From Hanleya hanleyi (Eukaryota > Mollusca > Polyplacophora > Lepidopleurida > Hanleyidae), in assembly GCA_036873755.1 (NCBI GenBank), contig JAVTVY010019002.1:16718-80717 (forward strand): a stretch of DNA of 64,000 nt. The letters are read 5' to 3'. Made by a program: the position numbers and the translations under genes. Each line of letters begins with the position of its first letter. Within the stretch, counting starts at the first letter, position 1. The notes under the pieces were generated by a model. The model saw nothing but the letters and a program-made list of their open reading frames with translations, was not told the origin of the DNA and ran no database searches. Below, piece by piece: positions 1 to 64,000 of the stretch.

Positions 1-545
1 CTCACAAAAAATTAAATTTTTAACGATTTCCTGATTTTTCGATCACACTGACCTTTGACCTCTGACCTTGACCTACATTTAATATGCAACACATCGTTCC
101 CCCCCTAGGGCATCCACTCACCAAAAATTAGAACTGTAGATAGAAAACTGTCAACGATCAATGATTTCCTGATTTTTGGCAACAGTGACCTTTGACCTCT
201 GACCTCGACCTCAATTTTGATACGCGACACATCGTCTCCACCTGGCGTATCCACTCACAAAAAATTGCAACTGTGGACAGAAAACGTTCACAGATATAGA
301 CCGGACACGAACACTTCAGTGATTTTCTGTTTTTTAGGCCAGTGACCTTTGACCTGTGACCTCGACCTTCGTTTTGGTACGCGACACATCGTCTCCCCGT
401 AGGGTATCCACTCACCAAAAATTGGAGCTGTGGATAGGAAACTGTCCCAGATATAGACCGGACATGAGAACCGGACAGACGGACGGAAACCGCCATCACA
501 TAATACGACCGCCTTTTGGGCGGGCGTATAAAAACCTGACAGTTG
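1..545. repeat. AGGTCA-rich dispersed repeat, copy 1
   Basis: About three imperfect units of roughly 170-180 bp. Each has a run of TGACCTTTGACCT followed by further GACCT motifs, then a piece near CGACACATCGTCTCC, then a 'tatccactcacaaaaaatt' piece. On the other strand TGACCTTTGACCT reads AGGTCAAAGGTCA, a direct repeat of a nuclear-receptor half-site with 1-bp spacing. The copy ends in a GGACGGA run and 'gcgggcgtataaaa'. The same ending recurs at about 7,960-8,030. Open frames here are by-products of the repeat. Confidence 0.8.
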
Positions 546-1632
546 CAGATGACAAAAAACCTACTTTCTTGAAACTTTGATTCATATACATGTAGCTTAA
601 ATAAAAATCACAATTAAGTATGCTGATGGAAAGTGAAAATTTGTCACCCGTGCAACGTTTATGTGGAGATGACCTAGAGTGTTTGAGACTCCTTTACTCG
701 ACCTCGGGAATATTATGAAAAAACATATGGTTGGTTGATTCCAAATAAGCCATTGTCTGGCATCTTACACGTATACTTAATTTTAGCTTTCAGCCATCTC
801 CATCATTCACGAACTTTGAAGTGGTCTATGATTGGTGGACATCCAGAACCAGACCTGCCAAGTCTCATGGAAATTCTGTGAGTCTCAAGAAATATGGAAT
901 AACCTCTCGATCTCATGGAAGAGTTTAGAAATCTCACGGAATTCATAGAATATCTTCTCAAAAGTCTAAATCTACATTCATTTATCAACATTGTGACTCA
1001 TTTTCTGATGAAAAGGGATGTAATATAACATTTCTGACAATTTTTCTACAAAAATTGACAATCTCATATGGAAATTTATTCTCTGGAAATGCGTCAGGCC
1101 CCAGACCACCGGCCAAAAAAAAAATTTGGCTTGCTGCGCTCGGCGAAACTCAAGAAATTTCTTCACCAGAGCTTGGCAGCTCTGCAGAACATTACATGTA
1201 TAATAACGACATGTTCTCAGGCCTATCAGAGAAGAGACATTTAAGTTGAATCTGATTAACTTATGGGGTTTCATCACCTTTCTTTTACTGGAAGTCACCC
1301 AATATATCCCACAAAACCCACATTTATAGAAAATGAACATTCAAATCAAATGAGAATAATAATAAACTTATCCCTCAAATGGTTGACAATAAGCCCCATT
1401 GTAAACACAGACTTCCCACATATTACTGCATATACAAGTCAGACACGAGACTGAAGGGCAGGTCCACGCAAATGCATTTTTTCACGGGAGTCCGTAACGC
1501 CGTCTTGGTGGTGTAAATGACATATTACTGGTAACGCAAGTAAACTGTAAGGAAAATATCAATCAATGGCGGTGTTGCTGGCTCTCGTGAAAAAACCCCC
1601 AAAAACATGTGCGTGAACCTGTCCTGGCTTCT
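546..1632. other. No gene seen
   Basis: AT-rich sequence with only short, unconvincing open frames and no recognisable protein similarity. I see no RNA gene or repeat structure. Confidence 0.6.
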
Positions 1633-1712
1633 GTCCCATGCCTGGCGTGAATATCCCGTAATATGCGGTACTTCCCATGCCTGGCGTGAATATCCCGTAA
1701 TATGTGGTGCTT
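1633..1712. repeat. Short tandem duplication, two copies of about 38 bp
   Basis: A unit beginning CCCATGCCTGGCGTGAATAT is repeated twice head to tail with two or three substitutions. It keeps frames open on both strands, but nothing suggests coding. Confidence 0.85.
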
Positions 1713-2304
1713 CTGGGATTACGATGGGGCTTACGCGAAAGTCAAGCAAAACCCTCACCTCACAACCTCAGGGTAGCAATTGGAAGTTGTTAAAAGTCTT
1801 CAATGCTCTACCCCCTGGGGCAAAAATTTGAAGTGAATCCCCACATAAACCTCAACCAAATACAATTAATGTCCTATCCTCAGGTAAAACAAATATTAAC
1901 TGAATCCCACAGGGCTGAACACGCGTGAAAGCCCCATCCTCTGAGGCATAAACTTGTTGTGAATCCCCAGGTAAACCCCACTAAGCCCGACCCTTGCCGG
2001 AGGTTGGGGGGATGGGGATTTCGTTGGCTCCTGCATTATAGCTAAAATTGCAGCTATCTGATGGGAAATCTTAGATTTACATACATGTACACTTGATTTA
2101 CAGCCTACATGCACTATTGGATTAGAGTTTTTTCCTGATCTTTTAAAATGAGATTTTGTCATCTCTTATTGCTAGAAATCGGCAAGGTGAAGGACCCATT
2201 TTTTGTGGCTAATTTCAATCAGTAATAACAATCTAAGCAAAGAAACTGAATGTTCACCACATTAATGTTTTCTGTGGTATACGTAGCATGTTGAGCTCAC
2301 ATTT
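1713..2304. other. No gene seen
   Basis: Non-coding, including two diverged short repeats with 'gaatccccacataaac' / 'gaatccccaggtaaac' at about 1,834 and 1,961. No gene or RNA feature recognised. Confidence 0.55.
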
Positions 2305-2670
2305 TCAACTGAGTGAGTGAGTGAATATGGTTTAACGTCGCTTTCAACTATATTTCGTTGGGTTCTATTCCTTTTCACACCCGGGAACCACACGGGTGGG
2401 GTCCTATTACTTTTCACACCCGGGAACCCCACGGGTGCCTCAGTTAGTCGCCTCTTACAACAAGCTGTCTGAGGAGCTGAGGCCTATTCTTACCATGACC
2501 TGCGGTGTGCACATTGACATCCCAGGTCAATCCTCGGAAGCCCCACGAGGCTGATTCATAAAAAAGAGAGAAAGAGAGAATTGAGGACTCAGGTTTGATG
2601 CCACGTTCAGCAATATTTCAGCTACAAAATGTATACAGCGACGATCAAACAAAATTCTAAGTATTCTAAC
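2305..2670. repeat. SINE-like repeat resembling gastropod dispersed repeats
   Basis: Starts with a GAGTGAGTGAGTG run followed by 'gtttaacgtcgctttcaac'. It contains two copies of 'cttttcacacccgggaacc' and the stretch 'gttagtcgcctcttacaac', followed near 2,595 by a second piece with 'cagcaatatttcagctac'. I associate this combination with abundant repeats of abalone and limpet genomes. I cannot place a clear pol III A/B box pair, so 'SINE' is tentative. Confidence 0.55.
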
Positions 2671-3900
2671 GAAAACAAGTCAACAGCCCAGCGATCCAGG
2701 AGTAATTCAACAAAACACACCAAAAGACATACATTAGAACTTATGCAACAAATCGATTTCTTTCAAATAACCTAAAATACAGTCTTCTTTTACCCGACTA
2801 AAAAGATCTTCTAAAGCAGCTGCTTGATAAAAAGAATCTCTTACAATCTTAAAAGTGTATACCGTCAATCAGAATATGTTTCCCTGTAAGATCTTCATGG
2901 CATGGAATACACCTTGGGGCTGGTTGTTTTTTTTAGTAAATGTTTGTGAGTCAGAGTTAATCAGGGATGGCCGATTCTACATGTACATCGCCTGATCATA
3001 AAATAATATCTGATTTTTTTATATATGCTCTCTTTCAAGTACATGTACATGTAGTACTTCAATATAAGACTGTTATTTAGGATGCCTTACCATCAACTTC
3101 TTTAAGTCTGAAAGTAACGGAACCACTTCAATGTTAAACATTACACGTGTATATCCTATTAGGCCTATTCCTATAGGTATAAAACCAGGAAACTACATAT
3201 TTGTGAAGCAGGATCCACACAAATGATAAAATTTTCTCTGTTTGGCACATCTCTGTCTCTATTATATATATATTTGAAATATCCCCCTCCCCCCCAATTT
3301 GACTTATTGATGACCCATGGTTTGTAGAAAGGTTATGTTACCCAAAACAAACAACCTATTAATTTTGGCCTGAGGAATAGGATGTGTGCACTTGACATGC
3401 CCAGTCAAAGGTTGTGTGTGCCACTGCCACATGTAACCTGTGCATACACATACAATTTTTTCTCATGTTCACCTACAAACTGTAAGGTAATTTTGAAAAC
3501 TACATGTATTGATTATCTGTCACTAAAGTATTATGAGAGAGTAAAAACACAATCCATATGTATACGAATTCAGACTTGGTCGGTGTCCATGGATACAACA
3601 TATTACGGTAATCCCACAAATAAAATGATCACCGAAGTGCAATCTGGCATGTCTGGGGGTTGAATTATGGGAGTGATCGGTTTTATTGATTCTGAATGAA
3701 GGAGAGCATCCCCGAAAACTGCAGTTATGAAATGGACTCTTAGTAAATACATGGCCTCAAAATGAATACTATTTAGGGTTCCTTTACGCCTCGCGAGTAA
3801 GATACATACCCAACGTTTGGTATGAACCCATACCCTGGAACTGGAGATAATGCACAGACAACAAATGTTAATAGATGGATGGATGGACAGGACTTACATG
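2671..3900. other. No gene seen
   Basis: AT-rich intergenic-type DNA with several TACATGTACATGTA-like stretches (about 3,040-3,055). A 93-codon open frame at 3,382-3,663 has no recognisable domain and ordinary non-coding composition. Confidence 0.6.
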
Positions 3901-3904
3901 TACC

Positions 3905-4165
3905 ATCGCATAATACGACCTCGTCTTCGACAGGCATATACAAATGTGACTTTTAATGATTTCCCGATTTTGGGGTCACAGTGACCTCGACCCCTGACCT
4001 TGACCTAAATTTTGGTATGTGACACATCGTATCCCTGAATGTATCTACTGACACAAAAAAAATTATCTTTGATGATTTCCTGATTTTGGGTTCACAGTGA
4101 CCTTTGACACTGATCTACATGTAAATTGTGGTCACATCTTTTCCCCCTATTGAATCCACTCACAA
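3905..4165. repeat. AGGTCA-rich dispersed repeat, copy 2
   Basis: Shares with the left-edge copy the 'cataatacgacc' lead-in, the 'ggtcacagtgacct' core followed by GACCT half-sites, and the pieces 'gtgacacatcgtatccc' and 'gaatccactcacaag'. Shorter and more diverged. Confidence 0.75.
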
Positions 4166-5215
4166 GAGCCCAAGGGCTTCAATATATGCCCATATATCTG
4201 GAATTACATTGGTCCAAATGTCAAGGTTGTGTGTTAATAGCCTTGATTCCAGTTGGTGGCTAGCAATCCAGAGAAAGGTCTATAATTTTGTGCTTCTGAG
4301 AATGTAACATATATATCACATCTTAGATTGAATGATAAACTAAAATGAGCTGTTTTCACTCCACTATCAATAAGTGACAAAACACTAGTTTGGAAACAAA
4401 ATGGCCCGGTGCAGGTGTAGCCACGAGAGGTCTATCCACCCTCCGACCCTCATTTATTCAAAACCAACCTATATGTTAACTATTCTTAGCAAAATGTAAG
4501 CCTTACACAAACTAATTGACCTAAGCCCACCAGGCACAACCCGCGGCCAATGCCATTTTGGAGGGTACCTGTCCCATTCCGATGCATTAGGTCGCCCTCA
4601 AGGGGTCGGGCGTATTGAATAAGGCTCACTACACTCAAAATTTCTCATGAAATTAAACACAGGTTAACTTAAACGTCCGTTCAAGACGCGCAACTGCACC
4701 TAGAGTGAGTTCCACCACCTAAATTTCCCGCCTTGTGCCTTCCACTGCGCACAATACTGACCAATCAACACGCTGCGCATTCCCCCACCCAGCTAATTGG
4801 CACGTGCCATGAAAACAATATTTTCACTCTATACTTCGTGCCGAATGAAAATACATTAACTCTTGGTAACTACATGTAGTTAACCTTGAAGCAAGAGCCG
4901 AGAGCTCACATAATTCACACTGAAATCGACAATAGTCAAACACAAGAAAGTAGTAGTTTTCTTGCAAATGGATTCCTTTCAGGCGAGAGAATTTTTCATG
5001 AAGGAAGAAGAAAGTGATGAAGTAAACCTTTGTTCTTGAGTTAATAAACAGGTATGAAAGGACCCCTCTCCCCGTTAAATCAGCAATGTATGGTTTTTAT
5101 TTCACAACAGTTTAACTAAATGTAGCTGTTTCAAACATGGGAGACAACTCAACAGGACAAATACTATATACATGTATGGGAGAAAACTCTGAATATTCCA
5201 GCCTAACACATAGCT
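4166..5215. other. No gene seen
   Basis: No coding region, RNA gene or repeat that I recognise. The stretch 4,400-4,900 is less AT-rich than its surroundings but has no sustained open frame. Confidence 0.55.
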
Positions 5216-6204
5216 AAACTTGATTCAGTTTTGGGGGACTGTGACCTTGACCTTTGACAAATTGATCTCAAAATGTATGGCTCCTCTTTGCCATGTGAGT
5301 AAGGTATACTCAAAAGTTTGGTACCAATCCATACCTTGAAACTAGCTGAGATATCGCGTGGACAACAAATGTTAATGGATGAATGGACAGAATGCAACAT
5401 CGCATTACACGACCTCGTTTTCGATAGGCACATGAAAATGTGACTTTTGATGATTTCTTGATTTTGGGGTCACAGTGACCTTGAACGTTGACCCACATTT
5501 TGGTATGTAACACATCATGTCCCTCTAATGTATCTACTGGCAGAAAAAAAAGTTATTTTTAATGATTTCCTGATTTTGGGGTCACAGTGTCCTTGACCTT
5601 TGACCTTGACCTAAATTTTGGTACACGACACATCGTCTTCCCTCAATGTATTAGTGGACACAAAAAATCATGATTTCGAACAATTTCACGATTTTTGGGT
5701 CACAGTGACCTTGACCTTTGACCTACATTTTGATATGTGACAGATCATGTCCCCCTAATCTATCTACTGACAATTTTTTTTTTTTTTTAAAGATTTCCCG
5801 ATTTTGGGGTCACAGTGACCTTTGACCTTGACCTAATTTTTGGTATGCGACATTTCATTTCCCGCTATTGAATCCACTCACAAAAAAATTGTAATTTGTA
5901 ATTTCTTGATTTTTAGGTCACACTGACCTTTGACCTTGATTCTGGGGTCACGGTGACCCTTGGATCTAAATTTTGGTACATGACAAAACAGCTCCCCGTA
6001 ATTTCTCAATGGACTTTTGAACAATTTCACGATTTTTGGGTCACAGTGACCTTGATCTTTGACCTAGATGAAATATCGTGTCCCCCTAATGTATCTACTG
6101 ACACAAAAAAATGTTATTTTTAATAATTTCCTGATTTTGGGGTCACAGTGACGTTTGACCTCCGACCTTGACCTATTTTTTGGTATGCGACACTTCATTT
6201 CCCC
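5216..6204. repeat. AGGTCA-rich tandem array, copy 3
   Basis: The longest array in the window, with about seven units of 110-130 bp. Each has 'gatttcctgattttggggtc', then CACAGTGACCTTTGACC-type motifs, then 'gtatgtgacacatcatgtcc' or a close variant. Many units carry two or three GACCTTTGACCT-spaced half-sites. It is interrupted at 6,210 by a hAT-like insertion and resumes at 7,466. Confidence 0.85.
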
Positions 6205-6209
6205 CTATA

Positions 6210-7465
6210 CAGTCTTGCGAGGAAGGGCGAGCGATCGCTCGCGCTCGCGCCCACACACGCCCAAAGACCTCCAGGCGACCGATTTATCACTCGCCCATAA
6301 TTGTAACGAAATCCAGCTAAATGGTATCATAAAACAATAGAATCGCCTCCCGTAAAACTTTAATTTTGAACGAGTACCTCCGAAGAAAACTCAAACAGAA
6401 AGCGGAAATAAACTTGACTAACTTTTGACATGCGCATAACGCGAACGTCCTGACCAAACACCTTTTGCAAAGTGATGCGTGATTGGCTTATTAAGACACA
6501 ACGAACACGATCATTGGTTCATCATCTGTTACAGGGAAATCAGCGAGCACGTGTTTCTCTGGGCGGGCAATTTGTACCGGCGAGAGCTGCTGGAGGCGCC
6601 TGCTGGAGATCGGCGTACGTGACATGCAGCTTCCGTCTTTTGCTCGAGCAATAATCCTGTTGAACATTTCTTGTATCGTCTCTTTCGCGATGGCAGGCAT
6701 TCCGAAAGGAATAAAGTGGAGTCGAAAACTTTCAACAACTGGAGAACAACACATCGGTTTTACAACCGAGGAGAGGGATGGTCGGCAGTACGTCACATTC
6801 GTCTGGTGCAAGCTGTGTGCACGGTATAAAGACAAGATCTCCGGACATCCTAATCTCCGCGGGGCGGCCAAAAAAGCATTTGACAGCTATGTAGAGGGTA
6901 CCAATTCCGTAACGAAGAGTAATATCTTGAGGCACCTTGAAGGGAAGGTCCATGGAATATCCATTCTTGTTCATTCTGGGTCCGAGAAAGATGAACCCGG
7001 TAAATAGATTTGAATTGAATTGTATATTCTAAAATAAACAATGCCATCATTGCGAAGCAGACGAAAAATAGTATATACCAAGTTGAAAATATTTAGAATA
7101 ATTGACATACATGTACATTAGAAATTAATTAAAAAACTGAAAATTACATAAAACTGATAAATATATTCCATTTAAATTATACTAGTAATAGTTGAAAAGA
7201 AAATTTGAAAAAAAAAGTTCAAATCTAAATAAAGTTCAATATCTAAGAACTTTTTTAATTCGTCTTTGAAATAATCATAGATTGTGGAAGATATTTACAA
7301 TTGTTTTGGTTAATTATTTTGTTGAAAAAAAGATAAACTAATTAATGATATTGCTCTCCCAGTAGTGTTTTGGGCGAGCAATTGACAAGGAGAGCGACAG
7401 CTCCCCCAAAGCATTTCAGGAGAGTGATTTACAACTCGCCCTTAATCTGCTCATCGAAAAGACTG
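6210..7465 (+). mobile_element. Non-autonomous hAT-like transposon
   Basis: A 1,256-bp insertion in the AGGTCA repeat. It begins CAGTCTTGCGAGG and ends CGAAAAGACTG, giving short inverted ends CAGTCTT/AAGACTG. Both sides carry the 5-bp direct repeat CTATA (6,205-6,209 and 7,466-7,470). The surrounding repeat continues normally across the site. hAT elements normally make 8-bp duplications, so the 5-bp match is a weakness. The interior carries one exon resembling the N-terminus of BED-type hAT proteins and a long AT-rich tail without a catalytic core. Confidence 0.7.
6690..7007 (+). pseudogene. BED/hAT-type N-terminal exon fragment
   Basis: An open frame of 105 codons from an ATG in GCGATGGCAGGC to a TAG. 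Residues about 33-80 contain 'WCKLCARYKDKI', then 'RGAAKKAF', 'EGTNSVTKSN' and 'LRHLEGKVH'. This Cys-x2-Cys ... His-x4-His spacing suits a BED-like or KIAA1586-type zinc finger from domesticated and active hAT transposases. The frame ends directly after a donor-like CCGGTAAATAG, so this may be a first exon read into its intron. No downstream hAT catalytic domain is visible before the element ends, so I take it as a captured or leftover exon in a non-autonomous copy. Confidence 0.6.
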
Positions 7466-8380
7466 CTATAGAATCCACTCACAAAAAATTTGAAAATTTA
7501 AATGATTTCCTGATTTTTCGGTCACACTGACCATTGACCTCTGACATCGACCTACATTTGGTATGCAATGCATTGTTCCCCCCTAGGGCATCCACTCACC
7601 AAAAATTAGAACTGTAGATAGAAAACTGTCAATGATCAATGATTTCCTGATTTTAGGCAACAGTGACCATGGACATCTGACCTCGACCTCAATTTAGGTG
7701 AGCGACACATCGTCTCCACCTAGCGTATCCACTCACAAAAATTTTGCAACTGTGGATAGAAAACGTTCCCAGATATAGACCGGACACGAACACTTCAGTG
7801 ATCTCCTGTTTTTTAGGCCAGTGACCTTTGGCCTCTCACCTCGGCCTTCATTTTGTTATGCGACACATTGTCTCCCCATAGGGTATCCACTCACTAAAAA
7901 TTGGAACTGTAGATAGAAAACTGCCCCAGATATAGACCGGACACCAGAGACAGACAGAAGGACGAACGGACACACGGACGGAAACCGCCATCACATAATA
8001 CGTCCGCCTTTTGGCGAGCGTATAAAAAATGAGCAATTTTCCATAATTTCCTGATTTTTAAGCCAGTGACCTTTGACCTCTAACCTCGGCCCACATTTGG
8101 TATGTGACACATCATCCCTCCTAGGGTATCCACTCACCAAAATCGGAACTGTCGATAGAAAGCTGTCAATAATCAATGATTTCCTGAATTTTAGGCCACA
8201 GTGACCTTTGACCTCTGACCTCAACCTCAATTTTGGTACGTGACAAATCATCTCTACCTAGTGTATCCACTGTGGATAGAAAACTGATATAGACCAGACA
8301 CAAAAGATTCATTGATTTCCTGATTTTCAGGCCAGTGGCTTCTGACCTCGACATACATTTGGTATTTACATCGTCTACCT
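7466..8380. repeat. AGGTCA-rich dispersed repeat, copy 3 continued
   Basis: Resumes directly after the hAT-like insertion with 'gaatccactcacaaaaaatt' and runs through about five further units like those at 1-545, including the GGACGGA run and 'gcgagcgtataaaa' ending near 8,025. Confidence 0.8.
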
Positions 8381-9650
8381 AGTGCCCAACCAAAAATAGA
8401 GATAAAAAATAGAAATAAAATCCGCCAGCCATTCCTGCACCCCGATCCAGATTGGCACCCATCAAGTTTATATATACATAGTGTTTTAAATGGGGCAATA
8501 TCAGTTACAAGAAGTTGGAAACTTTTAATACAAAGAGTTTTGAGTCCCATGCGCACATGGATCAGTGATCAAGGACTTCCTTATTCTCGTGGACATATAC
8601 CGGAAGTGAGAGTTATCACCCTTCACTTGGATACCAGAGTGTGGTAGATAGAATTTGGTGGGAAAATGGCACTCTGCAATGCAGCTGCATGGAATGGCAT
8701 TTTATCATTCCCTCGGTTGTTGCCTTGCTGGCTATATGACAACAATCAGGGATTTACTTGGATATATTTTATATGGAATATATATAATATCCAAATAATA
8801 TATTTATATCTCTACATTATATGGAACAATAAAATATATCTCATTGAGACATATTTTACGAATTTGAGTATTAAATAGCCAAGAAACATTTACCAATAAA
8901 GTTAGGGCCTAATTACCCGCACAATGGCTGCCCAGGTATATATTGGGACTTTAATATGATCCCATACGTAGATTGGTCATTTGTTGTCTCCATTGTTGAC
9001 CTAAGCCCTCATTATTCATTTGATCAGTTAGATATTAGTGAATGTATATAATAAAACTTGGCACAAGGGCTATAATTCAATGGGGAATAGTTTTGAAAGT
9101 TCCAAACTGAAAAGAAGAAAAATCTCTCAGCTGAGACTTTTGTGGAGGAATTAATAGATTACAGATAAATCACATTTTAAAAATTAATTATCACATTTTA
9201 ATTGGTAGAAATTGAATTATAGAATGACAAGTAAAATCGGGAAGTTGGTTGGACAATATTAAAATAGTAGACCCCATGATGGCTTAGGCCTACTATTTTG
9301 TGGGATCAAGTGACAAATTTATTTCTGAAAAAAACAACAAAGCAATCACAAGACAAGGTTTTCAACCTATAAGGCTAATGACAATTGATTCCTTGTTTCC
9401 CGTTAGACTGTTTTCAAAAGTGATCCGGGCGGGTCTTAGTTTTCATTATTCATTACTCATTATTTGAAATAAATTAGGGTTGACATCATATGGCCATCAT
9501 ATTTGGGAATGTTTAAACAAATGAGCTACCTTTTCTGATGGGACTTTCCTGGTGAGCATATTATTTTCGCCGATTTTGCCAGTTCGATCGTCAGCTTTGA
9601 TGTGTCTCTGAGGTTTGTGAGCAAATTGAGGCTGGCTTAATTAACTCTTT
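8381..9650. other. No gene seen
   Basis: AT-rich DNA. Around 8,755-8,850 is a strongly AT-rich patch of 'atatat' type. No coding feature is supported. Confidence 0.55.
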
Positions 9651-9946
9651 GCCCCATGATGACGCCATTTGACGCCCCTTTCTAAACCATACAGGCTTTT
9701 CTAGGCTGCCCCTTAGACCTTTCCGGTGATCACCTGTAAATTGTCAGGTACAAATCTATTGGAGGGCTGGTGTCAAAGGTTTATTAATTTTTTATATTAC
9801 TTTTACAGTGACCAATAATTTATTATGTTTAATATTTTCTGAAATAAAATATTATTGAATCAGGTTAATTAATTAATTTATTACATAAGGCGTCAAATGG
9901 CGTCATCATGGACTAGGAAGGGGCGTCAAATGGCGTCACCATGGGG
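9651..9946. repeat. Inverted repeat with GACGCCATTTGACGCC arms
   Basis: The left arm (9,651-9,681) reads GCCCCATGATGACGCCATTT and continues GACGCCCC. The right side holds two tandem copies of its reverse complement (9,889-9,910 and 9,921-9,946, the latter with GGCGTCAAATGGCGTCACC). The arms are about 210-240 bp apart. It could be a small hairpin-type MITE. Confidence 0.75.
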
Positions 9947-10063
9947 CAATGGTAGTAAACCTCCATGGGGCAAATTTTACTATTACTGTTTTCAATATAT
10001 GTTTAAAGCTAGAAATTGCACTTAGAAAGTGCATAAAGTACGAAAAACCGCAAATAATTAAAA

Positions 10064-12104
10064 CAGGCCTGCAAGTGCAGGGGTTTCCTTAAGAGGCGGC
10101 GGGCGGCGGTTTTCGGCGGCTACTATCGCCGAAACCGCCGCCTACTTCGTCGGCAGCAAAAAAAAAAAAAAAAAAATTAACATGGTGTTGTTGTTGTCCG
10201 TGTTGTCGTTGTTGTAAACTTACTCCGTCGGCGTTTTATCGCAGTCAGCATTTCTTGTATTAAAGTTGATCTGTGGACTTCATTTGCCTTTGTTGAGTTG
10301 TACTTTTTATTATGTCTGATTTCGCGAACTGAAAGTGAAACTGTCATGCCTACGTCTCGTCACACCAACAGATCATGACCTACTGAAGGTCAAGGTCGTA
10401 CACCGCGCGTGAATGAACCGTAGCTAAAGTATTCATGCCGCATGCACTTGAAATAGTAAACTGACAGCAGGGAATATGCTATGTACAAACGAAGTTCCAG
10501 TCTGACATTGCATGAAGGCTTTTGGTTTTGGGGCAAAACGATCAAAAGGTAATAATAATTTTATTGTAGATTATCTGCAAGTATTCATGAAAGAATGCCT
10601 GGAATGAAACATGTGCTAGACTTGGCAGTAGTGTCTTCGCCATGCTATGGAATATTCTATTGTCTCCACTCCCCTCCAGAAAGGTTCTGGGTTACGTTCA
10701 TTCTAAGTTTACGCCTATGACAAGGTATTCACATGGTAATTTTAATGTGGCTGTCCAACGAGTTCTCAAGTTTCTAAAAATCAGACCTGCCCAGTGTAAA
10801 ATGTGTTGGATTGTGCAAAGATTAGGCTATCCCCATCCTAAAATACAGATTCTGAACAAATGTTCTGTGTCATATCTCTGTATGCTAATTTCATGGTGAA
10901 AATTAATTATGTAAAATAAAAAAATTAAAATAGTAATTGATTCTTCAGAATTTCATTAAAACAGCAAAATGAACAAGAATTTAGTGTTCATAAAAATACA
11001 ATGAAAAAATGTTTTGTTGTAATAATTATGGTTTTTATGGAAATTGACTCAATATATTTCAGAAACTGAAAGTGCTGAATGCACAATCAGCGATGAACAA
11101 GGCAGTTTACATTTGACAACAAAGCTATAATATTAAACGTGTGTGCAAGAAGTTAAGCCGTGACCTGTGTGGTCAAGGATTCCGTGTTTGGGGTTCACAG
11201 ATCTTAGAACGTCTCCCTGTTGCACACACATTTAATATGATTAAAACAATTTAAAATATTAATTAAAATAGCTCTGATTTTGAATCTTTGTTTTTAAAAT
11301 ACACATGTTCTAGTCAATAGTATGTTGTTCATACGTAGACTGGTCAAACAAGATCATAGTGAACAGAACTCTCAGAAAGTGTGATTTTTTAAAACTAATT
11401 GATGAGGAATTTAGATGAAAGCACTGACCAAGGATCAGTTGTTTTGAGGGCCAAAATAGGCTTAGAATGCATCACAGAGCTTCTAGACCCCCAGAGCTTC
11501 TGGGAACCTAGGCGGCCCCCGGACCCCTCGCCTTGAAAGGTACGCCTCGCTTCGCTCGGCATTAATAGCCTCCTACTTTTTGGAAACAGCCTCCTACGTT
11601 CAAAGATAAGGAAACCCCTGCAAGTGGATTACAGTGAAAATATAGGAGAAAATATAGGAGGAAATTTGCAAAAATATAGGAGAAATATAGGAATTTTCTT
11701 AATAAAATATAGGGAGATTTAGGAAATAAAGGAGTGTAAGACAGGTCACTACTACACTGTATGTTCCAAACTTGGTAGTTTTCTGGTGTTTAATCAAATT
11801 ATTACCACTGAATGCGGTCAAGTAATAGTGATTTAGGAGACCAGTTCTGCTGCTTGGTTCAACAAAGAGAGATTTAGGAGACCATTTCTGCTGGTTGATT
11901 CAACAAAGAGAGATTGAAATGATTGCGGCAAAAATACTTTTCTGAAAATAATGTGTTTCCTCATGCCAATTTGACTCATTTCAGAGCATTGGTGAAATTT
12001 TTCATGAGAAAATGTTAAAATGTTTTGAGTAAAATATAGGAATGACTAAAAAATATAGGAAAATATAGGAATTATAGAAAATATAGGAGACACTTGCAGG
12101 CCTG
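10064..12104. mobile_element. Outer MITE with CAGGCCTGCAAGTG ends
   Basis: The ends are exact inverted copies of the 14-mer CAGGCCTGCAAGTG (10,064-10,077 and 12,091-12,104). After discounting the younger insertion inside, about 500 bp remain, made mostly of 'aaaatataggag' repeats (11,635-12,085). I found no clear target-site duplication. The CAG start is hAT-like, but the family is not settled. Confidence 0.65.
10078..11618. mobile_element. Non-autonomous hAT-like element nested in the MITE
   Basis: The insertion begins CAGGGGTTTCCTTA and ends with the complementary TAAGGAAACCCC. The 8-bp direct repeat TGCAAGTG (10,070-10,077 and 11,619-11,626) flanks it, as expected for hAT. The interior (about 1.5 kb) has a GC-rich GGCGGC stretch and a poly-A run near 10,150, and no transposase frame. 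The 85-codon frame at 10,642-10,899 has no recognisable domain. Confidence 0.75.
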
Positions 12105-12853
12105 TGACAATACTTAAAAATAATGGAAAAAACGGGCGGTAGGTAAAATGACATGCGGGCAGATGACGGGGAACAAGGAATCAAGTGTGGAAGGCCTAAA
12201 GTCTTTTATCTATTTCATGATTAACAGCGTCATCTGAATCAGGCTGTCTAAATTAGGTGTACGAATATAATCCCTTGAAAAGCGGGTCGACGCTATTCTT
12301 CTCCCGGTATATATAGCAGAAACTGTCAGCGAATGAATTCTCACTGCCGCCTATAGAAACCTTTATTGTAAATACTTCCAGCTACATTTCAGTCAAAATT
12401 ATTTTGCACATTCATCGTACAATATTTACAGTAGTGAACGAAGTGAATAACCAAATTTATTATATACTTGGCGATGAGATAGTGAAATTTATCAATCGAA
12501 TAAAAGCGATATTTTCACTGAGTGATGATATCAAATTGTTGGCTGACGGGAGTTGGCCGACGGGTCGGCATGAAAATCGTTTATTCGGAGGAAAAATTTA
12601 ATAGATTTCATGGGATCTGCTGGATGTCATCGATACTAAATTACATGATACCCGACTGAAAGAAGTTTGCTTGCAGGTGAACCGTAGCATGTGCGATTTG
12701 TTGACAGCGAAGTAGTCCGTGAGTGACGTCAGAGCGAAAATAATCACTGTTTCAGTGTATCTTCAGTCGAAAAGTTCTACAAAATCTGAATTATTTTAAT
12801 GTTTTCAAACATCCAGAATAAGTAGTACAACAGAAGTATATAATAAGAAGAAA
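12105..12853. other. No gene seen
   Basis: Non-coding. The short open frame near 12,404 shows no domain. Confidence 0.55.
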
Positions 12854-12985
12854 ATCAACTGTTTCTTGACGAATACCATAAATATTTCATCTCGTGGGGT
12901 GAGAAAATTGGCAAACTCTTGAAAATACCAATTTTCTCACCCCACTCGATGAAATATTTATGGTATTCGTCAAGAAACAGTTGAT
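12854..12985. repeat. 132-bp near-perfect palindrome
   Basis: Two arms of about 58 bp (12,854-12,911 and 12,928-12,985) are reverse complements with one or two mismatches, separated by about 16 bp. Each arm contains GACGAATACCATAAATATTT and GGGGTGAGAAAATTGG. It would form a long hairpin. It is probably a foldback MITE or a recently collapsed inverted repeat. Confidence 0.9.
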
Positions 12986-14469
12986 ATCCTCTATTTAGCT
13001 GACCTCAAATAAGCTGCATAAGTGAAGAAACTGGAGCAGGTATATCGCCCGCCATGCTTTTTCATGCTTTTACGGCTCACATGCTACCCCGGAAAATGGT
13101 TGCCAGTTAAATGACGTCACTGTTACAAGGCACTGACTGCGTGAATGAGCAGGAGATGGTAAACAAACCATTTATTCTAATGAGATTTAGTGTGTTATTA
13201 CGGCACTATTCCAAGGAAGCGAAAATTTTATAGTGCAAATTATAAGCTTATTCTATTATTTTTGTTACTGAATTATTATTATTTCTATAACCTCACAGCC
13301 CTCTCCAATTCGAATAGCATTTCACCAAATTCAATGATTATTCAGAATTAAATTTTCCATAATAAACTTTGTATCGGCATTTGATTCCAAATTCTACATA
13401 AAACTGGATAAAATTTCAGCTGCAAAAATTTTGCCATGCTGAGAAATGAGGCCACATCAACTGCATGCAATGTACAAATCATGATCGATTCAAGCAAAAT
13501 GGCACATGATACATCAAGAGTATTGGTTAATGTATTATATAGCAAATTCTTACCACGCTTGACAATATACTACTGTCTGAAATACAGCAGAATTAGATCA
13601 CACTCTCTCAAATATTGCAGTAAAAACATCAAACAGAATAGGTTGCTGTGAAAAACGTAATCGAAAATGTGAATATGTCATCATTTCTTGGGTAGGTGCG
13701 CGGATTTCGATGACGTCATATGCGAATGATTTATTCTGCTTTCAGGAGGCGCATTACTACGACTGATGCATCAGGAGTTTGAAATACAGTCAGAGAGACC
13801 ACGTGTGAGATCTGTCAGTTTTGTTGATTTCGTGTGATTTGAGGGCTACACTAATTTATAGCAACGTTTGATACATATTTATTCGTGAGCGGAAAGTATC
13901 TACTGTCTATTTAATTTTGTGTCAAATCAAACACGAAATTTGTTTAACCAGTGTCTGTTTTATTCATGGGAAATGCTAAATATTCAACTCCAAAACGGTG
14001 GCTGTGTGATCTGGTTTCCTACAGCAATTAAATTCAAGCACCGGCATATGTCCGGTGCCGGACCTTTGACCATTGCCAAAAGAACTTTCAAGAAGACATT
14101 CACACCTTAGTAGCTAAATTCAAGGGGAATTTATATCCGAAAATATGATTAACCAATTTTTTCAACCATTACCAGTCTTTTCCAAAGCAAACTTACGTCA
14201 GTCACAAATAAACAAGTCAGGAATAGATTAATACAACTTTATTAATACAAATATGCCTATATACTCTATATCTGGTGTGTCATCCGCCTATACCATAATT
14301 CACCAATATATAGGGCATATGAAACCGATATAAACTCTTGTAATAACCGAAACAAGAATAGTGACCAAAAACACCAAACAAGAATAGTGACGTAGCTGTT
14401 ACCATAGCTACGTCACCAACTACTGACTCTTGTCAATTTGTGCTGACTACAGTCTGACGATTTCTTCCC
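12986..14469. other. No gene seen
   Basis: Non-coding with several short open frames lacking domains. Repeats such as 'aacaagaatagtgac' (14,352 and 14,378) are short and local. Confidence 0.55.
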
Positions 14470-15002
14470 AATGGTTAGGAGTATGGCCATAAAAATTCAC
14501 CCACTTGTCAATCTAGACATTTATTTACATTATTTTCATATTTACATTTATTTTGTACGTAATTTTAGTCAATGGGAATATCAATCGGGCTTAACCGAGT
14601 TAAGTATAAGAACCCAAATGGAGCGTCAAATTGATCTACAAGTGTCAAACAATATAACCGGACCACTATTTTCCCCATGCAGTACCTACAGGTGAAAAGA
14701 TTAACCAAATCATCTTCAATATTAATTTTTCATATCACATTCCTTTATTTTTCACGTGAATTTGACTGTATATTGGGTTAATATTACTTCGGTTGTATTG
14801 TTTGACACTCGTAGATCAATTTGACGCTGTATTTGGGGTTCTTAAACTTAACTGGGTTAAGCCTGATTGACATTCCCATAAAATGACTTACAAAAGAACT
14901 AAACTGTAAATCTGAAATTATTATTATTATTATTTTTTTCAATGACTTCCTCGTGTCTAGAATGACATGTGGGTGAGTTTTCATGACCATACTCCAGGCC
15001 AC
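14470..15002. repeat. Inverted pair of about 200-bp repeats
   Basis: The stretch 14,475-14,665 and the reverse complement of about 14,785-14,997 align along their length. Shared pieces include GAGTATGG, 'attcacccac', 'ttaagtataagaaccc' and 'gcgtcaaattgatctac'. Identity looks to be about 75-80 percent by eye. Each copy alone keeps an open frame of about 70 codons, but the two peptides do not match well, so I do not call them coding. Confidence 0.75.
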
Positions 15003-15584
15003 TGGCGAGAAATCGACAAAAGTCTGACAAGGGTGGGAAATTTTGATTAATCAGATTTTCGGGTAGGCCCTAATTCCCGTGCGCGTGTCGTGCGCTATGA
15101 AACTCGATTAAACGTGCTGATACGAAGTGCCCAACAATGAAAATATGTCACGAAATACCACTCCCCCATACATCAAAGTTACTAGCAGCAAACATTTGGA
15201 TCAAACATTTGCGTGTGTTTTAAATCCAGCTTTGGAAAACCCGGAAAGCTAAACAATGTCCGTGTTTAATTTTTCAGTAATTATTTACATGAACAGAACG
15301 AAAGAAAGGATGGATTATTTTATCAGCGTCTTTACTCCCTTACGGAAATTGTCTTCTTCGAGAACGTTGACATATAAAGACTATTTTGGATGAAGTTGAG
15401 AACACGGAAGTTTCTTGAAGCCGCAGATACATCCTCTAGAACCTTACTACCAGGAATATCATGAGCTGGGTTCTGCTGATGATGAATTTTATTGCACCCT
15501 ACGATTCCGAATGTCCCAGATAAGGGATATACTGTGCGAATTTGACGGCATCAGTAGTATATAAAGCGTATATGGGGGCCCATT
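15003..15584. other. No gene seen; left flank of the composite viral element
   Basis: Non-coding sequence leading up to the left terminal inverted repeat. No clear target-site duplication partner to the right flank of the element was found. Confidence 0.5.
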
Positions 15585-17480
15585 TATGCAAACGAGGGGA
15601 GGTCACAGAGGTCAAAGGTCAAAAGTAGTTCCGGCACTTCCGGTCACGTGACCTTTGTATTCCTCCGCGGTGATGCGGTCGGTTCCGGCGGTGCTGCGGT
15701 AGCTTCCGGTTCCGGGAACACGCCTCCGCAAAGTAGTCCGGAGACAAATACGCTGGGAGAATGTCCGGCAATGTCCGGGAATCTCCGGTAATAAAATGTT
15801 CGGTCATCTCAGGCAATCTCCGGTCATCTCCGGCAATGTCCGGCCTTCTCCATGAGAATAGATAGCCTTTATCTGCCCTTCCGAAGCATCAATGGACTGT
15901 ACAGGGCCCCCGACAATATCGCCATCTATTTGCCCATGTTAACTGGCAAGTGGGGAACCCTCAGTTTCTTCATACAATGGCAGAAGGTAAAGGGTCCTAG
16001 TGGGAATTGAACCGCTTTATCTGGAGGCAGACACGTTATCCATTAGACCACGAGTCACAGGCGGCAAACCAAGGTTGAAAATAGCATATATATGTCTACC
16101 ACTATCACTATATGGCCCATACTGGCGCACTGGCCAATGTCGAACCTACACCACACATGCTCATTGCGGTATGGGTTGTTTGGTCTTGTTTTTCACGCCT
16201 CACCACGTAGAACACGACGGACGGCAACCTCCCCACAGCGCATGCTCCATTTCGCAGGCTCCATTACCATCCCTGCCACCAATAGCGGAAGTTGACCTTT
16301 ACTACGTTGCTATGACGTGTAGGGGAAACCAACCAATGCACGGTTCAGTTTGAATCCGGCCGAACAACTCCTTTAGTGTTGCACATGAGCGAACTACTTT
16401 TCATATGCTCAGTCCAGATAAACAGGGAAAATTATCTCCAGATAATACTTTTTAACGCCAGGTCAACAGAGGTATTATGCAGACTTGAAAAGTAACCGAA
16501 ATGTTCGGAATCCGGTCCAAAAATCTGACTGGTGGCTGGGGTGTTATTAGATCCCCAGCGAGGTGGTTGGACGGACGGAGGCCCGAAGCGATTGGTTGAA
16601 ATTTTTTGAAAAAAGTCACTGTGCGCATGCGTAGGAGGTAAATTGCGCTGGGTGGACATTTTGGGATCTAGGTGGTCCCCTAATGGTCCGATTGTATCGA
16701 GTGACGTATCAATGTGTAGCATTCGTGAAGGAGCATCCGCCTGGACTAGTGAGTCGTCCGTTTTCAACATTCTGCGCACGCGCAGAAAGGAAATTGTGAG
16801 AAAAGGGCATTGGAAGGAACGTTTAGGTGGACCACTAGTGGCCGAGTGAGGAGCATCCGACGGGATGGGTGTGACGTAAAACTGACGTCATTCTGCGCAT
16901 GCGCAGTAGACAAAGTGTATTGGAATGGACGTTTTGGGGTCTCGGTGGGCCACTAATGGTCCACCGAGACTGGATCGAGTGAGGTATCAATGTGTAGCAT
17001 TCGTGAAGGAGCATCCGCCTAGTGTGTCGTCCGTTTTCAACATTCTGCGCAAGCGCAGATATGGAATTGTGAGAAAAGGGCATTGGAAGGAACGTTTTGG
17101 GATCGAAATGGGCGGCTAGTGGTCTGATTGGGTCGAGTGAGGTATCGTTGTGAAGCATGCGTGAGGGAGCATCCTACTGGGTGGATGTGGGTTAGGAATA
17201 TCGTCATCTAGGCATGCGCATTGTGGAAAAAGGGTATGGAAATAGACATTTTGGGGCCGACATGGCCCAATATTGGTCCGATTGGGTCGAGTGAAGTATC
17301 ACGTTGAAGCACTCGTGAGGGAGCATCCGAAGGGATGTGTGTAGCCCGTTTTCATCATTACGCGCATGCGCAGTCTGGCCGTAGTATAGAAAGCAGCAAC
17401 TTTGGGGGTGTGAAGGAAGGTGTTTGGGGTAGAAGAGGGACCATTCTTGGTCCGTATGCGTTTTGTGTAGTCTCATCTTG
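15585..17480. repeat. Left terminal inverted repeat with NRF-1-like palindrome array
   Basis: This matches the right TIR (50,745-52,818) in inverse orientation. From about 16,615 inward it is a tandem array of units near 150 bp. Each unit has a CTGCGCATGCGCAG-like palindrome (for example near 16,772, 16,893, 17,043, 17,360), a segment 'gtatcaatgtgtagcattcg', then GGAGCATCCG, then 'attttgggatctaggtgg' or similar. TGCGCATGCGCA fits the known NRF-1 consensus. No coding frame here is conserved with the right TIR. Confidence 0.85.
15992..16058 (-). pseudogene. tRNA-like sequence in the left TIR
   Basis: Read on the minus strand, it has an A-box TGGTCTAATGG (16,041-16,051) and a B-box GGTTCAATTCC (16,003-16,013), which fit pol III promoter consensus apart from G to A in the B-box. 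The D-arm-like 'aatggataacg' resembles arginine-type tRNAs. The anticodon arm folds only with a 6-base loop, the acceptor stem does not pair well, and a few bases are missing before the B-box relative to the right-hand copy. I call it a tRNA pseudogene or a tRNA-derived promoter. Confidence 0.6.
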
Positions 17481-18060
17481 TAGTTCTCTTGGTGCAGACC
17501 ACGATTTGAGGGTTGTCCATGTCGTCTGTGACGTCATCGTTGACGTCATCAGTAGGAGTAGTAGCGAAAGTGAGCATTCTGGAGGTGTGATGGGTCCGAA
17601 TGTGTCGTGGGGGTGTCATCTTGTAGCTCTCTGAATGTAGACGACGAGTGGTATGGTTTTCGTTGGAAGTCGCATCGTGCTACGCATGCGCAGGTGGGTA
17701 GTAGTAACGAAAGTGGGCATTCTGGATGTGCGTGGGCTTGTATTTGAGTGATTGAGAGACCATTCTTCGCTCCATTGGATCGTGGGAGGTGTCATCGTGA
17801 ATCACTCGTAGACTCCGACTGGACGGGTGTGGGTGGAAGTAAAGCTATATGGCCTGCATGCGCAGACAGAAAATTGTGGGAATAAAGGCATTGGAAGGAC
17901 CGTTATGAGATCGAGATGGACCGATATTGGTCTGAATGGGTCGGGGAGGTATCAGTTTGAGGCACTCATGGCTCCGACTGGAGGGCTTGGGTCGTGGAAC
18001 TGACGTCATTTTGCACATTCGCAGTCGTGGAGTAGTAGAAAAAGGACAGCTTCGAAAGTG
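17481..18060. repeat. Diverged inner part of the GCGCATGCGC unit array
   Basis: Further, more irregular units with 'ctacgcatgcgcaggt' (17,681) and 'cctgcatgcgcagac' (17,852), several TGACGTCA sites near 17,530, and 'cattggaaggaccg'. It ends at 'gtgcgcaagggcactatatc', a junction sequence also found at about 43,224 beside the fifth zinc-finger gene. Confidence 0.65.
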
Positions 18061-18417
18061 CGCAAGGGCACTATATCACATCGGGGGGGGGGATATATAT
18101 TTCATCCAAGTATAGCGGATAGCGGTTGTCGTGAATAACAACAAGTTCAGCAACGTTCATATAGTTTATTATCTCCAATGTTACATCATACCCAGGCTGG
18201 GGAAACCGCTCTGGGTATGTTCATTAAGTTCACAGAAAAAGAAAGTTGAAATATCAAACACCATGTTTTATTATTTAACGCACCGTAACATTAGGTACAA
18301 GTGTTTACAGAGCTCATGTCAACGATCAGCATGTAGACATATAGAGTATATACGGCATGTTATGGTATTCATCAGTGCATGGGTGAATCCGTTCAGCCTA
18401 GGGGGTGGTCGATCATT

Positions 18418-19295
18418 TTAGTCACGTAAAATGTGACATTCGTTGTAATCTCCACCTGCCATTTGGTGTTGGGGCGTTGTTGTCGGGCCCATTCCATTAC
18501 ATTCAATTGGTCCACTTGGTCCAGTACCGTACCAGTCCAGGGACATACGATCTGTAATGATGAAGGGCTGGTCGAACACGAGGCTATTGTGACTGGGGTG
18601 AAAGTACCGGATTTGGCCCGTCGCTTTATGCCGTAATAAATACCCAAAGGTGAGATTTAATTTGAAAGCTGTAGCTTGGTCCTCAAAAATAGTATAGGCG
18701 TAGTGGGAGAGGCTGGTGTTATCCTCTAACCGGAAATTGTACAAGTCCAATATAGGGCGATGGCGGTGGAAACAGTGCCAGACCATGGGCCAATGGCGTC
18801 GATAGATGTCACTCACTGGATGGTCTTCGGGTAACAGATCGCTAGGAACATTTATGGGCTCGTCCACAAAATGTTCGTCGTTGTCAGGCGTAAGACTGGG
18901 AACCGTAACGCTAGGGGCCGGCTGGATATCCAGGCTCTTCTGAACTGTGGGTATAGGCGGGCTCTCCGTGATCGCATCACCAGTGGCATTCGTCTCATCT
19001 TCACTGGGTCTGACCCTCCTGGGTGCCTCTTTAGTGGGAAGTTGTCGCCCAAACCGTACAGACGGGGCATGGATCAAACATTGGTGCTGTCTTAACTGAC
19101 TGGGTCGTTTGAAGAGTCGACCGCAATCGTCGCATTGTTCCGTCGCGCCCTCCGCAGTAAATGATCCTCCCGATTGAATGACCGTGCGCAGGTAACTATA
19201 CAAGTATACCGTGCATCGTTGTTAATGGATGCCTCGTGGCGTGGTAAATTATCTAGACGAGTAAAGTGCTTCTGGCAAGTTGTGCAAGAGAACAT
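18418..19295 (-). pseudogene. C2H2 zinc-finger viral-element protein, copy 1
   Basis: The N-terminus has a finger with 'CTTCQKHFTRLDNL', a second (CARSFNRED) and a third (CDDCGRLFKRPSQLRQH). A Pro/acidic linker of about 90 residues follows, then a domain starting 'DIYRRHWPM' with 'FHRHRP', 'LYNFRL', 'DQATAFKLNL' and 'VFDQPFIIT'. I recall similar finger-plus-domain regions in predicted invertebrate proteins that continue into DNA polymerase B, so a replication link is possible, but no polymerase motif follows here. Lesions include an extra codon in finger 2 near 19,200, a frame change near 19,150 and another near the C-terminus (about 18,530). Function unknown. Confidence 0.7.
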
Positions 19296-19599
19296 ATCGT
19301 CTGTGGTCCAAATGGGTCGTGTTGATGTCGTGTTGATGCAAACGTGGGGGCGAATCAGGTTGGTGTCATTTGTATGGTGAGCCGATTCATTCTACGTATG
19401 CGCAGTCGTGGATGAAGCACTTATGGGGTAGAGGCCGACTGGGGTGGTTGCTATTGGAAGTCACGTTATTCAACGCATACGCAATCGGTTAGTAGTAGAG
19501 AAAGGGCAGTTTCGGAGGTGCGCATGTGCGAGTAGTTGACAAAAGGTCCAGGTTCGGTCTGGCTACTTGGTAGTTATTTTCCCTGTAGGATACCGGTTA

Positions 19600-19629
19600 C
19601 AGGAAGTGTGTGTGTGTGTGTCTGTGTGG

Positions 19630-19660
<31 letters not shown>

Positions 19661-19725
19661 CTCGAGCGCGCGTGTTTAAGGGTGCGCGTGTGTGTGTTTG
19701 TGTGTGAGTTCAACCGTGCACACTG
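19600..19725. repeat. GT-rich microsatellite
   Basis: Interrupted (GT)n tract, mirrored by a (CA)n tract at 25,780-25,845 in the opposite palindrome arm. Confidence 0.95.
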
Positions 19726-20158
19726 TCAAATTACATTCTCTCAGAGAACTTTCTCTCGTCGGAACAATATGCCTAGACACATTTAATATAAACACAACCA
19801 AGAGACATCAACAACAACAGGAACATTGCGTATTACACATTTTATTATCCCCTTCATCACAACACACCCAAACTAGGGGAGGCACTATGGGTATGTTTAC
19901 AACTCTCGTATGCTCTTCTCCGCGTATCAGACGCATTGTTGGCTGCTACTGTCCAATCCTTTCTGCATTTGTTGTCCATGTCTGCCTTACTATTTATCCA
20001 CAGAATAAAAATTAAAATATCAAACACCATGTTTTTTATTCTAAGCACCGTAATATTAGGTGCATGTTTTTACAGAGCAGACTTTTTACGATCAGCATGT
20101 GAACATATAGAGAATATGCGCCATATTACGGTATCCATCAGTGCATGGGTGAATGCGT

Positions 20159-21074
20159 TCATTCGGTGGGGTGGTTAATCAGTCTAGCCACAAAAAACGT
20201 GACATTGGTCACCCTATCCACCTGCCAATTTTCGTTGGGGCGTTGTTGACAGGCCCATTCTGAGGGATCCACGGTCTGCAGCTGCTCTAGCATCGACTCC
20301 AGTGAACTCCTATTGATGATGGTGAACGGCTGGTCAAATACCCTGATGTTGGCATTGCAATAGACATACCGCGGTTTCTCTGTCTCTGTATCTTCCAGCA
20401 CATAGCCAAAAGCGAGATGTACCTTGAAGGCCGTAGTTTGGTCCTTGAAGATGGCATCCACGTATCTGTGCAGAGAGGTGAGGTCGGTCAGTCGGAAATT
20501 ATAGATGTCTAGCAGCGGCCGATGACGGTGGAAACATCGCCGGATCATGGGCCAGTGGCGTCGATAGATGTCACTTACTGGATAGGTGTCCGGTAGGAGA
20601 TCGCTGAAGACATCCATTGGATCTTCCTGGAAATGTTCGATGTCGTCAGGCCAATGACTCGGAACCATATCACTAGGGGCCGGCTGGATATCCAGGCACT
20701 CCTCGACAGCGGGTATAGGCGGGCTGTTTAAGCGCGCTTTACCAGCGACATTAGTCTCCCTGGGCTCGTCTTCAGTGGGACAGACAATTCTCTTCAGTGG
20801 GAATTTGTCGACCAAGCCGTGATGTCGGACCATGACTCGAGCGTTGGTGCTTTCTTAACTGACGGGGCCGTTTAAAGAGTTGACCACAATCGTTACATTG
20901 TTCCATCGTTCCCTCGTGGAGTAACCGTTCGTGGCGCAGTAAAGCATCTTCCCGATTGAATGACCGTGCGCAGATTATACAAGTATACCGTACGCCGTTA
21001 TGGGTGGAGATCCCGTGGCGTCGTAAATTATTTTGACGAGTAAACTGCTTCTGGCAAGTCATACAAGAGAACAT
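20159..21074 (-). pseudogene. C2H2 zinc-finger viral-element protein, copy 2
   Basis: Starts at the ATG at 21,074 (MFSCMTCQKQFTRQNNL). It has three C2H2 fingers in residues 1-85: C-x2-C ... H-x4-H, then CIICARSFNRED ... H-x4-H, then CNDCGQLFKRPRQL ... H-x4-H. A linker follows, then the conserved domain ('DIYRRHWPMIRR', 'DIYNFRLTDL', 'DQTTAFKVHLAFGYVL', 'VFDQPFTIINRSSL', 'QQRPNENWQV'), stopping after 'LINHP'. A frameshift near 20,780-20,800 separates fingers from domain, and the mirror copy at 24,407 has the same lesion. The domain half is otherwise clean. A TATA box and inverted CCAAT lie upstream. Function unknown; DNA binding is inferred from the fingers. Confidence 0.75.
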
Positions 21075-21120
21075 GTCGGCTGTGGATCAGGGACTGATGA
21101 ACATTCCCACCTACCGCCTG

Positions 21121-21175
21121 TTTTATAACCCCTCGCCCTACAAGAGAACACTCCTACGTTGTTCTCTCCACCAAT
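21121..21175 (-). promoter_or_regulatory. Core promoter of zinc-finger copy 2 (TATA + CCAAT)
   Basis: On the minus strand, TATAAAA at 21,121-21,127 lies about 47 bp before the ATG, and an ATTGG (inverted CCAAT, 21,171-21,175) lies about 45 bp further upstream. The same pair at the same spacing occurs before copies 3 and 4. Confidence 0.7.
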
Positions 21176-21583
21176 CAGCGCATCGCCGTCCTGTCCTGTT
21201 CACACAGGATTACAAGCGTCTGGTCCGTCATCATAATTCAGCCGTCGTCCATTGGAGAATATCCGCGTCCATAATCCAAAGACCTATTCCGTATTCCATA
21301 TAACAGTATTAGCACTAAATTCGAAAAGACAGTCATAGTATGCATAAACATGGGCTTGTTTCCTGCAAGGGAGAAGCGGTCAACAGTTTTCAATGATGCC
21401 GGCAAGACATCATGATCTTCCAAAATTATCAAATCCGTATCGCTGATCAGTATTCTTAATCCATAATATTCGTTGTAAAGTCGTCATCTTTGAATGTGAC
21501 TGTTCATATGAGTACCACGAAGGTCTTGAAGTACATGGGTTCATGCGGCCCCTAGCCCCGGGTTAAGCGGAATTAGACACAAG

Positions 21584-22975
21584 TTACGAAACGTAACGCC
21601 ATAGATCTTGCACGCTACGTTCGTATTTTGCTATCAGCATGCGATATGTATCGCCAAATTTGAGAAACTTTGAGTGGAGGCGCTTGGTGGTGTAGCCCTG
21701 TTTCTGCAACAATGTTTTGTGACAGTGATTAAAATCGTCACATTTCACGCAGGATCTAGCAAATGCTACTAGGCGTGATATGTATACGCCATATGCAGGT
21801 CCCACTGGAATATCACTGTCCAGAAAGGGATAGTTTACGATGTCGAAATTGTAATCATCTCTTTTGTCATACAGTCGACGAGAGAGAAGGCCAGCTTCAT
21901 TTTTATAGAGTTATAGGTCTAAATACGATGTGCCTGTAGGGTTATCTGTAGTTTCCTTCAAATCCAGTGAAGGTGGATATATATCCTTCACTGCGTCATT
22001 TATATAGCGATTATCCACAGCGAGAAGATCGTCTATATATCTTTTGGTGAATGAGAAGGAACGGGCTTTGAATGGATCGGTTTTTGAAAGCGCCTCCATA
22101 TAGTCATATTCATAAGAGAACAGATATAGGTCAGCCAATAGTGGTGCAAAATTAGTATCCATTGGAATACCTATATGCTGTTGATATATTGTGTTGCCAA
22201 ATTTCACATAGATATTTTTAATGAGAAATTCAAGCAACTCTATTAACAAAGAAACATTCCATGAATGATATCTCTTGTATGTAGTAGAGCTAAAGAATGC
22301 TTTATGGCTTCCGACATTAATATATCTACGATCAGTTTTCTTGAACACAGATACTATTAATGCACTTAGACGGTCAATAAGGTCCTGATGAGGGATTGTG
22401 GTATAGAGAGTCGAGAAATCCCATGTGGATACATGTCTATACGGTATGTGACCTTTAGCATCAAGTTCTTCCGTAAGACATTTTGAGTTTTTCAACGCCA
22501 GAGTTTTTAGAAATAGTGGCGCAATACCTTTCCCAAAATGCTTTTACCTCCTGAAGGGCCCTCGTCAACAAGGTTGAAAGAAGCTTGGTGGTGCAGCTTC
22601 TAGAACCAGCTATGAATCTAGCTTTGTATGGTGATTTATGCATTTTGGGAGTCCAGTATACTTTTGGTATATCGTTATGTTTGGTTGGAAGACAAATACC
22701 TCTTTCCTTGAGAAACGTTCTGTGATTGTTAAATAAATCTTCCAGAGTAAATGCAGTTTGAGAGTAAGTAGACGTATTTGATGACGATATGTTTACACTC
22801 AATACTTCAACCAGCACCTGGTAATAGTAATATTTACATATGAATATTATATTATTTGGAGCTTTGTCTGCTGGGACTATGACGAATTTACTCTGGAGAT
22901 TTGCTAGAACTTCTTGCGAATTGCGGCTTCTCAGTACTTGTTTTGCTTGGGAAGGGTATAGGGGTGGGCATATGA
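21584..22975 (-). pseudogene. Penelope-like reverse transcriptase, inserted in the left palindrome arm
   Basis: Reading on the minus strand: 'FVIVPADKAPNN', 'PKVYWTPKMHKSPYKARFI' (RT domains 1-2), 'WDFSTLYTTIPHQDLIDRL' (catalytic Asp motif A), 'GIPMDTNFAPLLADLYLFSY' (motif B), 'RYIDDLLAVDN' (motif C) and a C-terminal 'AYGVYISRLVAFARSC'. This pattern fits Penelope-like or related eukaryotic RTs. No GIY-YIG endonuclease is seen. There is a frameshift near 22,480 and an in-frame TAA at about 21,911. The right palindrome arm lacks this block, so it inserted after the palindrome formed, or was lost from the other side. The exact element ends are unclear (about 21,215-22,970). Confidence 0.65.
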
Positions 22976-23392
22976 CCCGTGGACGTACATGTGAATCATG
23001 CGGTGTAGCCAACGAAGATTACGCGACGTTATCTGTGATTCCATGAGTTGTAGAGAAAGCAGTCTCTCGGACGCGTACATGAGACGGATCATGTAGAAAC
23101 ACCCGATGCTTAACTCACTCTGTATTAACTACTTTGGTGTTCGGTAAGCCTGCATCGCTGCTCTATTGCACGAATATATACGCAATAAAGCACCAAAGTA
23201 CCGCTTTACCATGTTGAATTGGTGCCCTATAACACTAGTGTTGCTTAGTAACGCGACATTCATGTTCTGTACACTGTCTGAGTTGTGTATCGTCACAAGA
23301 AGTGACGTTCATCTGGCGGTGCTGCCTGGACCCTGATGGCGGCCCCGGATGCCTGCGTGTTCATCTATGTACATCGACGGACGTGACGTGTG

Positions 23393-23590
23393 TGTGTGTG
23401 TCTGTGTGTGCGCGAATTCCTATATGTACAGACACCACCACCTACACCACGACCAACACCACGACCACCACTACCACCAACACCAACACCACCACCACCA
23501 CCACTACCACCACCACCACCATACACCACCACCACCACCATCACCACCTGCCGTTGACGGACGTCAACGCCCGGTGGTGGTGGTAGCTCC
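23393..23590. repeat. CAC-rich microsatellite in the palindrome centre
   Basis: A short GT run is followed by about 130 bp of ACC/CAC triplets, ending in GGTGGTGGTGG. It is present in the left arm only. Translated frames here give Thr- or His-rich peptides that are artefacts of the repeat. Confidence 0.95.
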
Positions 23591-23597
23591 CATGTGG

Positions 23598-23818
23598 CAG
23601 AGCTCTTAGATCGGAGCTCTCGGAGCTCGGAACTCAGAGCTCGGAAGTGACCTCATCGCATGCATGCGCGCGTACCTGTGGTGCCCCCGCACCTTGGTGT
23701 ACCCTATACCCTACGGATTATAGGGTACAGGGCGCACCACAGGTACGCGCGCATGCATGCGATGACTTCATTCCGAGCTCCGAGCTCCAAGAGCTCCGAT
23801 CCAAGAGCTCTGCCACTC
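23598..23818. repeat. Core palindrome at the symmetry centre
   Basis: The inner arms carry GCATGCATGCGCGCGTACC (about 23,658) and GGTACGCGCGCATGCATGC (about 23,741), preceded and followed by GAGCTC-rich stretches. The centre near 23,714 is 'accctataccctac / attatagggtac'. It is a strong candidate for the hairpin end or fusion point of two inverted element copies. Confidence 0.8.
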
Positions 23819-24309
23819 GGGAGCTTCACGTCACGTCCGTCGATGTATATAGATGAACACGCATGCATGCGGGGCCGCCATCAGGGTCCAGGCAGAACCA
23901 CCAGATGAAGGTCACTTCCTGTGATGATACACAACTCAAACAGTGTACAGAACATGAATGTCGCGTTACTAAGCAACACTAGTGTTATAGGGTACCAAAT
24001 CAACATGGTAAAGCGGTACTTTGGTGCTTTATTGCGTCTATTTCGTGCAATAAAGCAGCGATGCAGGCTTACCGAACACCAAAGTAGTTAATACAGAGGG
24101 AGCGAGTTAAGCATCGGGTGTTTCTACATGACCCGTCTCATGTACGCGTCCGAGAGACTGCTTTCTCTACAACTCATGGAATCACAGATAATCTTCGTTG
24201 GCTACACCGCATGATTCACATGTACGTCCACGGGTCATATGCCAACCCCTATGGCTAATAAATTGGTGTGCACGTGACTCCTGTGTAGACAGGACAAGAC
24301 GGCGATGCG

Positions 24310-24360
24310 CTGATTGGTGGAGAGAAGGATTGTTCTTTTGTAGGGCGAGGGGTTATAAAA
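24310..24360 (+). promoter_or_regulatory. Core promoter of zinc-finger copy 3 (CCAAT + TATA)
   Basis: TGATTGGTGG (inverted CCAAT) at 24,311-24,320 and TATAAAA at 24,354-24,360, with the ATG at 24,407. It mirrors the arrangement at 21,121-21,175. Confidence 0.7.
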
Positions 24361-24406
24361 CAAGCGGTAGGTGGGAATGTTCATCAGTCCCTGATCCACA
24401 GCCGAC

Positions 24407-25325
24407 ATGTTCTCTTGTATGACTTGCCAGAAGCAGTTTACTCGTCAAAATAATTTACGACGCCACGGGATCTCCGCCCATAACGGCGCACGGTATACTT
24501 GTATAATCTGCACACGGTCATTCAATCGGGAAGATGCTTTACTGCGCCACGGACGGTTACTCCACGAGGGCGCGACGGAACAATGTAACGATTGTGGTCA
24601 ACTCTTCAAACGGCCCCGTCAGTTAAGAAAGCACCAACGCTCGAGTCATGGCCCGACATCACGGCTTGGTCGACAAATTCCCACTGAAGAGAATTGTCTG
24701 TCCCACTGAAGACGAGCCCAGGGAGACTAATGTCGCTGGTGAAGCAAACTTAGACAGCCCGTCTATACCCGCTGTCGAGAAGTGCCGGGATGTCTAGCCG
24801 GTCCCTAGTGATATGGTTCCGAGTCATTGGCCTGACGACATCGAACATTTCCAGGAAGATCCAATGGATGTCTCCAGCGATCTCCTACTGAACACATATC
24901 CAGTAAGTGACATCTATCGGCGCCACTGGCCCATGATCCGGCGATGTTTCCACCGTCATCGGCCGCTGCTAGACATCTACAATTTCCGACTGACCGACCT
25001 CACCTCTCTGCATAGATACGTGGATGCCATCTTCAAGGACCAAACTACGGCCTTCAAGGTAAATCTCGCTTTTGGCTATGTGCTGGAACATGCGGAGGCA
25101 GAGAAACCTCGGTATGTCTACTGCAGTGCCAACATCAGTGTATTTGACCAGCCGTTCACCATCATCAATAGGAGTTCACTGGAGTCGATGCTAGAGCAGC
25201 TGCAGACCGTGGATCCCTCAGAATGGGCCTGTCAACAACGCCCCAACGAAAATTGGCAGGTGGATAGGATGATCAATGTCACGTTTTTTTGTGTGGTTAA
25301 TCTGATTAACCACCCCATCGAATGA
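24407..25325 (+). pseudogene. C2H2 zinc-finger viral-element protein, copy 3
   Basis: Inverted copy of copy 2 with nearly identical fingers and C-terminal domain. It shares copy 2's frameshift (the finger frame stops at 24,709 after 'TEENCLSH') and has in addition an in-frame TAG near 24,796 in the linker and an altered end ('FFCVVNLINHPIE'). The domain part reads openly from 24,813. An AATAAA lies at 25,443-25,448, about 120 bp after the stop, and the mirror position beside copy 2 has the same motif. Non-functional as a full protein. Confidence 0.75.
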
Positions 25326-25442
25326 ACGCATTCACCCATGCACTGACGGATACCGTAATATGGCGCATATTCTCTGTATGTTCACATGCTGATCGTTGAA
25401 GTCTGCTCTGTAAAAACATGTACCTAATATAACGGTGCTTAG

Positions 25443-25448
25443 AATAAA
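25443..25448 (+). terminator. Polyadenylation signal of zinc-finger copy 3
   Basis: AATAAA in 'cttagaataaaaaacatgg', conserved in mirror image near 20,040 downstream of copy 2. Confidence 0.5.
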
Positions 25449-25770
25449 AAACATGGTGTTTGATATTTTAATTTTTATTCTGTGGATAAATAAGAAGGCA
25501 GATATGGACACCAAATGCAGAGAGGATTGGGCAGTAGCAGCCAACAATGCGTCTGATATGCGGACAAAAGCATACGAGAGTTGTAAACATACCCATAGTG
25601 ACTCCCCTAGTTTGGGCGTGTTGTGATGAAGGGCATAATAAAATGTGTAATACGCAATATTCCTGTTGTTGTTGATGTCTCTTGGTTGTGTTTATGTTGA
25701 ATGTGTCTAGGCATATTGTTCCGACGAGAGAAAGTTCTCGGAGAGAACGTAATTCAACAGTGTGCACGGT

Positions 25771-25779
<9 letters not shown>

Positions 25780-25825
<46 letters not shown>

Positions 25826-25845
25826 ACACACACACACACATACGC
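25780..25845. repeat. CA microsatellite
   Basis: (CA)n tract, the mirror of the GT tract at 19,600-19,725. Confidence 0.95.
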
Positions 25846-26206
25846 ACACTTCCTGTAACCTGTATCCTAAAATAACTACCAGGTAGCCAGACCGAACCTG
25901 GTCCTTTTCTCAACTACTCGCACATGCGCACCTCCGAAACTGCCCTTTCTCTACTACTACCGATTGCGTATGCGTTGAATAACGTGAGTTCCAATAGCAA
26001 CCACCCAAGTCGGCATCTACCCCATAAGTGCTTCATCCACAACTACGCATGCGTAGAATGAATCGGCTCACACAACAAATGACACCAGCCTGATTCGCCC
26101 CCACGTTTGCACCAACACCACATCAACACGACCCATTTGGACCGCAGACGCTTCATATGCCCTTCCCTAGGGGTTAATGTATAGGAAAACACGTCTCCAA
26201 CGATGC

Positions 26207-26264
26207 GCTGATTGGTGGAGAGAACAACGTAGGAGAGTTCTCTTGTGGGTGAGGGATTATAAAA
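26207..26264 (+). promoter_or_regulatory. Core promoter of zinc-finger copy 4 (CCAAT + TATA)
   Basis: TGATTGGTGG at about 26,209-26,218 and TATAAAA at 26,258-26,264. The ATG follows at 26,311. Confidence 0.65.
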
Positions 26265-26310
26265 CAGGCGGTAGGTGGGAATGTTCATCATTTCCAGATT
26301 CACAGCCGAT

Positions 26311-26593
26311 ATGTTCTCTTGCACAACTTGCCAGAAGCACTTTACTCGTCTAGATAATTTACGTCGCCACGAGGCCTCCACCCACAACGATGCAAGGTAT
26401 ACTTGTATAACCTGCGCACGGTCATTCAATCGGGAGGATCATTTACTGCGCCACGAAAGCTTACTCCACGAGGGCGCGACGGAACAATGAGACGATTGCG
26501 GTCGACTCTTCAAACGACCCAGTCCGTTAAGACAGCACCAACGTTTGATTCATGTGAGTGACATCTATTCGACGCCATTGGCCCATGATCCGG
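26311..26593 (+). pseudogene. C2H2 zinc-finger viral-element protein, copy 4 (truncated)
   Basis: Begins MFSCTTCQKHFTRLDNL, with two fingers, then a TGA at 26,488-26,490 at the start of finger 3. Finger 3 remains recognisable beyond the stop. At about 26,550 the sequence jumps from the end of finger 3 directly to the 'VSDIY' start of the C-terminal domain, so the whole linker is deleted. The domain itself breaks off at about 26,593, where unrelated sequence begins. It is the mirror partner of copy 1. Confidence 0.7.
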
Positions 26594-26820
26594 TGTGGAG
26601 GCTAAGAATGTCCCCTGTATAGGAGTGTCCGTGGGACACTCAGGATAGGGTTGTCCTGGGAAAGACTGGAGTGTCCTAGGGCATAACTCCCTGTTACGCT
26701 CCATTTTATAGGGTGGGACACTGTTAGCTAAGCCGTTACAACATTGGCGGTTGTAAGTGTCCTATAAGACAAGTGTCCCGTTTGACCCGCTATTATGCAC
26801 ATGTACTGGGCACCTTTCGA
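26594..26820. other. Unrecognised sequence with repeated GGACACT/AGTGTCC motifs
   Basis: It replaces the lost part of zinc-finger copy 4. It has several copies of AGTGTCC and GGACACT in both orientations over 180 bp and no coding frame. Confidence 0.5.
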
Positions 26821-26824
26821 AAAC

Positions 26825-26945
26825 AGTGTTGGGAGCTGTCGTGGTCATAGCGCTGTGGGTAAGTATGCAGGGATAATGAACATCCAGGCTTGAGCTCAAC
26901 ATTGTGCAGGTTCGAACCCAGTCGGGATTGCACAATTTTTTCCCT
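26825..26945 (+). repeat. tRNA-derived SINE-like unit
   Basis: A-box TGGTCATAGCG (26,842-26,852) and a perfect B-box GGTTCGAACCC (26,909-26,919), with a T6 run at 26,936-26,941 as a likely pol III terminator. The 57-bp spacing between boxes is long for a tRNA without an intron but normal for tRNA-derived SINEs. No cloverleaf was confirmed. Confidence 0.6.
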
Positions 26946-27225
26946 TTTCTTACACTTTTTTTCCCCTTTTCTCACATGGATAATTTAGTTCAAACGTTCA
27001 TCATTGCATCTTTGTTTTAATACACATTTATACATTAATAACTAATAATAAAAAAGATTAATTAATATTACTGTGAATAATTATACATTTTTGGCGTTTA
27101 CTTAGTAAGAGTTGGTTGTATTTTACTCTTATAAGCAGGCTATTTTTTGGATTGATATGTTGCATCACGTTCAATATCAGCATATGGCATGGAATCAGAT
27201 CTCCCTAGTATAATCCGTGGCGTGT

Positions 27226-27292
27226 CCTACTCCTCCTCCTCCTCTCTCTCCTCCTCCTCCTCCTCTTCCTCCTCCTCCTCCTCCTACTCCGC
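27226..27292. repeat. TCC microsatellite
   Basis: (CTC)n/(TCC)n tract. It gives a Ser-rich frame that I do not regard as a gene. Confidence 0.95.
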
Positions 27293-28377
27293 TTTACTCA
27301 TACTATTAAAGAAGCCGGCCAGGGAGGCCAGAGACATGTGGGTATCACTTTTTAATCCGTGGCGTGTCCGACTCCTCCTACTTCATGAGATCCCTTCGTC
27401 ACCCTACAGTAGAATGGGCCGACTGCGCATGCGTGATGAGTAGTATAGAAAGGGCAGAGCGGGTCGCATAGGTGTGGCGCGGGATAGGGTGGGGCGAGAG
27501 ACCTGGGGTTTTCACTACCTGAGATTCCATGGGTCAGGCTTGCACCCTACAGTAGAATGGGTCGACTGCGCATGTGCGATGAGTAGTGTGCGATGAGTAG
27601 TATAGAAAGGGCACGCAATCTCCCTATTCTATTTAATCACTGCGGCTCCTTTGGGTGTTCCTGCCTGGCTGGTTCTGATTTACGTCACGTGGTAGAGATA
27701 TTCATGTCCGTTCAAACATCTGGCTAACCAATAGCTATAGAATATATGAGGGTCGGCTCAGATCCCCTGGGATGGGGACATACCCCTGAGGGCAGTGGGT
27801 GGGTTCTTTGAAAGCTCGTATGTATAATTATTGGCATGCAGTTTAACCCTGACGGACCCGTGTAAATGACTAATGGTATTATGGCTAACCTTGGGTCACA
27901 AGTGTACCTCTCTAAATTAAAACCACACTCTAATCAAAAAGGGAGGGGCAATTCGAAAGATTACTTTGATGACATTATCATGACGTCATCTTGTCAGTAG
28001 GTAATTATAATTGATCCTTGTGAAGATGTAGATACCGTACCACTGTTGTTATATATCTTCCGTCGCTATAATTGTACCAGTCGCTACTAAGTTGTACAAT
28101 ATTCATTTGCAAACGCTCTAAAACAGGAGAAACGCAATCTCACACTTCTTTTACACGTTTGTTTCCATTGAATATTAAATTATTTTATTGTTAATCAATT
28201 CTTTTGTACGCTTTGAGTAATACTAAAATTAACCGATATGACACTGAAATATTGGGTTGATCGGAAAGTGGTAGTATAAGAGGATTTCGAGCCTGTGGCT
28301 CGTCACTGCGCATGCGCGAGAACAGAAAATGGGGCGGTATTGGGGCGGTGTGCGCAGGAGTGTTGTGCGCAGGTATG
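27293..28377. other. Outer edge of the palindromic module, then non-coding DNA
   Basis: 27,410-27,625 has two near-identical pieces, 'caccctacagtagaatggg' plus a GCGCATG site plus 'agtatagaaagggca', related to the array around 17,360 and 19,480. From 27,650 to 28,377 I see no gene; a GCGCATGCGCGAG site at about 28,308 marks the start of the next TIR-like block. Confidence 0.5.
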
Positions 28378-28703
28378 ACGTCACTTCCGGTCTGGGTGAA
28401 TGGGGCGTGACCTTGGGTGCGTGTATTTCTCCGCGGTGATGCGGTCTGGCGGTGATGTGGTCTGCCTCCGCGGACCGAAAGTAGTCCCAAAGTAGTCCGG
28501 GTTTTCGTGAGAGTGTTCGGAAATCTGTAGGGACCGCTAGTGGACCGATTGGGTCGAGTGAGGTATCAAAGTGAAGCATTCGTGAAGGGGCATCTGATGG
28601 GCTGGGTGTGGGGTTGATATATTGTCATTCTGCGCATGCGCGGTGGACAAAGGGTATGGAAATAGACGTTTTGGGGTCTAGGTGGGCCACTAGTGGCCCT
28701 ATG
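28378..28703. repeat. Internal TIR-like segment (outer part)
   Basis: Shares 'gacgtcacttccgg', 'tctccgcggtgatgcggtc', GCCTCCGCGGA and AAGTAGTCCGG with the outermost TIR (15,620-15,760), then passes into the 'gattgggtcgagtgaggtat' unit. It suggests a second element end here. The array is cut at 28,704 by an insertion and continues at 33,947. Confidence 0.7.
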
Positions 28704-30106
28704 CCCTTATGAAAATATACCACACTTTACCACAAAATACTACAGCAAACTTGTAGTAAAGTGAGGTATTTTGTAGTAAACTATAGATGAGGTATAGTAT
28801 TTTGTGGTACTCTATAGTTACCACAGTTTACTACAGTGTCATTGTAGTATTTACTACAGCAGTGCTATAATATACTACAAAAACCAAAGCATACCACAAC
28901 TCAAGTGTAGTATTTTGTGGTAATTTGTAGTTTCTACAGTTTACTACAGCGTCCGTGTAATATTTACTACAGCAGTGTTTTACTGTGAGACAGTGGTGTT
29001 GAGCTATACTACAAACTGCAACACATCTGTAGTATTTTGTGGTTTCTATAGTTTACTACAGTGTCAGTGTATTATTTACTACAGCCAGGTTTTACTGTAC
29101 CGGTATTACAGAGTTGTTAAGCTATGCTAAAAAAAAAAAAAAAATAAGCATACCACTACACAATTGTATTATTTTGTGGTTTCTACGCTATACTATACTG
29201 CCGGTATAGTGTTCACTATAACAGTGTTTTACTGTACTACAGAGTTGTGCTATACTAATAAATCCCAAAACATCATAACCACAACGCAAGTGTAGTATTT
29301 TGGACCTTATATGATCCAGATCTTATAGGATTTGCAATCTAATATGATCAAATAGGATTCAATATCAGTCCACAACACCCAAGTAATGTTCTTCATATTT
29401 GACTGCACATAGTTGGAGGGAGAGATTATGTACCACAAATCTCCAATCTGCTGCTCATGAGGCATCAAATATCAATTTTGGTAGTTTCATATGAAATTTA
29501 TCTTAAATTTTAACTTGAATTTAATACAAACTCATTATTGATATTTTCAATAAACTAAGTTACAATTGAATTGAAGGATTAATTTTATTTTCAATATTAT
29601 GAATATTCTATCGTTATGCTGATATTTGACTGTGAAGTATTTTGAAATGTCATTTAGGAAATGCTAATAAAATTGACAAAAAATCTAATTGCCATCCATC
29701 ATAGTTCGATATCCAAACAAATGCAAGGTCACTGAAAACTAAAATTTAAATATTCTAACTCAAATTGAATTCACTGATAATCTTAATCGGAAATTTATTA
29801 AAATTGGAATAAATGTATGAAGTTTTTAAATTTTGATTGTTTTGAATTAAAGTTTTAATTAAAATTGAATTAAGGATGTCCGCTGATGGTAAATCAAAGT
29901 AATTAACTTTTTGAATAATGTTTGTTGTTGCAGTCATAACTGTGTAATGTGGGGGGAAAACAAAGAACAAATATAGTCGGTGTGCATTTTTTAAATGGTT
30001 TCCCAATTTGAATGATATTTACAAAGTCTGTCTACCCTGAATGGAGGGGAGGTAACTCAGTTTCTTGACACTGACACTAGGTGGCGCTGCACAGAGAAAA
30101 ACAAAG

Positions 30107-33100
30107 ATGGCGGCCGAATGTTTCCATGTTTATTGCAGTTATCAGCTGAATGATTTAGAGACAGTAAAAGTCATATTTCCGATTATCTATGGCTGATGGA
30201 ACTGATTGAGATTGATGGTAAGTACCTTTTGCAACTTGTAGGCTAAAATAGCATTCTAAAGTGATCATTTACGCCAACACTAAAGTGTGAAAAAGATTTG
30301 CACATTTGAAAATTGAACAATTGATAGGGCCTAATGTTTTTTATTTGCAAGCTGTAATAGTGCTCCATTTGTTAAATCTGGAATATTTTGGAATAGTTTA
30401 AAATATATTAAGTTATATAAATAACTTTGTCAGGTTTGTATATTACACTGTAAACAACCAAAACATTATACTTCCTTGAAAAGATTGTTTTATTTCACTG
30501 GTTTATGAAGGAAATGTGGCTTGTTGGTTGATTTTCTCGTCTTCTCTAATCTATGTGTAGGATAGTTAGACATATTAAGCCCAGTGTAATTAACCTTAGA
30601 TATAAAATGCTGTCTAACCTTACCAACTTTGAACGCTCATCGACGACGTTGAATTTATGTGTACCATTCTCGAAATATAAATAAATGACTACAAAATCTG
30701 GGTATCTCCACATAAATGCAATTTAATGCATGAGCTTTTGGCCTTTGCCGGAAGCCTTGATCAAGCGAACATAAACAAATTTGAAAATGAAAATATATAA
30801 ATGTCGAATATATTGACAACAGATTAATATATTACTTTTGTATATCAATTGCATTTACGTAGAGAATGTCAGTTTGCAGTATTATTGAAACCCAGATATT
30901 TTAATAGCAGAGAATTGTATTTATTATGATGTTTTCAATTGCTGAACAGACATATATATTTTGTTAATTGAAATAACTGTGAACCTCACAAGAATAGATC
31001 AGTTTCTCTTAGTGGCCTGTTGTGGCCTGTTGTGTAAGGGATTAACCATGCTGGGAGACTCCTGCATAGTTCATTGTAAGAAACCTGAAGGGGATGTTTT
31101 TACAATCTCAATGTGTCATTTCCTGTACTGGTATATTTGTGAACATCTACCTTCAATAGACAAATACACAAAAGGTAGCACCTTTGAGACTAACTAGTTT
31201 ATTTCAACAAGAGCTTTCGTAGACACAAGCCTTCTTCCTTAGATTCAACAGACAAGCCATTTCCGATGTTTACTTGAAAAACTTGACATAACATATGAAT
31301 GAATTGATAACAGTAATTTGTGATTCTTTGAAGTCCTGGCTTTCATTTCATACTGTCGGTTTCACAGTCTGAGCTTCTTGTCCTGTCAAATTGCATCTCT
31401 CCTCACCACACCATAATGAACAGTTTATCAATGATGTTTTTATTATGTTCACAGCTTCACTGTGGATTCTGGTGAAAGAATACAAATACGCTTACAACAC
31501 AGCTTTGCCCAGTTCCAGGTAGGCCAAATGTACCAGTGGTGTGTTCTATTCCTGACAACCTGAACTTTTCATCCAGTTAAGGGCTGAACTATATGATGTG
31601 ACAAATTATGCTTAGCCTAAGCTTTAATACATGTTGTACCCCATTTGTGTACTTTTCAATTGTGATAATTTCACCCTTGTTGGGGGGGGGGGTATAGTCT
31701 ACTGTACATGCTATCATCCAGTTTTACACATTATCTGAAAAATGTCATTTATTAGAATTTCCAGGTTGTTTGGTTACTCAAATGTCCCGTTGATTACTTC
31801 ATGTGAATAAATAAACACTCCTACAAACAATTGTTTGGCCATGTCAGTGTTAGTACAGAATTGAGTTGAAAATTGGTGAATTTATTTTCACAATAAATCA
31901 CGACATGATATGTTAATAATTGTTTTTCCCACAGGAGATCACAGAGCCTACAAAGAAGATGAGCAAGACAGTTCGTGATGCCTAAAAGAATGAGTCAAAC
32001 AACATTCTTTAGAAGTTAAACAAACAGCGACAAGGAAAACTTCCAGTGGCACCTGTTCAAGACATGTCAGATGAAGTAAGTATAAATTCAACTATCAGGA
32101 CTATTCAGCTAAATCCCTAGGCTATTATCAAATAATTCATTATTTTGACTATTGAGAAAATTGCTCATGAATTGTCTCATCTATTTTACTGATCCCTTTC
32201 AGATAACTATTTCTAATAATATTAATCCAAATTTCTCTCAATGTGGACAAACTATGTGGGTGTGGGGCCTATTTATTTTGGTTTTCTTCTTCTTTGTAGG
32301 ATTCTAGTAGCCGAGCAGACCTGAGGGCTCTGCAGAAAGAAGTTGAAGAGCTGAGAGCGGAGAACCAGTCTCTGAAGTCAGAAAACAGTTCTTTGAAAGT
32401 CTCATTATCTACACTTACTGGTAAGATTTTAAATTTGAGTTTTTGCAAGTTTGCTAACCAGTAAAATGCATGTTAAATGACACTGAATTTTAATGGTTAA
32501 CAAGCGATCACTTGTAAATAATCATTTAATGCAATTAATCTTAGTAAATAATAATTTAATGAGATTTGAAAGTTTTAAAACATTGTTGATCCTTTGTCAA
32601 CAAGATTCTGCAATTTATGACTATTAACATTCTGACTGAATATTATCAATCCAACTGTCAGTACACATTTTGTATCTTTTATTTCACAGAACTGCCATCT
32701 GTATTTCATGACATGAATAAGGTGGCATCACGTCAGGCATAGACTCGCCCAGCAGAACCATGTCAGCTGCTGACACCATCAACATCCGAACCCTTGCCCC
32801 ATCATACGCGATCACCCTCATCACCAGATCCATCAACTGGATCATCCGATGATTTAATTGGAGAAAGACAACATTCATTTTAATATTGGTAAGTATTTTT
32901 TACCCATCACAAGAACACAGTAGTAATAATAATATGGGTTCTTTCATAATAACTTAATTAAATTCAATTAACTGTAAAGAAATGCCGTTGTCAACAAGTT
33001 CAGACTTGCAGTATGTCCATTTGAAGTGTATACTAAATAATTTGCCAACTCAAATTTTTTCTTTCTTTTCTCCTTCCAGTTGAAACTCGTAGAGTATTCC

Positions 33101-33176
33101 CCGACAAGAGAGAAGTGGACAAAGCCAGTATTCACCTGAAGCTGAACAATGCTTCGAAACAATTAAAGAAGTAGTA
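30107..33176 (+). pseudogene. Decayed multi-exon gene captured in the 5.2-kb element
   Basis: A chain of exon-like blocks with good splice signals: 30,107-30,219 (starts ATGGCGGCC, donor GTAAGTA); 31,456-31,518 (after TGTTCACAG, donor GTAGGC); 31,935-32,074 (after CCCACAG, donor GTAAGTA); 32,300-32,420 (after TTTGTAG, donor GTAAGA); 32,689-32,888 (after TTTCACAG, donor GTAAGTA); 33,080-33,176. The fourth block encodes a clear coiled coil (LRALQKEVEELRAENQSL...). The third and fifth hold in-frame stops, and the first ends in TGA. The protein family is not certain; the coiled coil followed by a Ser/Pro-rich linker recalls some BEN-domain proteins, but I see no clear BEN domain. Confidence 0.5.
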
Positions 33177-33401
33177 TTTTTACATTAACGAATTGTTTGG
33201 ACATTAACTGAGTGCATTTTATGATATTGTATGGAGCGATTCAGTGCTAGTAGAATAAATATAGTATTATATAAGAAATTATTGTGTTATTTTTGTTGTG
33301 TTATCAAGGCGTTGTCATTCTCTGAAATACATTATTCTACAATGTTGTTCAGTATTGAGGATGTAATATAAATACCCAGTCCAAAGTGAAGCAATCAATC
33401 T

Positions 33402-33850
33402 ATAGCTATAGTTCATTTGTAGTAAGCTATAGTTCATTTGTAGTAAGCTATAGTTCATCTGTAGTAAACTATAATTCATTTGTAGTAAGATATAGCTCAT
33501 TTGTAGTAAGCTATAGTTCATTTGTAGTAAGCTATAGTTCATCTGTAGTAAACTATAATTCATTTGTAGTAAGCTATAGCCCATTTATAGTAAGCTATAG
33601 TTCATTTGTAGTAAACTATAGTTCATTTGTAGTAAGCTATAGCTCATTTGTAGTAAGCTATAGTTCATCTGTAGTAAACTATATTTCATCTGTAGTAAAC
33701 TATAATTCATTTGTAGTAAGCTATAGCTCATTTGTAGTAAGCTATAGTTCATTTGTAGTAAACTATAGTTCATTTGTAGTAAGCTATAGTTAATTTGTAG
33801 TAAGCTATAGTTAATTTGTAGTAAGCTATAGTTAATTTGTAGTAAGCTAT
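33402..33850. repeat. 21-bp minisatellite, about 21 copies
   Basis: The unit is 'gtagtaagctatagttcat' plus 'tt', with variants c/t and g/a at a few positions and higher-order alternation of about 84-105 bp. Because 21 is divisible by three, both strands show long repetitive open frames. They are not genes. Confidence 0.95.
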
Positions 33851-33946
33851 AGAATTTGAGCTGTAGTAAATCCGCAAAAGTACCACAAAATCGATAGTAA
33901 TCTGTAGATTTCAACTATAGATTTTTGTGGTAAATTTTCATAAGGG

Positions 33947-34713
33947 TGGAGTCGCATGAGGTATCAATGTGAAGCATTCGTGAGGGAGCATCCACTGTGC
34001 GCAGACAGGGAATTGTGGGGAAAGGGTATGGAAATAGACGTGTTGGGGTCTAGATGGACTAGTGTGTCGTTCGTTTTCGACGTTCTGCGCATGCGCCGAC
34101 AGGGAATTATGGGAAAAGGGTATGGAAATAGATGTTTGGGGATCTAGGGGAGCCCCTAATGGGCCGATGGTGTCGTATAAGGTCTTCTTTTGAAGCTCTC
34201 GTGAGGGAGCATGCGCCTGGACTAGTGTGTCGTTCGTGTTCAACATTCTGCGCATGCGCAGACAGGGAATTATGGGAAAAGGGTATGGACATAGACGTTT
34301 TGGGGTCTAGGTATGCCCCTAATGGTCCGATGGAGTCGAGGGAGATATCAATGTGAAGCATATGAGAAGGAGCATCCGACTAGGTGGATGTGACGTAATT
34401 CTACGCATGCGCAGTAGACCAAGGTTATGGAAATAGACATTTTGGCGCCGACATGGGTCACTATGGGTCCGATGGAGTCGTATGAGGTCTTATTTTGAAG
34501 CTCTCGTGAAGCAGCATCCGACTGGACTCAAGGTTCGTCCGTATAGTCTGCGCATGCGTAGTCTGGCCGTAGTATAGAAAGCAGGCATTTTGGGGATGCG
34601 TGGGAGTGTGTTTGACCCACCACTATGGGTCCGTGGTTGTGGTTTGGTGGTGTGGGTTGTTCGCACAGACGTCACTTCCGATTTCACTAAAACTACCTTC
34701 GAATACAGAAGAG
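33947..34713. repeat. Internal TIR-like segment (inner part)
   Basis: Continues the NRF-1-like unit array (sites near 34,087, 34,250, 34,404 and 34,548). It matches the reverse complement of 50,703-51,400 closely, including 'gtttggtggtgtgggttgtt' and 'cgcacagacgtcacttcc'. It is cut at 34,714 by the Gmr1-like retrotransposon and resumes at 43,104. Confidence 0.85.
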
Positions 34714-37575
34714 TGTCACAAATCCATGTCTAATCTTTATTGACCGTCTGCTAATTGGTATTTTCGCAGACGTTGCTATACTATGGTACAGCGCCTGACA
34801 TCAAAAAGCAGATTTTCACTGTTTAGGTTATACTCTGTGAGAGGTTACCCAGCCGCAGGTATAATCGGCGCTGACCTAGATTCATTTCGGTGCGTTTATA
34901 AAAACGCAAATTGTGTTATGGTCAAATATAACTACGGGATATGATGTGCCATATGAAATACTATATTTTGATTTTAAAATATGTTGTGGAATAGGTTTTG
35001 TTATACGTAAATGTCAAGTACAAGTATGAAAATAATGCACGTTGTTTGTTCCCGATCGTACTGGGAACGTACCCGTCAAACAGGTTTGTGGATATGTAGT
35101 GTTACGTGTGCAAGTGTATTGTTCTGTGTAAATCAGGTTTTGTGTACGAAATCCTCTCTGCCAAGCTGTATCAGAGTGAGGACGTGGTGTGGCCGACAAC
35201 GCCCTGGAGACTCACTGTGTTTGTACTTGGTGTGAAATCCGTGAGTAGGGTATATGTACGATATATATATATGTGCATTGGTATAATATAACGGTAACGT
35301 ATTTGTTTATTAGAAACGTAGTGGGAACTACACTGTAAAAAAACAAACGAACAAACAAACACGTTTGTGTTATTTACACATTGTTTGTCAAAATGTTATT
35401 TTGATCTTACAATAGGCATGGAACCCACTTTTTTAAAATTAGGAATTATTACGAAAATAACGTAGTAAACCGAACTTACCATGTCCATAAATAAATAGGG
35501 TGAATAGGATCTAATGTAGTCATCCACAACTTCTATTTACAGTGCAATCTGAAAGGAAAAAAATGTATTAAAATTATTTCTGAAGCGAACTTCATTGAAA
35601 TAAGACGACAGAGCGATTGAGTATACCTTTAACTTTCTTATGTGATCAAACAGTGAGACTGATAACACTTATAAAATCTGTAACCTGCAGTTGTACTTAC
35701 CACAATGAACAATGAGATTTGAAAAGTGGGATACAAATGGCGTCTGTCAAGGGAAGATCACCCGTGAAGTTTTTCCAGTAAAAGAGAGGCACCAGAGAGG
35801 GGGTTATCGCTGACCGTCCAATAATTGAAATCTGCAAAGATAATTGTGCAATCATACTTTAAGCTGATCAGAAAGTGAAACATAAAGTAACGTGTTTTGT
35901 TATGCTGTAATCAGTAGTAGCATAAAGAAAAAATATCACCAGTTACCGTAATGGTAAATAATGCTCTTATTGCTTTCAAGGACTGGGATATTACGCCTAT
36001 CCAATTATAGTCGTCAGATTCGACATTAAAGACTCAATCAAATTTACTTTCATGAAGAACCAAAAATGGTTCCACTTATATACTAAATATCAAATTTGTT
36101 TCTTCTTATACACCAAATATCGCGAAGAACCAAGATATCGTACAGTGCAAACCGAATTAATTAATACCAACTTATCATGGCGACATTTGATTGCGACAGT
36201 GTAGACCCTCGGTGAGAGACATTGTTTGGTACTCTAAAAGAACGCCAATTGTGCGATATCGGCTTATCTACCACAGTCGGATCAAGTTGACGATTATTAC
36301 CTGGAGCAGAGAGGTTTGACACGAGATTGTGGACGTCTGTCTCTGTCCATTTGGGCTGTAGGCCTATATCGTCGTCTGCAATTTTCATGAAACGCACGCT
36401 TCCCAAGCAACGGATTTGGACTCAGTATATTGACGAGCCGTATTTTGGTAAAAAAATATTTGTTGAAGCTTTGGTGAGTTGAATGCGGAAATAAAATTCC
36501 ACAAACATCCTGAAACTTACTGATTTTGTCTTTCGTGAAAACCAAGCTCTATAGTTGTATTACAGTGACAAATCCGCACACCACTATGGAAGGTACGAGT
36601 TTACTAAGAGTGAGTTACCAGTCAGTCATTTATCTCATAATGGGATGTTTTAGAATTCCAATTATTATTTCTGGTTATTATTTTTACCACTATAGAGTCC
36701 CTCCTTTTGGTTCACCGATTTTTCACAGGTTTAAAAAAAAAAAAAATTACTGACACAGCTAGGACAACTCAGTTAAGATTCACATATTAAAATCACTAAA
36801 AAATTAAAGAAACAGAGTAATCTCCCCTTAGTGGTGGCCCGTCCATTATTCTGTGACGGGACCAAGAAGGATGGCAGGTATGTATGCAGGTAGTAAGTTG
36901 ACACTTTTACAATCATATGGCTTCTGATATTTTGCATACGTAATATTGAATGTACAAACTTATCCTTTGTTATATTATTAGGGATGGATGCATTTTATTT
37001 AGGACTGATTTCCACGGATTTATTTTCAATGTATTCGGGTATTCGGACTGAGGCATGGCGACTCGCGTGACGTCACTCCCATGCCTACTTACAATTGAGG
37101 TTTCTGATAATATGTGCCGTTATGGTTGACTAGTTCGGGTATTTAATATGGGAAAATGTTCTCAAATTATATTATTGCAGACAACCTGTTTGTACGTTGG
37201 ATATCCGTCTGCGATGGTGTGATGTTAGCCATGCAAGACGAGGCATGCGTTCACGGTTGAGACGTGGCGTGTGAAACCCGATGACCATTTCGTTGGACGG
37301 TGGGACGACACAGACGTTGACGTAGGTCGTGGACGTACACCGTTGGGCTGCGTGTGGCCGGGTTCCGGAGTTCTACTCGCTTCTCATCTCCGGGTGATGT
37401 TAAAATAGAGATGGATCGTTTTCGTCATGTCCTTGTAAATTATTGTGTTTTGTAACCCGCGGTTGTGTTTTGTATTGTATTTTATTGAGGTCAATATTAA
37501 ATGTGTTAAGTAGCAAAACAAATTGTGTTGTCATTAGTCTAGTTCTGACGTCACCGTCACGTGTTAATCGTGACA
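34714..37575 (+). repeat. Left LTR, enlarged by an internal insertion
   Basis: 2,862 bp, against 1,185 bp for the right LTR. The excess is explained by a 1,674-bp insertion at 35,414-37,087. The rest aligns with the right LTR with scattered substitutions and a 7-bp difference near 35,155. Confidence 0.95.
35414..37087. mobile_element. hAT-like non-autonomous element inside the left LTR
   Basis: Absent from the right LTR, giving a clean empty site. The ends AGGCATGGAACCC and CACTCCCATGCCTA share an inverted TAGGCATGG, and the 8-bp duplication CTTACAAT (35,406-35,413 and 37,088-37,095) flanks it. The interior is non-coding AT-rich DNA. Minus-strand frames at 36,161-36,545 (one with 'GKRAFHENCRRRYRP') might be a transposase or host-gene scrap but are too short to identify. 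Confidence 0.8.
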
Positions 37576-40500
37576 TTTGGGGGCTTGTCCGGGAATATAA
37601 CTAAAATTTTGACAAAGAACTGGAAATTTGTGGATGCTAAAATAGAGGAGAAACGTCAAAGAGATGACCGAGCTAGAGATAGAGAGCTTGAAAGAGAAGA
37701 AAGAGAAAGACAAACGAAGTTGGAACTTCTAGACAAACAAATAGAGCTTGAGAAAGTTAAATTAGCAGCAAGTAGTTCGGATAGAACATCTAACTCAGCT
37801 AAGGCAATCCGGCCCAAACTTCCAATTTTTGATGACACAAAAGATGACTTAGATGCATATCTTCATAGATTTGAGCGGTTTGCTACAAGTCAAGGTTGGC
37901 AAAAAGAGGACTGGGCTGTAAATCTAAGTGCCTTATTGACAGGTAAAGCTTTGGAAGTTTATGCCAGAACGCCTACTGCTGATGCTCTTAACTTTGATAA
38001 ACTGAAAGATGCACTCCTACACTGTTATCAGTTAACGGAAGAAGGTTTCCGACATAAGTTTCGAACTTGTAAACCTGATAGCAATGAAACATTTAACCAG
38101 TTTGCTGCAAGGTTAGATAACTATTTTGATAGATGGTTAAATTTGGCTCATGTGCCAACTGAATTTGGTGAGTTAAAAGACTTGATGTTACGACAGAAAT
38201 TTATTAACTCATGTGATAAAGATCTATCACTTTTCCTTAAGGAAAGAATACCTCAAACTGTTGAGCAAATGGCAATTTTAGCAGATCAATACATAGAAGC
38301 CCACAATGTTTCACAAGGTACGGGTTCACAAGGAAAACACAAGTCTCCGTCTAATACGAAACGAAATTATGACGCCGAAAAGAAAAACTCGGACATACGC
38401 TGTTATAATTGTTTCACAATCGGGCACCTGCAGAGACAATGTAGGCTACCACCCAGAAAGGAGAAAGACCATCAGGGCTCGACTGCAATTGTGCGATCTT
38501 CTGTTTCGGACACTGTTCTGGAAAGAGACATGAACTTCACTAGTCGTAAGTTTGATCAAGACAATGTGGTAAATTCGATAGGAATACCAGTGACCAAAGG
38601 GTTTGTTGGAGGTACTGCAGTTACGGTCTTGAGGGACACAGGCTGTAGTGGGGTAGTGATTAAACGCAGTTTAGTTACATCTGACCAGCTTACAGATCGC
38701 TTTCGTCGTTGCGTTTTAATGGACGGAACTGTCAGAGAGGTACCTGTGGCTATGGTAAGCGTGGATACACCGTATTATGTTGGCGAGGTTGACGCTCTAT
38801 GCATGGAAACGCCATTATATGATCTCATTTTAGGCAACATCGACGGAGTACGACCAGCAAATGATCCGAATCCAGAGTGGCGGGAGCATTTGTCAGGAGA
38901 GTTTAGTGGAGATGTTGATGTTGGCCAGGCAGTACAGACACGGGGACAGCGGCTGATGCAATTGAAACCATATAAGCCGTTAAAGGTATCTGAGGTATTG
39001 TCAGAAGTTACTGTCGAACAATTGAAAATTGATCAGCAGGAAGATGCTTCACTCACCCGAACTAGGCAATTGGTTCATACGGGGGATGTGCGCATGTTTA
39101 AGGGTAATTCTACCAAGTTTGTGAAACGAAATGGCCTCATTTCCAGAGAATTCCAGTCTCCGAAAATTGAATATGGAAAATTGTTTCATCAACTCGTTGT
39201 TCCAAAGAAACATCGCATGAAAGTTATGTCGTTTGGTCATGAAAGTGTGTTAGTAGGTCACTTGGGAGCGAAAAAGTCTGCTCAGAAAATCTTAACTCAT
39301 TTCTTCTGGCCTGGTATTAAAAGCGACATCAAACGGTATTGTAGATCATGTGATGTTTGTCAGAGAACATTTCCAAAAGGCAAAGTTTCTAAGATACCTC
39401 TTGGTGAAATGCCGTTGATCGAAACGCCCTTCCATAGAATTGCCGTTGATCTTGTTGGATCCATGAAGCCTATAACCGAGCGGGGTAACAGATATATTCT
39501 AACGGTCGTGGACTATGCTACGAGATATCCGGAGGCAGTTGCCCTTAAAAACATAGAAGCCGAACGTGTAGCGGAAGCCTTGGTAGACATTTTCACTAGA
39601 GTTGGCGTACCACGTGAAATCTTGACTGATCTTGGTTCACAATTTACTTCCGGTGTTATGCAGGAAATGAGTAGACTGTTATCTCTAAAACGACTCACTA
39701 CAACACCGTACCATCCGGCTTGTAATGGTCTTGTCGAGCGATTCAATGGCACCCTGAAGAGTATGTTGAGGAAAATGTGTGCGGAACGTCCAAAGGACTG
39801 GGACCGGTACATTGGTCCGTTGTTATTCGCGTATCGGGAATCACCACAAGATAGCTTGGGGTTCAGTCCTTTCGAATTATTGTACGGACGGACTGTTAGG
39901 GGTCCGATGTCCATTTTGAAAGAAGTCTGGACTCGTGAAATCGACAATCCGGAAGTTAAATCCACTTACCAGTACGTGTTAGACTTAAAATCCCGATTAG
40001 AAGATACATGCGCAGTTGCACAAAGTGAACTTCGAAAATCTCAGAAACGTTACAAGCGCTACTATGACCGGAAGTGTCGTAACCGAAAGTTCAAGGTCGG
40101 AAACAAAGTCCTGGTTCTCTTGCCCACTGACAACAACAAATTGCTTATGCAGTGGAAAGGCCCATTTCCGGTAGTCGAATGTGTAGGCAGTTGTGACTAT
40201 AAGTTGAATGTGCAGGGGAAAATTAGAACCTACCATGCTAATTTGTTGAAATTGTATGAGGAGAGGGAATGTATTTCAGCGCTGGCAGAAATGGAGGTTT
40301 GTTGCGGAGCAATAGATGTGGCATGCACTGCTGTCATTGACGATGATCATCAAATTTCCACCGACGATTTGTTGGAGTTTACTCTGAAGGGTAAGGAAAC
40401 TGTCGCTGATGCCCACGTGTCCGTTGTGTTGTCCGCTGAACAACAAGGGGAAATGGCAGGGCTTCTCGGTGAGTTTTCTGATATTCTGACTGATATTCCT

Positions 40501-41808
40501 GGCCGAACAAATCTTGTTGAACATGAAATCAAACTCACAACTGACATTCCAGTACGCTCCAAACCGTATCCGTTACCATTTGCATTACGGCAAACTGTCA
40601 AGGATGAAGTGGAGCAAATGCTAGAATTAGGTGTAATTGAACCCTCGGACTCACCGTATGCCTCGCCCATTGTATTAGTAAAGACGCCTGATGGGAGTAA
40701 CAGATTTTGCATTGACTTCCGGCGATTGAATCGTCTTACGGTATTTAATGCTGAACCCATTCCCAGCTCGGAGGAACTTTTCATTCGATTGACAAAGAGC
40801 AAATATTTCACCAAAATTGACCTAAGTAAGGGATATTGGCAATTACCTATGGAGGAGGGGTCAAAGTCAAAAACCGCCTTTGTCACACCGGAAGGACTCT
40901 TTCAGTTCCGGGTCATGCCGTTCGGTCTGGTCACGGCGCCTGCGCAATTTAGCCATATGATGCGCGAACTTCTTCGTGGCATCGACGGAGCAATGAACTA
41001 CATTGATGACATCTTGATATACTCAGAGACCTGGAAAGAGCACAAACGCGTAGTCAGACAAGTGTTGCAAAGACTGCGTGATGCGAACTTAACTGCTCGT
41101 CCGTCTAAATGTTTCTTTGGATTCGCAAGCTTGGAATTCCTTGGCCTTATAGTCGGAGATTCAACTGTCCGCCCAAATTCCGACAAAGTGAAAACTGTGA
41201 TTGAGGCAAAACGACCACAAACGAAGAAACAGATTCGATCGTTCTTGTGTCTAGTAGGGTTTTACCGGAAGTTTATCCCGAACTTTGCAGCAATCGTGGT
41301 ACCGCTAACGGACTTGACGAAGAAAGGACAACCCAGCAAACTGATGTGGTCTACCAGCTGTGAAATCGCTTTTTGTACCCTGAAACAACATTTGTCGAGC
41401 TCTCCAATTTTGCGTCTTCCAGATTTTGAGAGTCCGTTCATTCTCCAGACAGACGCGTCAAATGACGGAATTGGAGCGGTTCTTCTTCAGGAACAAAATG
41501 GTGGAAAATTCCCGATCGCCTATGCTAGCAAGAAACTGTTACCTCGTGAAAGAAACTATTCAACGATAGAAAAAGAAAGCCTAGCCATTGTATGGGGAAT
41601 ACAGAAATTTCAAGCATATCTCTATGGGCAACAGTTCATGTTAGAAATCGATCACCAACCTTTGATCTACCTTAACCGAGCTAAAGTTTCAAATAGCAGA
41701 TTAATGCGCTGGGCTTTAACATTACAGCCATACAGGTATCGTGTAGTGGCAATTAAAGGTTCCGAAAATGTAGGTGCCGATTACCTAAGTCGAAGCGAGT
41801 GTGATTAG
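37561..41808 (+). CDS. Gag-protease-integrase-RT-RNase H polyprotein (Gmr1-like)
   Basis: One frame of 1,415 codons. Residues about 30-70 are a charged coiled coil; 80-250 a capsid region of the kind from which vertebrate SCAN domains are thought to derive; zinc knuckle CYNCFTIGHLQRQC at about 281; protease DTGCSG at about 359; integrase HHCC zinc site at about 560-601 and core Asp 627 (AVDLVG), Asp 691 (LTDLGSQF), Glu 727 (VERFNG), with D-35-E spacing; RT with YIDD at about 1147; RNase H TDASNDG at about 1298. INT upstream of RT marks Gmr1-type elements. The frame opens in the LTR and no in-frame ATG occurs before about codon 210, so the true start is unclear. Otherwise it looks intact. Confidence 0.93.
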   Translation: MLIVTFGGLSGNITKILTKNWKFVDAKIEEKRQRDDRARDRELEREERERQTKLELLDKQIELEKVKLAASSSDRTSNSAKAIRPKLPIFDDTKDDLDAYLHRFERFATSQGWQKEDWAVNLSALLTGKALEVYARTPTADALNFDKLKDALLHCYQLTEEGFRHKFRTCKPDSNETFNQFAARLDNYFDRWLNLAHVPTEFGELKDLMLRQKFINSCDKDLSLFLKERIPQTVEQMAILADQYIEAHNVSQGTGSQGKHKSPSNTKRNYDAEKKNSDIRCYNCFTIGHLQRQCRLPPRKEKDHQGSTAIVRSSVSDTVLERDMNFTSRKFDQDNVVNSIGIPVTKGFVGGTAVTVLRDTGCSGVVIKRSLVTSDQLTDRFRRCVLMDGTVREVPVAMVSVDTPYYVGEVDALCMETPLYDLILGNIDGVRPANDPNPEWREHLSGEFSGDVDVGQAVQTRGQRLMQLKPYKPLKVSEVLSEVTVEQLKIDQQEDASLTRTRQLVHTGDVRMFKGNSTKFVKRNGLISREFQSPKIEYGKLFHQLVVPKKHRMKVMSFGHESVLVGHLGAKKSAQKILTHFFWPGIKSDIKRYCRSCDVCQRTFPKGKVSKIPLGEMPLIETPFHRIAVDLVGSMKPITERGNRYILTVVDYATRYPEAVALKNIEAERVAEALVDIFTRVGVPREILTDLGSQFTSGVMQEMSRLLSLKRLTTTPYHPACNGLVERFNGTLKSMLRKMCAERPKDWDRYIGPLLFAYRESPQDSLGFSPFELLYGRTVRGPMSILKEVWTREIDNPEVKSTYQYVLDLKSRLEDTCAVAQSELRKSQKRYKRYYDRKCRNRKFKVGNKVLVLLPTDNNKLLMQWKGPFPVVECVGSCDYKLNVQGKIRTYHANLLKLYEERECISALAEMEVCCGAIDVACTAVIDDDHQISTDDLLEFTLKGKETVADAHVSVVLSAEQQGEMAGLLGEFSDILTDIPGRTNLVEHEIKLTTDIPVRSKPYPLPFALRQTVKDEVEQMLELGVIEPSDSPYASPIVLVKTPDGSNRFCIDFRRLNRLTVFNAEPIPSSEELFIRLTKSKYFTKIDLSKGYWQLPMEEGSKSKTAFVTPEGLFQFRVMPFGLVTAPAQFSHMMRELLRGIDGAMNYIDDILIYSETWKEHKRVVRQVLQRLRDANLTARPSKCFFGFASLEFLGLIVGDSTVRPNSDKVKTVIEAKRPQTKKQIRSFLCLVGFYRKFIPNFAAIVVPLTDLTKKGQPSKLMWSTSCEIAFCTLKQHLSSSPILRLPDFESPFILQTDASNDGIGAVLLQEQNGGKFPIAYASKKLLPRERNYSTIEKESLAIVWGIQKFQAYLYGQQFMLEIDHQPLIYLNRAKVSNSRLMRWALTLQPYRYRVVAIKGSENVGADYLSRSECD
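37578..37594 (+). promoter_or_regulatory. Primer-binding site, tRNA-Pro-like
   Basis: TGGGGGCTTGTCCGGGA lies 2 bp after the left LTR. It differs by one base from the well-known tRNA-Pro-type primer-binding site TGGGGGCTCGTCCGGGA. Confidence 0.8.
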
Positions 41809-41900
41809 AAAGAGAAGGATTGACATGTGTTAATGCAAATTGTATTAAGTATTTGATCTGAAAAAAAGGGGAAAAAAATGTAAACATTTTTTTTTCTCCT

Positions 41901-41913
41901 GAGGGGAAAGTAA
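41901..41913 (+). promoter_or_regulatory. Polypurine tract
   Basis: GAGGGGAAAGTAA directly before the right LTR, preceded by a T-rich run. It is the expected plus-strand primer. Confidence 0.8.
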
Positions 41914-43098
41914 TGTCACAAATCTATGTCTAATCTTTATTGACCGTCTGCTAATTGGTATTTTCGCAGACGTTGCTATACTATGGTACAGCGCCTGACA
42001 TCAAAAAGCTGATTTTCACTGTTTAGGTTATACTCTGTGAGAGGTTACCCAGCCGCAGGTATAATCGGCGCTGACCTAGATTCATTTCGGTGCGTTTATA
42101 AAAACGCAAATTGTGTTATGGTCAAATATAACTACGGGATATGATGTGCCATATGAAATACCATATTTTGATTTTAAAATATGTTGTGGAATAGGTTTTG
42201 TTATACGTAAATGTCAAGTACAAGTATGAAAATAATGCACGTTGTTTGTTCCCGATCGTACTGGGAACGTACCCGTCAAACAGGTTTGTGGATATGTAGT
42301 GTTACGTGTGCAAGTGTATTGTTCTGTGTAAATCAGGTTTTGTGTACGAAATCCTCGTCAGTCTCTGCCAAGCTGTATTAGAGTGAGGACGTGGTGTGGC
42401 CGACAACGCCCTGGAGACTCACTGTGGTTGTACTTGATGTGAAATCCGTGAGTAGGGTATATGTACGATATATATATATGTGCATTGGTATAATATAACG
42501 GTAACGTATTTGTTTATTAGAAACGTAGTGGGAACTACACTGTAAAAAAACAAACAAACAAACACGTTTGTGTTATTTACACATTGTTTGTCAAAATGTT
42601 ATTTTGATCTTACAATTGAGGTTTCTGATAATATGTGCCGTTATGGTTGACTAGTTCGGGTATTTAATATGGGAAAATGTTCTCAAATTATATTATTGCA
42701 GACAACCTGTTTGTACGTTGGATATCCGTCTGCGATGGTGTGATGTTAGCCATGCAAGACGAGGCATGCGTTCACGGTTGAGACGTGGCGTGTGAAACCC
42801 GATGACCATTTCGTTGGGCGGTGGGACGACACAGACGTTGACGTAGGTCGTGGACGTACACCGTTGGGCTGCGTGTGGCCGGGTTCCGGAGTTCTACTCG
42901 CCTCTCATCTCCGGGTGATAAGTTAAAATAGAAATGGATCGTTTTCGTCATGTCCTTGTAAATTATTGTATTTTGTAACCCGCGGTTGTGTTTTGTATTG
43001 TATTGTATTGAGCTCAATATTAAATGTGTTATGTTGCAAAACAAATTGTGTTGTCATTAGTCTAGTTCTGACGTCACCATCACGTGTTAATCATGACA
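41914..43098 (+). repeat. Right LTR of the Gmr1-like element
   Basis: 1,185 bp, TGTCACAAATC...CATGACA. It includes 'gtgcgtttataaaaacgc' (42,091), a TATA-type promoter candidate, and a TATATATATATG run near 42,470. Confidence 0.95.
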
Positions 43099-43103
43099 AA
43101 GAG

Positions 43104-43216
43104 TTCCAATTTTCCCGTAGACGTAGGGTCCGGATTTTCAACATCCGGGTTTTCCCCGGCCCGGCCGCAGCGCGCGCGCTCGGGTTTTCCGGCCGAGTGC
43201 GCGCGCGCGCGGGTTA
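43104..43216. repeat. Innermost left TIR segment of the cassette-bearing element
   Basis: Matches the reverse complement of 50,595-50,703: 'ttccaattttcccgtagacg', 'gggtccggattttcaac', CCCCGGCCCGGCCGCAGCGC and GGTTATCCGGAAGTG are shared. Homology stops after this, which sets the inner TIR boundary. Confidence 0.9.
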
Positions 43217-43523
43217 TCCGGAAGTGTGCAAGGGCACTATATCACATCGGGGTATATATTTCATCCAAGTATAGCGGAAAGCGGATGTCGTGAATAACAA
43301 CAAGTTCAGCAAGGTTTATACAGTTTATTATCCCCAATGTTACATCATACTCAGGCTGGGGGAGTCGCCCTGTGTATGTTTAGTATGTTCACAGCAAAAC
43401 AAATTGAAATATCAAACATCATGTTTGATTATTTAACGCACCGTCACATTTAATGTTTACATAGCTCAAGTCAACGATCAGCATGTAGACATAGAGAGTA
43501 TATACGGCATGTTATGCTATTCA

Positions 43524-44441
43524 TCAGTGCAAGGGTGACGCATTCAGCCGATGGGAGTGGTCGGTCAGCTTGGTAACGAAGAACGTAGCATTGGTGTCCC
43601 TCTCTACGACCCATTGTGTGTTGGGGCGTTGACGATGTGCCCATCTCAAGGGATCCACGGTGTCCAGTTTCTCCAGCATCGTCTCTAGCGACGCCGGGTT
43701 AATGATGGTGAACGGTTGGTCAAACACATGGCTGTTATTACTGGCATAATAATACCGTAACTGGTCCGTCTCTGTGTGACGTAAGATGTACCCGAAAGCG
43801 ACATTCAATCTGAAGACCGTAGCTTGGTAATTGAAAATGGCTTCCACGTAGCTGCGTAGACGGGTGAGGTCGGTCAGTGGGAAATTGTAGATATCTGGAA
43901 TGGGGCGATCACGGTGGAAAGTGTGCCGTATCATGGGCCATTGGCGCCGATAGATGTCATTCATTGGATGGGCGTCCTGTAACAGATCGCTAGGAATATC
44001 CACTGCATCTTCCAGAAAATGTTCGATGTCGTCAGTCGTATGACTGGCAACAGTAATGCTAGGGATTGGCTGGATATATAGGCTCTTCTGAACTGTGGGT
44101 ATAGGCGGGCTGTCCGTGATCGCATCTCCAGTGGCATTCGTCTCCCCGGGCTCATCTTCACTGGGTCTGACCCTCCTGGGTGCCTCTTTAGTGGGAAGTT
44201 GTCGCCCAAACCGTAGAGACGGGGTATGAATCAAACGCTGATGCCGTCTTAACTGACTGGGTCGTTTGAAGAGTTGACCACATTCATTACATTGTTCCGT
44301 CGTCCCCTCGTGGAATGAGCCTTCGTGGCGCAGAAAATGATCCTCCCGATTAAATGACCGTGCGCAGGTTATACAAGTATACCTTGCGCCGTTGTGGATG
44401 GAGGACTCGTGCCGTCGCAAATCTTCCAGGCTCAGCATCAT
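43524..44441 (-). pseudogene. C2H2 zinc-finger viral-element protein, copy 5 (N-terminus replaced)
   Basis: An open frame of 305 codons on the minus strand. The first finger is missing its Cys pair; the frame starts near 'LEDLRRHE'. Finger 2 (CITCARSFNRED) and finger 3 (CNECGQLFKRPSQLRRH) are intact, followed by the Pro/acidic linker and the 'DIYRRQWPMIRHTF ... IYNFPLTDL ... FDQPFTIIN' domain, without a frameshift. It ends with a different tail after 'KLTDHSH'. Upstream, at about 44,425, the sequence joins abruptly to the packaging-ATPase remnant on the other strand, so its promoter and start are lost. It is the cleanest copy of the C-terminal domain in the window. Confidence 0.75.
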
Positions 44442-44733
44442 CTACATTGTGCAGAATCTGTTCAGTAAAAACAAAGAACATAGGAACATCAGCTTAAATG
44501 CCCGCTACCTGGTGGTCTTCAAAAACCCGAGAGATACCACTCAACTGCTGCACCTGGCGAGACAGATGTATCCCGGCCGCACACCGTTTGCGTTGGAAGC
44601 CTTTAAAGATGCGACAACCCCTCAGCACGGGTATATGCTCTTCGACCTCAAGCAAGCCACCCCCGACCACCTTCGACTACGGACCAGCATCTTTCCCGGA
44701 GAGACCCGGAGTGTACATGCAAAAATAATGTAA
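44425..44733 (+). pseudogene. Packaging-ATPase C-terminal remnant
   Basis: About 100 codons with 'IIYIVQNLFSKNKEHRNIS', 'LNARYLVVFKNPRD', 'LARQMYPG', 'FKDATTPQHGYMLFDL' and 'DHLRLRTSIFPGE'. The order (hydrophobic strand ending in QN, then a SLN-Y-FKNPRD block) matches what I recall of the A32/FtsK-type packaging ATPases of Polinton- and adintovirus-like elements downstream of Walker B. Walker A and B would lie upstream and are missing: the coding part begins at the junction with the zinc-finger gene. It cannot be active. The assignment rests on recognition of the pattern, not on a catalytic motif. Confidence 0.55.
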
Positions 44734-44784
44734 ACACACCCACAGTGAACCCACCAGCTGGAGTGTGTGTTTGATGATGGGGAT

Positions 44785-44790
44785 AATAAA
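44785..44790 (+). terminator. Polyadenylation signal after the ATPase remnant
   Basis: AATAAA 52 bp after the stop. A TATA-like GATAAAAAGAG (44,840-44,850) follows and could serve the virion cassette. Confidence 0.45.
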
Positions 44791-44882
44791 AAGAATTAAT
44801 ACCACAGCATGGTTGACTTTGGCTCTGTTCTCTGAGGTAGATAAAAAGAGCAGAGTTGTGAGTTCTAGCATTAGCATTGTAC

Positions 44883-45227
44883 ATGATGTCTGCGCGAGTA
44901 CGGAAGCACGCTCGGACGCTCCGTGTATTGAAGACGGCCCCACCCGAGTTGGTCCGAACCATTGTACGCGGTGCGGATCCTGACCTTGTGCGCTGTCTGT
45001 GCGAGATCGGGCACAACCTGTTAAAAGGCAACGTTCCACTGACTCCGGCTCAGAAGACCAAGTTGGCCAAGCATAAGACAGGTCTCCGAACCCTAGTCCA
45101 GAAGCGAGTCTCTCAAACACAAAGGAAAAAGGTGTTACAGAAAGGCGGCTTTCTCGGGGCCATCTTAGCACCGTTGGCCGCTTCCGTGTTGGGTCCAGTA
45201 TTGGGTGGACTTTTCGGCCGGCAATGA
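44883..45227 (+). CDS. Small basic virion core-like protein
   Basis: 114 codons from ATG 44,883. It is rich in Lys/Arg through residues 1-85 ('VRKHARTLRVLKTAPPELV', 'CEIGHNLLKGNVPLTPAQK', 'KLAKHKTGLRTLVQKRVS', 'QTQRKKVLQKGGF') and ends in a hydrophobic, Gly-rich tail ('LAPLAASVLGPVLGGLFG'). I recognise this as a recurrent small gene next to capsid genes in invertebrate Polinton/adintovirus-like elements. A DNA-condensing or membrane-active virion role is inferred from composition only. The stop overlaps the next start (ATGA at 45,224-45,227). The frame is undamaged. Confidence 0.65.
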   Translation: MMSARVRKHARTLRVLKTAPPELVRTIVRGADPDLVRCLCEIGHNLLKGNVPLTPAQKTKLAKHKTGLRTLVQKRVSQTQRKKVLQKGGFLGAILAPLAASVLGPVLGGLFGRQ

Positions 45228-46063
45228 ACCACACGAAAAAAATGGTCCTCGTCGAACCACGGTTCCTTCAAAACCTCCAATCGCCCTATCCTGTTCCACC
45301 TACGGTGAAGACCATAAACACACTCGATGAAGAGATGCAACAGATCTTACAGAGACCGGGGTTAAGCGACAGTGAGAAAGTACAACGGTACAATAAGACG
45401 CTTCAACGGTACATGACGTTCATGGACCAATATAAACCCCTCTCTACCCCACTACCACTACCACCACCACCAAAACGCGACACACCGCCGACCTAAGCAC
45501 CGCTCCAACAGCCGCCATTACCAGGGGTACCACCCACAGCCCCACAGTGGGTCGAAGACGAAGTGCTGTAGAGTGTACCTGCATCGTCCAAGAAACAAGC
45601 TGGCCTGGTATTACAACGGATGAAATAGAATCCTAACATGACTTGGAATGATAAAGGCGAACTCCTGGTACAGAATCAGGTGGTCCCCGAGACCCACATG
45701 ACGGATTTAGTGAATGACCTGATGCGTCAACGCAGGTCGCACACGGATCCTCGAGGATGGGAGGTCTTCGCTCAAGGCTTGAAAGACATGCATGTACCAC
45801 AGGAATTGGTGGGGAATCCCCAGCGCTGGGCCTTTATGCAGCGGACCCAGCAATCGCCGAGTGGCCCACTACCTTCTTGGGAAGCCGAGTGGGAACCGGA
45901 GTCACCCCCCGAAACACCACCACAATGGGCACCTTCTTTTCAGGCCTTTAAAAAACCACCCTTGATCAGGACACCCCACATCTCCAGAGCCGTGACACGT
46001 AGCAAGTCACCGCGACGAACACGACGCCGGACACAACCGCCCAAGGCCTGGAACACCTATTAA
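45224..46063 (+). pseudogene. Pro-rich/Arg-rich structural-cassette protein, broken
   Basis: The first part, 45,224-45,496, starts MNHTKKMVLVEP and includes an acidic helix (LDEEMQQILQRPGLSDSEKV) and a poly-Pro end. The second part, 45,638-46,063, has 'TWNDKGELLVQNQVV', 'HMTDLVNDLMRQRRS', 'NPQRWAFMQ', and a basic end 'RSKSPRRTRRRTQPPK'. I take both as one ancestral gene because related elements have these blocks in one protein. They are separated by a stop at 45,494, a frame change and an in-frame TAG at 45,626-45,628. The basic tail could bind DNA or act as a nuclear signal. Function unknown. Confidence 0.6.
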
Positions 46064-46087
46064 AACCAACAGTACAGCTCAGTCGCC

Positions 46088-47821
46088 ATGTTTTACCTCA
46101 CCCTACCCAGTAACAGTTCGCCGGATGTGTTTCCTGGCCAAGTACGTCACCCAGTTACCACAACCGTTGCATTTATCTGGACGATGGGAATGTGGCCTCG
46201 TGGATATCCAATACCCTTACTCGTGGTACAACGTGCGAGCCAATGAAGTGTGGTACGAGGTGACCTACGAAGGCAAAAACACCCGACTCACCCTCCCCGA
46301 AGGCCAATACGATACCCCCAAGGAGTTCATGCAGGGGCTGGCAAGACTGTTGCATTATAAGGCTCTACGGGAGGTCGCGAATGTTTCAAAACCCATCAAA
46401 TCCTTTCCCTCCAAGAATCACGTGGACTTCGATTACAACGCACACAACGACAAGGCACAGATCCTCCTCACCGCCAACGTGAGTGTTGTACTGAGTCCTA
46501 TCCTAAAGCAAATGCTGGGTCTCGCTCACACGACCTACAGGGGTCCATCCGAGGACCATGGCCAGATCCCGATGGATATGAAGTCGGGTATGTACGGACT
46601 CTACGTCTACTCGGACGTAGTCGACAACCACATCGTGGGCGATATCAACACACCTATGTTACGGGTGGTCCCCATTGTTACGTCTAAACGACAATAGAAA
46701 AACGCAACAGAAATATTTGTGAAGTCGAATATAAAACAAACAAATATTTATTTACAATACTAAAATCATATACATATTAAGTTGGGTCAATATAGCAAAC
46801 AAACGTCAAATAAAATCTTACTGCTCAATGTTATACCGGTGTAACTCTCCAAGTTCGTACCAACGCACAAATCTCTATACAGTTCGTGACGTGTAGAAAT
46901 CGCGTTCATGTATTTCCACAGTCAATATCGCTCAGCTGTTGTCCAGTTTTCGTCAGTTCAATCACGTAGATAAAACAGCGGTCGAACAGGAATATATAAT
47001 CCAGTAGTCAGTTATCTCAGGCAAATGTTAGCCAATAAGAATAATGATGATGATGCACCCACGTAAGTCTGTTTGAAACCTCCAGTCAGTAATTACGGGC
47101 AAAGTAAATCAATCAAAGCCAGTTCTTAAATTCTCTCTCGAGTGAGCGAACGAGACGGTATTTATATCCTACGGGGAATTCGCAATTATTCTATATGACG
47201 TGGGCCGTCCGCTCCACAAACCACGAAAGTTCTCGAATATGCATTACATCACCATTTGGCCTAGATACAATTATGATTATGCTCGAGAAAGTTCGAAGCA
47301 AATAACCCACGTAAACAAATTAATGTCAGTTTGACATTCCAGAAGCGTGCATCGTAAACAACGCTATCAGTCTATATGTATAGAGAGCGCTACAACATAA
47401 CTAACAGTATCATACGGGGTCTGTTGATGAATGAGTAGATGGCGCTGTTTAATACAGATCTTTCGTACAGCGGCCATTTGCAATTATGACAGATGGATGA
47501 CTTACATACTACGTAGCTCTATTATTCTATTATTATAATCACATAATAGAAGGTCAACAAGTCCACCTCAGTTCTACTGTTCTAGAACGATCTTCAGTGT
47601 CTAACTCTATACTGCAATACTATGACACCATTAAAAAGACGTATGGAGATCAAGTCATCCACAGTTTCACCCACATGCTCTACCTACCCGTACGACAAAC
47701 CGTCATCAACACTATCACGGTGGATATAAGAGATGACACGGGACGACTGGTGGCATTCGAACGAGGAAAAGTGGTGCTGACACTTCATTTTCGACAAGCA
47801 CGTGCTCCCCACTTTGTATAA
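46088..47821 (+). pseudogene. Penton-like (minor capsid) protein, frameshifted and split by a solo LTR
   Basis: Starts MFYLTLPSNSSPD at 46,088; a frame change near 46,130 leads into 'YVTQLPQPLHLSGRWECGLV', 'IQYPYSWYNV', 'LPEGQYDTPKEF', 'LSPILKQMLGL' and 'SGMYGLYVYSDVVDNHIVG'. At 46,676 a 952-bp LTR intervenes, after which 'SFTHMLYLPV', 'TITVDIRDDTGR' and 'GKVVLTLHFR' continue to the TAA at 47,819-47,821. The phases before and after the LTR agree. I recognise this family as the smaller capsid protein beside the major capsid gene in Polinton/adintovirus-like elements. The penton role is inferred from family context; the jelly-roll fold is not proven here. The stop overlaps the next start (TAATG). 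Confidence 0.6.
46676..47627. mobile_element. Solo LTR in the penton-like gene
   Basis: A 952-bp insertion starting TGTTACGTCTAAACG and ending ATACTATGACA, with the 4-bp duplication CCAT (46,672-46,675 and 47,628-47,631). It has TG...CA ends, no coding capacity, and is not related in sequence to the Gmr1-like LTRs. An internal retrotransposon was probably lost by LTR recombination. Confidence 0.8.
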
Positions 47822-48224
47822 TGAAGGTCCCTTACGAGTGCGATGCACGCAGCTATATGGACTATTATGCCCAATATGCCGGGGGTGCCTTCCCGTCTTT
47901 AGTGGTACACGCATGCAACGAGGACATGGGCTGGGGAACATACTGGGAAGCATCGTGAAAACGTTCCTGCCCTTGGTGACGCGTTGGGTGAAAGCAATCG
48001 GCAAACAAGCGGTACGCAGTGGACTGCAAGTGGCCGGTGATGTCTTGGGGGGTACGGCACCCAAAGAAGCCTTGAAACGGCGGCCCAACGAAGCGGGAGG
48101 CGTCTTGGTGGCCAAAGCACAACGCACCGTAGGGAATAAAAGACCTGCACCACCGAGACCACGCACCAGTCGACGACCGACCCAGCGACGACGCACATCG
48201 AAGACCCAGGATATCTTTTCTTAA
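47821..48224 (+). pseudogene. pX/Mu-like basic virion protein, frameshifted
   Basis: Starts at ATG 47,821 (MKVPYECDARSYMDYYAQYA, then GGAFP). A frame change near 47,895 leads to 'VFSGTRMQRGHGLGNILGSI', an amphipathic stretch, 'LQVAGDVLGGTAPKEALKRR' and a basic end 'RPRTSRRPTQRRRTSK', stopping after 'DIFS'. The GHGLG plus basic-tail pattern is one I associate with adenovirus pX/Mu-like or pVI-like core proteins of adinto-type elements. Genome packaging or membrane disruption is the usual guess for that family. The stop (48,222-48,224) lies 2 bp before the capsid ATG. Confidence 0.55.
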
Positions 48225-48226
48225 AC

Positions 48227-49512
48227 ATGTCCTTGATCCACGCAGATTCCTGCCCCTCCACCAACAGTGAATTTGATTTGTGGACCGTGCCGCCCACACA
48301 GACCAGTGCCGAACAAGGATTATGGGTGGAGCATCTCCCGCTCTCCAGCATCAACGAAACAGGGCCCATCGAGTTCACCATCAGTAATGCGGATACGGCC
48401 TGTGGATTTAGCCCATACATACTTGTATGTGAAAGCCAAGGTCGTCAATGGGGATGGCTCCAGAATCATCCAAGCTGCAACGGTGGGCCCGACGAATCTC
48501 TGGCTGCACTCGATGTTTCAACAGGTGGATATTTTTCTCAGCGACAAACTCATCAGTGACTCGATCAACACGTACCCCTATCGAGCCTACATCGAGACGC
48601 TGTTGTCGTATGGACGAGAGGCTAAACAATCTCAGCTACCAGGACACAGCCGAGCACATGAGCACGGTGGACAATGAAGGATATAACAAACGGAAGGCTT
48701 TCACTGCGAACGGCGCCTCGGTGGATCTCATGGGTCGATTGCACGCAGACATTTTCATGCAAGACCGGTACCTCTTGAACAAGATCCCCATCAAAATCCG
48801 ACTGATACGGGCGCCTCCGACCTTCGCCTTGATGGCCACTGACGTACACGGACATGCAGCCGACTATGCGATTGTCATCCAAGACGCAGTCCTGTATGTC
48901 CGAAAAGTGAAACCGAATCCAGCCGTTCAATTGGGACACCTCAAAGCCTTGGAAACAAAACCAGCCCAGTACCCTATCCGACGTGTACAAACCAAAGTGT
49001 TCTCTGTGCCTGCTGGAAATATGAGCGCCAACAAAGAAAACCTGTTCCTGGGGGAACTACCCAAGCGATTGATCCTGGCCTGTGTGGAAAATACCAGTTT
49101 CAGCGGAGCCTACCCAGAGAATCCGTTTGACTTTAAACATTTCGGCATCAATTTTGTGGCCCTGCATGTGGATGGACAACAGGTCCCAGCCACGGCCTTA
49201 ACACCGAACTTTGGGCGCAGGAATTTCATTCGAGCCTATCAGAGCCTGTTTACAGCCACCGGTCAAATCGACCAGGACGAAGGGAATATGATCAGTCGGG
49301 AGGACTACGCGAACGGATACACGTTGTTCTGTTTCGATCTGACCCCCACCTTAGAGAACGACCATCAGCTGGCCATGGCCAAGCAGGGCAATTTACGGTT
49401 GGAAATCCACTTTGCGCGAGCCCTCGGGACCACCGTCAATGTGATCTGCTACGCCGACAACATCATTCAAGTGGACAAGACGCGCAACGTCATGTGTGAC
49501 TTTGCCACCTAA
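48227..49512 (+). pseudogene. Major-capsid-like protein (F54H12.2-like family), two frameshifts
   Basis: About 430 codons spread over three frames: 48,227 to about 48,400 ('WTVPPTQTS', 'INETGPIEFTISNAD'); about 48,405 to 48,640 ('DLAHTYLYVKAKVVNGDGS', 'VGPTNLWLHSMFQQVDIFLS', 'INTYPYRAYIETLLSYG'); about 48,640 to 49,512 ('LMGRLHADIFMQDRYLLN', 'YPIRRVQTKVFSVPAGNMS', 'NLFLGELPKRL', 'GYTLFCFDLTP', 'LRLEIHFA'). I recognise this as the family usually named 'uncharacterized protein F54H12.2-like' in invertebrate genomes. I take it as the hexon/major capsid analogue of Polinton-like elements, by context and beta-rich pattern. Frameshifts near 48,400 and 48,640 make it non-functional. The last 290 codons are clean. 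Confidence 0.7.
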
Positions 49513-49513
49513 C

Positions 49514-49987
49514 ATGGATACAGACCAGATAACCACCGTGCTGGAGAATGACCCAGGGACACGTATGGTCTTTCAAGGGGTGTTCGTCCGAGATGTGTTC
49601 CCATTAGACCGTATGTATCCTGCCGCTTACGTTCTCAACACGGACCCGATGAATCGGCCCGGTGAACATTGGGTGGCCGTGTACTTGACAGAAGCGCAGG
49701 GCGAATACTTTGACCCGTACGGCCTGCCACCCCTCCATCCCGATTTAACAGACTTCATGGATCAAGGCACAGAGATGTGGTGTTGGAACAGTGAAACGTT
49801 GCAAAGCCTGACCAGTAGCGTGTGCGGACAATATTGCTTGTTTTACCTGTACCATCGATGCCGGGGCAGAACCTTATCTACCATCGTACAGATGTTTGAC
49901 GAGTACCCCAAGGCCGAGGACCGCGATGTACTCGTATATGACTGGGCCGCCCATCATTACAGTGTACAAGCCCCGTTATGGGCTTAA
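49514..49987 (+). CDS. Adenain-like cysteine protease
   Basis: 157 codons from ATG 49,514, one base after the capsid stop (TAACATG). The catalytic set fits adenovirus protease: His in GEHWVAVYL (about residue 55), Asp in 'EYFDPYGLPPLH' (about residue 71), Gln/Cys region 'SSVCGQYCLFYLYHRCRG' with the nucleophile Cys near residue 107. In adenoviruses and adinto/Polinton elements this enzyme matures virion precursors. Length is slightly short of adenain (about 200 residues). The frame is intact and all catalytic residues are present, unlike most neighbours. It is the last gene of the cassette. Confidence 0.85.
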   Translation: MDTDQITTVLENDPGTRMVFQGVFVRDVFPLDRMYPAAYVLNTDPMNRPGEHWVAVYLTEAQGEYFDPYGLPPLHPDLTDFMDQGTEMWCWNSETLQSLTSSVCGQYCLFYLYHRCRGRTLSTIVQMFDEYPKAEDRDVLVYDWAAHHYSVQAPLWA

Positions 49988-50092
49988 GTGCTTTCAATGT
50001 AAAAGCCCCCTGTTCTGGGCTTAAGTTTACAAGCCCCCTGTTCTGGGCTTCAGTTCTTTCAATGTACAAGCCCCCTGTTCTGGGCTTCAGTT
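49968..50092. repeat. Three tandem units after the protease gene
   Basis: Three copies of 'acaagccccctgttctggg' followed by CTTAAGT or CTTCAGT, the first overlapping the end of the protease frame. Two copies also share 'ctttcaatgta'. Confidence 0.85.
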
Positions 50093-50134
50093 GTCACGTG
50101 GTTGTTCTCACGTTGTTGTTGTTAGTTATTGTTG

Positions 50135-50140
50135 AATAAA
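50135..50140 (+). terminator. Polyadenylation signal of the virion cassette
   Basis: AATAAA about 150 bp after the protease stop, followed by an A10 run at about 50,161. Confidence 0.55.
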
Positions 50141-50594
50141 AAACAAAATGAGATCTCACCAAAAAAAAAACCCCTGTCTTGTGTGTTTTCTATATGAGCA
50201 TAATGCATGACACTGGCTTTGAACACCGTATTAGCCAATCAGTGGCCTAGAATGGGGACAAAGGTAACCCATCAATGTCCAGAAAATATTACCCGGGTGT
50301 ACAAGAACCCGGATGTAGGCGCGGGCGTAGGCGAAAGCATCCTAGTACCCGGATGTAGGCGCGGATGTGAGCGAAATTCTAGTACCCGTCCATTGGTTCT
50401 TTTATCGATCGCTCATTGGCTCTTTTTCTCGACCGCTGATTGGTGCAAATGGAACTGCCCATCCTTCCCAGGTTAATTTACAATCCCCTTTTTGGGTTCA
50501 AGCTCTGTATATCGATGCCGCAACATTGTTGCCGAACATTGCCGAAAGGGAGACCTTTGACCTTTTGACCTGGATGTGACCTTTTGACCCGACA
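50141..50594. other. Cassette-to-TIR spacer, no gene
   Basis: Contains two copies of 'acccggatgtaggcgcgg' (about 50,309 and 50,347), two ATTGGTT/CATTGGCTC-type CCAAT-like sites with 'ttttatcgatcgctc', and 'gacctttgaccttttgacct' near 50,550. No coding frame with a domain. Confidence 0.55.
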
Positions 50595-52818
50595 TTCACC
50601 CGCGCACTTCCGGATAACCTGGGAGCGCGCTGCGGCCGGGCCGGGGAAAACCCGGATGTTGAAAATCCGGACCCTACGTCTACGGGAAAATTGGAACTCT
50701 TCTGTATTCGGAGGTAGTTTTAGTCAAACCGGAAGTGACGTCTGTGCGAACAACCCACACCACCAAACCAAAACCATGGATCCATACCGGTGGGTCAAAC
50801 ACACTCCCACGCATCCCCAAAATGTCTGCTTTCTATACTACGACCAGACTGCGCATGCGCAGACTATTGAACACGGACGAACCATGAGTCCAGTCGGATG
50901 CTGCTTCACGAGAGCTTCAAAATAAGACCTCATACGACTCCATCGGACCCATAGTGACCCATGTCGGCGCCAAAATGTCTTTTTCCATAACCTTGGTCTA
51001 CAGCGCATGCGTAGAATGATGTCAGTTTTACGTCACATCCACCCAGTCGGATGCTCCTTCACATATGCTTCACATTGATATCTCACTCGACTCCATCGGA
51101 CCATTAGGGGCCTACCTAGACCCCAAAACGTCTATGTCCATGCCCATAATTCCCTGTCTGCGCATGCGCAGAATGTTGAACACGAACGACACACTAGTCC
51201 AGGCGCATGCTCCCTCACGAGAGCTTCAAAATAAGACCGTATACGACACCATCGGCCCATTAGGGGCTCCCCTAGATCCCAACACGTCTATTTCCATACC
51301 CTTTTCCCACAATTCCCTGTCTGCGCATGCGCAGAACGTAGAAAACGAACGACACACTAGTCCAGGCGGACACACTAGTCCAGGCGTTTCGGGCTCAAAA
51401 TGTCTATTTCCAAACCCTTTCCCACAATTCCCTGCCTGCGCATGCCTAGAATGACGATATTCCTACCCCACATCGACCCAGTCGGATGCTCCCTCACGTA
51501 TGCTTCACAACGATATCTCACTCGACCCAATCAGACCACTAGTGGCCGATCTCGATCCCAAAACGTTCCTTCCAATGCCCTTTTCCCACAATTCCCTATC
51601 CGCGCATGCGCAGAATGTTGAAAACGGACGACACACTGGTCCAGGCGGATGCTCCTTCACGAATGCTTCACATTGATACCTCATACGACTCAATCGGACC
51701 AATAGTGGCCCACCTAGTCCCCAAAACGTTCATTCCAATACACTTTGTCTACCGCGCTTGCGCAGAATGACATCATTTTAAAACATACCCATCTCGTCGG
51801 ATGCTCCTTCACGAATGCTTCACATTGATACCTCACTCGACACAATCAGACCATTAGTGGTCCACCTATACCCCAAAACGTTCCTTCCAATGCCCTTTTC
51901 CCAAAATTCCCTGTCTGCGCATGCGCAGAACGTTGAAAACGGACGACACTCTAGCCCAGGTGGATGCTCATTCACGAATGCTACACATTGATACGTCACT
52001 CCATCCAATCGGACCACTAGGGGCCCACCTAGACCCCAAAACGTCTATTTCAATAACCTTTGTCTACATCGCATGCGCAGAATGATGTTAGTTCCACGTC
52101 GCACCCCTCCCGTCGGATGCTCCTTCACGTATGCTTCACATTGATACCTCACTCGACCCAATCGGATCAATAGTGGCTCACCTAGACCCCAAAATGTCCA
52201 CCCAGCGCTATTTACCCACTACGCATGCGCAAAGTGACTTTTTCAAAAAATTTCAACCAATCGCTTCGGGACCCCGTCCGTCGTATTCTACGTGGTGAGA
52301 CGTGATAAACAAGACCAAACAACCCATACCGCAAGTTTGCTGCCTATGACTCGTGGTCAAATGGATGACGTATCTGCCTCTAGATAAAGCGACCCGGGTT
52401 CAATTCCCACTAGGACCCTTTACCTCTGCCGCTGCATGGAGAAACTGAGGGTTCCCAACTTGCCATTTAACATGGGCAAATGGACGGCGATATTGTCGGG
52501 GACCCTGTACAGTCCATTGATGCTTCGGAAGGACAGATAAAGGCTATCATGGAGATGGCCGAACATTGCCGGAGATGACCGGACATTGCCGGAGATGACC
52601 GGAGATGACCGAACATTATATTCCCGAAGATTGCCGGACATTCTCCCCGCGTATTTGAAATGTCGGAACTACTTGCGGAGGCGTGTTCCCGGAACCGGAA
52701 GCGACCGCAGCACCTCCGGAACCGGAAGCGACCGCATCACCGCGGAAGGATACAAAGGTCACGTGACCGGAAGTGCCCGAACTACCTTTGACCTCTGTGA
52801 CCTCCCCACATTTGCATA
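50595..52818. repeat. Right terminal inverted repeat with NRF-1-like palindrome array
   Basis: The inner 110 bp match 43,104-43,216; 50,703-51,400 match 33,947-34,713; the outer part matches 15,585-17,480, all inverted. Ten or so units of about 150 bp each carry a TGCGCATGCGCA-type site (near 50,850, 51,003, 51,160, 51,320, 51,602, 51,915, 52,070, 52,213) and 'gatacctcactcgac' or similar. Outermost: GTCACGTGACC, CCGCGGTGATGCGG-related sequence, GGGGAGGTCACAGAGGTCAA, TTTGCATA. Confidence 0.9.
52349..52420 (+). pseudogene. tRNA-like sequence in the right TIR
   Basis: A-box TGGTCAAATGG (52,354-52,364) and B-box GGTTCAATTCC (52,397-52,407), preceded by GACCCG as in many tRNA T-arms. It is the inverted partner of 15,992-16,058 and keeps bases lost there. 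The anticodon arm has a 6-base loop and the acceptor stem is not complementary, so it is not a working tRNA. Confidence 0.6.
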
Positions 52819-52829
52819 GTGATGAGGAC

Positions 52830-53212
52830 TTTTCCCAGCATCTATCGATCTCTTGTAACTGAGCAATTTCGTGTTTTACGTGTCTTCCCAGATCTCTCAC
52901 AAAAACTAAGGAAGGTTTGTCAAATATCTCAAGATTGACTAAGACATAGAGAAGCGGCTAGAATCGATGCGGGTAGAACTTGAACAGAAAAAGTCTAATC
53001 TACAGAAGTCCAAAAAGAAATACACAAAAATACATTGTGCTGCAAAGTGAACACGGCTACTCCATCGAAAGCGAATATGCAGCGCTACAACAAGAGATGA
53101 GTCATATTGAAGGCACAGCATGTGGCACAACTGCATCAACAAAAGAAATGAGACTCAAACTGTTTCGATTGAAAGAGACGAAAAATATCATCGCCGAAAT
53201 CGAACATTGAAT
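52830..53212 (+). pseudogene. Coiled-coil gene remnant beside the viral element
   Basis: Two frames give heptad-like, Lys/Glu-rich peptides: about 52,945-53,030 ('EKRLESMRVELEQKKSNLQ', 'SKKKYTK') and 53,030-53,212 ('SEHGYSIESEYAALQQEMSH', then 'TKEMRLKLFRLKETKNIIAE'), with a frame change near 53,030 and a TGA at the LINE boundary. The upstream part (52,822-52,940) also reads partly open. It may be the truncated start of the death-domain gene at 55,767 now separated by a LINE, but nothing proves this. Family unknown. Confidence 0.4.
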
Positions 53213-55763
53213 TGAATTGAAATTTATTCACCAAAATAAACATCAAAGTAATGGATACCAATGGCTGAAATGCTGAGTTGTTTTTTTAAAAATATATGTG
53301 AGTAATAATTAGCCTGAAAATACAATTTGGCGGGAATAAAACCCAAAAGGGCTTGTTCTATCCCAATAACGTCTTAAATGACATCGGTAGAAATATGAGA
53401 AAAACATATGGCTGAAGATTTCACGCACTGAGAGAAATGGACCAGTTGTTACAATACATCAGTTCGTAATGAAATAGGATTTGAGTTTTGATTTAAAGAG
53501 TGATGTTGATTGAATGCCTTTCATTGATGGGGGCAGTTTGTTCCACTCTCGAGGTCCTGTAACTTTGAGGGTGTAAAATGATAAATTGGATCGATAGATG
53601 GGTCTGTATAGGTTAAGCAGGTTTCCCCTGGTCCGATAATAATGAATACTAGATTGCTTAGTAAAATAGGACTGGAAAATTTGTGGCAGTATTTCGGGAT
53701 GGTGAAAAATTTTGTGAGTCATAATAAGGCATGAGTAAAGATTTAATTTCTGTAGCTGTAAAATTTTTAAATCAGTAAACAGAGGCGAAGTGTGGTCTAG
53801 CTTTCTAGATAATGTTATCACTCTACGCGCACGTTTTTGGAGAGTTATCAATGGCTGTAGGTGAGTAATGTAGGTATTTCCCCATAGAACATTACAGTAA
53901 TTAAAATAGGGGAAGATCATCGAATAATATAAAATGTACAGTGTTTTTTTATTCAAAGCGCGTTTTATGTGGTTTATTACCCCTAAGTTTCTGGACACTT
54001 TATTACCAATATAGTGTATATGAGTCTTCCAGTTTAGTTGATCATTAAGAAAAATACCCAGAAATTTGAATTGATTTACGAGTTGTATTTCATTGCCAGA
54101 TATAAGTAAGTGATCTGGATTAGCTGGAGGTTTAGAGTTATTAGGCTTGATTAACATATATTTCGTTTTCTTGATATTCAGTGAGAGTCGGTTACAGGAA
54201 AACCAAGTCGAGAGTCTTTCTAATTCTTGTGACATGATATCGAAGACCTCGATTATTTTTTCGGAAGAATATACTACACTGGTATCGTCAGCAAATAAGA
54301 TAATTTTCAGAAGATTAGTAACATTGCTTATATCATTGATATAGAGAAGAAAAAGAATTGGGCCCAATATTGATCCTTGGGGGACACCAATATAAGATTT
54401 GAGACGGTTCAGAGTAGGCGCCGTTATATATAACACATTGGGATCTGTCAGACAGATAACTTTTAAGCCAAGTATTAGCCAGGCCTCGAAAACCGTAGTG
54501 GTCGAGTTTAGAGAGTAATATATTATGATTCACAGTGTCGAAAGCCTTAGACAGATCCAAGAAGGAAACTATGCTATAAAGTTTGGATTCTTTTGCTGAA
54601 ACGAGTGTGTCATATAGTGTAGTTGCTGCTAGAGATGTCGAGTGATTGGGCCTAAAGCCAAACTCATCTTTGGAAAGAATTGTATTGGATTCCAAAAAGT
54701 CTGATATTTTCGTAGCCGCAATTTTTTCGAGAATTTTACCTAAACATGGTAAGACAGATATTGGTCTATAATTTGATAATACAGACGGATCATCGGCTTT
54801 GAAAATTGGTGTAACTTTAGCATTTTTGAAGGGCTTTGGGACTATCCCAGAAGAGAATGAAAGATTAATTATGTAGGCAAGCGGAGCAGAAATGTAATCA
54901 GATACCAGTTTAACCAAGGACGTCCGTATATCATCTATACCAGGTGCAGCGGTCTTCAGGTTCATTATCGTTATCTTCACCTCATCCAGATTTACCGGTG
55001 TGAATAAGAAATTGCCAGGGACAGGTGTGCCAAGGTAATCTTTAAAATTGGAAGGAGTGCTTGGGATTTCAGAATCAAGATTGGGTGCCACTGAGCTAAA
55101 ATATTCATTAAACTTGTTGGCGATAACCTGATTGTCCGATATATTCTCACTGTTCACTCTAAAATACTCAGGTGTTCTTGTGGCCTTGCTTCTATTCATG
55201 AGTTGGTTTAAAATTTTCCAAGTTCCTTTTATATCTTGATTACTCTCATTAAATTTATATTCAAAATATTGTTTCTTAGCCAATCGTAGAATATGGTTAA
55301 GTTTATTTCTATATGCTCTGTATTCGAGATGAATATTTTCATCATGAGTGAGGAGGTAGAGTCGATATAGTCTATTCTTTTCATATATCGAGTTTAATAT
55401 ACCGTATGTGATCCAAGGTTTAATATTTTTTTTATTTTTAATTTTAGACGTTGATAAAGGGAAACAATCATTATAAATAGAGTTGAATAAAGTCAGGAAT
55501 TTGTCAAGCGCTTTATTAGGGTCTCTGTTATCAGATTCGACATCACCCCAGTCAGTTTCTTTTATTATTTGAGTAAATCTATCTTTTTGGTCGGGAGTGA
55601 TTCTGCGATATTGTAAGGTCTGGTCACGGGCCTTAAAGATCTGCTCCGTTTTTATGATATGGAAAACTGGAAAATGATCAGTAATGTCTGTCATGAAAAT
55701 ACCCGAAAGGAGATTGTCTTCATGAAAATTTGTAAATATATTATCAATTTCACCTATTCTCTG
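53213..55763 (-). mobile_element. 5'-truncated Jockey/CR1-type LINE
   Basis: Minus-strand non-LTR retrotransposon. The 3' end at about 53,213 finishes with a short TTCAATTCAAT-type tandem repeat and contains 'gtgaataaatttcaattc'. The 5' side begins within the last part of the endonuclease domain ('GEIDNIFTNF ... DITDHFPVF') at about 55,763, so it is 5'-truncated. It lies between a coiled-coil remnant and a death-domain coding region. Confidence 0.85.
53459..55763 (-). pseudogene. LINE ORF2 (endonuclease tail, reverse transcriptase, C-terminal domain)
   Basis: The upstream frame (54,333 onward) has the RT N-terminal region with 'KTAAPGIDDI', 'FKNAKVTPIFKADD', 'LSNYRPISVLPCLGKILEK', 'FGFRPNHSTS' and motif A 'SFLDLSKAFDTVNH'. 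After a frame change at about 54,390 come 'GVPQGSILGPILFLLYIND' (motif B) and 'LFADDTSVVYS' (motif C, FADD), then the thumb region and the C-terminal 'GPREWNKLPPSM' typical of Jockey-superfamily LINEs. Apart from the 5' truncation and the single frameshift the RT is well preserved, pointing to a recent insertion. Confidence 0.85.
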
Positions 55764-55766
55764 AAG

Positions 55767-56460
55767 ATGACAGCGAAGAGGAAGTCTAAACAAACAGAAG
55801 AACTGTATATACTAGAAAATCGCTTCAATAATCTAGAGAACAGTTTAGATACACGTAAACATCCCGAATTGCATGACAAGAACACTCTGAAAAATTCTAA
55901 CCGCGACAAGCGAGCGAAGTGCAGAAGGAGTAGTCTGGAAAGTGGCCTGCTTCAGCAACAAAAACGTTCTTCAGAAGAATTTGGTACCCCAGCTAATCCC
56001 AGAAGACACAGTCTGGACAATGGAATACCGGATTTGACTGACCATTCAGGAAGAATCAACCTTGACCTGAACATTGAGAACACACAAACTAAACGAAGGA
56101 GAATATTCTCCGCAGAACTTCAAAGGGCATTTGGAGTGGTAAGAAGCCATATCGGGACCGGATGGAAGGATCTTGCCCGATCTCTGCCTTACTTGAATGG
56201 GGAAAAAACTGGTCGAGGTAGAAAATGATATCAAACAAATCGAATACAAAAACCAAGGCCAATTGAAGGAACAGATATACCAAAGTCTGATGGCTTGGCA
56301 CAACCACATGGGCAAACGGGCGTCTGTGGCCATGTTGTGCAAGACTTTACGAGAGTTGGGCGAGAACAGACTGGCTGAAAAACTCGAGGACGAAAGCCCT
56401 CTGCGTTTACCTGACATTCATTCTAATGATCGTATTCCTGTTTATACGCGTAATTATTAG
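55767..56460 (+). pseudogene. Death-domain protein, one frameshift
   Basis: ATG at 55,767. The first 130 or so codons are basic and low in hydrophobic residues, with 'CRRSSLESGLLQQQKRSSEE' and 'HSLDNGIPDLTD'. Then a death domain: 'RAFGVVRSHIGTGWKDLARS' in one frame, and from about 56,205 'VENDIKQIEYKNQGQLKEQI', 'QSLMAWHNHMGKRASVAML', 'TLRELGENRLAEKLE' in the next. The frame change falls at a G4A6 run. Death domains mediate homotypic contacts in apoptosis and innate signalling (FADD, CRADD, RIP families). The FADD-like appearance is a guess. An AATAAA at 56,751-56,756 could be its poly(A) signal. Either a real host 3' exon with a sequencing error, or a pseudogene. Confidence 0.65.
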
Positions 56461-57746
56461 AACAGAACTTTACGCCAATGTTGCCGTATTTCTAATGTCG
56501 CAATTAAACGCCAAAATGATTTGCATCAATATGATGTCAATATGTTTTATAAGTATATGTTATCTTAGATTGAAAGAATAATTTGGTTCTATTCTTAAGT
56601 GCAATATATTTTAATTTCGTTTATCAAATGTGTCGATGTGACTAAGCTTACAGCCGTATTATATTGGCCTCGGGTGCATTCGTTACATATAAGATTTATA
56701 TAGTGTTAATGGTTCTATTCGAGAAATACTGCCATATTAAAGGTGCAATGAATAAATTTTACACAGAGTGAATATGTCGTTTGCTTTTGATTTATCTGCA
56801 TAACGAGTCACACATTTTAAGCATTAAATGGCCTATCTCCGAAATAAGACTTAGAAAGGGACTAATTATCCCATCACCATCATCGATTTAATTGGCTAAT
56901 TTAGAATTTCTTAAGTTGACAAGATATCCAATATCTCCTGCTTCGGTGTTCGAGTTTTGTCACGGGGCAAATTACCTCTGAAAAGGCGAATAGTTTTACC
57001 ACACAATATATTTGCTTACTCGAAGCGCTCATGTGATTTATGCTGAATACTTGACGTCGCCACATCAATGGTCGGTTTGCTGTATTCACGACAGTAATTT
57101 CTCGGTATCATCAGTGACTACGCATACAGCCTAGAATAGAATACAATAATTACAACGCAGATTTGACAACAACAACAAAAACAAACTTGTCGCACCTATT
57201 ATTACTTACAGTATTGAGAGTTGACAATGTCAAAAAACAGTTGGCAAAATAGTTCCCTTCACTAGTACTCAGACATGATCCAGGAATAAATGAATACAAC
57301 CGACCGTTTCATCCTGATAGTTTACCACCTATCCAAACGTGATCTTTATCAACGACGAGGTATACACTTGTTCTTATGCCCACTATTACACTGTAATAGA
57401 TTGACCCTGCATTACGTTGAAAGTATCGAGTACATATGTCAGTTCACTTACCTGTAGAATGTCGTTGGCTCATCGAAATGTCACCAGGCCTACCCCGTAC
57501 GTCTATCTAACATTCATTTTAGAATACAACAGAAACCGCTCTATGCTACAGCAGCCATATAACAGTAACCTGGATATCGTATTTTTTTGGCCTGATCTAT
57601 AAGGAATTATAACAGTGTAGGCATACGCACTCCCTTGTGTAGGCTACAGGCCACTGAAAGATTTACATTGGCCGCAATGTTAACGTAATTGCATTTCGTC
57701 GATTCCTTAACTAAGTCTAGACGTCCATATTTCGGCAAGAAGTACT
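56461..57746. other. 3' flank of the death-domain region; no other gene seen
   Basis: AT-rich DNA with AATAAA at 56,751. No further domain-bearing frame. Confidence 0.55.
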
Positions 57747-57785
57747 TGCATTACAATTTAATACGAGAATGCTATAACCCGCTGC
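57747..57785 (+). repeat. 39-bp direct repeat, copy A
   Basis: TGCATTACAATTTAATACGA followed by 19 more identical bases, repeated exactly at 59,461-59,499. Confidence 0.95.
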
Positions 57786-58209
57786 GTGCGAAGATGCATA
57801 AATGAAATTACATGTTCACAGATAACATTTCATGACAAAGAGGCAATATTTTAAGGGCGGAGCGGGTGGGCGTTTAAACTTTCAAATCAAGCAAACTATA
57901 TTGGACCCTCTAGTGTCAACAGAAATCCATGGAATGAAGAAAAATCATCAAACCACAGAATATATAGTGCAATGGAAAACAAAGGTAAGCAAACAATTCA
58001 CACATAGGTGAATGTATATTCTTTCGCTCACAAGCACAAAAGTGTTAGGTGACAAACACAACTCACAGCCAAAGGCACAAACCAAAGTCATGATGAACAC
58101 TGCTCAATTAGGTGTTTTTAATACCAAGAAGCGTATAAAAACATGCCAATTGAATAGACACCAAGACGCCTAATAAATTAACAAAGTTTATTGCCGAAAT
58201 GACTTCCTG
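57786..58209. other. No gene seen
   Basis: Non-coding stretch between the direct repeat and the LINE fragment. Confidence 0.55.
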
Positions 58210-59118
58210 TTGACGCTTATCGATATCACCATACTATATGCATATATACATTTCACAGTAATAGACATGCGCAATATAGAATCTTTTGAGAAATCCCACC
58301 GAGAAATGGCTAAGCAAATACAGCGAATTCCGACGAATACGGCCAACCCTGCCGCTTTGTCTCTGTTAGGATGGAAACCTATATCCTGTTATATTGATCG
58401 AATGAAACTCATGTTCCTATGGCAGATTTTATCGCTCACGTCTGACAATATTTTTAAACGTGTATTTACTATGCGCTATTGTATATTAGAAGCCACTGGC
58501 GAACTAAGCAAACAGAGCATAGTTTTTCAACTTTGTCAATTAGCCCAGAATTACGGATTAGGTAACATTGTGTAAAGTATGGTAAAAAATGGCATCACTT
58601 ATTCAAAACAGAAATGGAAATCTATGGTTACACACGCAATAGATAACAAAGAACATACTCGTTGGAGATTTGAACTACTGTTCTACGCCCGTCTTACTGT
58701 TTTTAGGACCGTAGTCCCGCAGTGCAAAATATGTGTCTGGTGGGAGTTGTCGTCAAAATATGGCCACCTCCAAAAACAGTGTCAAACAATGGTAAAATTA
58801 CTGACAGGCTGTAACGCTTTAAATATCTACTCTAAACCCAATGTTGAACGGCGTCTTCGAATATGTGAAATGTGTGACAGTGGCAGTGTAGAAGACACAT
58901 ATCACTTTGTAATGGATTGTCCTAAGTTTCAATGCGAACGAATGCTGCTGAAGAAAAGAATTACTGATTGTACATTCACCATGTTGTCGCCGCTAATGCA
59001 ATTTTACATACTGATGGGGATGAACTTCCCGATAGACGACATAGATTCAGTAAGACTCGTCTCGTGTCAGATCATAACAAGAATGTACCAATATAGAAAT
59101 GTTATTATGTACGAGTAA
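58210..59118 (+). pseudogene. 3' fragment of a second LINE (RT C-terminal region)
   Basis: Two open stretches, 58,210-58,575 and 58,579-59,118, separated by one TAA. The first has 'HREMAKQIQRIPTNTANPAA' and 'LLGWKPISCYIDRMKLMFLW', the second 'CEMCDSGSVEDTYHFVMDCP', a Cys/His cluster (C-x2-C ... H-x4-C) common at the C-terminus of CR1/Jockey-type LINE ORF2. The catalytic RT is absent, so this is a 5'-truncated copy. An AATAAA lies near 59,283. Confidence 0.65.
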
Positions 59119-59590
59119 TAAGGTTACTGTGTAGTCTCTTTGAAATCGCCAAACATGCGATTAGGACAACATGTATATACCGCTATTTCTCTCATGCCTG
59201 TATCGTATGCCATTTAACCACTTGTAATATCACTTTATATGCATAATAACACATATGTATATTTTCTCCTGTTAAGGAGGCAAATAAAGATATATATAGA
59301 ACATCAGTTATAATGAATCAATACACATATACATGCTCATCATGCAAGTTAATAGAAGCAAACATATAGCGAAAAACAAATAGATAAATATCAAGCAAGT
59401 ATATTAATTACATTAGCAGTTGTCATGCAGTTTAGAAACATTATGTACACGTAAATATCCTGCATTACAATTTAATACGAGAATGCTATAACCCGCTGCC
59501 AAGCCGCAGGCACCCGCCAATACAAAAAACGTACGACTCAAAATTTACATGCCAAATTGCAAAACGTGAAAAAAGGCGCACAAGCACAAG
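59119..59590. other. LINE 3' flank and spacer to the DIRS-like element
   Basis: Contains the AATAAAG near 59,283 and the second 39-bp repeat at 59,461. No gene. Confidence 0.5.
59461..59499 (+). repeat. 39-bp direct repeat, copy B
   Basis: Exact copy of 57,747-57,785. It lies about 90 bp beyond the 3' end of the tyrosine-recombinase gene. Confidence 0.95.
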
Positions 59591-60615
59591 CTAATGAACC
59601 TCCGCTAGAATGAGATCTCTCATGCATTGTGAAACCTTAATTTTTCCACACAAATCTACATCTAAGTAACCCTTGTACGCATCACTAGCCCAATCACCAG
59701 TAAGCTGAATCAGCTCTCCGGGAACCTGAGCGGAACCTGAGCGGAACCTCTACGGAAACTATGTGTGGAGAATAAATTTGAATCATAACCGGCCTCCAAC
59801 AGTACACGACGTAACGCCTTCATAAAAATCGGGTATGTAATAGGACGAAGCTTTCCATGTTTATTAGCCTGAATGAAAGCGGCTGAATCAGAATCATTAC
59901 AAGGCACCAACCGAATCATATTGTTGAAGGCCAGAACTGGGCACAACGGGGATCCAGGAATAGCAATAATCGGAAAACGTAGTTCTCTCTGGCCAAACTG
60001 TATTGTCTTGGACCATTTCATCAAAACTAAAATCATCCCGTCACACAGCCGAACATTACCTCGTGTTAACTGTTTTTTCTCATCAAATATAGCACAAGTA
60101 TCAGGCACCAAATTAGATTTTCTAGCCATGAGAAAAAATGCGAACAAGAATAAACACCACAAAGTAGCACCGAGTGGTGTTTCTATTTCTAAATATGGTA
60201 ACAAATCTAACAAAATTCTTGGCGTAATAGGTAAAGCTTTACTAGGTAAATGTGGATGCAATCTCGACAAGCCTCTAAGAACCAACCTTAACTCAGCCGC
60301 CAGCATGTCAGGGGGAGGGAATCCTAACATGATATGCAGAGTACGTACACCACAAAGATAATTCTTGATTGAATCAACTGACCGAAAAGATCGACCAAGA
60401 AATTGGGCATACAAACACATCATGAATTCAGATGCGGGAAAAGCAGCATAGCCAAAAAAGGTGCAGAATAACAAATACGCTCTCCACTGCGTCAAAAAAT
60501 TCTTGTTGGTACCCTCTGCATATGCATGCCTGATTGACTTCCTAACTCCTTGCTGAAGGCTTTGGCTCAAAGATGCTGCAACAAGAAAACACACAGCAAA
60601 TAACAAATTTACCAC
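59591..60615 (-). pseudogene. Tyrosine recombinase of the DIRS-like element
   Basis: Residues of the active site: Arg in 'FFLMARKSNLVP', His-x2-Arg in 'FSTHSFRRGSAQ'. The Tyr-bearing segment ('GDWASDAYKGYLDVDL') is encoded about 60-110 bp further on but in another frame, because an 11-bp tandem duplication (59,721-59,731 and 59,732-59,742) shifts the frame right after the HxxR box. The frame overlaps the end of the RT-RNase H frame by 7 bp, has no ATG near its start and contains an acceptor-like TTTTCTTGTTGCAG at 60,576-60,589, so splicing may have supplied its N-terminus. The enzyme integrates the circular DNA intermediate in this class. Confidence 0.8.
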
Positions 60616-62535
60616 TCATGAACAAAATTGTAAAAATTGTCAGGTACGCAATACTCAATCCACACCTCATCACCAATAGCTTCTTCAAATCTTTCCTTAA
60701 AATGGTCACCTAATGACCACCTTGACAATAAATCGGGCAATCGATTGTCTACCCCCGGTATGTGTTTAGCACGGATTTCAAACTGACTCAGAGCTGCTAA
60801 CCAGCATATTTCTCGGAGACATGCCTGAAGGAAAACATTTCTTGTAGCCCCCGAATTTAGAACAGTAACGGAAGCCATATTGTCACAATAGACAAGAACA
60901 CGTTTTCCCTCAAGCGCATCACCCCACAACTTAAGGCAGATCACAATAGCCAGCAATTCCAGCTCAGTTATGGCTAAACCCTTCTTGATATGCGGAGGAA
61001 AAACTCCATGAAAAAAGGCGTTACCGCAAACCCCACCACAACCGACCATACATGCATCCGATGCCATAATAGCATCTGGTTCAGACCAGTCTTCTATACA
61101 CATCATGGACACACCATTGTAATGACAATGTAAAGAGCGCAGCCAATTTAATAACCTGGCCACGAAAATCCGCCCTGGTCGGACACAAGATGAAACGAAA
61201 TGTAATTTCCCTAAAAGAGATTGTAATTGCTTTACAGTAGCACATTTTAATGATTTTCATCGTTTAACTAACTGTAAAATCTCTCCGAGCCTTTCATCAC
61301 TAATTTCTAAAGTCAGCTTCGTTGTATCAAACATAACTCCAAGAAAAGGCATCCTAGTAGCTGGAGGATAGGCCTTTTCGGGAGCCTCCTCAAGGCCACA
61401 AGATTCTAACACCTGTTTTACCTCGTAATCCGCTTGGATAGCCAATTCTGACTTTTCGGCATCGGCTATGTCATCAATGTAATTTACTACACTGACTCCT
61501 TTCTGTTTGAGCATAAACACAATAGCCGAAGAAATCCTTTGGTATATGTGAGCCGATGACCGGCTACCCATGGCCAAAACCCTGTCAAAGTACAACAAGC
61601 CATCCCATTGATACCCCACCAAATGTATATCGCCAGGATCAATGAAGATTTGACGGTACGCACGTCGTAAATCTCTTTTAAATAAGAGACACCCCTTTCC
61701 TTTTACTTTAATAATGTTTACCAAATCGTCTACGTGGGGATATTTCAGGTTAACAGGTTTCCCCAGATAATGATCTTTGTCAATTCCATCGTTAACAGAC
61801 TGTCCCCTTGGCATACTCAAATCTAGAATTACCCTTCTCTCTCCGTTCGGTTTTGGCACCGTGTTAAGGGGAGATAATTTCATGTTGACCTGAAAAGGAT
61901 TTTCCTTGAAAGGGCCAATTATAGCTTGGTAATCAGATTTTTTTTCTCAAATATTTCTGCATAGCCACAGGGAAGTCTCTGGCTCCTTTGTGATTTTGAA
62001 TCTGACTGCAATGAATGCCTTGATTCAATACCACCCTTTCATATCCTATGGGAAACCCGTATTCTAAGAAATCACAAACCTCATTGTCTACGTAATTCTG
62101 TAAATGTGACCTCCAATATGGGATATGTAGCTTTGTTTGCAAAGGTATTCTACACTGCTGATAATCATATTTACCAGGTTCTATAACAACATCATGTACA
62201 TAAACAGTGTTGTCTGAAACCACTATGTTCTCAAAACCCTTATTTGACATGGCTACATCCTGCACTATTGTTTCCCTGTTAACACGACAGAACCGTTTTA
62301 TACTCTCAAGGTCAGTTACAGAATTCTCCCCATCGGACACCACCTCACTGTTCGAGTGGATGTTATTTATCTCAATCTGATCATTAATATGGTCGTTCTC
62401 TATAGCAGACTGAAACATATCATCCACTAATGATACACTATCTGAACATACTCTATCAATTTGTGTCTTAGAGACACCATTACATAACATGGGTTGTACA
62501 GCCTGATGACTACTTGATATAAAACTTGTCTTCAT
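60609..62535 (-). pseudogene. Reverse transcriptase-RNase H of the DIRS-like element
   Basis: The N-terminal region (62,535 to about 61,945) has no clear domain apart from an RT-proximal stretch, 'DFLEYGFPIGYE'. After a frame change in a T8 run (61,938-61,945) come 'PKPNGERRVILDLSMPRGQS', motif A 'LFKRDLRRAYRQIFID' and motif C 'VNYIDDI'. An in-frame TGA at 61,257 interrupts the connection, and RNase H follows with 'ASDACMVGCGG', 'ITELELLAI', 'VYCDNMASV' and 'VDNRLPDLLSRW', giving the D-E-D-D set. Only two lesions over about 640 codons suggest a young copy. Confidence 0.85.
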
Positions 62536-62589
62536 ATACTCGGGAATGAATATATCGGCTTCAGGGTTTAAATCAAATTTGTCAGATAG

Positions 62590-63954
62590 TCATCTTGAAA
62601 TTTCCTTGTTTGGGCAAGAAGTTTCACACTCTGAGTGTGCGCGTTTGACTTTATCTTTTTGCCAGCAAGTGGCACAAATGTGTTCCACTTCTCTATTTTG
62701 ACCCCTGATCTGGGCGACGTGAGGGGACGAGGCATGACAACGATTCCTCTGGAAAAGCGAGCAAAACCAAACAATTTCTTTGTCTTCCTTTTTAGTTGCT
62801 CTGTACTCACGCTTTTTATCTGAAAACATGTTTCTTTTGACGTGTCTAGCCAAGACCGCTGTTTCTAACACAGACGGATCGTCCCCCCATACCTTAAGGC
62901 CCAATTCGATTTGCCTCAACCAAGACGCATACCAATTAAGGATAGCCTGCCAGTCATACACCTCTGAATAATACACTATTTTCTTCAAAAACTCAGTGCG
63001 ACCTTTCCTTTCTTTTGACGATACATTTCCCGAAATAATTTCTAGTTCGCCAGCTACAAGTAATTGAAAAGTTAAATCCTTGAATTGCGTTTTTTCCCCA
63101 ACATATTCGTATTGGAGCACTGAATGTGCCCATACTTGTGGCACTTTAACTCTATCAGATGATTTGGCTGCAATACCAGATCTCTTCTTCCTAAAATTCT
63201 TTCCACCCTTATTTTTCTTTTTGATCTTTCTCTCGTCACACTCGGATTCACTACTCTCTGAAGTGACCTCAGAATCACTACTAATATTTGATTCCGAGTT
63301 TGGCATATCTATCAACTCTTCATCTGATTCGGTAAGTAAACCAAGTTTTTTCAGTTTCTTGTTAACTGTCTTAGCCAAACCAGGTATACATCTAAGATCC
63401 TGTATACAAGTAGTGTCACTTAACCCTGATTTAGGAAGTTTCTCCTGTCCACTTTTCTTTAGCTTCTTTACTTCGGATCCTTGAGAGGTTACTTTAACTT
63501 TACTGTCAAATTGCATATTGTTCACCACATCACCTTTCAAACGCAGATCATCAATCTTTTGCGTTGACTCAGCAATTTTGGCTCTCAGTCGTTCCTTCTC
63601 TAGTTCTTGTCCTTGTCGCCGTCTATTCACTTCCTTCTTCATCTCCTCTGCATGAACTCTCTCCAGCTCTGCACACTTAGCTCTCAATGCTTCCAATTCG
63701 GCATCTGGTTCCAAATCGTCTTTGACCACCGGTAAGGTAGTATCCTTTGACCTGGCTCCACCAGTAGTGTCCTTTGGCCTGGCTCCACCAGTGCATGCCT
63801 GGTTATCGTCAAGGGTTCCCAGTTCTTCTTCGGTTGACATTGAGGATTCGCTCTCACTTTCCACACTGATAGACTGTCCTCTCGAATGCAAAAGTGCGTA
63901 ATTTATCCGCTTGTGGTTTCTTTTACGCCCAGATCGTCTTAAATTAGTTGTCAT
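62590..63954 (-). CDS. Gag-like protein of the DIRS-like element
   Basis: The start is taken at the ATG at 63,954 (MTTNLRRSGRKRN). Residues 1-30 are basic; then an acidic Ser-rich part with a duplicated 'GARPKDTT/GARSKDTT' unit; a coiled coil with 'ALRAKCAELERVHAEEMKKE' and 'KERLRAKIAESTQKIDDLR'; Lys-rich and acidic stretches; a conserved region 'VPQVWAHSVLQYEYVG'; and a C-terminal Cys/His cluster ('CSLFQRNRCHASSPH ... VEHICATCWQKDKVKRAHSE') typical of DIRS-type Gag proteins. The frame is open throughout. RNA binding is inferred from the Cys/His cluster. Confidence 0.75.
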   Translation of the reverse strand: MTTNLRRSGRKRNHKRINYALLHSRGQSISVESESESSMSTEEELGTLDDNQACTGGARPKDTTGGARSKDTTLPVVKDDLEPDAELEALRAKCAELERVHAEEMKKEVNRRRQGQELEKERLRAKIAESTQKIDDLRLKGDVVNNMQFDSKVKVTSQGSEVKKLKKSGQEKLPKSGLSDTTCIQDLRCIPGLAKTVNKKLKKLGLLTESDEELIDMPNSESNISSDSEVTSESSESECDERKIKKKNKGGKNFRKKRSGIAAKSSDRVKVPQVWAHSVLQYEYVGEKTQFKDLTFQLLVAGELEIISGNVSSKERKGRTEFLKKIVYYSEVYDWQAILNWYASWLRQIELGLKVWGDDPSVLETAVLARHVKRNMFSDKKREYRATKKEDKEIVWFCSLFQRNRCHASSPHVAQIRGQNREVEHICATCWQKDKVKRAHSECETSCPNKEISR

Positions 63955-64000
63955 TAAATCAACAAGTCTATATCCTGACAACACATATAAACCCGAGCTC

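What the first reader, a model, noticed from the sequence alone, without database searches (positions are those of the whole stretch)
15585..52818. Polinton/adintovirus-like element with 2-kb TIRs, rearranged and invaded by at least five transposons
Seen: inverted terminal sequences at 15,585 and 52,818 share outer motifs, a tRNA-like unit and a unit array; between them are a virion gene cassette and five zinc-finger genes. Known: adenain-type protease, two capsid proteins, a packaging ATPase and small basic core proteins form the virion set of Polinton/adintovirus-type viruses. Inference: this is a genome-resident relative with unusually long, array-type TIRs and an extra outward-facing zinc-finger gene. 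I do not recognise that layout from described groups.
Basis: partly seen in the sequence, partly recalled or inferred. Interest (0 to 1): 0.9.

Follow-up and report, generated by a model that had tools for sequence, protein, structure and literature searches.

The report
Polymerase-less Polinton with zinc-finger terminal protein
A broken copy of a virus-like mobile element, common in this animal genome, that keeps its shell, packaging and insertion genes but lacks its own DNA-copying enzyme and instead carries a separate replication-starter protein fused to DNA-binding zinc fingers, probably so that it can borrow a relative's enzyme.

Summary
The window holds a degraded copy of a high-copy Polinton/adintovirus-type family in a 2.48-Gb eukaryote genome. 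Five other copies are 11-14 kb, four with 1.8-2.2-kb array-type TIRs. All five show 6-bp target duplications; 9 of 10 ends read AGTAGTA. They encode an rve-chromodomain integrase, double-jelly-roll capsid protein, adenain-like protease and (four of five) packaging ATPase, but no detectable polymerase. It is C2H2 fingers fused to the terminal-protein (TP) domain that normally begins Polinton PolB, ending just before the vOTU domain. The TP is 53-63% identical to that of a PolB gene in the same genome. Separate PolB-bearing relatives exist: 46 of 150 scored places have frames of at least 1300 aa; in the two examined, the end located reads AGTAGTA. TP divergence among three stand-alone lineages gives dN/dS about 0.14-0.34.

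Best reading: a helper-dependent Polinton bringing its own zinc-finger-tethered primer protein and borrowing a relative's polymerase. Anatomy is shown; priming and borrowing are inferred. Four of five capsid copies lack the ZF-TP gene. The 15.6-52.8-kb span is composite and the tRNA-like unit is unconfirmed.

The parts
15585..18100 (+). Array-type TIR, outer subtype plus unit array
   Evidence: (84.8% to 52818-52335), (42 matches of the outer part in the genome)
18231..19400 (-). Zinc-finger/terminal-protein (ZF-TP) gene copy 1, frame broken
19999..21209 (-). ZF-TP gene copy 2 (lower arm of a 92% palindrome 19298-21209 / 24279-26150), frame change near 20790
24279..25484 (+). ZF-TP gene copy 3 (upper arm of the palindrome)
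26301..26554 (+). ZF-TP fragment (finger part only)
28373..28703 (+). TIR fragment; two blocks 86-100% to outer/mid TIR of intact copies
33947..34714 (+). TIR array segment, closest partner of the inner right TIR
34714..43098 (+). LTR retrotransposon inserted in the TIR (LTRs 97.6%, TSD AAGAG); pol ORF 37561-41808 with integrase before RT
43099..43229 (+). Inner TIR segment, continuation of 33947-34714
43524..44441 (-). ZF-TP gene copy 5: C2H2 fingers (5' end lost) + TP domain (about residues 136-305)
44429..44735 (+). 3' part of packaging ATPase gene (309 of 660 bp compared); junction with ZF-TP marks an internal deletion
44862..45227 (+). Small basic ORF (core-protein-like by composition only)
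   Evidence: no convincing family
45629..46063 (+). ORF of the virion block, unnamed
46125..46697 (+). Penton-like (minor capsid) ORF, name inferred from position
   Evidence: 34.5% to N-terminal part of P0114, which continues into MCP sequence; no Pfam match
46701..47560 (.). ~0.86-kb stretch with no match in the five copies read
47781..48224 (+). Basic ORF preceding MCP
48224..49512 (+). Major capsid protein gene, broken into three frames (48227-48385, 48402-48638, 48625-49509)
49514..49987 (+). Adenain-type cysteine protease
   Evidence: Peptidase_C5, 19.1 bits, below cut-off 21.3; homologue L050 26.6 bits
50601..52818 (-). Right array-type TIR, inverted

Best explanation
The finding is a decayed copy of a PolB-less derivative of a Polinton/adintovirus lineage. 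Relatives run TIR - [ZF-TP, outward, in part of the copies] - small ORF - two related ORFs - integrase - stalk-like ORF - ATPase - core ORFs - penton-like - basic ORF - MCP - protease - TIR. ZF-TP is a stand-alone terminal protein: C2H2 fingers plus the PRD1-like priming domain that in canonical Polintons sits at the N-terminus of PolB. Proposed mechanism: the fingers hold the TP on the element's own TIR. A hydroxyl residue in the loop before the last strand primes synthesis at the repeated AGT-AGT terminus (as adenovirus does at CATCAT; recalled). The polymerase is supplied in trans by co-resident PolB-bearing relatives with the same terminal motif. Integrase then inserts the product with a 6-bp duplication, and the virion genes may package it. 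Shown: gene content, TIR adjacency, no PolB found in the copies read, TP homology, TSDs, shared terminal motif, presence of PolB-bearing relatives. Inferred: DNA binding by the fingers, priming, polymerase borrowing, packaging.
For: Integrase rve E 1.5e-10 plus Chromo E 8e-7. 6-bp TSDs in 5 of 5 copies, 9 of 10 ends AGTAGTA (by eye). A PolB C-terminal piece finds only its own locus among 53 sources, and a PolB middle piece only its own locus among 57. ZF-TP next to a TIR in 20 of 20 loci. The TP-vOTU query covers ZF genes only within residues 41-199, never the vOTU; database homologues continue into vOTU. TP model pLDDT 78, order b-a-b-b-a-a-loop-b with Thr in the loop, as described for D1/TP in PMC11071308 sections 6-9. 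43 of 50 rows of the structure list are Y-family polymerase little-finger domains, the relationship that paper reports. dN/dS of TP among three stand-alone lineages about 0.14-0.34. PolB-bearing relatives; DNA_pol_B_2 E 7.9e-9; same terminal motif and nearby TGCGCATGCGCA at the two ends located.
Confidence: 0.6

Rival explanations
1. ZF-TP is an interference or regulatory factor: a polymerase-less TP that occupies TIRs or the helper polymerase and restrains related elements, or acts as a transcription repressor, rather than priming the element's own replication.
For: Three copies carry Lys and window copies 2-3 carry Glu at the putative linking position; the gene lacks polymerase and vOTU; zinc-finger proteins often regulate transcription (general knowledge).
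Against: Thr is kept in 16 of 19 matched copies and in the PolB TP itself; the gene travels inside the element beside its TIR.
Confidence: 0.2
2. The elements move by integrase with host repair or host replication alone; ZF-TP and the virion genes are passengers.
For: TSDs and long TIRs in ZF-less copies; a TIR-only derivative without coding match in its middle exists.
Against: No stop in the matched MCP stretch in 126 of 133 scored places (hand count), dN/dS 0.27 among 7 copies; TP is constrained between lineages.
Confidence: 0.12
3. The window is simply a canonical Polinton that lost PolB by local deletion.
For: PolB-bearing relatives with 63-76% identical virion genes exist in the same genome; this copy does have an internal deletion at 44.43 kb.
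Against: Its closest relatives (93-97% MCP identity) show no PolB in the five copies read, and ZF-bearing ones have a different TIR-adjacent gene.
Confidence: 0.05

Closest known systems
Polintons/Mavericks and adintoviruses (PolB-bearing, animal)
   Same: rve integrase, packaging ATPase, double-jelly-roll MCP, adenain-type protease, TIRs, 6-bp TSD (the TSD length as a Polinton trait is recalled)
   Different: No PolB found; a stand-alone ZF-TP gene in part of the copies; array-type TIRs of about 2 kb
Adenoviruses
   Same: Terminal protein encoded apart from the polymerase; triplet-repeat terminus (CATCAT in adenovirus, recalled)
   Different: Adenoviruses encode their own PolB; their TP has large helical extensions (PMC11071308); zinc fingers on it are not known to me (recalled)
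PolB-less polinton-like viruses and EVEs of protists
   Same: Capsid-bearing integrated elements without a detectable polymerase are reported (PMC10120064 passages)
   Different: No stand-alone TP is mentioned in the passages seen; PLVs mostly lack rve integrase and encode other replication proteins (PMC11071308 passages)
Bidnaviruses
   Same: Use Polinton-derived TP-PolB (PMC11071308)
   Different: Single-stranded DNA viruses (abstract start of PMC4061559) that keep TP fused to PolB

Membership tests
Polinton / adintovirus | Double-jelly-roll major capsid protein | tested here: met
   Model of homologue P0007 (53% identical to the window piece) pLDDT 87; PDB hits SGIV, PBCV-1, Sputnik, mavirus at E about 1e-14 to 1e-15; P0023 matches DJR-like_dom, the six other capsid relatives in that call did not. 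Window copy itself is broken.
Polinton / adintovirus | rve (retroviral-type) integrase | tested here: met
   L019:4258-5355 rve E 1.5e-10; absent from the window copy, whose only match lies in the LTR retrotransposon
Polinton / adintovirus | Packaging ATPase and adenain-type protease | tested here: met
   ATPase: Pox_A32 E 5e-6, Adeno_IVa2 E 9e-5; protease: Peptidase_C5 19.1 bits in window (below cut-off 21.3), 26.6 bits in L050
Polinton / adintovirus | Protein-primed PolB (TP-vOTU-polymerase) | tested here: not met
   No PolB middle or C-terminal piece and no vOTU found in the window or copies read; PolB is in separate relatives
Polinton / adintovirus | TIRs and 6-bp target duplication | tested here: met
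   5 of 5 copies read; not seen at 15585/52818 in the window
PRD1/adenovirus-type terminal protein | Four-stranded sheet with two helices, little-finger-like | tested here: met
PRD1/adenovirus-type terminal protein | Ser/Thr/Tyr linking residue between helix 2 and last strand, Pro/Gly nearby | tested here: inconclusive
   RPN-Thr in 16, Lys in 3 of 19 matched of 21 sources; Glu in window copies 2 and 3
PRD1/adenovirus-type terminal protein | Covalent attachment to 5' DNA ends | not testable with these tools
   Needs biochemistry

The most novel reading that the evidence does not exclude
A two-component Polinton economy: PolB-bearing relatives act as helpers, while a polymerase-less family with its own integrase and capsid has split the terminal protein off PolB (as adenoviruses did independently) and fused or kept it with zinc fingers. 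It thereby steers a borrowed polymerase to its own TIR: a terminal-protein-only satellite virus of animals.
Probability: 0.45. Interest if true: 0.9.

Novelty: new variant of a known kind. Interest (0 to 1): 0.77.

Why it matters
Protein-primed replication is a defining trait of Polintons and adenoviruses, and how terminal protein and polymerase came to be separate genes in adenoviruses is an evolutionary question (PMC11071308). Here a second, independent-looking split is seen in an animal genome. The TP is kept under constraint while the polymerase is absent, and a plausible helper lives in the same genome. That makes helper dependence, origin recognition by zinc fingers and TP-polymerase separability directly testable.

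Tried and rejected
A single canonical Polinton from 15585 to 52818: rejected as drawn, because TIR identities point to at least two sources and the five relatives measured are 11-14 kb. Apparent continuity of the left TIR at 17207/33998: not supported, because the 15.6-kb TIR runs on past 17207 into its own array and ZF copy. tRNA-like unit: not confirmed. MCP relatives in viral contigs: none. Naming the two ORFs before the integrase 'PC4-like' (a label in my scripts) is by eye only; Pfam gave nothing. The 'Bcl-2-like' label for the 124-aa ORF rests on E 0.1 and is not relied on. Pfam gave no match for the 191-aa PolB C-terminal piece; the middle piece does match DNA_pol_B_2 (35.3 bits, cut-off 25.8), while a sequence search of solved structures with it found no polymerase. 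TP model in BFVD: no match at E <= 0.001; rank 3 is a C2H2 protein of Drosophila-associated adintovirus 2 and ranks 11, 16, 22 are PolB entries, among unrelated phage and poxvirus rows. The two ends of one PolB-bearing element could not be paired. Part of the output was cut. Host species not identified. Papers: PMC11071308 sections 6-9 and passages; PMC10120064, PMC8363768 and PMC12721341 passages only; the adintovirus founding paper is not held. Absence from print of a stand-alone ZF-TP in Polintons rests only on search listings, most of whose papers I did not open.
Full report
What is in the window. The window is contig C16907:16718-80717 of a 2.48-Gb eukaryotic genome in 52,793 contigs. Its virion block runs from an ATPase remnant at 44429 to a protease ending at 49987. 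The capsid piece 48625-49509 has 360 database relatives at E <= 0.001 (best 120 listed), including 'F54H12.2-like' proteins of Amphiura and Styela and unnamed Littorina proteins. A model of one relative (P0007, pLDDT 87) matches SGIV, PBCV-1, Sputnik and mavirus double-jelly-roll capsids, and in BFVD a protein listed under Cotesia sesamiae bracovirus and adomavirus LO7. The window piece itself and most relatives tried give no Pfam capsid match; one of seven capsid relatives tried, P0023, does. The protease gives Peptidase_C5 at 19.1 bits, under the cut-off of 21.3; a homologue in the same genome gives 26.6. The window capsid gene is broken into three frames.

The TIRs. Self-comparison shows the reported pair (84.8%). 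It also shows a closer partner for the inner right TIR: 33998-34714 plus 43099-43203, split by an LTR retrotransposon with a 5-bp duplication AAGAG. Intact TIRs of other copies also match 28373-28703. The span 15585-52818 is therefore a composite of at least two related TIR sources plus insertions. The outer 0.5 kb at 15585 belongs to a TIR subtype with 42 matches (4,829 first-look candidates, 40 scored), both window ends included. In one inverted pair, C48127, the 2.3 kb read in the middle has no coding match to the six queries tried. The unit arrays carry TGCGCATGCGCA, which resembles the NRF-1 site (recalled): 18 sites against 0.08 expected.

Other copies. The capsid piece has 133 scored places at 93-100% identity, the window included, out of 24,693 first-look candidates; by hand count 126 of 133 have no stop in the matched stretch. 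I read pieces of 5 of the 133, picked for long contigs. Four have TIR pairs of about 1.8-2.2 kb; in C7792 only about 0.3 kb of pair is detectable. All five have perfect 6-bp duplications, read by eye from the flanks (GACGTA, TAAATA, CACGCT, TATGTA, TTTGTC), and 9 of 10 ends begin AGTAGTA. Element sizes, worked out from those ends, are about 11.2-13.9 kb. Their order is small ORF - two related ORFs - integrase (rve and Chromo) - stalk-like ORF - ATPase - core ORFs - penton-like - basic ORF - MCP - protease. In C35029 nearly all of the two related ORFs is missing, in C7792 the ATPase, and in C19846 most of the penton-like ORF and part of the basic ORF. The zinc-finger gene is present in one of these five (C7792; there its frame is broken). 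The other four instead have about 0.3 kb of right-end inner TIR next to the small ORF, as if one TIR had been copied over the other end.

The polymerase. A search with P0001 found 150 scored places, matching through TP and at least the start of vOTU (32,036 candidates); 46 of 150 (hand count) have frames of at least 1300 aa. Two were examined. On C42761 the order is the two related ORFs - integrase - ATPase - core - penton-like - basic ORF - MCP - protease, then PolB in the opposite direction; on C30329 PolB is followed by the same virion block, running to the contig end. Their virion genes are 63-76% identical in DNA to the window family. The middle of the C30329 frame matches DNA_pol_B_2 (E 7.9e-9, 35.3 bits against a cut-off of 25.8); its last 191 aa, with a DTDS motif (recalled as a PolB palm motif), give no Pfam match. 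The C-terminal piece finds only its own locus among 53 sources and the middle piece only its own locus among 57. No C2H2 pattern was found in L047-L052, so fingers sit on the stand-alone TP but not on the PolB N-terminus read here. That one PolB TP is 53-63% identical to the ZF-TP copies. One end of each PolB-bearing element was located; both begin AGTAGTATA with a TGCGCATGCGCA about 50 bp inside. Their other ends were not found.

Selection. Among 20 close ZF-TP copies mean dN/dS is 0.51 (177 of 190 pairs dN<dS); among 7 MCP copies 0.27. These were the best protein matches (one ZF copy, L015, aside), which biases dN downward. Between the three stand-alone lineages in the window dN/dS of the TP part is roughly 0.14-0.34 (dS 0.8-2.2; near saturation, and one lineage over 114 codons only), which argues for long-term constraint.

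Mechanism. Shown: elements with integrase and capsid genes and no polymerase found, a TIR-adjacent ZF-TP gene in part of them, and a co-resident PolB lineage with the same terminal triplet repeat. Inferred: ZF-TP primes at the AGT-AGT end, fingers give TIR specificity, and the polymerase comes from the relatives. The main doubts are the Lys and Glu variants at the putative linking residue, the ZF-less copies that still inserted, and the lack of any biochemical data.

Novelty. The element fails the PolB criterion of Polintons but passes the others tested, so I describe it as a polymerase-less derivative. In the library listings seen no title or abstract start describes a stand-alone zinc-finger terminal protein in a Polinton. 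Integrated elements without a detectable polymerase are reported for protists (PMC10120064 passages).

Noticed in passing
window 37561-41808: Intact 1415-aa gag-pol-like frame with integrase (aa 547-719) before reverse transcriptase (aa 1043-1197), the order recalled for Gmr1-type LTR elements; LTRs 97.6% identical, one LTR carries a ~1.7-kb insertion.
   Followed up: partly
window 19298-26150: Palindrome of two ZF-TP genes head to head (92%) around an RT fragment and a short second palindrome.
   Followed up: no
L019:2764-3135: 124-aa ORF with hydrophobic tail beside the TIR; Pfam Bcl-2 at E 0.1 only.
   Followed up: no
L056:2-2050, residues about 364-441: Inside the PolB frame of C30329 a stretch weakly resembles Vsr mismatch endonuclease (Pfam E 0.09, PDB sequences E 0.03).
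   Followed up: no
G000:C48127:260140-265190 (L053): Short element made mostly of two array-type TIRs, no coding match in the middle: foldback or MITE-like derivative.
   Followed up: partly
L010, L012, L019, L022: ZF-less copies have ~0.3 kb of right-end inner sequence also at the left end, suggesting one TIR was copied over the other, removing the ZF-TP gene.
   Followed up: no
L052:1-548 (C42761:177000-177547): Stretches up to 80% like the polymerase-less family's TIR array lie about 5 kb from the PolB-bearing copy; whether they belong to it is open.
   Followed up: no
L009:31-810 (C35029): CARD domain ORF (E 1.7e-6) about 11 kb from an element copy, probably host.
   Followed up: no
L023 (C50554): One element carries a duplicated protease/MCP stretch.
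   Followed up: no
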